Below, piece by piece: positions 1-41,572 of a DNA stretch of 41,572 nucleotides (positions within the stretch are counted from its first letter, which is position 1; each line of letters starts with the position of its first letter). Source of the stretch: an uncultured Pirellulaceae bacterium (GTDB lineage Bacteria; Planctomycetota; Planctomycetia; Pirellulales; Pirellulaceae); contig CALHZT010000159.1 of NCBI GenBank assembly GCA_938040995.1, positions 1-41,572 on the forward strand. Reading direction: 5' to 3'. The notes under the pieces were generated by a model, which ran no database searches, had not been told where the DNA came from, and was given only the letters and a program-made list of their open reading frames with translations. Made by a program: the position numbers and the translations under genes.

Positions 1-131
1 ATTCCGCGTCGCCATCGTTCGGCCTGCGCAGCAACTTGAGGCCGGACGATGGCGATGTGGAACGGGCGGCCCATTCTGAAGAGCTTGAGTGAGGATGCAC
101 TATCCTCTCAAATTACCCACTCATTCCGTGT

Positions 132-674
132 GTGAGCCAAAAGTTTACGGTGAAAACGGGCTCCGGCGATGACTTGATCAAGCTCGAGAGTTCAGGATCG
201 GTCGATAAGGGGCTCACGGTAAGCACCGGTGGCGGCAGTGACATCATCAGTCTGGAATCTACCAGTAGCAACGATCGCCTGAAAGTCAGTACAGGCTCAG
301 GTGACGATCTGGTGATCCTGAACAGTTCTGCTGGAAACGACAGGACAGACGTTACGCTTGGATCTGGTCGTGATGTCTTCTTTTCTTCGAATTCGAGGTG
401 CGGCGACGACTTCCAGATACGTGCGGGAGGTGGAATCGATTTTGTGAGTTCTGTGTCGGATCGGTTCGCTGGTGACGTGTCACTGGACGGTGGTGGCGAC
501 GCAGATGAAATCTTTGGTGCCTATCCCGGCGCGGTGAGCGACATCGCTGGTGAATTCACCACGAAGCGTTTCGAAGTGGTTACCCAGCCACCAAACCTGA
601 TCACTTTCACGGGTGTGGTGACTTCTCGCGTAACGCAATTCGACCGGTACGATGACTTGATTGCACTGCCTTAG
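132..674 (+). CDS. RTX-like / Gly-Asp-rich repeat protein, small (possibly a C-terminal fragment)
   Basis: Repeated GSGDDLI/GGGSDII/GSGDDLV/GSGRDV motifs resembling hemolysin-type Ca-binding repeats. GTG start; the same frame has a stop at 90-92, and no signal peptide is visible. Confidence 0.55.
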   Translation: MSQKFTVKTGSGDDLIKLESSGSVDKGLTVSTGGGSDIISLESTSSNDRLKVSTGSGDDLVILNSSAGNDRTDVTLGSGRDVFFSSNSRCGDDFQIRAGGGIDFVSSVSDRFAGDVSLDGGGDADEIFGAYPGAVSDIAGEFTTKRFEVVTQPPNLITFTGVVTSRVTQFDRYDDLIALP

Positions 675-728
675 GTTGAGTGTTGCCCGGCCACGTTATG
701 TTGGCAACGTCGTCGTCGTGAGGAAGAG

Positions 729-1913
729 TCACCGAAACGTGGGCAAGACGCCGGAGCCGGCCGAAGACCGGATCGGATAGACGTCGGCATGAATACCAGT
801 CTCACGTTCGTAGGTGTCTTTAACCTGATCAATAAAGTCGCTTGTCTTGTTCGATTCGACCAAGGCAATCATGCAACCACCGAACCCGGCACCTGCCTGC
901 CGGCATCCGACGCAGCCTGGTGCAGAACTCATCGAATCGAACATGGATTGCATCGCGGGAACGCCAATCTCGAAGAGATCGCGGGCGCCAATGAATGATG
1001 CTGCCATGATCGTTCGAATCCGCGAACGATCATTTTCTTCCAGGGCACCCGCCAATTCGGCGACTCGGGCGTTTTCCTGAATGATGAATTTGGAACGCAT
1101 TGCAACAAGGTGCGGAAGGTTCGCCTCGTGATCCGCAAAAATACCAGGTGAAACGTCGCGAAGGGTTTTAAGATTCGAATCCAACGCGTTGAAGTATGCC
1201 GCTCCTTTTTCGCATTGTTCCCGGCGTTCGCCGTATTCGGATCCGGTCAGTTTTCGCGGAGCGCAGGTGTTGCAGATGACCGGTCGTAAATCCGACGGGA
1301 TGGCCGTTGCTTTGTGAGACAGCGAACGGCAGTCGAGCACCACAGCTTTGCCTTGTTCCCCGAAGACCGAACTGTATTGATCGAGAATGCCGCAATTGAC
1401 ACCTACAATCTCATTTTCGGCTTGTTGGCAAAGTGAGGCTTTTTCCAGTTTGTCGAGCGTAAAGTCACCAAGCTGTTCAAATAGCGTGGCCACCGCGGCT
1501 TCGAGCGCTGCGGACGAACTTAGCCCACTACTGATGGGAATCGTGCTGTGCACAACGCCATGGAATCCCCGAATCGGGTAGCCAGCGCCTGACAGGGTCA
1601 TGGCGACTGCCTGAACATAACGCCCCCAACCGTCTAGAACTTCAGTGTCGCCGAGTGCGAAGGAGCAAGTCGAATCGAGATTGAGCGACCGGAGCGTGAT
1701 GGTATCTTCGTTACTTGGGCTCGCAACGATCCACGTGTCGCGATCGATGGTCAGCGTCAGGACGAAGCCTTCGTTATAATCGGTATGACTTCCCATCAAG
1801 TCAACGCGACCCGGCGATCTCACGCCGACAGACGGCGACGTGGGAAATTCTCGCTCATGTGCCTCAATCAGACTCTGAAGTCGCTGTTCCCGATTTTCGA
1901 TATGGCCGTTCAC
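729..1913 (-). CDS. galK: Galactokinase (GHMP kinase)
   Basis: GRVDLMGSHTDYNEGFVL (galactokinase signature) and PISSGLSSSAALEAA (GHMP ATP-binding motif); AGFGGCMIALV near the C-terminus. Confidence 0.9.
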   Translation of the reverse strand: MNGHIENREQRLQSLIEAHEREFPTSPSVGVRSPGRVDLMGSHTDYNEGFVLTLTIDRDTWIVASPSNEDTITLRSLNLDSTCSFALGDTEVLDGWGRYVQAVAMTLSGAGYPIRGFHGVVHSTIPISSGLSSSAALEAAVATLFEQLGDFTLDKLEKASLCQQAENEIVGVNCGILDQYSSVFGEQGKAVVLDCRSLSHKATAIPSDLRPVICNTCAPRKLTGSEYGERREQCEKGAAYFNALDSNLKTLRDVSPGIFADHEANLPHLVAMRSKFIIQENARVAELAGALEENDRSRIRTIMAASFIGARDLFEIGVPAMQSMFDSMSSAPGCVGCRQAGAGFGGCMIALVESNKTSDFIDQVKDTYERETGIHADVYPIRSSAGSGVLPTFR

Positions 1914-2054
1914 CAGTGCCGTCCTATATGCGCCGTATGATCTATCTTCCTAATCCCATATGATCTTCAAAATGATGCCAGTGATCCATGCCAAATGGTG
2001 TCTGAGCAATACAATATTCAGAATTCACGATTCAATGAATGAAGCAAGTCGGGC

Positions 2055-2930
2055 ATGAGAAGTGAGCCAAGCGACCGATTCGCAGCTGGTGCCGGTCGCA
2101 TGAAAAATCGAAGCGGCAGCTCATCCGGATTAACAATGGTGGCAATCTCGTTGCTGGTGTTGGTGGCAGCGATTTGGATGCTCAGTAATCCAGCAAATCC
2201 GAGTAGCGCGACTGCTTCTATGGGCTCGCCAATTCGGCTGTATTGTGCTGCCGGGATCAAGCCGGTAATCGCCGCGGCGATTGAGGAGTATCGGGAAGAA
2301 ACCGGCGCAGCCATTGAAGTTCAGTACGGTGGGTCGGGTTCGCTGCTCAGTCAGTTGGAAGTTCGCCCACAAGGCGTCGACCTCTATCTGGCGGCGGACA
2401 GTAGTTATCTTGAAACGGCACGCGAGAAAGGGCTGGTGCGTGAAATCCTGACGTTGGCTCGATTACAGCCCGTTGTGGCTGTCGCCAGGGGCAACCCGCT
2501 CGGTATCGACTCAATACAATCCCTGCTCGCCGACAATGTACGCGTGGGGCTGGCGAATCCCGACGCCGCGGCGGTCGGAAAGATTACCCGGAAAGTCATG
2601 ACCTCGGCTGGAGTATGGGATGCGATCCGCGAGCGCTGCAAGGTATTCAAGCCGACCGTCAACGAAATTGCCAATGATGTGGCGATAGGAAGTATTGACG
2701 CAGCCGTCGTTTGGGATTCGACGGTCGCCATGTCGGATCGCCTGGATCCCGTTAACTTGCCAGAGTTTGAATCCGCCGCGTGCCTAGTTGCTGTTGGGAT
2801 CACCGAAAGTACAGAACGCCCGGTCGAGGCGTTACGATTCGTACGGTTCCTGAATTCCGGGGATCGAGGCAAGTCGTTTTTTGCGAAGCACGGTTTTCAA
2901 ACAACCGATGGCGATCAGTGGAAACCGTAG
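2055..2930 (+). CDS. modA: Molybdate ABC transporter, substrate-binding protein
   Basis: Hydrophobic N-terminus then AAGIKPVIAAAIEEYREETGAAIEVQYGGSGSLLSQLE (ModA-type periplasmic binding protein), followed by modB and modC. Alternative start at 2100. Confidence 0.8.
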   Translation: MRSEPSDRFAAGAGRMKNRSGSSSGLTMVAISLLVLVAAIWMLSNPANPSSATASMGSPIRLYCAAGIKPVIAAAIEEYREETGAAIEVQYGGSGSLLSQLEVRPQGVDLYLAADSSYLETAREKGLVREILTLARLQPVVAVARGNPLGIDSIQSLLADNVRVGLANPDAAAVGKITRKVMTSAGVWDAIRERCKVFKPTVNEIANDVAIGSIDAAVVWDSTVAMSDRLDPVNLPEFESAACLVAVGITESTERPVEALRFVRFLNSGDRGKSFFAKHGFQTTDGDQWKP

Positions 2931-3068
2931 CCCGCACGACTTTTGAGCAGTTGGGCTTTCTGCGGGATCGTCAATCGGCACAATGAGTCGCTCGCACTCG
3001 CTTGCCGTTGTCGCCATACTGTAGCGAGTCGCATGTGATTTCCACCCACTAGAATTGATCCGGTAGCA

Positions 3069-3875
3069 ATGAGACCAACGACTCGCTCTCGCGGCGCTGC
3101 CGACTTGCCATTCCATGCGATATGCACCTCGTTAGGTTCGTGCTACATCATTCTCGTCGTTGGGATGCTGGTGGCGGGCGTCGGCTTTACGAGCCCCAGC
3201 CAGTTGTGGATTGCATTGCAGAGTCCGGAGATACGCTACGCTTTGCGGCTGAGCCTCCTCTCGTGCACGATCGCGACAATTCTGTCGCTTTGGGTTGCGG
3301 TGCCTTTGGCGTACTACCTCGCCCGCTTCGATTTTCGTGGCAAGTCGATCATCGAAGCCATCGTGGATGTGCCGATCGTGCTGCCTCCTCTCGTCGTGGG
3401 CCTGCTCTTGCTAATTCTGTTTCAATCCGTTCCCGGTCGGATGATCGAGTCGTGGGTCCCTGTCACCTACGAGATCCCCAGCGTCATTCTGGCTCAGTTT
3501 TCGGTGGCTTGTGCATTCGCCATCCGCACATTGCGAGTCACCTTCGACCAACTGGATCTGCGACAGGAAGACGTCGCACGAACCCTCGGGTGTAGCCGTA
3601 TGCAGGCGTTTTTTCGAGTCGTTTTGCCAGAGGCGACCCCGGGCATACTGGCGGCCGCCACCATCGCGTGGGCCCGTGCGCTCGGCGAGTTTGGTCCGAT
3701 TCTTGTATTCTCTGGCGCGACGCGCATGAAAACGGAAGTCTTACCAACCACCGTCTTTCTCGAGATGAGCGTCGGGAATCTCGAATCCGCGTTGGCTGTT
3801 TCGCTCCTGATGGTAATCCTTGCTACGGCGGTGCTAGGCATCGCCCGCCTGCTGGGCATGAAAGGCGGGATATGA
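3069..3875 (+). CDS. modB: Molybdate ABC transporter permease
   Basis: Multi-TM permease with an EAA-type loop (LRQEDVARTLGCSRMQAFFRVVLPEATPGILAAATIAWARALGEFGPILVFSG). Confidence 0.87.
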   Translation: MRPTTRSRGAADLPFHAICTSLGSCYIILVVGMLVAGVGFTSPSQLWIALQSPEIRYALRLSLLSCTIATILSLWVAVPLAYYLARFDFRGKSIIEAIVDVPIVLPPLVVGLLLLILFQSVPGRMIESWVPVTYEIPSVILAQFSVACAFAIRTLRVTFDQLDLRQEDVARTLGCSRMQAFFRVVLPEATPGILAAATIAWARALGEFGPILVFSGATRMKTEVLPTTVFLEMSVGNLESALAVSLLMVILATAVLGIARLLGMKGGI

Positions 3876-4591
3876 AGTCATCGCCAGCGACCGGTACGAA
3901 TGAAGAAATAGCGCTTCGGCTGGAAGGAGTTGCCATCGATGCAGGCGCTTTTCAGATGCGAAACATCGATCTTGCGCTACCAGCAGGGAAATGGTGCGTA
4001 CTGATGGGGCGTACAGGATCGGGAAAAACGACTTTACTAGACACAATCTGCGGACTGCGGCCACTTGTGTCTGGTCGAATCCTGATTGGTGGCAATGACG
4101 TAACGGACGCGTCGCCCGGCGAACGCGGCATCGGCTACGTGCCACAGGACGGCGCCCTGTTCAATCGATCGACGGTTCGCCAACATCTCGAGTTTGGACT
4201 GACCGTTGGGAAACGTCAAAGGCTTTCGAGATCCGAGTTGAATCAACGAGTGGAATCGTTGGCCCAGCTGCTAAAGATTTCGCCATTGCTCAAACGCTAT
4301 CCTCCAAAATTGTCGGGCGGCGAACGCCAGCGAGTCGCGTTAGGGCGGGCGCTGGCTCATCGACCAGCACTTCTGTTGCTGGACGAGCCGCTAAGCGCCC
4401 TCGATGACGACACAAGGGAAGAAATGTACGAGTTGATTCGACTTGTTCGCGATGAAACGAACGTGACCGCACTGCATGTTACGCACAGTCGCGAAGAATC
4501 GCGGCGATTGGGAGACGTGCTGCTCAAGCTGTCCGAGGGTTGCATTCGCGAGCAAACGCCAGAGACGCCGTTGGCGCCCGGACAAGAGTAG
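3872..4591 (+). CDS. modC: Molybdate ABC transporter ATP-binding protein (short form, no C-terminal TOBE/mop domain visible)
   Basis: Walker A GRTGSGKTT, signature LSGGERQRVALGRALAHRP, Walker B LLLLDEPLSALD; the ATG overlaps the modB stop (ATGA). 239 aa. Confidence 0.85.
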   Translation: MKSSPATGTNEEIALRLEGVAIDAGAFQMRNIDLALPAGKWCVLMGRTGSGKTTLLDTICGLRPLVSGRILIGGNDVTDASPGERGIGYVPQDGALFNRSTVRQHLEFGLTVGKRQRLSRSELNQRVESLAQLLKISPLLKRYPPKLSGGERQRVALGRALAHRPALLLLDEPLSALDDDTREEMYELIRLVRDETNVTALHVTHSREESRRLGDVLLKLSEGCIREQTPETPLAPGQE

Positions 4592-4746
4592 CCGAAGTTG
4601 AGTTCCGTTCTGACTTCGCGCTGAAACTCAGCAACAATTAGAACGGCGCCGCCTGGGACGTCGACGGCGGTAATAGCGGGTCGCAACTGGGCGATCTCAA
4701 GGAGTCGGGCAGTCTCGATAAAGCTGCACAAGAAGCGTCGAAGAAA

Positions 4747-4814
4747 TTTGGTAACCGTTCACGCGGGCAAGGGTCTGGCTCAATTTTTCGGCGGCAAACC
4801 GACTTAGGATCGCT
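4747..4814 (+). repeat. Dispersed REP/MITE-like repeat, copy A (inverted relative to copy B at 38623-38690)
   Basis: tttggtaaccgttcacgcgggcaagggtctggctcaatttttcggcggcaaaccgacttaggatcgct matches the reverse complement of 38623-38690 with about 4 substitutions and one 1-bp indel. Confidence 0.85.
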
Positions 4815-4843
4815 CGATCAATTAGTGTCGAATCTTCGTTCAT

Positions 4844-4867
4844 GACGACTCAATTGACGACTCAATT
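4844..4867. repeat. 12-bp tandem duplication (gacgactcaatt x2)
   Basis: gacgactcaatt|gacgactcaatt read directly. Confidence 0.9.
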
Positions 4868-4887
4868 GACGGCCTATGGCGCCTATA

Positions 4888-5003
4888 GCCGTCTTCCCCG
4901 CGAACGCGGGGACCCACTCGAAGCCTATTAACGCTCAATGTTTTTCCCTGCATCAAGAAGCCAATCCGATTCAATGGATTCCCGCCTGCGCGGGAAAGAC
5001 GGA
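4888..5003. repeat. Inverted pair of GC-rich hairpins (gccgtcttCCCCGCGaaCGCGGGGaccca ... tggattcccgcctgcgcgggaaagacgga)
   Basis: Each arm is a hairpin, and arm 2 is an imperfect (~23/29) reverse complement of arm 1. Confidence 0.75.
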
Positions 5004-5104
5004 GTAAGATCAGACAGTAATTTTTCGAACGATCCTTATTTCACTTTGCTGCAATCCTCGTGAAGTACGAATAAGTGGTCGCACGATTCACCGTCTGCCG
5101 ATCG

Positions 5105-6535
5105 TTACCCGATCAGCTCGGAAATCACTTCACCCCCAAATTGAGAAAGCTGTTTGTATCGACCTGCATGAAAATAGGTCAGCTTATTGTCGTCGAGACC
5201 AAGAAGGTGTAGGAGGGTTACGTGAAAGTCCCGAATTGGATGTACGCAATCCACCGCTTTGGCGCCCAGCTCGTCGGTGGCGCCCACAACAGCGCCTTTC
5301 TTCACGCCACCGCCTGCCATCACCATCGTCATGGCATCGATGTTGTGCCCACGGCCAATCGAATATACGCCACCACGCTTGTTGTTGTCCGGCGTTCGCC
5401 CGAATTCTCCCGTCCAGATTACGAGCGTATCGTCGAGCATGCCACGTTGTTTTAAGTCCCTGATAAGGGCTGCCATCGGCTGATCGACACTCTTGATACG
5501 GGAAGCATGTCCTCGTTCCAGATAGTCGTGACTATCCCAGCCGCCGGAAAAAATCTGGACGAAGCGTACTCCTTTTTCAACAAGTCTTCGAGCCATCAGG
5601 CACTGCGTGCCAAAATCGCGAGTTTCCTTTTGATTCATTCCGTACATTTCCCGGATGTACTCTGGCTCCCCTTGAAGATCCACGACACCGGGGACTTCCA
5701 TTTGCATGCGATAGGCAAGTTCATAAGACTCCATGCGCGCCGCAAGTTCCGCATGTTTGGGATGCCTGGCAGCATGCTGATCGTTCAGGAAACCGATGGT
5801 GTCCAGCGCCATTCGCTGGTGTTCCCTTGATTTGTTGGGTTGTGACTTCAGATCGAGAATCGGTGAGCCAACGGATCGCAGTCGGGTACCTTGATGAAAA
5901 GCTGGCAGGAATCCGTTGGACCAGTTTTTCGAGCCGCCTTGGGGCAACGCGAGTTCGGTCATCACGACATAGCCGGGAAGGTTGTCGTTCAGCGACCCCA
6001 GTCCATAAGTAGCCCAGGCACCCAACGATGGGTCTGCACCCAGGCGACTACCCGTATTCATGTGAAATAGCGCTTCCGGGTGGTTCAGCGATTCCGCCTG
6101 ACATCCGCGATAGTTGCAAAGCTCGTCGGCAATCTCAGGGTCGGCCATATATTGCCATTGATCGCACATCTCGATGCCCGATTTACCGACTTTACGAAAC
6201 TTGAATGGGCTGCCGACGTAAAACTGATACTGGCCTGCCGCCAAGCCTCGGTCGTTCTTTGATTCCGTTTTGTGAAGTTCGTTAAGCTTGGGTTTCGGAT
6301 CAAATGTATCCATGTGTCCAGGTCCCCCCTCCATGAACAGCAGGATCACATTCTTGGCCTTCGCTGCGTGCATCGGCTTCTTCGCTGCGAGTGGGTTAGC
6401 CAGCGGCTGGTTAATGTCTTTTGCGAAAGCACTCGACATCGCAATGGAACCGAGGCTGGCCCCTAATCCGTAGAGGAATTCGCGGCGGCTGCTGGCGGTC
6501 GAAATGGGGCGGGAGCAAATCTTCATTGTTGGCAT
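5105..6535 (-). CDS. DUF1501 family protein (Tat-like N-terminus)
   Basis: SSRREFLYGLGASLGS N-terminus; KNVILLFMEGGPGHMDTFDPKP; VIWTGEFGRTPDNN, typical of planctomycete DUF1501. Confidence 0.9.
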   Translation of the reverse strand: MPTMKICSRPISTASSRREFLYGLGASLGSIAMSSAFAKDINQPLANPLAAKKPMHAAKAKNVILLFMEGGPGHMDTFDPKPKLNELHKTESKNDRGLAAGQYQFYVGSPFKFRKVGKSGIEMCDQWQYMADPEIADELCNYRGCQAESLNHPEALFHMNTGSRLGADPSLGAWATYGLGSLNDNLPGYVVMTELALPQGGSKNWSNGFLPAFHQGTRLRSVGSPILDLKSQPNKSREHQRMALDTIGFLNDQHAARHPKHAELAARMESYELAYRMQMEVPGVVDLQGEPEYIREMYGMNQKETRDFGTQCLMARRLVEKGVRFVQIFSGGWDSHDYLERGHASRIKSVDQPMAALIRDLKQRGMLDDTLVIWTGEFGRTPDNNKRGGVYSIGRGHNIDAMTMVMAGGGVKKGAVVGATDELGAKAVDCVHPIRDFHVTLLHLLGLDDNKLTYFHAGRYKQLSQFGGEVISELIG

Positions 6536-6571
6536 TTCGTGGAACGCGTTGGCAAATGGACGTAAATGAGC

Positions 6572-9469
6572 CTAATAGACGTAAATGAACTCGTTGCTGT
6601 TGAATAGTGCGAGGCAGAGATCGGCCAGTGCCCGGGTCTCGGCCGATACGTCCGCCGATTTTTTGTCGGGGACATAGTTTTCATAAACAGGAAGTATCTC
6701 CTCGTAGGAAAATGGTTGTCCAGAGAACTCTTCAACAACCGATCGGGAGATACTTGTTGGGTAATCCTTTTTCTTGACCGGTGTCTTTGCATGGTAGTCT
6801 TCCATGTCTTGAACATACTTCAGCAGCTTTTTCTCTTCTGCGTCCGTCGGAGTTCTGGCAAATACAAGCTCGACAGCGCGCCGTATTCGTGCCACAACCG
6901 CGTCCGCTTCGTTTTCAACACGCAGCGCCAATGCAATCGACCGGTCCGTTACGACATCACTATTAAGGAGAGTAAACGCCTGCGGGGAAACGGATGCCAC
7001 GTCACGCTCTTCACAAGAGTCATTGGCGTTCGGCTGATTGAACGTCTCGAGGAATGGATCCGCCAATCCTCTGACTCGGTAAGAGTAAATGCTTCGGCGG
7101 TTGCGCTCTTCAGGTGTTCGGGATGGTTGATAAGCAGGCGATAGAGAAAATTGAATCATTCGTGGCTGGAGTGCGACTTCCATATTCATTTCCGGCATGA
7201 CGGGAACCCCGCCGGCTGTCAGGTTCAGCTCTCCGGTTATTTGAAGCATTGAGTCACGAATTTCCTCCGCGGTCAGCCGTCGATTTGGAAACATGGCCAA
7301 CAAATCGTTGTCTGCATCCACTCGTTCAATTCGATCGATATCGGAATGTTTGCCCGATTGCTGATAAGTCGCCGATGACATAATGAGACGGTGAAGTCGC
7401 TTCAGCTTCCACCCGTTTTCAACAAAATTGCCAGCCAGCCAGTCAAGCAGTTCTGGATGAGTCGGCTTCTTTCCCGAACCTCCAAAATTGTTCGGATTAC
7501 CGGCAAGAGGCTTACCGAAATGGTACTGCCAGACTCGATTCACAATGGATCGTGCAGTCAACGGGTTGCGATCGTCTGCAATCCACTCGGCCAGAGCCAA
7601 TCGGCGACCATGGAGATCATCACCTATTCCGTAAGGATCGTCTGCGGGAGCTTCCTTGATGGCAACTCGAGTCGCACTCAGAACACCTGGAGTCACCGCT
7701 TGGCCCGGTGCCTCGAGCGATCCGCCTGAAAGAATGTGGCACTCCGGATTCCAGTCGGCATCGACGTGCTCTGGAATGCGAAGCTTCCGTCCATTCAGCT
7801 TCTTCGGCGTTGGCCCATTGTATACCGACTGAACCATCGGCCGATAACGCTCAAGACGCCGTTCCCATATCCATTGGTCTTGTTGTCGTACCTTCAGTCG
7901 TCCTTTTTCTTCTTCGCTCAACCCGATATGACGAGGAGGTTTTTGGTCGTCTGGAATATCAGCAAGTTCCGCCTTCGTTCCAGCAGGTTTTGGGATGCCG
8001 CGCTCGGCAAGCCATTGATCGGCGGCTTCGCTGGTCTTGTTTTCCAGCCATTCGACTTTCTCATCGGCAAAGGACTTAAGTCGTTGGACCAGTTCTTCTC
8101 CGTCTTCGAAGCGATCTGTGCTTTCACTGGACATGAACGGAGCCGATCGTTCCGCCATCTGGGTGCCAGCGAATGCCGCGTACATCCGGTAATAGTCGCG
8201 AGTCGGTAACGGATCAAACTTGTGGTCATGGCATTTGAAACAACGCATCGTCGTCGAAAGAAATGTTTGCCCAACGGCATTCACCACGTCGTCAACATAA
8301 AGCTGGCGAGCTTCCGGCGTCTTGACCATGGCAGGATCCCAAGGCCCCATTCGCAGGAACCCGCTCGCGACAAGCAACTCGACTTCTGCTTCCGTATAGT
8401 CACCACTCCGGCGTGAGTCCGCGAACGCCTTTTCGTCCGTGCATCGTTCGCGCATCTGCTCATCTGCAAGTTCGTCACCCGCGATCTGTTCAATGATGAA
8501 CTCGTCGTAGGGCTTGTCATCGTTAAACGCGCGAATCACATAGTCGCGGTAACGCCACGCATTTGATCGTTCGTAGTCGTTCGAAAGCCCCGCCGTATCG
8601 GCATAGCGGGCAACATCCAGCCAGTGTTGGGCCCATCGTTCACCGTATTGCCTGGATTCAAGCAGTCGGTCGATCAGATCCGTCCATGCCCCAGATGGCG
8701 ACTTTTTCCACGCAAGCAGAAATTCGTTCACTTCCCGATGGGTTGGTGGAAGACCGACAAGGTCATAGCTCGCTCTTCGAATGAGCACGTTCGGATCAGC
8801 TCGTGGCGCGGGATCGAATCCCGCCCCCGCAAGCTTAGCTGCAATAAAGGCATCAATTGGATTCGCATTCTTGGGTTTTCCTTGCCCCTCAGGACCACTC
8901 GGCACCGTTGGAGTCGCCAGTGGCTGAAAAGCCCAGATGTCTTCATCCTTGTACCGACGATAGGTCCAATCGTCGGATAGTCCACCGCTGGTAGCAACAA
9001 GCACACCGGCTTCGGTCCGCACTTTCTGACGTTCAGCCTCCACATACTTCTGACGCGTTGCAGCGTCAGGCCACGGTGCCCCATACTCGATCCATTCGCG
9101 AATTTTCTGAATCTGCGACTCGGTCAGTCGATCGTTCGCCTTGGGCGGCATCTCGTAGTCTGGATCCTTCCACGAAACAACGTCGAGAAGAAAACTCTTC
9201 TCGGGATTACCTGGCAGCAGCAAATCGTCTCTTGTAGCCCCACCAGCCATCAAGCCCGCAAGACTGGTGAGATTCAACTCTCCCTGAATCTCATCCTGAT
9301 CAGCTCCATGGCAAGCGTTGCACTTGTCCGAAAAAATCTGACCAACGTGAAGGGAAAAGATCTGCTCGCCTTTTTCGTTGTTTGTCAGCGTGGTCTCGTC
9401 GGCGCTACCATTCGAGCCCAAAAACAAGCAGATAAATAACCAGGCGAATATTTTGTGAGAGAGATTCAT
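6572..9469 (-). CDS. PSD1 family protein: cytochrome-like (PSCyt1) + DUF1549 + DUF1553
   Basis: CNACHGADQ and [13 protein letters not shown] heme c motifs; [34 protein letters not shown]-terminal LFNSNEFIYVY. Confidence 0.92.
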   Translation of the reverse strand: MNLSHKIFAWLFICLFLGSNGSADETTLTNNEKGEQIFSLHVGQIFSDKCNACHGADQDEIQGELNLTSLAGLMAGGATRDDLLLPGNPEKSFLLDVVSWKDPDYEMPPKANDRLTESQIQKIREWIEYGAPWPDAATRQKYVEAERQKVRTEAGVLVATSGGLSDDWTYRRYKDEDIWAFQPLATPTVPSGPEGQGKPKNANPIDAFIAAKLAGAGFDPAPRADPNVLIRRASYDLVGLPPTHREVNEFLLAWKKSPSGAWTDLIDRLLESRQYGERWAQHWLDVARYADTAGLSNDYERSNAWRYRDYVIRAFNDDKPYDEFIIEQIAGDELADEQMRERCTDEKAFADSRRSGDYTEAEVELLVASGFLRMGPWDPAMVKTPEARQLYVDDVVNAVGQTFLSTTMRCFKCHDHKFDPLPTRDYYRMYAAFAGTQMAERSAPFMSSESTDRFEDGEELVQRLKSFADEKVEWLENKTSEAADQWLAERGIPKPAGTKAELADIPDDQKPPRHIGLSEEEKGRLKVRQQDQWIWERRLERYRPMVQSVYNGPTPKKLNGRKLRIPEHVDADWNPECHILSGGSLEAPGQAVTPGVLSATRVAIKEAPADDPYGIGDDLHGRRLALAEWIADDRNPLTARSIVNRVWQYHFGKPLAGNPNNFGGSGKKPTHPELLDWLAGNFVENGWKLKRLHRLIMSSATYQQSGKHSDIDRIERVDADNDLLAMFPNRRLTAEEIRDSMLQITGELNLTAGGVPVMPEMNMEVALQPRMIQFSLSPAYQPSRTPEERNRRSIYSYRVRGLADPFLETFNQPNANDSCEERDVASVSPQAFTLLNSDVVTDRSIALALRVENEADAVVARIRRAVELVFARTPTDAEEKKLLKYVQDMEDYHAKTPVKKKDYPTSISRSVVEEFSGQPFSYEEILPVYENYVPDKKSADVSAETRALADLCLALFNSNEFIYVY

Positions 9470-9637
9470 CGATCACGCCCGACGGTTGGTCGGGGCCTAC
9501 GGGAACTGCGAACATCAGCATCGTAACGTAGCCCAAAAATACTTAAGCAGCATGGCTGCTCGGCTCGTCGGTCTCAAGACTTCAGACGCCATGTCACGAC
9601 CATGCCTTAACCAACGAGCAGTATTGGGCTATCACCG

Positions 9638-11881
9638 CTACCTCAACGAAATCTTTTTGGTTCCTCTGCTTCGCTTCGCCATCAACAGGTTGCAAAAGGC
9701 GATCAAAAGCAGCGACAGGCTGGACGGCTCTGGTACGAGGCTCGTGCTATCCGGAATCGTCAATCCAAAGTTGTCTGACCAGATCTGATAGTCGAGGCTA
9801 TCGACGATACCATCCAGATTTGCGTCGGCGGTGGCCAGTGAACTACCCAACGCGTCGCGCCAAACCGTGTAGTCTGCGGCGTCAACGATGCCATCACGAT
9901 TGAAGTCGCCTACGGTACTTGTTTCCGTCGACAGGATCAACGACGTAGTGACCAGTTGACCACCGTTACTGGTGAAATCGACATACACTTCGTTATTGCC
10001 GTCGACAAGAAATGCCAACGGCACTTCCACCTCACGACTGAACAGCCAGCTATCTCCATCATCAAACCCGTTTGACCCGGATGCGGGTACCGTGATGACG
10101 TTACCGTTAACGACAATCTGGAACGACTGGTTCCAGATATTTGAACGCTCCGCAATAGCGACTCTCAACAATGCCGAATTCGCCGCTTCGATGTCTGCGT
10201 CGATATTGATAACCTTCGACCTCGCCCCGGCCAGATTGATTGGAGCTTGAACGTCATCGCCATAGTAAGTCGTCTCGTTAACCAACGTTGAGCCAAAACC
10301 CGTCACGTCATCGAGAGTTAAAGTCAGTTTTGCGCCTTCCTCGCCAGTCAAGTTCAGGCTTTGCCAGGAATCGGTCACATCGACATCATCAAAAAATACA
10401 CCTTGTGATCCATTCCATACGACTCGATCCAATGTCGCACTCGCCACCGAGGCGGATCCGATCATCGCTTGTAAATTCACCGATTGGTTACCGTCGTCCA
10501 GGTTATTGAGGATGATGTGCAGCTGGTTACCATCGCGAAATGCCAACGACTGAAGATCCGGATTGCTCACGTTCACGGGAACGTATTCGCCGTCGATATC
10601 GTTAAACATGCGATACATGCCCGCCACAATGGTTTCGGCCCAATTCCCGTTGGATAGTCTTTCCCACATTACGTAATGGGCGCCATTCTCTTCCGTCGGT
10701 GAGCTGCCGGTGTACCACTGCGGAGCAATAAAAGGAGTCGCATTAATGATGCGGTCCGGGCGGTCCATGAAGACCATCAGCTTTTTCTTGATATCACGCA
10801 TCTCATCCCACTGGCGTTCGCGCCTCGTGTAGCTGCCAAAATTCTGGCTGCCATCCTCCGTGTAAATCGTGGCTCCGTACTCAGTGACGGCAAACTGCTT
10901 GGGGTCGCCGAACTTTATGTCACTGTATGTTTCGAAAAGGTCCATGATGCCTTCGAGATGACCAGGCGACGCTCGCACCTGGGTTTCAACACTGCCGTTC
11001 GTGCGAACACGGTGAACGTCGTATGGGTGAAAAGTCCAGAAGTCCATCTCGACTGGATTGCCCGACGAATCCTGCCAAGTCGTCATGTCATCCATCAACT
11101 GTCTTGCAAGATCCCAACGATGAGGGTTCCACACGGGAAATGGAGCTTCGCCCACGGACGCGCCGCCAAGCTTGGCCTGCGGGAACTGTTCCTTCACGCG
11201 AATTGTTACGTTCTTGTGAAACTCAATCACGTCATTCCAGGTGACACCACTGTGCAACTCGAGCTGCGGTTCGTTCATGATCTCGACATAGAAGCGATCC
11301 TTGTCGAACGGCAAGTATCCCTGACCGGGCCCGGTACCATAGACGACTTCTTCCAAATACGTGTTGAGGAAATCGCCATAGGCAGCGCCGGCTCCATGGA
11401 TCGGCATTGAGGTTCCGTCTCTAACCCAAGCTGGCCAATTGCCATTTGCCCTGCCCGACTGCACGAGAACTGGATTCGGATGCTGTCGCAACGACTGCCA
11501 GCGAGAGCCATTCAACACCCAGTCTTTGTAGCCCCCCTGCAAATTGTTAACCAAATCAGCACGTCGGAAAAATCCTGGATTCGCGGGATCTTCAGGGACG
11601 TTGTTGGCAACAAAAAAATCGAACTCGAAAGTCTCGCGGCCTGTGACCGAATGCAATCCAGTTGGAGATCGGACTTCGTTGGCGAGGTTGCCGAGATTCG
11701 TATTCGTCGGTGGATCGAACGTCCCCCAATGATTGAAATACCTGGCCCGGTCCAGTAATCCCACACCACCAATCGCCCGCTTCAATGTTCCGTCGATCGT
11801 AACCGTCGTCTGTGCCGCAACGACACTGGTTAACAAGAGAATCAAGCAATAGCTGGTTACAAGATTTCGAGAGATTCGCAT
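9638..11881 (-). CDS. Secreted GH86-like beta-agarase/porphyranase with dockerin-like repeat and PEP-CTERM sorting tail
   Basis: Signal peptide MRISRNLVTSYCLILLLTSVVAAQ; KRAIGGVGLLDRARYFNHWG; YVEIMNEPQLELH (candidate acid/base); GDFNRDGIVDAADYTVWRDALG...DANLDGIVDSLDYQIWSDNFG; VPEPSSLSLLLIAFCNLLMAKRSRG. ORF opens at 11983, preferred ATG at 11881. Confidence 0.65.
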   Translation of the reverse strand: MRISRNLVTSYCLILLLTSVVAAQTTVTIDGTLKRAIGGVGLLDRARYFNHWGTFDPPTNTNLGNLANEVRSPTGLHSVTGRETFEFDFFVANNVPEDPANPGFFRRADLVNNLQGGYKDWVLNGSRWQSLRQHPNPVLVQSGRANGNWPAWVRDGTSMPIHGAGAAYGDFLNTYLEEVVYGTGPGQGYLPFDKDRFYVEIMNEPQLELHSGVTWNDVIEFHKNVTIRVKEQFPQAKLGGASVGEAPFPVWNPHRWDLARQLMDDMTTWQDSSGNPVEMDFWTFHPYDVHRVRTNGSVETQVRASPGHLEGIMDLFETYSDIKFGDPKQFAVTEYGATIYTEDGSQNFGSYTRRERQWDEMRDIKKKLMVFMDRPDRIINATPFIAPQWYTGSSPTEENGAHYVMWERLSNGNWAETIVAGMYRMFNDIDGEYVPVNVSNPDLQSLAFRDGNQLHIILNNLDDGNQSVNLQAMIGSASVASATLDRVVWNGSQGVFFDDVDVTDSWQSLNLTGEEGAKLTLTLDDVTGFGSTLVNETTYYGDDVQAPINLAGARSKVINIDADIEAANSALLRVAIAERSNIWNQSFQIVVNGNVITVPASGSNGFDDGDSWLFSREVEVPLAFLVDGNNEVYVDFTSNGGQLVTTSLILSTETSTVGDFNRDGIVDAADYTVWRDALGSSLATADANLDGIVDSLDYQIWSDNFGLTIPDSTSLVPEPSSLSLLLIAFCNLLMAKRSRGTKKISLR

Positions 11882-12129
11882 CAGCTTCTTCCGTTTGGTT
11901 TGCCTGACCAGATCGATCCCGATTGCATTCACGCAGTTCCTGGACGACCGAAAGTCAAAGAGCCCAAGCCGCCAGATCGGCACGAGCGACGAATTACCAA
12001 GAGGCGCAATAGCATGCTTTGCTCTAGCCCATTTCGCAGCTTAAATGGCAACTAGAACACTGTAATGCAGTGATTGGAATTCTTCAAGCAGTTTCTGGGA
12101 TTCCAGCAAATCACGTGTCGCTTTACCCT

Positions 12130-13227
12130 CTACCGCTTTACTCTGAGGCTCCCGCCTTGGGCTAGCGAAATGACTTCGTCAAGTGACGCCATCGAGGTAT
12201 CGCCGGGAGTGGACATGGCCAGAGCCCCGTGAGCCGCCCCGTACTCAACGGCAGTTTGTGCGGATTTCCCTGATAACATTCCGTAAATGAATCCGGAAGC
12301 GAAGCTGTCTCCTCCTCCGACGCGATCCAGGATTTCCAGATCTTCTCGCATCGTCGATTCGAAAAACCTGTTTTCGTACCAGCAGATGGCTCCCCATGAA
12401 TTGACGGTGGCTGTTTTCACGGTTCGAAGTGTTGTCGCAACGGCTGCGAAATTCGGATACACCTCCACCGCTTTTTCAATCATGCGTCGAAATGAATCGA
12501 CTTGTACAACGGCAACGTCATCACCGAGCCCATCGACAGCCAGCCCCAGGCAGGCGGTAAAGTCTTCTTCATTTCCAATCATCACATCGACCATCGGAGC
12601 AATATGACGGTTCACCTGTTGCGCTTTATCTTTGCCACCGATGCCGTCCCACAACGAAGGTCGATAATTGAGATCGTAAGAGACCACGGTGCCATGGGAT
12701 CTTGCAGCTTCGATGGCTTCGACAACTACGTCCGCCGAACTGTCGGACAACGCAGCGAAGATTCCCCCAGTATGAAACCAGCGGACTCCCAAATCACCAA
12801 ACAATCCAGCCCAGTCAATATCGCCAGGCTTTAGTTGGGAGGCTGCTGTTGCGCCGCGATCTGACACGCCGATCGCGCCTCGGACGCCGAAACCGCGTTC
12901 TGTAAAATTCAGACCGTTCCGTACGTTTCGGCCGCTACCATCTGACGGTACCCAACGAATCCAGTCCGTACACACTCCACCTTGAAGTATGTAATTTTCG
13001 ATCAGTCTGCCAATTTCATTATCGGCGAACGAACTCACCAGGCCCGTTTTGAGGCCAAAGCAACGACTTAAGCCACGAGCGACGTTGTACTCGCCTCCAC
13101 CTTCCCAGGCCGTAAAATGTCGAGCCGTCCTAATCCGCGACTCGCCTGGATCCAGCCGAAGCATCACTTCACCCAGTGAAATCAAATCATATTTACAAGC
13201 TTCTGGTGGCTTTACTTCAAGCATCAA
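12130..13227 (-). CDS. kdgK: 2-keto-3-deoxygluconate kinase-like PfkB sugar kinase
   Basis: YDLISLGEVMLRLDPGESRIRTA, EGGGEYNVARGLSR, RVGGGDSFASGFIYGML (PfkB signature); adjacent to eda. Confidence 0.8.
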   Translation of the reverse strand: MMLEVKPPEACKYDLISLGEVMLRLDPGESRIRTARHFTAWEGGGEYNVARGLSRCFGLKTGLVSSFADNEIGRLIENYILQGGVCTDWIRWVPSDGSGRNVRNGLNFTERGFGVRGAIGVSDRGATAASQLKPGDIDWAGLFGDLGVRWFHTGGIFAALSDSSADVVVEAIEAARSHGTVVSYDLNYRPSLWDGIGGKDKAQQVNRHIAPMVDVMIGNEEDFTACLGLAVDGLGDDVAVVQVDSFRRMIEKAVEVYPNFAAVATTLRTVKTATVNSWGAICWYENRFFESTMREDLEILDRVGGGDSFASGFIYGMLSGKSAQTAVEYGAAHGALAMSTPGDTSMASLDEVISLAQGGSLRVKR

Positions 13228-13250
13228 ATTCCCTCACAGACTGTTTTCAA

Positions 13251-13895
13251 TCAACCGCTTCCTGCCGCGAGGCTTACCGCCTCGATCGCGAGTTCCTTAA
13301 TCTCGGCAAACCGACGATCTGCAAGCAATTCGGCTTTCGCAATCCAGCTTCCTCCGCACGCAGCAACGCAAGGAAGGCTTAGGTAGTTCGCGAGATTGTT
13401 CGCGTTGACGCCTCCCGTTGGCATGAACTTCACCGCCGCATAAGGCGAACTTAGCGCTTTCAGCATGGTGATTCCTCCCAACGCTTCTGCCGGGAAGAAT
13501 TTAACGTGCGTAAGGCCCAACGCTAACGCCAACTCGAGATCCGTTGGAGTCGCGATGCCGGGTACAATTGGAATATTATTGTTCAAGCACCATTCGACTG
13601 TCTTGGCATTGATACCAGGAGTCACAATAAAAGCGGCTCCAGCATCCGAGGCAAGCTTCGCATCATCGACACTATGAATGGTTCCTGCACCGACGAGGAA
13701 GTCACTCTCCCCTGCCATTCGTTCAATTGACGGAATCGCAGCCGGAGTCCGCAGGGTAATCTCGGCCACGGCCAGTCCGCCTTCGCGAAGCGCCTCTGCC
13801 AACGGCAAGGCTAACTCGGCATCCGGCATTGAAATCACCGGCACGACCTTCAATTGCTCGATTTGTTGGAAGGATTCATTCATGGATAAAGTCAC
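13251..13895 (-). CDS. eda: KDPG/KHG aldolase
   Basis: KVVPVISMPDAELALPLAEALREGGLAVAEITLRTPAA, VGAGTI, HVKFFPAEALGG, KFMPTGGVN, CGGSWI. Confidence 0.9.
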   Translation of the reverse strand: MTLSMNESFQQIEQLKVVPVISMPDAELALPLAEALREGGLAVAEITLRTPAAIPSIERMAGESDFLVGAGTIHSVDDAKLASDAGAAFIVTPGINAKTVEWCLNNNIPIVPGIATPTDLELALALGLTHVKFFPAEALGGITMLKALSSPYAAVKFMPTGGVNANNLANYLSLPCVAACGGSWIAKAELLADRRFAEIKELAIEAVSLAAGSG

Positions 13896-13960
13896 ACTCG
13901 ACGACTTGTCGCGGGGCGAGGCAAACGAAAGGAACTACCATCTCGCATCACTGGTATTCC

Positions 13961-13972
13961 AGAGTATACTCT
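13961..13972. promoter_or_regulatory. 12-bp perfect palindrome AGAGTATACTCT in the divergent eda / GH50 intergenic region (putative operator)
   Basis: Read directly; shares a GTATAC core with the palindrome at 28160-28175. Confidence 0.5.
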
Positions 13973-14047
13973 TGAGAATCCCAGTTAGGCACTGCACCCC
14001 ATACTGATTTCGTCCGGCGCGGTCAAAAGCTTCATTTCAGGTTTATC

Positions 14048-16387
14048 ATGAGAATCCAACATTGCAGGTTGATGCCTACGTTGGTTCTTGCGATCAGCAC
14101 ATTGCTGCATCCCTCCTTTTCGCAGGAAAATTTTCCAGCAGATGAAGAAGCGGCCGAAAGATTGGTCGATTTCCGTGACGGAATCCCTGGTATTTTCAAG
14201 TCGACCAACTCGAAAATCCGACTCGTTCCGTTCCCCGGCCGCGAAAGTCCAGACGCTGTTCTTGTCGAAACAGATTCCAACCACCAAGTATCCGGCGTCT
14301 CGATCCAACCAGATTCGCCGTGGAATTGGAGCGAAAAGAAGGAGTTTGGTTTCGCGATCGACATTGCCAACGTCGGTGAGATTTCGGCTCATCTGTATGT
14401 CGAGATCGCCAGCCATGGGGACAGTCAGGTTCGGGGAATCAACATTCCCGCCGATGGCGAGGTCAGGACCTATTACGCGGTGCTCGACGGAGACGAACTG
14501 AAGATCGACAGTGGGCTTCGCGACGGTCCTGATGATCGCCAGTTTGCAGGTAGAAAACTGACTTGGCTTTGGGGGGAAAAGTCATCCGAATTTGCCATGG
14601 AGCAGATTACAGAAGTTAGTATCTATTGCGATACGACTCTGCACAATCGCCAGTTCATCGTTGGCAACATACGCCTCATCGCTAATCCACCTCTCAAAAC
14701 AGACAGCCTTACTGCGATTTGCGACCGGTTCGGACAAAACAACAAAGTTGATTTTCCGATGAAAGTCAAATCTGAGGCCGAACTCAAATCATTGGCGGAC
14801 GCTGAACGTGCTGAACTCGAAAATTCGCACCCCATGCCCGACCGGTCGAAATTCGGCGGATGGACAAAGGGCCCGAAGCTCAAAGCCACCGGTTACTTTC
14901 GCACCGAAAAAGTTGGCGGCAGGTGGGCGCTGGTTGATCCTGAAGGATATCTCTTTTTCTCGACCGGAATCGCGAACGTCCGACTGTCGAGTACCACGAC
15001 TTTGACCGGTGTTGATTTTAAACGAAAGCCCCGTGTTCTCCATTCGAAAACTTCGTACCCGGAAGATTCGAAGCCAAAAGCAAAAAAGGGCGCCGCAGGC
15101 CGTGCAGTCAGATTCACCGCATCCGAATTGCGGACGAAGATGTTCACCTGGTTGCCCGAGAACGACAGTCGGTTTTCAGACCATTACAGTTACACGCGGA
15201 AGGTTCATACAGGCCCGATGTCACATGGTGAGAACATCAGTTTTTACCGAGTCAATCTCGAACGTCGCTATGGCCAATCGCAACCCAATTCATATCTGGA
15301 TACCTGGCGGGATGTCACAGTCGCGAGAATGCTGGATTGGGGATTTACCAGTTTTGGCAACTGGACCGACGAAATGTTTTATCACGTCGAGCAAATACCA
15401 TATTTCGCCAATGGCTGGATCACAGGTAAGTTCAAAACGATCGACTCCGGGAATGATTACTGGTCACCGATGCCCGACCCGTTCGATCCCGAGTTCGTTC
15501 GCCGAGCCAGAATCACGACCACGTCGATCGCCAACAAGGTCAAGCGTAGTCCATGGTGCATCGGTGTCTTCATCGATAACGAAAAGGGCTGGGGGCGCAT
15601 GGGCTCCTTCGAGTCGCAATACGGCATTGTGATCAACGCGCTCGGTCGCGACGCTTCAGAATGTCCTACAAAGGCAGCCTTCGTAAAGCTACTTGAAGAA
15701 AAATACAAAAGCGTCCAATCTCTAAATGACGCATGGGATATTGACGTCTCATCATGGGATGAGTTTGCCAGGCCAATGCAAGTGGATGCTCAAAATGCTG
15801 CGGTCGTCGACGACTTTTCGAAAATGTTGTACGTATATGCCGCCGAATACTTTCGCGTCGTTCATGACAGCTTACAAGCCGTGCTTCCAAATCACTTATA
15901 CATGGGAGTGCGCATGGCTCACTGGGGAATGACTCCTGAAGTCCGAGCCGCCGCCGGCGAGCACTCAGATGTCATCAGCTACAACTTCTACAAGGAAGGG
16001 ATTCGCGCTGACGACTGGAAGTTTCTCGCCAAGCTGGATATGCCGAGCATCATCGGCGAATTTCACATGGGTGCCGCCACGGATTCTGGACTATTTCATC
16101 CGGGGCTCATCATGGCGGACGATCAGACTGATCGAGCGCGAATGTATCTGGATTATATGAATTCCGTCATCGACAACCCTTACTTTGTTGGCGCGCACTG
16201 GTTCCAGTACATCGACTCGCCGTTAACCGGGCGAGGCCACGACGGCGAAAACTACAATGCGGGTTTTGTCAGGAGCACTGACATTCCCTACTCGGAGATG
16301 GTCACCGCAGCGAAGGAACTTCATCGCGGACTGTATCCGCGTTGCTTCGGCGACGTAGTGAAGCAACAGCCACAAATAACCAACTGA
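14048..16387 (+). CDS. Secreted GH50-type beta-agarase (copy 1)
   Basis: Signal-like N-terminus; TGYFRTEKVGGRWALVDPEGYLFFSTGIANVRLSS, FGNWTDEMFY, WITGKFKTIDSGNDYWSPMPDPFDPEF, GVFIDNEKGWG, SIIGEFHMGA; paralogous along its length to 35643-37961. Confidence 0.85.
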   Translation: MRIQHCRLMPTLVLAISTLLHPSFSQENFPADEEAAERLVDFRDGIPGIFKSTNSKIRLVPFPGRESPDAVLVETDSNHQVSGVSIQPDSPWNWSEKKEFGFAIDIANVGEISAHLYVEIASHGDSQVRGINIPADGEVRTYYAVLDGDELKIDSGLRDGPDDRQFAGRKLTWLWGEKSSEFAMEQITEVSIYCDTTLHNRQFIVGNIRLIANPPLKTDSLTAICDRFGQNNKVDFPMKVKSEAELKSLADAERAELENSHPMPDRSKFGGWTKGPKLKATGYFRTEKVGGRWALVDPEGYLFFSTGIANVRLSSTTTLTGVDFKRKPRVLHSKTSYPEDSKPKAKKGAAGRAVRFTASELRTKMFTWLPENDSRFSDHYSYTRKVHTGPMSHGENISFYRVNLERRYGQSQPNSYLDTWRDVTVARMLDWGFTSFGNWTDEMFYHVEQIPYFANGWITGKFKTIDSGNDYWSPMPDPFDPEFVRRARITTTSIANKVKRSPWCIGVFIDNEKGWGRMGSFESQYGIVINALGRDASECPTKAAFVKLLEEKYKSVQSLNDAWDIDVSSWDEFARPMQVDAQNAAVVDDFSKMLYVYAAEYFRVVHDSLQAVLPNHLYMGVRMAHWGMTPEVRAAAGEHSDVISYNFYKEGIRADDWKFLAKLDMPSIIGEFHMGAATDSGLFHPGLIMADDQTDRARMYLDYMNSVIDNPYFVGAHWFQYIDSPLTGRGHDGENYNAGFVRSTDIPYSEMVTAAKELHRGLYPRCFGDVVKQQPQITN

Positions 16388-16398
16388 GCACTACAATT

Positions 16399-17973
16399 AT
16401 GCGAACGTCCCAATCGAATGCGTTTTACTATGCTGCCATTGTGACTCTGGGCGGCTTTGTATTCGGATTAGACTTGGGAGTCATTGCAGGTGGACTCAGT
16501 CAGATATCTGAGCAGTTTGGACTCAGTGATATCCAATTGGGTGCCATTGGAGCCGCGCCGGGCTTCGGAGCGATTTTTGCACTGTTCTTCGCAGGACCGA
16601 TCAGCAATCGACTAGGTCGTAAAGCAACGATTCAATTGATTGCTTTACTCTATTTGGTCTCAGCCGTGACATCGGCGCTCGCGCCGGATTACCGGATGCT
16701 CTGGTCTGCAAGGTTTCTTGGTGGTCTCGCATTTTGTTCTTTGGCGCTCGCCTCGATGTACATCGGCGAAATCGCACCGTCGGACAAACGCGGCCGCCTT
16801 GTCGCGATGAACCAGATCAATATTGCGCTGGGACTATTGGCGGCGTTCTTTATCAACTTCCTTATTCAACAAATTGCCGATTCAGGTTCCGAGCTGGCGG
16901 TATCGCTAAATCTACAGACAACCGCTTGGCGCTGGATGCTTGGGTCCGAAATCATCCCTGCGCTGGTCTGGTTACTACTTTTGTTTGGCGTTCCGAAAAG
17001 TCCTCGGTGGCTGATGTCGGTTGGTCGCGAGGACGAAGCGCGCACCGCCATGTCCAAAGTGCTTCCTGGGGAATCGGTTGAACCTGAAATGCAATCCATT
17101 CGGCAAAGCATGTCTCAGCGCGAAGCTGGCGCCACTTCCTTCTCGCAACTCTTTCAACTGTTTGGCCGACACGCCCGAAAAGCCACCATCCTCGGAATCG
17201 TAATAGCTGCTGTTCAGCCAATTACTGGCATCAACGCAATATTGACCTATGCACCGATCGTGTTCGAACAAGCAGGTTCAGCCGATCCACTTTGGAATAC
17301 GATCTGGATCGGAGTCGTTGGACTGCTGGCTAATTTTCTTGCGTTTGCGCTGGTCGATCGACTTGGTCGCCGGCCGATCGTTGTGTTTGGCCTTTTTTGG
17401 TGTGTACTGAGTTTGTCAGCTTGCGGATGGGCGTTTCATCAGGCCCGATACTCGCTGGACGAAGCAGCGGTTGCCGCAGTTCAATTGGAATTAGGGGAAG
17501 AGCACGCATCGGCTGTCGCCAACCTGACGAATGAAATAGATGTTGAGTATGCCAACGACATTGAATTCATGAAGGGCATGAAGGCGGCGCTCGGGGAAGA
17601 ACTGGCCAATAGCCAAAAGAATTTTCTGATTGGGAAGGCCGCGCAACTCAACACCAACTTGGTGCTCGCTGCCATCCTGAGTTTCATCGCGGCATTTAAC
17701 GTCTCGATCGGACCGATCATGTGGGTTGTCTTTTCTGAAATCTTTCCGACAACACTTCGTGGTATCGCCATTCCGGCGGCTCAGTTGGTAACTGCTACTG
17801 TCAACTACTTCGTTCAACAGTTCTTCCCATGGCAGCTTGCGAATATGGGCGCACGAGACATTTTTCTTTTCTATGGAATTTGCGTCACCGTTGGCTTGGT
17901 CCTGCTGTTCTTCCTGCTCCCGGAAACCAAAAACAAGTCCATTGAGCAAATTGAATCCGAGCTGAATGGATAA
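16399..17973 (+). CDS. MFS sugar porter (candidate importer of agar-derived sugars)
   Basis: GFVFGLDLGVIAGGL, NRLGRKATIQ, GRLVAMNQINIALGLLAAF, VDRLGRRPIVVFG, PETKNKSIEQIE. ORF opens at 16342; ATG at 16399 preferred. Confidence 0.87.
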   Translation: MRTSQSNAFYYAAIVTLGGFVFGLDLGVIAGGLSQISEQFGLSDIQLGAIGAAPGFGAIFALFFAGPISNRLGRKATIQLIALLYLVSAVTSALAPDYRMLWSARFLGGLAFCSLALASMYIGEIAPSDKRGRLVAMNQINIALGLLAAFFINFLIQQIADSGSELAVSLNLQTTAWRWMLGSEIIPALVWLLLLFGVPKSPRWLMSVGREDEARTAMSKVLPGESVEPEMQSIRQSMSQREAGATSFSQLFQLFGRHARKATILGIVIAAVQPITGINAILTYAPIVFEQAGSADPLWNTIWIGVVGLLANFLAFALVDRLGRRPIVVFGLFWCVLSLSACGWAFHQARYSLDEAAVAAVQLELGEEHASAVANLTNEIDVEYANDIEFMKGMKAALGEELANSQKNFLIGKAAQLNTNLVLAAILSFIAAFNVSIGPIMWVVFSEIFPTTLRGIAIPAAQLVTATVNYFVQQFFPWQLANMGARDIFLFYGICVTVGLVLLFFLLPETKNKSIEQIESELNG

Positions 17974-18232
17974 ATCAGACGGCACCTACAGCATGGGGCA
18001 AAGGACTGCAATGAGATCAGCCATCGACGAGTAAGGGTGGCGAATCACTCACAGGTGTTTTCCCATGACTCGCTCCTCGAGAGTGACTTTGCAAGCGATC
18101 GCGGACAGAACTGGAACTGCGTGGAATCGTCTATTAGACTCGTAGAATCCCAGCGAGTGTGCTGACGCTCGGGAATTTCAATTTGTGTCGAAGTACTAAT
18201 GCGGATATCAGAACACACTAACTTCAACAAAT

Positions 18233-21200
18233 ATGACACGTCAAAAGCCAATTGCAGCAATCGCTTTGCTCGTCACTCTGGCGATGTTCGCTCGAGTCGT
18301 TGCTGATTCGTCGATCGTCGATTTTGACACACAGATCCGACCAATTCTTTCCGATCGATGCTTCGCTTGTCATGGTCCCGACGACAATGATCGACAGGCC
18401 GACTTGCGTTTCGACCAACGCGAATCGGCGATGCGCGAATCTGAATATGGTGAACGGGCCTTTGTGGTGAAGCCGGGAGCGCCAGAAGACAGCGAACTCC
18501 TATTGCGGCTGACAACGTCCGACGAAGACCTGAAAATGCCACCTCCAGATTCGCACCTGAAAGTGTCAGCTGACGAGGTTGAGTTAATCCAACGATGGAT
18601 CGAACAGGGAGCTGAATGGACCGACCATTGGGCGTTCGTCCCGGTCGATACGACTCTCACGCCACCAGAATTAAAAGGCGATGACTGGTCGAACGGTCCC
18701 ATCGACAAGTTTATTTTGGCTCGCTTGCGAGAACAAAGGCTTACACCAGCGTCGGAAGCAAATCGCGAACTGTTGGCTCGGCGAGTCCATCTCGATTTGA
18801 CCGGCCTGCCACCGACGTTGGCCCAGCTAGATCAATTCCTCAATGACAAATCGCCCAACGCCTATGAAAAACTGGTTGATCGCCTGTTGGCATCGGCGGC
18901 TTATGGGGAACGGATGGCTGTTGCCTGGTTGGATGTTGCCCGTTACGCAGACACCCATGGCTATCAACTGGACTTCGAGTCGCACGTTTGGCCATATCGC
19001 GATTGGGTCGTACAGGCATTTAACGAAAACCTGCCCTGCGATCAATTTATCACCTGGCAGTTGGCGGGTGATTTATTGCCGTCGCCAACTGCGGAACAGA
19101 CTCTTGCCACGGCTTTCAATCGACTGCATCGTCAAACCAATGAAGGCGGCAGCGTCCTGGAAGAGTTCCGGATAGAGTACGTCGCCGACCGAGTCGATAC
19201 TTTCGGCGTGGCGATGCTCGGCTTGAGCGTTGGTTGTGCCCGTTGCCATGACCATAAGTTTGATCCCATCAGCCAGAAAGAGTACTACCAACTTGCCGCG
19301 TTCTTCGACAACGTCGACGAATCGGGAGTCTTTTCTTACTTTACAAAGGCGACTCCTTCGCCCTCATTCGATACCCCAACTGAAGAACAGACACTCCGAC
19401 TGGAGAAGTTGCGTAAGGATGTCGCAGCTCGACAATCTGAACTTGAACAAGTCGCTGAGCAGCAACGCAACGCGTTCAACGACTGGTTCGGCAAGGAACG
19501 CAAGTCGCTCGACTCTGAGGAGCAATTCGTCAAGCTGTTGAAAGACGGTTTAATCGGTCATTTCGATTTTGAGAAGATCACGCCGGCATCGTCAGTAAAA
19601 GCGGAAGCTGACTCAAACGGTCGGAGCAGCGATCAGGACAGCGATACCAATAGCAAACCAACTCTTGCCAATGTTGTCGATTCAACTACCAACGCTGAAC
19701 TCCACGAAAGTCCACTCATCGTGCCGGGGAAAACTGGCAACGCCCTTCAATTGAATGGCGACAACGGCTTTTCCACGGCGGTCACCAGTTCTTTTTCACG
19801 ACATGACGAATTTTCCTTCGCGGTCTGGATCAAGTCATCGCAAAACCAACAACGCGCGACCATATTTCACACCACGAAAGCGGGTACTGACGCGGGACAT
19901 CGTGGTATCGAATTGATCATTGCAGAGGATCAGCTCGAAGTCAGTCTTTGCCACTACTGGCCGGGCAATGCGATACGGATACGGGCACTTGATAAGCTGC
20001 CAGTCGATGAGTGGTACCACGTTACGCTGACGTATGACGGGTCAAGTCAGGCCAGCGGACTGCGGCTTTATTTGAACGGCAAACTGCTGGAAACAACCGT
20101 GATTCGCGACGAATTGACGCGAGCGATTCGATATTTGAAAAAAGATTCTGTTTCCTACAAAGCCGGAGACAGGCAGCATCACTTGACCGTGGGGTACCGA
20201 TTTCGCGATCGCGGACTGGCTGGTGGCGAGATTGACGAGTTGAAGGTTTATGCTCGTCAACTGACGCCGATTGAAATCCGTGCGATCTCAGGTAGCGTTG
20301 TCTCCGATTGTTTCACCGCAGCAGAGTCAAAACTATCCTCTGAGGATGAGCAGAGTCTGTTCGAACTCTTCCTGTCACGAGCCCCGTCGCACGCGAAAGC
20401 ACGTGCTGCGCTGCACGATGCACGCTTGGCACTTGGGAATGCTGCGGACGGAGTCCAGTCGATAATGGTCATGCGAGAAATGGCGACGCCACGCAAAACG
20501 TACATGCTGAATCGAGGTGCTTACGACTCGCCAGCCAGTGAAGTACAGCCAGGCGTAATTGCCAAATTGCTACCACTTAAATCCGACTTTCCGAAAAACC
20601 GTCTTGGTCTTGCCCGCTGGCTGACCGATGCGCAGCATCCACTGACTGCCCGAGTCGCCGTAAATCGAATTTGGCAAACGATCCTGGGACGAGGTTTGGT
20701 CGCAACTCAGGAAGACTTCGGCAGCCAGGGGGGGCGTCCATCGCACCCTTTGCTACTCGACTACCTTTCCCACGACTTTGTCAACAATGGGTGGGACACA
20801 AAGCGTTTGGTCAAACAAATCGTGATGTCGGCAAGCTACCGCCAGTCGTCTGTCTCCTCTGCAGATCTAATGGAACGCGATCCCGAGAACTCGATGTTGG
20901 CTCGCGGACCCAGCCGTAGATTGACCGCGGAAATGATTCGAGACGGCGCGCTCGTGGCCAGTGGTCTTTTAGTCAATCGAGTCGGCGGCGCGCCAGTCAA
21001 ACCGTATCAACCTGCCGGACTTTGGAAGGAATCCATGCCGGTAGAGTACAAACGCGATAGGCACGAAGGCAGCCGTCGCCGAAGCCTTTATAGCTTTTGG
21101 AGGCGAACGCTGCCGCCACCGTCGATGCTGACGTTTGATGCTGCGAAACGCGAGGTCTGCACGGTCCGCCGTCAAAACACTGCGACTCCCCTTCAGGCGT

Positions 21201-21529
21201 TGGTGTTACTCAATGACCCGCAGTACATCGAAGCGGCGCGAGCCGCTGCCGAAGTGGCAATACAATCGAATGAACGCGCCGAGGACCAGATCAGGCACTT
21301 GTTCCGGGCATTCACAAGTCGTCAGCTGAGCGATCAACAGTTGTCCGTCTTTAAAAAGTCGTTGGAGCAGCAGCAGTCCTACTTCTCCGACAAACTCGAA
21401 CAGGCCAGCAAATATTTGTCGATTGGCGATCACGAACCCGACTCAGAAATTGAACCGAAAGAACTGGCTTCGCTCAGTGTGGTGGCTCAAATGATGATGA
21501 ACCTCGATTATTTTGTATTCAGGCGTTAA
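18233..21529 (+). CDS. PSD1 family protein (PSCyt1-DUF1549-LamG-DUF1553)
   Basis: [32 protein letters not shown], and an inserted LamG/ConA-like region ([14 protein letters not shown]...[10 protein letters not shown]...[29 protein letters not shown]...[19 protein letters not shown]); C-terminal DUF1553. Confidence 0.92.
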
Positions 21530-21533
21530 TCGA

Positions 21534-23003
21534 ATGGAAATCCCAAAAGATCTTCAGCACAAGATCGCGACTTCGCTAACCCGACGTCACTTTTTCTCAC
21601 GGACAAGTACCGGGTTGGGAGCCGCCGCGCTCGCTTCACTTTTGCCGCCAGCCGCCCTGGCCGGTGACGATGATGTAGCGGCGACAAATCGCGGAGCGGC
21701 TCTGGATCGTCTTCATTTTCCCGCCAAGGCCAAACGAGTCATCTATCTGTTTATGAGCGGCGGCCCGTCGCAAATGGATATGTGGGACTATAAACCAAAG
21801 CTGAATGAAGAGAACGGCAAAGAACTGCCAGATTCCGTTCGGAAAGGGCAACGACTGTCGACGATGTCCGGCAACCAGTCTTCGCTCCCATTGGCAGGAT
21901 CCATTTTCAAATTTGACAAGCACGGAGAAAACGGAACCTGGGTCAGTGAGTTGTTGCCTCATACCGCCAAAATCGTCGACGACCTTTGTGTTGTCAAATC
22001 AATGCACACCGAAGCCATCAACCACGACCCGGCAATCACCTTCTTTCAAACCGGTTCGCAGATTGCCGGTCGCCCTTCCATTGGTGCATGGATGGCGTAC
22101 GGACTGGGTTCTATCAACGAAAACTTGCCGTCGTTTTGCGTTCTCGTGACCAAGGGCAAGGGCGGGCAGCCGCTTTATTCCCGGCTTTGGGGCAGTGGAT
22201 TTTTGAATTCGACGCACCAAGGTGTTCAACTTCGCGCTGCCAAAGACCCGGTGCTTTATCTCTCGAATCCGCCCGGCATCTCGGCTGCCAGTCGCAGAGC
22301 CATGCTCGATGGTTTGGAATCAATTCATCAGCAACAATATGAACAGTCGCTGGACCCGACGGTCGCTGACCGAATCGCCCAATACGAGATGGCATTTCGG
22401 ATGCAGACCTCGGTTCCCGAAGTCGCGGATGTGTCCGATGAACCAGAACACATTTTTGACCTCTATGGGCCTGATTCAAAAACGCCAGGAACTTTTGCAG
22501 CCAATTGCCTGCTGGCTCGGCGGTTAGTCGAACGCGATGTTCGCTTCGTTCAGTTATTTCATCGCGGATGGGATCAGCACGATAACTTGCCTGGCGGTAT
22601 CCGCGGGCAGTGTCGTGAGACCGACCAGCCATGCGCGGCATTGATTGAAGATTTGAAGCAACGAGGGATGTTGAAAGACACCCTCGTAATCTGGGGCGGT
22701 GAGTTTGGCCGAACCGCCTATAGCCAGGGCAAGCTGACTGCGGACAATTATGGTCGGGATCATCACCCTCGTTGCTTTACCATGTGGATGGCGGGCGGTG
22801 GCTCACGACCGGGGATCGTCCATGGAAAGACCGACCCCTATTCGTACAACATTCTCGACAACCCGGTGCACGTGCATGATTTTCACGCCACCGTACTAAG
22901 ATTGCTTGGCGTCGATCATGAACAATTGACGTATAAATTCCAGGGACGCCGCTACCGTTTGACGGACGTGCATGGCAAGGTTGTCAAATCTTTACTTGCC
23001 TAG
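21534..23003 (+). CDS. DUF1501 family protein
   Basis: [22 protein letters not shown] (Tat-like), [37 protein letters not shown]. Confidence 0.92.
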
Positions 23004-23074
23004 TCAACGACGACAGATGATCAAAGTTTCCTCGCCCGATTCGAAGGCCTTCCCATATCAGGCATGGCAGGTTA

Positions 23075-24163
23075 TCAGGCTCGGTGTTTCTCCAGCTCGT
23101 CCCAAAGGAATTCGACTCCATGACCGGCTCGATCAGGCGCAATGGCCCATCCGTCTTCGATTTTTACCGGATCGCGGATAAATGGTTCCAACCCAAAGCC
23201 ATGCGCTTCAAGGAGCGAGTCGTTGGGAATCGCACCTAACAGATGTACGTGGAGCTCGTGAACGCCATGCGTTGTGACCGGTAAATTGAAGGCTTCGGCG
23301 AGGTGGGCAACTTTGAGCCACGGAGTGATTCCGCCGATATTGGAAACATCCGGTTCGGGAAACGACACAGCCTCTGCGGCGATAATCTTCTGAAACTCAT
23401 AAATTGTGTGATAGTTTTCTCCGACAGCGATTGGCAAACCACCGGACTCCAGAATTCGCCGGTAACCATCGACATCATCAGGAATCGTCGGTTCTTCCAG
23501 CCAGTAAACGTCATGTTCGGCGAAGGCTTTCGCTGCACGAATCGCCTCCTCAACCGTCCATCGCATGTTGGCGTCGACCATCAGGGGATACTCGGAACCG
23601 ATCAACTGACGCATCGCTTTGACTCGTTCAACATCCTCTTCCAACCGGTCACGGCCGACTTTCATCTTGATCGCGCGAATGCCCCGATCCAGATTGGCAT
23701 CCGTTTGTCGAGCCAACTGGTCGAGTGGCAACAGCAGGTCAATTCCACCGGCATACACACGAGCCCGATTGCTGTGTCCGCCGGCCAGTTTCCAGAGAGG
23801 CTCACCAGCCGATTTGCATTTCAAATCCCAAAGTGCAATATCAACAGCAGCGATTGCAAAAGACGCAAGTCCGCCACGTCCCACATAGTGCATCCTCCAC
23901 CACATACGTTCCCAAAGGAATTCGTTTTGCAGCGGATCAGCACCGGACAGAATGGGTGCAAGATCGTCCCGGATTATCGCCTTGACGGCGGAGCCACCGA
24001 CTTTCCCAACAGTGTACGTGTAGCCAACACCCTCTTCGCCCAGCTCGGTGCGTATGCGCACAACGATCAACGCGAAGTGCCGCATCTCACCGTGCATCGC
24101 ATCGGTGAGAACGGTTGGGAGTGGGATCTGATAGAGTTCGCAATGAACTGACGCTATGCTCAT
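23075..24163 (-). CDS. Enolase-superfamily cycloisomerase, probable 3,6-anhydro-L-galactonate cycloisomerase
   Basis: QIPLPTVLTDAMHGEMRHFALI, GVGYTYTVGKVGG, MHYVGRGGLASFAIAAVDIALWDLK, GGIDLLLPLDQL, LEEPTIPDD, TTHGVHELHVHLLGA; the pattern resembles the characterised Vibrio cycloisomerase, and the genetic context agrees. Confidence 0.8.
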   Translation of the reverse strand: MSIASVHCELYQIPLPTVLTDAMHGEMRHFALIVVRIRTELGEEGVGYTYTVGKVGGSAVKAIIRDDLAPILSGADPLQNEFLWERMWWRMHYVGRGGLASFAIAAVDIALWDLKCKSAGEPLWKLAGGHSNRARVYAGGIDLLLPLDQLARQTDANLDRGIRAIKMKVGRDRLEEDVERVKAMRQLIGSEYPLMVDANMRWTVEEAIRAAKAFAEHDVYWLEEPTIPDDVDGYRRILESGGLPIAVGENYHTIYEFQKIIAAEAVSFPEPDVSNIGGITPWLKVAHLAEAFNLPVTTHGVHELHVHLLGAIPNDSLLEAHGFGLEPFIRDPVKIEDGWAIAPDRAGHGVEFLWDELEKHRA

Positions 24164-24187
24164 GCCGCAAAGTCCTCAATTGGCTGC

Positions 24188-25660
24188 CTAGGCGTAATTG
24201 ACGTAAAACGTCTTTTTCTCAAGGTAGTTTTCCAGTCCATACTTGCCATCTTCGCCACCGGTGCCGCTCAGCTTGTGGCCGTTGTGAAAGCCTTGCCGCT
24301 GCTCGCCCATTGGACGATTTACGTAGACTTCTCCAAATTCCAGTTCCAGGACGGCGCGTTGGATGCGGCCAATGTCCCGAGTGAAAAGAAAGGCGCTCAA
24401 TCCATAGTCGCTGTCGTTGGCGAGTTTGAGTGCTTCCTCGAAGCTGTTGATTTTCATAATCGGGCTGACGATTCCAAAGACTTCCTCCCGCATGACGTCC
24501 ATGTCGTTGTTCACGTCTGTGAGTATCGTCGGCAGGTACCAGTGGCCTTTTTCAAATTGCGTACCCGTGGGACGCTCGCCGCCAAGCACTACTTTGGCGC
24601 CTTGCTCAATTGCAGTTTGAACCGTCTTTTCCATCTGCTCCAGTTCGTGGCGGTTCACCTTCGGACCAATATCAGTCGCCGGATCCATCGGATCGCCCAG
24701 TTTCAATTCACGGCTGCGTGCGGTGTACCCTTCCACAAACTCGTCGTACACCGCTGAATGGATATAGAACCGTTCGCTACAGGTACAAACCTGTCCGCAG
24801 TTGAGGTAGCGTGAAATCATGGCGGCCTCGATCGCTTTGTCGACGTTGCCGTCTTCCATGAGAATAAAGGGGGCTTTGCCGCCCAGTTCCAGACGTACTG
24901 CCGTCAGCTGCTCAGCACAATCGCGATAGATAATCTGTCCAGTTCGCGTACTGCCAGTCATCGTCACGAGGCGAGTCCGCTTGTTGGTCACCAACTCGCG
25001 GCCCAACTTCGATCCACTTCCTGTCACAATATTGAGCACGCCTTTGGGAATGCCGGCCTCTTTGGCAAGCCTTCCAAGTTCCAGCGTCGCTGTCGGAGTC
25101 ACCGAGGGCGGCTTGACGACCATCACATTGCCCGCCGTAAGCGCCGGACCAATTTTCCGGCAAGCGAGCGCGAATGGGAAATTCCAGGCGGTGATTCCGA
25201 CACAGACGCCATACGGCACTTTGTGAATCATGATGTGCTCATGAGGAGCGTCGGATGGCAAAATGTCGCCTTCGATTCGCCGCGCCGCCTGTGCCGGAAA
25301 GTTGATAAAGTCGGCTGAAACGTCGACAGCGCCTAATGACAATTCGTACGTTTTCCCCTGCTCAAGCGTTTCCAGACGAGCCAGATGTTCCCGATTTTCG
25401 CGGATCTTGTCGGCGAATCGCGCCAGAATATTTCCGCGTTCAACTGCAGGAGTCGCTGCCCAGGCCGCTTGCGCCGCAGCCGCTGACTCGAGCGCCGCTT
25501 TTCCGTCGGCTTCGTCACCATCCTGCACTCTGCAAAGGACTTCTTCGTTGGTCGGATTCTCGACATCGACGAGCTTCCCGGATTGCGACTGTTGCCATTC
25601 GCCATCAATCCACATGCGATAGCATTCGACACCATCCACTTCATATTTCATCTCTGCCAC
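24188..25660 (-). CDS. NAD(P)-dependent aldehyde dehydrogenase, candidate 3,6-anhydro-L-galactose dehydrogenase
   Basis: LELGGKAPFILMEDG, GQVCTCSERFYIH (catalytic Cys region), EEVFGIVSPIMKI; same operon as the cycloisomerase. Confidence 0.8.
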   Translation of the reverse strand: MAEMKYEVDGVECYRMWIDGEWQQSQSGKLVDVENPTNEEVLCRVQDGDEADGKAALESAAAAQAAWAATPAVERGNILARFADKIRENREHLARLETLEQGKTYELSLGAVDVSADFINFPAQAARRIEGDILPSDAPHEHIMIHKVPYGVCVGITAWNFPFALACRKIGPALTAGNVMVVKPPSVTPTATLELGRLAKEAGIPKGVLNIVTGSGSKLGRELVTNKRTRLVTMTGSTRTGQIIYRDCAEQLTAVRLELGGKAPFILMEDGNVDKAIEAAMISRYLNCGQVCTCSERFYIHSAVYDEFVEGYTARSRELKLGDPMDPATDIGPKVNRHELEQMEKTVQTAIEQGAKVVLGGERPTGTQFEKGHWYLPTILTDVNNDMDVMREEVFGIVSPIMKINSFEEALKLANDSDYGLSAFLFTRDIGRIQRAVLELEFGEVYVNRPMGEQRQGFHNGHKLSGTGGEDGKYGLENYLEKKTFYVNYA

Positions 25661-25711
25661 GACTCATTCCTTATGATTGAGTGATCGTTGACCGCTACCG
25701 AACGCTGACCG

Positions 25712-26482
25712 TTACCGCCCCATCCAGCCACCATCGACGAGGAGCGTCGTCCCGTGCACGTAGTTAGCGGCATCCGATGCGAGGAAGACCGCCGGGCCCT
25801 TAAAGTCATCAGGTTCCCCCCATCGTCCGGCTGGAATTCTTGCCAGAATTTGCTCGCTGCGGACAGGGTCATCACGTAAGGCTTGCGTATTGTCCGTTGC
25901 AATGTACCCGGGAGCGATGGCATTCACGTTGACTCCTTTGCCCGCCCATTCATTGGCAAAAGCCATCGTTAGTTGACCAATCCCACCCTTGCTGGCGGCA
26001 TAGCCGGGAACCGTAATGCCGCCCTGAAACGTCAACAAAGAAGCCGTAAAGATGACTTTGCCGGCGCCTCGCTCAACCATGTCTTTTCCAAAATCGCGAG
26101 TCAGAACAAATTGGGCGCTTAAATTGACTTCGAGAACTTTGTCCCAGTACTCGTCAGGATGTTCGACCGCCGGCTTTCTGAGAATGGTGCCCGCATTGTT
26201 TACGAGGATGTCAATCCTTGAATGACTGGATTTGACTTCGCCAATAAACGCGTACAGCGCTTCGCGATCATTAAAATCGCATTGATAACTGTAAAAGCTG
26301 GCCCCTGTTGCGGTCACGGATTTTTCGACGGCGCTGCCCGTTGGCTCCAGCGTCGCCGATACACCAATGATGTCGGCGCCCGCTTCGGCGAGACCTTCCG
26401 CCATCGCTTTGCCAATGCCGCGTTTGCAACCGGTCACCAAGGCGGTCTTGCCCTTCAGGTCGTATTGTTCAAGTATAGACAT
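25712..26482 (-). CDS. kduD: SDR oxidoreductase, KduD-like (2-dehydro-3-deoxy-D-gluconate 5-dehydrogenase)
   Basis: LKGKTALVTGCKRGIGKAMAEGLAEAGADIIG, DILVNNAGTI, YAASKGGIGQLTMAFANEWAGKGVNVNAIAPGYIATDNTQALR, TTLLVDGGWMGR. Confidence 0.82.
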   Translation of the reverse strand: MSILEQYDLKGKTALVTGCKRGIGKAMAEGLAEAGADIIGVSATLEPTGSAVEKSVTATGASFYSYQCDFNDREALYAFIGEVKSSHSRIDILVNNAGTILRKPAVEHPDEYWDKVLEVNLSAQFVLTRDFGKDMVERGAGKVIFTASLLTFQGGITVPGYAASKGGIGQLTMAFANEWAGKGVNVNAIAPGYIATDNTQALRDDPVRSEQILARIPAGRWGEPDDFKGPAVFLASDAANYVHGTTLLVDGGWMGR

Positions 26483-26505
26483 CGCGTTCTTTCAATGTTG
26501 TATCG

Positions 26506-27522
26506 CTAAGCCTGACAGTCGATCAGGTACTTAATTCCGTCCGGATTCGCATCAATCGATTCGAATGTTTCTTGCGTTTTGTCGATCGGTTCGATCGACG
26601 TAATCAGTTTGTCGAGAGAAAGCTTCCCTTCCGCAGCCAGTCGAATGGCTTCGTCAAAATCCTCTTCTTCATACAGTCGGGTTCCAATCAGTTGCAATTC
26701 TGACCAGAAAAAGCTGAACAGGTTGACCTCTCGCGGCTGAGGGTGAATCGCCACCATGACGACCCGACCGCGAACGCAGAGTAAGTCCGTCATGACTTTG
26801 ACGCCAGCCGCCGAACCGGAAACTTCAAAGGCGCAATCGGCCATTGCTCCGTTCGTCAGACGATCGACTTCTGCCACGGCATCCGCAGTCGCCGGATTAA
26901 TCGCAGTCAGCCCCAAAGACTCGGCGAGCGCGATTCGTGACTGGTTCACCTCGAGCAGGATCACGTTGGCCCCTTTTTCGCGAGCCACCAGAGCGATTAG
27001 CAAACCAATCGGCCCACCACCGATGACCACACACGTTTCGCCTTTGGCGACTTTGCCCAGCCGGACATCATGACAGGCCACAGCAGCCGGTTCGATCATC
27101 GCGCCGTGTTCAAGACTGAGCGCATCAGGCAGCGGATGCAATGTGTAGGATGGCACCGTCCAGGATGACTGCATGCCGCCGGGCGAGTCGATACCGATAA
27201 ACTTCAGGTTCTTGCCGACATGTTTTTGCTCACGATCAAACGCGGTGGGTTCACCAAAATGGAGCGGTCGAATGGCGACTCGCTGGCCAACGGTCACCCC
27301 GTCCACGCCGACTCCGAGTTCCGCAACGGTCGCGGAAGCTTCATGCCCGATGATTTGCGGATTCGCGACTCGCTGATCCATCGCTCCATGAAAGATGTGC
27401 ATGTCTGTTCCACAGATGCCGCAAAACGCCACATCCAGTCGGACTTGGCCTGCCTCGGGAGGAACGCGTTCGCCTTCCACAATTTCGACCCTTCGATTGC
27501 CAACATATTGAGCTGATTTCAT
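26506..27522 (-). CDS. Zn-dependent medium-chain alcohol dehydrogenase, candidate 2-keto-3-deoxy-L-galactonate 5-dehydrogenase
   Basis: FCGICGTDMHIFHG, GHEASATVAELG, VVIGGGPIGLLIALVAREKGANVILLE; context in the anhydrogalactose operon. Substrate is inferred. Confidence 0.75.
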   Translation of the reverse strand: MKSAQYVGNRRVEIVEGERVPPEAGQVRLDVAFCGICGTDMHIFHGAMDQRVANPQIIGHEASATVAELGVGVDGVTVGQRVAIRPLHFGEPTAFDREQKHVGKNLKFIGIDSPGGMQSSWTVPSYTLHPLPDALSLEHGAMIEPAAVACHDVRLGKVAKGETCVVIGGGPIGLLIALVAREKGANVILLEVNQSRIALAESLGLTAINPATADAVAEVDRLTNGAMADCAFEVSGSAAGVKVMTDLLCVRGRVVMVAIHPQPREVNLFSFFWSELQLIGTRLYEEEDFDEAIRLAAEGKLSLDKLITSIEPIDKTQETFESIDANPDGIKYLIDCQA

Positions 27523-27548
27523 AATGGTCCCTGATCCAGATTCCAGGC

Positions 27549-28154
27549 TTATTGAATGTTCGCCAGCAACAGTCGAGTCGCCAATTTGATGTTCCGTTTG
27601 CGGAGCGCCCGAACGATTTGAGCATGTTCGTGATGGCTTTCCATCATGCTACCGTGACGGCTGTAGTGGAGCATCATGCGACTGACAATTGGCAACCAGA
27701 CTGAGGACAATTCGCTAACGCCACTCGCCTCGACAAGATAACGATGCAGCGCCATATCGCAATGGATGACCTGACTCATGTCTTCCTTTTCGCAAGCCGC
27801 GCGGAGTGCCTCGACGAGTTTGTCCAGCGCATCAAAATCGTCATCATCAAGTCGTTTTATCGCATGCTCGAGCGCAAAGAGTTCTATCTCCTGCCGCAAC
27901 TTGATCACAAGCGGTTGAAGCGGTTCATCGATCCCTCCGACTCGCACGCCACAATTCGGCTTCGCTTCCAAAAGTCCTTCTTGTGTCAACTGAAGGAGCG
28001 CGTCGCGGACGGGTGCCCGGCTGACACCGTATCGATCCGCAAGCGCCTGTTCGCGCAGGTTGGTACCCATCGGCAACTCGCCAGAGAGGACTTCATTGCG
28101 AATGCGGTCGGCAATCTGCTCTCTCATCGTTCGAAAAACGTTGGCTCCACTCAT
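27549..28154 (-). CDS. GntR/FadR-type (FCD) transcriptional regulator 1, first gene of the anhydrogalactose operon
   Basis: REQIADRIRNEVLSGELPMGTNLREQALADRYGVSRAPVRDALLQLTQEGLLEAKPNCGVRV winged helix plus FCD. ORF opens at 28274; ATG at 28154 preferred. Confidence 0.87.
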   Translation of the reverse strand: MSGANVFRTMREQIADRIRNEVLSGELPMGTNLREQALADRYGVSRAPVRDALLQLTQEGLLEAKPNCGVRVGGIDEPLQPLVIKLRQEIELFALEHAIKRLDDDDFDALDKLVEALRAACEKEDMSQVIHCDMALHRYLVEASGVSELSSVWLPIVSRMMLHYSRHGSMMESHHEHAQIVRALRKRNIKLATRLLLANIQ

Positions 28155-28159
28155 ATTGC

Positions 28160-28175
28160 AGATTGTATACAATCT
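28160..28175. promoter_or_regulatory. 16-bp perfect palindrome AGATTGTATACAATCT, putative GntR operator
   Basis: Read directly, 5 bp upstream of the preferred GntR-1 ATG; resembles FCD-GntR operators with a TTGTATACAA core. Confidence 0.65.
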
Positions 28176-28379
28176 ATGCGGAATGGGAAGAGGACCGAAT
28201 AGAGCCCACATGCGGTGTTGAGCTCTTCGCTCGAAAATTTTGAGGCACTCACCATGCCGATGATTCAATGGCAAAGTGATCGTTTACGGCCAGCTCAAGC
28301 ATCGAACGACAATGAGCGTTGGTTCGAGGGAACCTGGATGGAAACTGGTTCGAGGAATGAAGAATATCCGGGGAAGAAA

Positions 28380-29141
28380 TTATTCTTCGCGATCGATACG
28401 CTCAAGTTCTTTCAAAAGCTCACTTGGCAGATCGCTCGGCAACATATCAGGCGCCCGATGCTGCGACGTTTCGCGGTCGAGTTCCTGCAAAACATATCGC
28501 TTACTCTGCGAAATATGATTTTCCATCACGATTCTGGCTTTTTCAGGGTCGCGATTCTTGAGCGCGGAGATCACACCATCGTGGTCTTCATGAGCCTCAT
28601 CGACGACTCGTAAATCAAGCTGAGGGCGTTGCAATCGGAAAACACTAAATACCATTCGCGTTTCTGCGACTGCCCGTTGTAGTCGAGGATTTCCTGTGGC
28701 GTGCAGGATCAACATGTGGAACGTCATATCTGCAGAGAACAATTGTTGCATTGGCTCGCCTGACAAAACTAACTGCCATTTTTCGCGAGCATCTTCTCCA
28801 ATTTGCTTCATGGCAGAGGTTAGCGCTTCGAGCTTTTCAATTTGTCTTGGAGTAGCAAGCTCAGCGACTTTGCCTGCGGCAAATGTTTCGACGGCTTGGC
28901 GCATATCGAAAAGATCAATGAGCTCCGCGCGGCCAACATGTCGAAGGACAGCGCCTTTTCTGGGGATTTGGTCGACAAGGCCTTCTCGAGCCAGTTGGCG
29001 AATTGCTTCACCTACCGGGGTGCGACTCATCCCAAGGTGTTCGGCGATAGCCGCTTCGGTGATAATGTCCCCGGACACCAGGTGCCCCATAAGGATGAGG
29101 TGGTGAATATGGGCATAGGCCTGATCGGTAAGTTTTGACAT
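28380..29141 (-). CDS. GntR/FCD transcriptional regulator 2
   Basis: LTDQAYAHIHHLILMGHLVSGDIITEAAIAEHLGMSRTPVGEAIRQLAREGLVDQIPRKGAVLR; paralogue of the next gene. Confidence 0.88.
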   Translation of the reverse strand: MSKLTDQAYAHIHHLILMGHLVSGDIITEAAIAEHLGMSRTPVGEAIRQLAREGLVDQIPRKGAVLRHVGRAELIDLFDMRQAVETFAAGKVAELATPRQIEKLEALTSAMKQIGEDAREKWQLVLSGEPMQQLFSADMTFHMLILHATGNPRLQRAVAETRMVFSVFRLQRPQLDLRVVDEAHEDHDGVISALKNRDPEKARIVMENHISQSKRYVLQELDRETSQHRAPDMLPSDLPSELLKELERIDREE

Positions 29142-29191
29142 CGGGCAAACTCGAATGCGTATCGTCCAAGAGGCCTCCATTAGAAATGTGA

Positions 29192-29203
29192 GGCTAATTA
29201 GCC
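29192..29203. promoter_or_regulatory. 12-bp perfect palindrome GGCTAATTAGCC upstream of GntR 2
   Basis: Read directly; 51-62 bp before the ATG at 29141. Confidence 0.4.
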
Positions 29204-29364
29204 ATCATATCGCATAAATCACGCGAGCCCAACGCGATTCATTGCAGCTGGGTATCAATCGACACATTAAATGGCAACCAGATGATTGAACGGCGAACAG
29301 GAAAGACGCCTCCGAGGCCAGGTCTACAGCTAACAAAGATTTCGCAGCTTTCGGCGCACTGAAT

Positions 29365-30135
29365 CTAGCAGTGATTCCCGTTTTCAATTTCTTCCAGCTT
29401 TGCCCGTAAGTCCTCAGGTAGCGTGAACTCTTCATTGACGCGCGACTGGGATGCTTCCATGTCCAATTCCTTAAGCACGTGATCACGGCTGGCTACGATG
29501 TGCTTCTCCATGGTCGATCGTGCTACATCCCTTTTGCGATCTTTGAATGCGGCAATGATTAACTCGTGTTCGTCGTGAGCTTGCTCAACGATTCGCAAAT
29601 CCAGAATGGGACGCTGCATTCGGAATACGCTGAATACCAAACGAGTGTCAGCAATTGCTCTCTGCAGACGAGCATTTCCAGTGACTTGCAAAATCAACAT
29701 ATGAAATGCCATATCAGCGGAAAGCAGCCGTTGCAGTAACTCATCACTCAGTCCAACCGGACCGCTACCATTAACAGAGCGTGCTGCCTCGGTTATTTTC
29801 TTCATCGCATTGCTAAGCGCAACAAGTTTGTCGATCTGCTTCGCCGTGATCCTGTCGGCGGCCTTCTCCGCTGCGAAGCTCTCAACAGCCTGCCGCATTT
29901 CGAACAAGTCGATTAGGTCTCGCCGGTCAAACGTGCGAAGAATGGCCCCTTTGCGAGGCATCTGTTCGACCAATCCTTCGCTCACGAGTTGACGGATGGC
30001 TTCGCCGACGGGAGTGCGACTCATCCCCAATACTTCTGCAATCTCTGCCTCAGTAATCACACTGCCGGACTGAAGCTTCCCGTTGAGAATCAGTTGCTGA
30101 ATGTGCGTGTACGCCTGCTCGGAAAGTGACCCCAT
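29365..30135 (-). CDS. GntR/FCD transcriptional regulator 3
   Basis: LSEQAYTHIQQLILNGKLQSGSVITEAEIAEVLGMSRTPVGEAIRQLVSEGLVEQMPRKGAILR; paralogous to regulator 2. Confidence 0.88.
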   Translation of the reverse strand: MGSLSEQAYTHIQQLILNGKLQSGSVITEAEIAEVLGMSRTPVGEAIRQLVSEGLVEQMPRKGAILRTFDRRDLIDLFEMRQAVESFAAEKAADRITAKQIDKLVALSNAMKKITEAARSVNGSGPVGLSDELLQRLLSADMAFHMLILQVTGNARLQRAIADTRLVFSVFRMQRPILDLRIVEQAHDEHELIIAAFKDRKRDVARSTMEKHIVASRDHVLKELDMEASQSRVNEEFTLPEDLRAKLEEIENGNHC

Positions 30136-30198
30136 TTACTTGCCTTCACTTAAGCTTATATGGCTGTTGATTGCTCAGCGGCTGGTACGGCAACTCGT

Positions 30199-30212
30199 CC
30201 GCCAATTGGCGG
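30199..30212. promoter_or_regulatory. 14-bp perfect palindrome CCGCCAATTGGCGG upstream of GntR 3
   Basis: Read directly; 64-77 bp before the ATG at 30135. Confidence 0.4.
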
Positions 30213-30519
30213 TTCGCCATGCCAAGCCACTCAAACGATGAATCAATTAAAAAAACGTGCGATTTTGGGGAATCTCCCCACCTACCAACACTTCTCAGGC
30301 ATCAGCAACAGAATAGCTGTCGCAGAGGAATTTTTCAATTCCTTTGTGGTATTCCAAGCTTACGAGAGGCAAGAAAATAGTGTTTTCGGACATGAGTTAC
30401 CATTCGACCCGAATAGTTTCAAGCGAGTTATCCGAAGATGAGCGTTGCACCAATCCTTGTCGGATTGGCTTACCGTAGCGCGAAAATAACACGCTGTACT
30501 TTTGCGACTTGGCGGCACG

Positions 30520-33500
30520 TCACCGTGATTGGGTTAGCACAGATGGCTGGCTAATGTCGTTACCAATTAGCAAAATGTCGGCGGTAGTGGCGTAGCCGAC
30601 ATCAACACTTGTTTGAATGTCCATACCGGCAGTGGTTTCGAACACATGGAAATCGTGATACTGCGATCTTTTCCGAGCTCGCAAGTACGCGCTACTCATG
30701 CCGTGTTCCCGGCGGGTCTCGACCGCTCCGGCCCAGTCGACGAGTACCGAGGGTTCATCGTCGGATAGAAGTTCGGGTATCGTTTCCCGATCCACAGGTG
30801 CGGAGTCGATTCTCGTGGCTTGCTTGACCGGCGTATCCAAAGGAAATTCGGCGCCAGTGAGGCGTGTTGCTGCCCCGATGCCGACGGTGAATTCAATATC
30901 GTCAACGTAGAAAGCGACGCCTTGCCCATTCCCGTTTGGTTGTGCGTTTCCGAATCCGCCGTCGGCGACGATGATAAGCGGAGTCGCCGATATCGTTCCG
31001 TTCGGTACGTCTCCGGTCAGCGTGATTGTATTCCAGCCGGTGCCAGCTTCGGCAAGTCCGACGAACCCGGCAGACCCGGAATTGTTTCCGTTAAAGTTGA
31101 TTTGCACGTAAACAGAGTCTGGTCCATCCAGAGTTGTTCCGTTTGGAATGAAGTAATCAACCGTAAAACTGAATTGCAATCCCTGAAACTGGGGCGAAAT
31201 GTTCAGGTCGCCGGCGTTGATGCTCTCGAAGCGAGAGGACCCGTTCAGCGTGACTGCGCCCACATTCCCGCGACTTCCGTCACCCGTAACAGAACCATTG
31301 ACCGTGTTTACGCTTATGCTGCTGCCGGCTTGGCTAATACCGCTTAATGGACTGTTATCCTGCCATAGCGTGGTTGGTGAAGGAGCCACATTGACGAACT
31401 CGATCTGGTTGGCCGAACTATACGCGTTCATCCAGAGGTCCCCGTTGACGACTGCATAAGCACTCGAGTTGGAATTTCGCAATGCGTTAAGGCTGTTGAC
31501 TCGGGGAACTCCCAGCGGAGCCAGCAGATTACCGACGTTACTGAATCGCATAACGGTCGAGCCGCTACTGGGACCAGTGCGAATGTAATGGAGCATCCGG
31601 AATCCGTTCGCAACGCTGGCCGTTCCTTCCGGGAAGCTGATTGTATAGTCGCCGTTATCGGTTTTGACGTGCGTGTTGAAGTTCCTGCCAGATTCGGTTT
31701 CCGAGTCGCCATCGGGAGTCGTGATGCGAAAATCAGCGCTCTGGTTCACGGGATTGAAATTCAACAGGGCGTAAATGTCATCCGAAACCCACGCGTTCCA
31801 GCCCGGCGGTCGAATGTCATCGGAATCGTAAAAGAACCGGTTGTTGGTTACGACTGTTGAACCTGGACCGCCGCCTACGTGCCCCGTCAGGGTTCCATCC
31901 TCGTCGTAAATGGCTGCAGCCGAGAATCCGCCGACGGCCTCGCTATGATTTGCGCCGCCATTTGGATTGGCAACGCTAACGTTGTTGGCGGATCCGTCAT
32001 CTTCGAAGGAGGTATTTCTCGCCACGTAACTGGTGTGTCGCCGTTCGGCACCATGCGTCCGAAACGTGTGCGCATTGTTGGCGGCGAAACCGGCGAAGTG
32101 ATTTCCATCCAGTGTGCCGGCTCCGTCATAGATGGAATGGCCGGAAACCGGGCTGGAAAAATCCGCATTCCCACGACTGTTACCAACGTACAGTGAATCC
32201 GTGACACGCTGGGTAAACGTCAGGAACGTACTGTTAAAGTTGTCGGCGAACAGATTCTCATGGAAGTTGGCAATCTCGCCGCGGTGATAGATCCCAATGC
32301 GGTGTTTATAAGCCGTGTAATTGTTAATCTGCGGCTCGCTGGGCGGCTCGTACGGGCGACCGTCAAAGAACGGGAGTAGCTGTGCCCCAACCGGGAGTTC
32401 AACATCTGACCCGCGATCGAAGTTCAGACCAATCGGAGACGCGTGCGAAGAGTTGAAATCAAACTGCCGAAGGTTGGTGCGGCTGGCATTTACGCCGTTG
32501 TATTGCGGGTCGGTAGCCGCGGCTCCGATGGGGCGGCGGGGAAGGATGAACCAAAAGCCCGTGCCCTCGGAGCCTGCCGAAACATTCCCCACCCACGTAT
32601 TGTCAGGATTGGTAATCCAGTAGGCCGCCGAACTCAGGAACCGATTTCCGTTCTGCCCAACATGATCGTGGGTATCGACGATGAATGGATCATTCAGGTC
32701 GGGTGCAAACTGGCCGACCGCATCACTTCGCCCAACCTTGTGAATTCCAAATGCGATATTGGAAATGAACTCGTTGCCGGTTTCGACACCGTCCTCCATA
32801 AAGAAGCCATGTCCGTGAATGTCGTGCAGGACGACACCTTCGATCAGGAGATTGTGGGTGCCGTGAACCGTTAGGCCACGGTTGTTCGAATTCGTAATGC
32901 TCGCGCCGCGAAGAATATCGCCGCTTCTGTCTCCAGCAATGTGCCAGTGAATCGGGTAGCGTCCCAGTCGGCTAGTCTGGCCCATACGGTCAAACTGCAC
33001 GCTATCTACAGTGATCTGACCTGCGGATGCCATGATCATCGTGTGACCGCCAAACCCGTCACCGACGCCGGCATTGAAGCGATTCCGGTCGCCGAACTGG
33101 TTGTCGGTGTCGTGAGACGCCAGGCCCTGGATCTTGACGTTACGATTGAGAACAGCGACTTCTGCCCTCAAATCAATTTGCAGCTCACCGCCGCCCTGCC
33201 CCGTCTCGCCAAAGTTGTTGCGCCAAACCCCATAGTCGGCAAAGTCAACGCCGCCAAAACCATCTCCATTGCCATTGAGCGCCGATTCGTCTGAGGCCCC
33301 AAGGTTGTCCTGCCAGATCGTAAAATCGGCGGCGTCCACGATGTTGTCGAGGTTGAAATCGCCGGGCAGACTGACTGGATCGCCATAGCTTTCAATCTCT
33401 CCGTAATGGCGATTGTTCAGCGGTGTGTTGAGCGTGATCAGCGACGTGCCGTCTCCCTGATCGCTGATGGCTGTGATGAAACGTACATCTTCGTCGCGAT

Positions 33501-34176
33501 AGTCATCGGTGGAGCTGGCGATGACGATCTGGTCGCCGACTTCCCAGTTAAGTGAACCATCGGCAGCGTTAATGCTGCCGTCATGGTTGCGATCAATCGC
33601 CTGTTCGACAAGAATCTGGTTTGAATTCTGATTGGCAGTCGCGGCCAGACGTGTAAATGTCAACCTTTCTTCGCCGAAAAACTGAAGCCGTCCGCCGCCG
33701 CCAACCATCAGGAAGGCATTATTGTTGTTGACGGTACCCACGCCTTCGATGTTAAACGAGCTGTTAATCTCTTCGCCCGTTAGCGTGATCGTAAAGTCGT
33801 TGGCATCATATCGATTCGCCTCCGTGCCAATCTGGAAAACGCCGCCGCTGTTAACGTGAATCCAGTCGGAAGTCAGCGACTTGTCGACACCAGGCGATTC
33901 TTCCACGTCCAGGATGCCCTGAACGACCAGTTCTTCGGTCACATGACTGGTGCCGGTCAGCGTCACAGTTACCGCCGGTGGAATGATGGCTCGTGTAGTC
34001 GAGTCAGGAACGCCAGCACTCCATGTGTTGGCGTCACCCCAGGCTCCAGACTGGACAGCAGTCGTTACCGCCAAAAGTCGACGCGACTCAAGAGGTTCGA
34101 CACCCAGCCGGTTTGCAGTCTTCTTCCGCTTGTAGCCACTCTTCGTCGATACGATACGCTCGAAAATATTCCACAT
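30520..34176 (-). CDS. Large extracellular G8-domain / right-handed parallel beta-helix protein (CEMIP/TMEM2-like) with inserted dockerin-like cassette
   Basis: VEPLESRRLLA planctomycete N-terminus; AWGDANTWSAGVPDSTTRAIIPPAVTVTLTGTSHVTEELVVQGILDV (G8); GDFNLDNIVDAADFTIWQDNLG...GVDFADYGVWRNNFGE (dockerin-like); RAEVAVLNRNVKIQG; YPIHWHIAGDRSGDILRGASITNSNNRGLTVHGTHNLLIEGVVLHDIHGHGFFMEDG (PbH1). Confidence 0.8.
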   Translation of the reverse strand: MWNIFERIVSTKSGYKRKKTANRLGVEPLESRRLLAVTTAVQSGAWGDANTWSAGVPDSTTRAIIPPAVTVTLTGTSHVTEELVVQGILDVEESPGVDKSLTSDWIHVNSGGVFQIGTEANRYDANDFTITLTGEEINSSFNIEGVGTVNNNNAFLMVGGGGRLQFFGEERLTFTRLAATANQNSNQILVEQAIDRNHDGSINAADGSLNWEVGDQIVIASSTDDYRDEDVRFITAISDQGDGTSLITLNTPLNNRHYGEIESYGDPVSLPGDFNLDNIVDAADFTIWQDNLGASDESALNGNGDGFGGVDFADYGVWRNNFGETGQGGGELQIDLRAEVAVLNRNVKIQGLASHDTDNQFGDRNRFNAGVGDGFGGHTMIMASAGQITVDSVQFDRMGQTSRLGRYPIHWHIAGDRSGDILRGASITNSNNRGLTVHGTHNLLIEGVVLHDIHGHGFFMEDGVETGNEFISNIAFGIHKVGRSDAVGQFAPDLNDPFIVDTHDHVGQNGNRFLSSAAYWITNPDNTWVGNVSAGSEGTGFWFILPRRPIGAAATDPQYNGVNASRTNLRQFDFNSSHASPIGLNFDRGSDVELPVGAQLLPFFDGRPYEPPSEPQINNYTAYKHRIGIYHRGEIANFHENLFADNFNSTFLTFTQRVTDSLYVGNSRGNADFSSPVSGHSIYDGAGTLDGNHFAGFAANNAHTFRTHGAERRHTSYVARNTSFEDDGSANNVSVANPNGGANHSEAVGGFSAAAIYDEDGTLTGHVGGGPGSTVVTNNRFFYDSDDIRPPGWNAWVSDDIYALLNFNPVNQSADFRITTPDGDSETESGRNFNTHVKTDNGDYTISFPEGTASVANGFRMLHYIRTGPSSGSTVMRFSNVGNLLAPLGVPRVNSLNALRNSNSSAYAVVNGDLWMNAYSSANQIEFVNVAPSPTTLWQDNSPLSGISQAGSSISVNTVNGSVTGDGSRGNVGAVTLNGSSRFESINAGDLNISPQFQGLQFSFTVDYFIPNGTTLDGPDSVYVQINFNGNNSGSAGFVGLAEAGTGWNTITLTGDVPNGTISATPLIIVADGGFGNAQPNGNGQGVAFYVDDIEFTVGIGAATRLTGAEFPLDTPVKQATRIDSAPVDRETIPELLSDDEPSVLVDWAGAVETRREHGMSSAYLRARKRSQYHDFHVFETTAGMDIQTSVDVGYATTADILLIGNDISQPSVLTQSR

Positions 34177-34551
34177 ATTGAATCCACTTTTTTGAGGTGT
34201 GAATACTGCCGCAAACTGGCCACACGCTCGTTTTTGATAACAACGAACGCTTCTGAATTCCACTATAGGCTTGTAGTATTCTACTCGCTAAGGGAAGAAT
34301 CGACACTTCATGCGCGACTTAGTAAACCAAATTTGTTGAGCGATTGTATTCGGCCCCCTCAGATTGGGTGTATCCGTCCCGAAGGCGGCACCACGTTTCC
34401 ATTGGGCTTTTGCGAAAACGCTACGACGTAAGCAACCGTTCGCCGTATGCTTGCTGCGACCGCCAGCTGGAGTCCCATTGCGCCACACTGAGATTTAAGA
34501 CGCGAACCTCCGTGGCGGCGGCACGAATAAGGTATGAATCAATACCAAGTC

Positions 34552-35625
34552 CTACTCGTATGTGTGACGTTTGACGAAATGATCTTTAAGCGTTTCGTCT
34601 GCTTCAAAACGTCGGATGTAACCGGTGCCGTTATCATCATCCACGTGATGACAGAGGCCCCAGCGAAGTCCTTCGAGCGGGCCGTTGTCATGATCGGGCG
34701 TGCGGAACAGACCGTTCGCATGGGGAGCGCCCTTGATAACCGCCTGAATCTCAAAGTTGATGCCGTCAGGAGCCCACTGAATCGTGTTCTTCTCGGGACC
34801 ATCCGTCGTGAGCATCGCGGCGATGCCACCGTTGTAATGCCAAACGCAAACTTCGTGACCAGAATTGGTCACAGGATTGTATTCGCTGCGAACGTAGGGG
34901 CCTTCAGGCTGGTCAGCGATGGCAACACCCCATTTCGTCTCGCGCCCACCGAAGAACATCTCTTCGCCCATCGGTTCGCCCTTGTAGTACAGGTAAAACT
35001 TGTTTTGAAAGAACATCAGCGTGGGGTCGTGGACTTTGTGGCTGTCGAAGCTACCCTTCTTTGACACAAGGAAGCGATTGTCTTCGTCACCTTCCCATTC
35101 GCCGTCGGCCGACGTTTTCAGAATCGGGCCGTCGACTTTTCTCCACGGGCCAAACGGCGAATCGGCGACCGCCATCGAAACGTGCTCGAACGATCGTCGA
35201 ACATAGGGATGTTGGACAACCTGATAGACGAGATAGAACTTGCCGTCATGCGCAAGTACTTCGGGCGTGAAGACGCTCCGGTCATCGTAACTTCCTGCCG
35301 GCCCTCGCTCGATGGCGACGGCGTCTTCTTCCCAATGCCAGCCATCCTTGCTCGTGCCATGCCAGACGTCGCACTTGTCCCACGGGAACGTCTTGTTGTC
35401 CAGATCGCCTGAGCCGAAACCGTAACTCTTGCCAACCGACTTGGTGTACCAGACATGATACGTATCATCGACCTGAATCACCGCACTTGGGTCGCGGCGG
35501 ACCGTGTCGGCTTTCTTTTCAGCCAGGTCGCCGGTGATGTCTTTGCTGACGATTTCGCAAAACCATTCCGGGCCTTTGTCCCAGGCCTGGGCTCGAATAC
35601 TGGCGGCGCTAAGTTTCTTGGTCAT
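34552..35625 (-). CDS. GH117-type alpha-1,3-(3,6-anhydro)-L-galactosidase (neoagarobiose hydrolase), no signal peptide
   Basis: [108 protein letters not shown] (five-bladed propeller, GH117-like). Confidence 0.82.
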
Positions 35626-35642
35626 GGGGTAAGTCTTTCCTT

Positions 35643-37961
35643 TTACTTCTGGTCAGCAACCTGCCCATAGGCTTTTTCGTACAGGTCCTTGTTGAATGCT
35701 TTGGCGGCGTCAACCAGTGGTTTGTAAGGAATGTCTGCGACCGTCACAAAGCCAATCGGGTAATTTTCTCCATCGTGCGGCCGACCGGTAACCGGCGAGT
35801 CCAGATACTGGAACCAGTGAGCGCCGACGAAATACGGGTTCTCGATGACGGACTGCATATAAGCCGTATACATCGCGGCTCGATCCTGCTGGTCGGCTGC
35901 GTGAATGATTCCCGAATGGAAGTAGCCGGTATCATTCGAACCCATATGCCATTCGCCAATGATGCTGGGCTTGTCGACGTGCGGGAGAAAGTCCCAAACC
36001 CGTTTGCCCAGCTGCTCGTGGTAAAAGTTGTAGCTCATCATGTCGCAGTACTTTGACGCCGCCTGGCGACTTTCGGCGGTCAATGCCCACGGAGCCATTC
36101 GGCAACCGAGATACATATGGTTCGGCATCACCTCAGCCAGCGCGTCATGGACGATGCGGAAGTATCCATCGCAGTACATCTGGGAAAGCTCAGAAAAGTC
36201 GTTGAGCATCTCCGGATCTTCATACTTTTCCTGCCTGGGAAAACCGGCAGCGAACGCATCCCACGATTCGACGTCTGTCCCCCACGCTTCATTAAGTTTG
36301 GCGGAGTCGCCGTATTTCGATTTCAGCTTTTCGACCCAGGCCGCTTTTAATGGCGACTCAGACGCATTCAGCGCCAAGCCGTTAATGACAATTCCGAAGC
36401 GGTGAGAGGGCGAATTCATATTCCCCCACGACTTTTCATTGTCGACAAAGACACCAACGCACCACGGATTGTTTTGCACTTCATCAGCGATGACCTTCAC
36501 TGTCGCCTTGGCACGGCGCTCGAACTCAGGATCAAACACATCGGGCATCGGACCCCAGTAGTCGTGACCGGAACTGACGGTTTTGAATTCGCCAATGATC
36601 CAGCCGTTGGCGAAATACGGCAGCCGATTCATCTGGTAATACGAAGCGTCCGTCCAGTTGCCGGTGCAGGTAAAGCCCCAATCCTTGAATCGCTTGATAG
36701 TGATGTCTCGCCAGTTTGCCATGATCTCATCGTTGGTCTTGCCTCCATATTTGCGTTCGAGGTTCGCACGATAAAAAGTGAACACCTCACCGTGTCGAAT
36801 CGGACCGATGTGTGCTTCGCGGCGGTAACCATAGTGCTTTGCCAGCGGGTCGCTGTATTCAGGCAGCCACGTAAAGAACTTTCGGCGTTCCGGGTAAGCC
36901 ACGTGAGCCGTTGCCCGGGCTTCATCCGACGATGGCTTGATGTCGAGCGAGTCTTCGGGGGTGACGTCTTCTGGATCGCGGTAGCGGACTGAATCATCAC
37001 GAAAATCTACGCCCGTAAAAGTCGACGTATTCGACATGCGTACGTTCGCGATCCCGGTCGCGTAGTAGAGGTAGCCGTCTGGATCGACCATCGTCCAACG
37101 ATCGCCAATCTTTTCAGTACGGAAAAAGCCAGTCGCCTTGAGCTTGGGGCCTTTTTTCCACCCGCCATATTGGCTGCGATCATCCGACCAGCCGCCTGCA
37201 TTCAATTCGGCAAGCTCCGCCTCAGTGCGACGTTGCAGGTCCTCGGCGTCTTTGACTTTGCCATCAAAATCGACAGCCGTACTTTGACCAAACTCATCGA
37301 CGAGTTTCTCGTAGTAGTTTTCCTTTACGGGTGGATTGGTGACGAACTTCAGGTTATCGAACACCAATACGTCCGGATCGGCACCGTCACGAACAAAAAA
37401 CTCAATCAACTTGATCTTCGAACAGTCGCCTTTCTGTTTCAGGCCGGCAACGACCATCTTCGTGCCAACGCCCTCGAGCGATTGCGGGTCTTCGCGAAGT
37501 CCCCGGTCGGTATCCACATATTCACCAACGAGTTCGAAGTAGTAAGTCGTCGGTCCGCCTTTGGGAACGCAGATCATGCGGTTCAAATGGACTCCGTCGT
37601 TGGCTGTGATCCGGCAATAAAGCACGATCGACGAAGGGCCCGTGTTCGTTGCGTCGAAAGACAGTCGATATGCTTTCAACCCACTGCAATCCCACGGCTC
37701 TTTCGCCTGGAACTTGATGCTCGAGAAACCCCGATCTACCGGAAATGCGACTTGCAATGCGCGACTGCCTTCGGTCACGCCATCGCCAGTTACCAGGCTG
37801 ACCTCAACACCGTCGACTCCGACGGAATCGTCGATCGCATCCATCTCAAAGGAATGGACCGCGATTGAATCTTCGCCGTATGTCACGTTGGCGGTGATCG
37901 CGGCAAGGAGTAACAGGAAGCCAAAAGAAACAGTTCGTTTGCGGGTAGAGTTGTTTGCCAT
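35643..37961 (-). CDS. Secreted GH50-type beta-agarase (copy 2)
   Basis: Signal peptide [136 protein letters not shown] opens at 38009. Confidence 0.87.
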
Positions 37962-38339
37962 TTTTGCCTTCGATACTGAAATTGACCGGTTCTCGCGCGT
38001 GTTCGCCAAGTTGGCGAGATACGTGGAGTCGCTGTTTTTTACGGCTGAAATTCAGAGGGCCAGCTTGCGAGTTCCACAGAGCGTTTTCGGGATTCTATCT
38101 GATCCACTTTCGAGTTTCCACTGCCGATGAGGTGACGTCATCGGTTTAGAGCAATTCTGAGGTTATCGTTCGCCAATGTAGTCAAGTCCTGCAATTGAAC
38201 GCGCCGCCTTGACACAATTGGCAGAACTATTGGCAATCGCGCGGCTTCGTTCATCACCATTGCTTCGGCGAGCGGGAAGGTCTTGCTGGAGACGATTTAT
38301 TGCCGCCGTTTGCCTGACTTCGGTCGCTCGCCCCAAGCA

Positions 38340-38408
38340 ACCCTCCTCCGACGCAGTGGTGTCATGCGAAGAATGAGCAGGGCATACCACGTGTCGCCTG
38401 AGGAGGGT
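38340..38408. repeat. Imperfect palindromic hairpin element
   Basis: Arm accctcctccgacgcagtggtgtcatgc versus reverse complement of gcataccacgtgtcgcctgaggagggt. Confidence 0.65.
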
Positions 38409-38548
38409 CGGAGCCTTAGCGACGGGGAGGAGCGGCCATACGCGTCGATGTATCTGCAACTGTTCAGGTCCGTTCTGGGCAACGTAAAATCCGCTGCAAG
38501 GCCAACTTTACAACACCACAGCGTCAACCTGAAACAGGCACGAAAAAC

Positions 38549-38686
38549 GTAACCGTTCACGGATATTTACGTCTCCCCGGGTTCGAGAGGGTCAGGCACA
38601 AATTTTCGGCGTTCGTCCGCAAAGCGATATAAGTCAGTTTGCCGCCGAAAAAATTGAGCCAGACCCTTGCCCGCATGAACGGTTAC
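38549..38686. repeat. ~138-bp palindromic MITE/REP-like element bounded by gtaaccgttca / tgaacggttac inverted repeats
   Basis: Perfect 11-bp terminal inverted repeat plus internal inverted similarity (agggtcaggcacaaattttcggcg vs agggtctggctcaattttttcggcgg). The right arm is copy B of the dispersed repeat at 4747-4814. Confidence 0.8.
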
Positions 38687-38687
38687 C

Positions 38688-38720
38688 AAAAAACAGCCTC
38701 GCCCGGAGAGGACGAGGCTG
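38688..38720 (-). terminator. Rho-independent terminator of the PDZ-protein transcript
   Basis: On the minus strand: CAGCCTCGtcctctccgggCGAGGCTGTTTTTT (8-bp perfect stem plus 6 T). Confidence 0.85.
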
Positions 38721-38767
38721 CAAATCACGAACACAGTCGCGACTGGATGGATTCCTGATCTACAAAG

Positions 38768-39814
38768 CTATGCTTCGTTACCGTCGTCCTCGACGGGAGC
38801 ATTGCGTTTGTGAAGCTGATCAATTCGCTTCATCATCTCTTCCATTTGTCGATTCATTTCGTCGAATCGCTCATTCATTCGTGGCCACGGCACGTCAATG
38901 TTCAGATCATCGATGTTTGGAATCTCCTTGAAGTGTTCCTTCATCTGCTTTTGAATGATTGCCTCGATGCCTCCGTTACCGAGATCTTTCATCTCAATCT
39001 GAAGGCTGTTGTCCTTGAGCATCGACTCGACTTCGCCACGAGCATCCTCTGGCAGCATGTCAAGCTTGCCCTCGGTTGTCTCCCAGCTGGACTTTCCTTG
39101 CTTGACTTTGACCTTTGCAGGACCAGCACCATCGCGCTCAACACTGATTTCCATGCCATTAGCCAGGATCTTTGACTGACTCAGACTCTGATGCATCTGG
39201 ATACCGGGGCCGAGAAACTTGAACTTCAAATTCTGCTGGCCACGTGGCTGCGCGCCGTTTTCCAGCTTCTTGATCCAGCCCCTGATGTTGTCGAGGTCGC
39301 CCAGCTTCTCTCCGTCAAACTTGATCTGTGGCGCCTGATTCGCCACGCGATACTCCCACGGACGCTCGACGGCTGTCACCATCTTCGTGACCTCGTCACC
39401 ATGATGCATCCACTTCATTTCGATCGGTTTGTCACCGGCAGCCGCCACTGCAGCAACCAGGTCTTCGAGGGTGCCGAGCTTTCGGTCTCCCGCGCTGACG
39501 AGGATGTCATGCTTTTCAATTCCGACGTCAAACGCCGGGCTTGCCGGCATTACCTGCCGTACGAGTAGCCCGATTCCCTGAGGAAGATCCACGTGAGCCC
39601 GAAGAGCATCGTCGACAGGATCGCATCCGACTCCAATCCACTTCGCACCTGTCGCGGGCGCGGCACCTGTATCATCAATGAGCGCCTGACCATCCACCTG
39701 AATGCCCGGCGCATCATCGCCAAGCTCGTCGACTTCGACGCGTGCATCCTGAGCCCACGCCGCAGCCGCGATACCAACGCACACTGCCGATTTTAGAAAT
39801 GCATGTTTCAACAT
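38768..39814 (-). CDS. Secreted PDZ-domain protein
   Basis: Signal peptide MLKHAFLKSAVCVGIAAAAWAQ; GIGLLVRQVMPASPAFDVGIEKHDILVSAGDRKLGTLEDLVAAV (PDZ). ORF opens at 39844. Confidence 0.8.
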   Translation of the reverse strand: MLKHAFLKSAVCVGIAAAAWAQDARVEVDELGDDAPGIQVDGQALIDDTGAAPATGAKWIGVGCDPVDDALRAHVDLPQGIGLLVRQVMPASPAFDVGIEKHDILVSAGDRKLGTLEDLVAAVAAAGDKPIEMKWMHHGDEVTKMVTAVERPWEYRVANQAPQIKFDGEKLGDLDNIRGWIKKLENGAQPRGQQNLKFKFLGPGIQMHQSLSQSKILANGMEISVERDGAGPAKVKVKQGKSSWETTEGKLDMLPEDARGEVESMLKDNSLQIEMKDLGNGGIEAIIQKQMKEHFKEIPNIDDLNIDVPWPRMNERFDEMNRQMEEMMKRIDQLHKRNAPVEDDGNEA

Positions 39815-39961
39815 TGAAAAATGACTCCGTAGATAGAACTGCAATAAACGTATTTAACAAAACTAACCGACGCCCCCGTTCGGGAGATCGAATTTTCGCT
39901 CCGGGCTTTTGAACCGGCTTTCCAAATCAAACCTGGTGCATTGCGACATCTTAATTTCAGG

Positions 39962-40028
39962 GTAGTGGACGAGGAAACGAGTCCGTTTTTTGCGTATATC
40001 TCACGGGACTCGTGGCCTCTTCCACTAC
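39962..40028. repeat. Long intergenic hairpin (25/26-bp arms), REP-like
   Basis: gtagtggacgaggaaacgagtccgt versus reverse complement of acgggactcgtggcctcttccactac (gtagtggaagaggccacgagtcccgt). Confidence 0.8.
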
Positions 40029-40060
40029 AGCTAACCCTAACTCTGAGTTGTCACGCAGTA

Positions 40061-40909
40061 CTAGTAGGAAAGCTGTTCAGCTGGAACGAATTTGACTTCT
40101 TCGTAGGGAATGACGAACTGCCGCCCGTCACTGGTTCGTACGGGTATCCAGCCGCGTTCCGATTGAACCTCGGCTCCAAGGTTCCGAAATGACTGTTGCA
40201 CGGAACGCGGAACCAGTCCACCTCGATCCCAAAAATTCTGATCTTGAACGAAAACCGTGCTTGCACCGTCCGCCGTTTGCCTGTTTCCGGCATTTCTAAG
40301 CCCGTGATCAGCCACTCGGGGCTGTCTCGGCGTATTGGCGAATAGTTGGCCCGTCTCTTGTCGCCCTGCTGGCACGGAACCATCACCAGCCAACGGGACA
40401 GCCGCAGGTAAACCCTCCGGCCCGCCGCCACTCACACCGGCATCCTCCCATGGACTGCCGACTTGCATGCCAACAAAGAAAGCCACGGCCAAACCAGCCG
40501 CCAACATCCAGAACGATTGCGTTGGAGCACTTCTGCGCTCATTGCCATTGCCATTGCCATTGCCTCTGAGCTGAACCATCGGCCGTTGATCTTCTTCGCG
40601 ATCGCCGCTCTGGACATTCTGTGAACCAGGCGAAGTACCAGCTTCGGTATCACCTGCCAAAGCACGGCCCATGCCCAGATCTCCGGCAATGCCTGGGGAT
40701 GAATCTGCAAACGCGGCACGCAACGCCTGGTCTTCCAGAAACATCAATGCACATCGACGCCAATCATCAACATCCGAGCGCGCATCCAGTTGTTGAAGCA
40801 GCTCACGTCGTCTTGTTCGACTTAATTCACCGTCCACCAGCGCCATGAGCGCGCGATCGGGGACAGGCGAGAACTCTCCATCGTTTGTATCTTCTTTTTG
40901 GTAGTTCAT
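40061..40909 (-). CDS. Putative anti-sigma factor, single TM, paired with the ECF sigma factor
   Basis: PDRALMALVDGELSRTRRRELLQQLDARSDVDDWRRCALMFLEDQALRAAF; TM SFWMLAAGLAVAFFVGMQVG; follows the sigma factor. ATG at 40909 preferred. Confidence 0.65.
   Translation of the reverse strand: MNYQKEDTNDGEFSPVPDRALMALVDGELSRTRRRELLQQLDARSDVDDWRRCALMFLEDQALRAAFADSSPGIAGDLGMGRALAGDTEAGTSPGSQNVQSGDREEDQRPMVQLRGNGNGNGNERRSAPTQSFWMLAAGLAVAFFVGMQVGSPWEDAGVSGGGPEGLPAAVPLAGDGSVPAGRQETGQLFANTPRQPRVADHGLRNAGNRQTADGASTVFVQDQNFWDRGGLVPRSVQQSFRNLGAEVQSERGWIPVRTSDGRQFVIPYEEVKFVPAEQLSY
40541..40564. repeat. Hexanucleotide tandem repeat (attgcc)x4 within the anti-sigma gene
   Basis: attgccattgccattgccattgcc read directly; encodes GNGNGNGN. 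Confidence 0.9.
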
Positions 40910-40956
40910 TTCAAAAATCCGCAATGACCATTCACAAATGTGTGAACTGCCTTGTT

Positions 40957-41547
40957 CTACATCACATAAACATCCGACTTGACCAAAGCATCCCTCAACC
41001 GGTTTCGTGCGCGATACAGTCGGGCTTCGACCGCGCTCTGGCTGATCCCAAGGTGCTCGACAAGGTCCCGGTAACTCCACCCCTGCTCGTACTTCAACAG
41101 TAGAATTTCACGATCGCGTCGATGCAATCCGGCAATCGCCGTTTGAATCTTTGTTGCATTCTCTTCTGCGATCAGCCAATCCAGCGGACTTGCCTCTCTC
41201 GAATCGGACTCCTGCGGCTGAAGCTTCTCTGCGTAGCGATCCACGAGACCGCGGCGACGACCAGCGGTTCGCCGATACATCAGCGTCTTTCTAACGGCGA
41301 CTTGATACAGCCACGCACCGGCTCGTTCAACGGGAAGATCCCCCGGAGCCGACTTGACCGCCGCCATCGCGACATCCTGCAGCACCTCGTCAACCGCTTG
41401 CGGCTCACCGACTCGAGCCCGTATCACAGAGCGCAGCCACGAACCGTGCTTCTTCATTTCGCACGCCCAATCGATCGTCGAAGAAGGCACGAAGCCGTTT
41501 CGATCGTCAATTTGAGGTCCGGTCGAATTATCCACCGTTCTTGCCAT
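40957..41547 (-). CDS. ECF-type RNA polymerase sigma factor
   Basis: EPQAVDEVLQDVAMAAV (region 2-like), REILLLKYEQGWSYRDLVEHLGISQSAVEARLYRARNRLRDAL (region 4). Confidence 0.88.
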   Translation of the reverse strand: MARTVDNSTGPQIDDRNGFVPSSTIDWACEMKKHGSWLRSVIRARVGEPQAVDEVLQDVAMAAVKSAPGDLPVERAGAWLYQVAVRKTLMYRRTAGRRRGLVDRYAEKLQPQESDSREASPLDWLIAEENATKIQTAIAGLHRRDREILLLKYEQGWSYRDLVEHLGISQSAVEARLYRARNRLRDALVKSDVYVM

Positions 41548-41572
41548 GGCTATAGATTAGTTGCCGTCACAC

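Follow-up and report, generated by a model that had tools for sequence, protein, structure and literature searches.

Bacterial agarose degradation follows a published route through neoagarobiose to D-galactose and 3,6-anhydro-L-galactose (L-AHG) and on to KDPG; its individual steps, with EC numbers, have been described in Aquimarina, Paraglaciecola and Streptomyces (PMC10163077, PMC5943477, PMC9706016). GH50, GH86 and GH117 have already been reported in genomes of Porphyra-associated planctomycetes; the part of that study drawn on here, in which CAZymes were counted by BLAST, describes no locus, AHG pathway, transporter or regulator (PMC4807772). Planctomycetota are abundant on seaweed, and their uptake of polysaccharides without TonB receptors is poorly understood.

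Overall organization of the locus

The window analyzed here (41,572 nt) is the entire contig C159 of a fragmented MAG (425 contigs, 86.5% complete, 3% estimated contamination), and its nucleotide composition is uniform. Profile and PDB searches identified two GH50, one GH86, one GH117, an MFS porter, an AHG dehydrogenase (AHGD), a 3,6-anhydro-L-galactonate (AHGA) cycloisomerase, a KduD-type SDR, a Zn-ADH, KdgK, Eda and three FCD-GntR regulators (Table 1). The window carries a probable agar (agarose) utilization locus of a planctomycete, with nearly all the genes for eating red-seaweed agar in one place. For Planctomycetota it provides an uninterrupted set of genes leading from polysaccharide to central metabolism. 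Systems of this kind are already known, as the gene set follows the published route.

The initial annotation had described an apparently complete agar locus with galK at its left edge. All genes that it named, galK included, are present at the positions given, its GH50, GH86 and GH117 assignments are borne out by profile searches and PDB matches with the catalytic motifs kept, and its pathway logic is supported as well. The proposal that the genes form one functional system is strengthened by conserved synteny, operon spacing and a common promoter motif; agar-locus neighborhoods are conserved in other isolates and MAGs, including a cultured Botrimarina. The word "complete" was an overstatement: neither galactose mutarotase nor GalE was found in the window, GalT has only a weak match in the genome, there is no GH2 beta-galactosidase, and the gene set does not explain entry through the outer membrane. 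The reported lack of SusC/D, TonB and sulfatase genes holds for the locus as regards SusC/D pairs, TonB and classical sulfatases, and no TonB-dependent receptor was matched across the 86.5%-complete genome either. No GH2 was found in the same genome, which fits the GH50-neoagarobiose route. With this level of completeness, RhaT, GH2 or TonB genes could sit in the missing parts.

A 42-nt inverted repeat (4747-4788 / 38649-38690) brackets the locus and was considered as a mobile-element boundary; its core has 145 copies genome-wide, about one per 39 kb, and therefore it marks no locus boundary.

Table 1. Features of the window, with positions and basis of assignment.
Position	Strand	Feature	Basis
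729..1913	-	Galactokinase GalK, D-galactose entry into Leloir pathway	Pfam GHMP_N, GalKase_gal_bdg
5105..6535	-	DUF1501 protein a, Tat signal, partner of 6572-9469; agar-system membership uncertain	Pfam PF07394
6572..9469	-	PSCyt1-PSCyt2-PSD1 protein, two CxxCH haem motifs; agar-system membership uncertain	Pfam, motifs
9638..11983	-	GH86 beta-agarase or porphyranase, exported; dockerin-like repeat, PEP-CTERM-like tail	Profile, PDB matches
12095..12106		Candidate operator CTGGGATTCCAG, upstream of GH86	
12130..13227	-	2-keto-3-deoxygluconate kinase KdgK (PfkB family)	Profiles; family homologues 67-69%, adjoining Eda
13251..13895	-	KDPG aldolase Eda	Pfam Aldolase
13951..13983		Candidate operators CTGGTATTCCAG (13951-13962) and TGGGATTCTC (13974-13983, - strand), divergent Eda/GH50A promoter region	
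14048..16387	+	GH50 beta-agarase A, exported	Profile, PDB match
16342..17973	+	MFS sugar porter, proposed neoagarobiose importer	TIGR00879 sugar porter match
18142..18153		Candidate operator CTGGGATTCTAC (- strand), upstream of PSCyt/DUF1501 pair	
18233..21529	+	PSCyt1-PSCyt2-LamG-PSD1 di-haem-c protein, exported; proposed accessory part	Profile, motifs
21513..23003	+	DUF1501 protein b, Tat-exported; alkaline-phosphatase/sulfatase superfamily fold	Profile, predicted structure
23075..24163	-	3,6-anhydro-L-galactonate cycloisomerase	Profile, PDB, active-site residues
24188..25660	-	3,6-anhydro-L-galactose dehydrogenase (ALDH)	Profile, PDB
25712..26482	-	KduD-type SDR, proposed 2,5-diketo-3-deoxygalactonate reductase giving KDG (EC 1.1.1.127)	Profile, homology
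26506..27522	-	Zn-dependent ADH, proposed 2-keto-3-deoxy-L-galactonate 5-dehydrogenase (EC 1.1.1.389)	Profile, homology
27549..28274	-	GntR/FCD regulator 1	Profile; homologues in same-family loci, 55% in Botrimarina
28380..29180	-	GntR/FCD regulator 2	Profile
29365..30135	-	GntR/FCD regulator 3, opens regulator-catabolic gene run	Profile
30346..30357		Candidate operator GTGGTATTCCAA, upstream of GntR3	
30520..34263	-	G8/CEMIP beta-helix protein, 1247 aa, dockerin-like insert; surface or secreted accessory	Profile
34552..35625	-	GH117 anhydro-alpha-L-galactosidase (neoagarobiose hydrolase), without signal peptide	PDB matches, tree
35643..38009	-	GH50 beta-agarase B, exported; gene end about 18 nt upstream of GH117	Profile, PDB match
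38088..38097	+	Weak operator-like site CGGGATTCTA, one mismatch, upstream of GH50B-GH117	

Agarases and GH117

Export signals are found on GH86, GH50A and GH50B, and none on GH117. Both GH50 proteins show full-length similarity to GH50 structures (E values of 3e-231 for A and 7e-218 for B against the S. degradans beta-agarase 4BQ2), with the Agarase_CBM domain and the catalytic DNEK and IIGE glutamates. GH86 matches 5TA1, 8H97 and 4AW7 with E values from 2e-41 to 3e-28, the best over residues 53-682, and contains the catalytic and beta-sandwich domains along with the two catalytic Glu motifs, MNEP and TEYG. Since the GH86 similarity is low, the protein is described as an agarase or porphyranase.

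The GH117 protein is similar over its full length to the solved anhydro-galactosidases 3R4Y, 5TA7 and 4AK5 (E about 1e-143 to 1e-134; 5e-143 for 3R4Y) and carries the RRDPSA, HDP and SGHE motifs. In the tree it falls outside the same-family copies, within a multi-phylum clade of 12 rows (support 100/99), and its identity is 71-80% to members of that clade versus 56-59% to the same-family copies. Signal peptides are absent from all members of the clade, and clear in 13 of the 17 same-family GH117 proteins. Lacking a signal peptide, as in the Saccharophagus-type cytosolic neoagarobiose route, the window GH117 is probably cytosolic. A transporter gene adjoins GH117 in eight of the ten other distinct loci of the clade, namely an MFS gene at six loci, an ABC gene at one and an Nramp-like gene at another.

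Catabolism of anhydrogalactose

The cycloisomerase matches 2OVL (E 6e-124) and the AHGA cycloisomerase 5XD7 (E 7e-110), and retains the SCO3480 active-site residues K, K, D, E, E, D and H listed in PMC9706016; for the eighth residue E317 is kept, and the E307 printed there probably means E317. The dehydrogenase matches 6J75 (E 9e-179), which is also the closest characterized match of the AHG dehydrogenase in PMC10163077. The SDR scores below the NCBIfam TIGR01832 kduD equivalog cut-off (325.3 versus 338.85 bits) and for this reason is termed KduD-type, not KduD. The Zn-ADH is proposed as the L-KDGal 5-dehydrogenase (EC 1.1.1.389) by its position and homology to agar-locus ADHs.

In same-family genomes the order ADH-SDR-AHGD-cycloisomerase-GH117 is found with KdgK-Eda and GntR, and these genomes hold the closest relatives of the central module (79-85% identity for SDR, 70-76% for ADH and 69-75% for AHGD). 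ADH-SDR-AHGD-cycloisomerase is the family's own module, an inherited core for AHG catabolism. The same gene set and order occur in the Bacteroidota locus L049 and in Aquimarina PUL-a (PMC10163077). The earlier view that the locus is built differently from Bacteroidetes PULs thus stands for uptake and fails for the catabolic core.

Sugar uptake

The MFS porter is 43-48% identical to orthologous porters whose genes immediately precede GH117 at five related loci (L038-L041 and L044); in the window the two genes are 16 kb apart, and neoagarobiose is assigned as the putative substrate from gene neighborhood only. Same-family loci contain an exported GH117, a RhaT-like permease and an aldose epimerase. 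Of 17 same-family agar genomes, 16 contain the RhaT-like gene (one of them as a fragment); it was not found in the 86.5%-complete genome of the window organism. This departure of the uptake half from same-family loci had been overlooked in the initial annotation.

The comparison suggests that close relatives split the disaccharide outside the cell and import single sugars, and that the window organism takes the disaccharide whole. We infer that, within the family, periplasmic cleavage of neoagarobiose gave way to its import and its cleavage in the cytosol, the GH117 and MFS route having replaced the exported GH117 and RhaT-like permease route, probably by horizontal transfer. What is new here is a GH117 of a foreign clade combined with the family's own AHG module, with a putative compartment switch, along with the promoter motif and the recurrent PSCyt/DUF1501 pairs described below. 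The two arrangements within one family offer a natural experiment in the site of oligosaccharide cleavage.

Regulators and promoter motif

A palindromic motif, CTGGKATTCCAG / TGGKATTCY, first noticed by eye, precedes GH86, KdgK-Eda/GH50-MFS, one PSCyt-DUF1501 pair and the run from GntR to the cycloisomerase. The 10-mer is found in five of eight promoter regions, a number reached in 0 of 150 shuffles. TGGKATTCY has five copies in the window, all in promoters, versus 0.79 expected per 41.5 kb from the background rate in 845 kb of contigs of the same genome, in which CTGGKATTCCAG was not seen. The motif was not found at the same positions in related loci and is therefore a within-window result. 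It suggests one regulon, whose transcription units are probably linked by an FCD-GntR repressor that binds at CTGGKATTCCAG-like sites.

PSCyt/DUF1501 pairs and the CEMIP protein

Two pairs of a planctomycete cytochrome (PSCyt) and a DUF1501 protein (5105-9469 and 18233-23003), as well as the CEMIP/G8 protein, had escaped the initial annotation. Such pairs recur beside GH117 in Planctomycetes and Verrucomicrobia. In the tree, DUF1501 a is sister to the GH117-linked copy of an Opitutales genome; DUF1501 b, considered as an orthologue of the GH117-linked clade and rejected as such, branches separately and has other copies as its closest relatives elsewhere. The DUF1501 AlphaFold model (pLDDT 82) has the alkaline-phosphatase superfamily fold, and in Foldseek it matches sulfatases and phosphatases (E 2e-6, with a TM score of only about 0.35). 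The Cys/Ser-x-Pro-x-Arg formylglycine motif and the SDHG metal motif are absent from both DUF1501 proteins, the sole C/S-x-P/A-x-R match being SAASR at position 257 of b, without the proline. DUF1501 was thus rejected as the "missing" sulfatase, with the superfamily fold present and the canonical motifs absent. In Foldseek the PSCyt model (pLDDT 72) finds mainly lectin-domain matches, read as a generic ConA-like lectin domain and nothing more.

It is a tentative and rather doubtful idea that the PSCyt/PSD1 di-haem cytochromes and DUF1501 proteins are dedicated parts of agar loci, which would bind agar or act on it, on the cell surface or within the periplasm, and replace TonB/SusCD or sulfatase functions; in this view they would be lectin-bearing, exported and co-regulated with the agarases. 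The recurrent neighbors offer a substrate context to a large Planctomycetes/Verrucomicrobia protein family of unknown function, for which a cultured relative, Botrimarina hoheduenensis Pla111, would serve as a test organism; its related locus L044 holds GH50, MFS-GH117, PSCyt-DUF1501 and GntR genes. The CEMIP protein was considered as a conserved part of the locus; its best match adjoins GH117 in one genome (G514), yet several genomes hold copies elsewhere, and it is left as an accessory.

Proposed mechanism and alternatives

The exported GH86 would open the agar polymer and the exported GH50 enzymes would release neoagarobiose, which would cross the inner membrane via the MFS porter. Cytosolic GH117 would then yield D-galactose (to GalK) and L-AHG, the latter being oxidized by the ALDH and cycloisomerized to L-KDGal. 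Epimerization at C5, by Zn-ADH oxidation and KduD-type SDR reduction, would give KDG, to be phosphorylated by KdgK and cleaved by Eda to pyruvate and glyceraldehyde-3-phosphate. An agarose locus with a cytosolic GH117 and MFS route, a GntR regulon and an AHG core of family heritage is, in our judgment, quite likely the best explanation of the whole.

Porphyran or a mixed sulfated agar, with GH86 as a porphyranase and sulfate removed by a sulfatase encoded elsewhere, is an unlikely substrate. Besides agarases, GH86 does match 4AW7 and the porphyranase beta-sandwich Pfam domain, and a related same-family locus contains sulfatases, but the window has none, the better GH86 matches are 8H97 and 5TA1 (listed as a beta-agarase in PMC10163077), and GH50, GH117 and the whole AHG pathway point to an anhydrogalactose-rich substrate. 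Sugar-porter MFS proteins often carry monosaccharides, and MFS and GH117 are not adjacent in the window, as would suit a GH117 reaching the periplasm by non-classical export, an MFS importing D-galactose or AHG, and no compartment switch. We give this reading a similarly low probability, as the entire GH117 clade lacks signal peptides, the orthologous porters of L038-L041 and L044 lie directly upstream of GH117, and the S. degradans relative Aga117F, without a secretion signal, is regarded as cytoplasmic, with the disaccharide imported (PMC3124978). A chance grouping of genes or a chimeric contig, suggested by the fragmented, slightly contaminated MAG and the phylogenetically foreign GH117, is highly improbable given the central module nearest to same-family genomes, the neighborhoods conserved elsewhere (cultured Botrimarina among them), the uniform composition and the promoter motif common to several units.

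Comparison with known systems

The agarose locus proposed here resembles Saccharophagus degradans 2-40 (Aga50A/D, Aga86C/E, Aga117F, putative AgaT) in its secreted GH50 and GH86, probably cytoplasmic GH117 and proposed inner-membrane sugar transporter importing neoagarobiose; that organism, unlike the window, is a gammaproteobacterium with a GH16 endo-agarase, CBM6 modules, genes in more than one place and no PSCyt/DUF1501 reported (PMC3124978). The Streptomyces coelicolor genes SCO3480/3481/3486/3487 likewise comprise an agarase, GH117 and AHG enzymes, in a Gram-positive with other agarases (DagA, DagB) (PMC9706016), and the sequence of 2OVL, the closest PDB match of the window cycloisomerase, fits SCO3480. 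Bacteroides uniformis NP1 shares agar saccharification by GH86 and GH117, but it has SusC/D and a periplasmic GH117-GH2 cycle, with GH2 and RhaT not found in the window's genome; the RhaT proposed there for AHG import recalls the window's same-family relatives (PMC5849685). The PULs of Aquimarina sp. ERC-38 (PUL-a) and Paraglaciecola hydrolytica differ in TonB/SusD or TonB uptake and in the presence of GH16 and GH2 (PMC10163077, PMC5943477), and in Aquimarina KdgK and Eda are located elsewhere (PMC10163077). Both follow the same AHG route as the window, with neighboring ADH, SDR, AHGD and cycloisomerase genes.

Locus organisation

The window is the entire contig C159 of a 5.66 Mb assembly (425 contigs, 86.5% complete). 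Every gene named in the initial annotation is borne out by Pfam, NCBIfam and PDB searches, and the assignment as a genuine agar utilisation locus is well supported at the sequence level. Two PSCyt/DUF1501 pairs (a and b) and a CEMIP protein, which that annotation lacked, are also present.

Features of the window
Feature	Position	Strand	Remarks
ABC transporter operon (SBP_bac_11, BPD_transp_1, ABC_tran)	2055-4591		probably ModABC molybdate uptake
Dispersed repeat	4747-4788; 38649-38690		core GGGTCTGGCTCAATTTTTCGGCGGC
PSCyt/DUF1501 pair a	5105-9469
GH86		-	first in locus order
KdgK-Eda		-	after GH86
GH50A-MFS		+	after KdgK-Eda
PSCyt/PSD1-DUF1501 (pair b)	18233-23003	+	after GH50A-MFS
Cycloisomerase-ALDH-SDR-ADH-GntR1-GntR2-GntR3		-	successive gaps ~24, 51, 23, 26, 105, 184 nt
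CEMIP/G8	30520-34263	-	after GntR3
GH117-GH50B		-	gap ~18 nt
PDZ protein, 339-aa ORF without match, ECF-type sigma factor	38768-41547		right edge; apparently external to the agar system

In the ABC operon the annotated start of the ATPase ORF probably lies too far upstream, given its ~208-nt overlap with the permease ORF. The repeat core has 145 matches in the genome (<=3 mismatches; reversed control 0). The CEMIP/G8 protein combines a bacterial G8 domain and a CEMIP beta-helix with a dockerin-like insert and an N-terminal EPLESRRLL motif; its best relative (67%) adjoins GH117 in another genome (G514, locus L088), and the other relatives are located elsewhere.

Enzymes and pathway

In the PDB search GH50A and GH50B (47% identical) match the S. 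degradans GH50 over nearly the entire length, and GH117 aligns almost full length with solved anhydro-alpha-L-galactosidases (E <= 1e-126). The match of GH86 is more remote (E 2e-41 to 5TA1), and with this distant similarity it may be either an agarase or a porphyranase. The published route, L-AHG -> AHGA -> L-KDGal -> L-DDGal -> KDG -> KDPG, uses AHGD, cycloisomerase, EC 1.1.1.389, EC 1.1.1.127, KdgK and Eda (PMC10163077, PMC5943477), and all six have candidates in the window. The cycloisomerase retains the SCO3480 active-site set (residue list from PMC9706016). The eighth residue, printed as Glu-307 in the Fig. 2 legend of that paper, is probably a misprint, since the 2OVL alignment has Leu at 307 and Glu at 317. 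The SDR is KduD-type, 13 bits below the curated KduD cut-off. For the D-galactose branch, GalK lies in the window and GalT gives only a weak match elsewhere in the genome. GH2 was not detected in the genome (86.5% complete), so odd-numbered agaro-oligosaccharides would escape GH2 processing; a neoagarobiose-only route is compatible with the window GH50s. This enzymology is already known; the interest lies in a putative within-family change of uptake route, a candidate operator and the possible PSCyt/DUF1501 association.

Candidate operator

The motif TGGKATTCY was initially spotted by eye. An unbiased 10-mer search of eight agar promoter regions (1.8 kb in total) recovers it in five of them, a count reached by none of the 150 dinucleotide shuffles used as control. 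All five TGGKATTCY copies in the window lie within promoters. Complete palindromes (CTGGKATTCCAG) occur at two places, 112 nt ahead of GH86 and in the Eda-GH50A interval. A sample of 845 kb from other contigs of the same genome contains 16 copies of the short form and no full palindrome. A candidate operator is found 91 nt before the PSCyt gene, the match at GH50B-GH117 is weak, and the motif was not replicated in related loci. It is similar to the TGGT-ACCA operators that FCD-type GntR proteins bind; the sites are candidate operators, with a GntR protein as the putative regulator.

PSCyt/DUF1501 pairs

Two pairs are observed in the window against 0.17 expected, given 23 DUF1501 matches per genome. 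The 17 same-family GH117 neighbourhoods hold four complete cases against 1.04 expected (Poisson tail 0.02, relatedness ignored), and pairs are also close to GH117 in Botrimarina and one Opitutales genome. On the DUF1501 tree GH117-linkage labels are clustered (14 of 500 shuffles equally low), copy a groups with the Opitutales copy as its sister, and one clade has six GH117-linked members out of nine, from two families. An association with agar loci is suggested. Copy b is assigned to the alkaline-phosphatase/sulfatase superfamily by AlphaFold and Foldseek (E 2e-6, TM ~0.35) but lacks the Cys/Ser-x-Pro-x-Arg and SDHG motifs of sulfatases. In the PSCyt protein the CxxCH motif occurs twice, alongside a lectin domain of the LamG type. 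Such proteins are described near sulfatases in Verrucomicrobia, where their function is called unknown (PMC5615132).

Comparison within the family and uptake route

GH117-like genes (E <= 1e-40) occur in 50 of 241 same-family genomes, and a close GH117 in 18, the window genome included. Genomes with 7-8 GH117-like matches, mostly at 38-49% identity, include G432, G433, G532, G534 and G543. The arrangement ADH-SDR-AHGD-ACI-GH117 is common in the GH117 neighbourhoods of the 17 other genomes, often with KdgK-Eda and GntR (identity to the window proteins 79-85% for SDR, 70-76% for ADH, 69-75% for AHGD). ADH, SDR, AHGD and ACI likewise adjoin GH117 in a flavobacterial locus (L049).

The window GH117 is 56-59% identical to same-family copies, versus 71-80% to copies from Verrucomicrobiota, Sumerlaeota, Latescibacterota, Deinococcota, one Bacteroidota-labelled MAG and two other planctomycetes, part of these records being MAGs with possible mis-binning. 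The tree places it with this multi-phylum clade (support 100/99), no member of which shows a signal peptide. The same-family GH117s show a clear signal peptide in 13 of 17 and a hydrophobic stretch in two, the remaining two being not judgeable. A transporter gene adjoins GH117 in 8 of 10 distinct clade loci other than the window (MFS in L038-L041, L043 and L044, ABC in L045, Nramp-like in L046), and the window MFS is 43-48% identical to those of L038-L041 and L044. The Nramp-family-like membrane protein (L046:8367-9884, Opitutales genome), immediately upstream of a cytosolic-type GH117, would be an unusual candidate for neoagarobiose import.

Same-family loci contain a RhaT-like permease and an aldose 1-epimerase. 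The RhaT-like gene is found in 16 of 17 genomes (15 at >=58% identity, one contig-edge fragment), in ten of them at most ~12 kb from GH117; the window genome (86.5% complete) gives no match at E <= 1e-5. We infer the MFS substrate and the outer-membrane passage, and the uptake route would have switched within one family. Both routes are already known from precedents: RhaT was proposed as the AHG importer in B. uniformis NP1, whose GH117 is periplasmic (PMC5849685), and a disaccharide importer in S. degradans, with cytoplasmic GH117 (PMC3124978).
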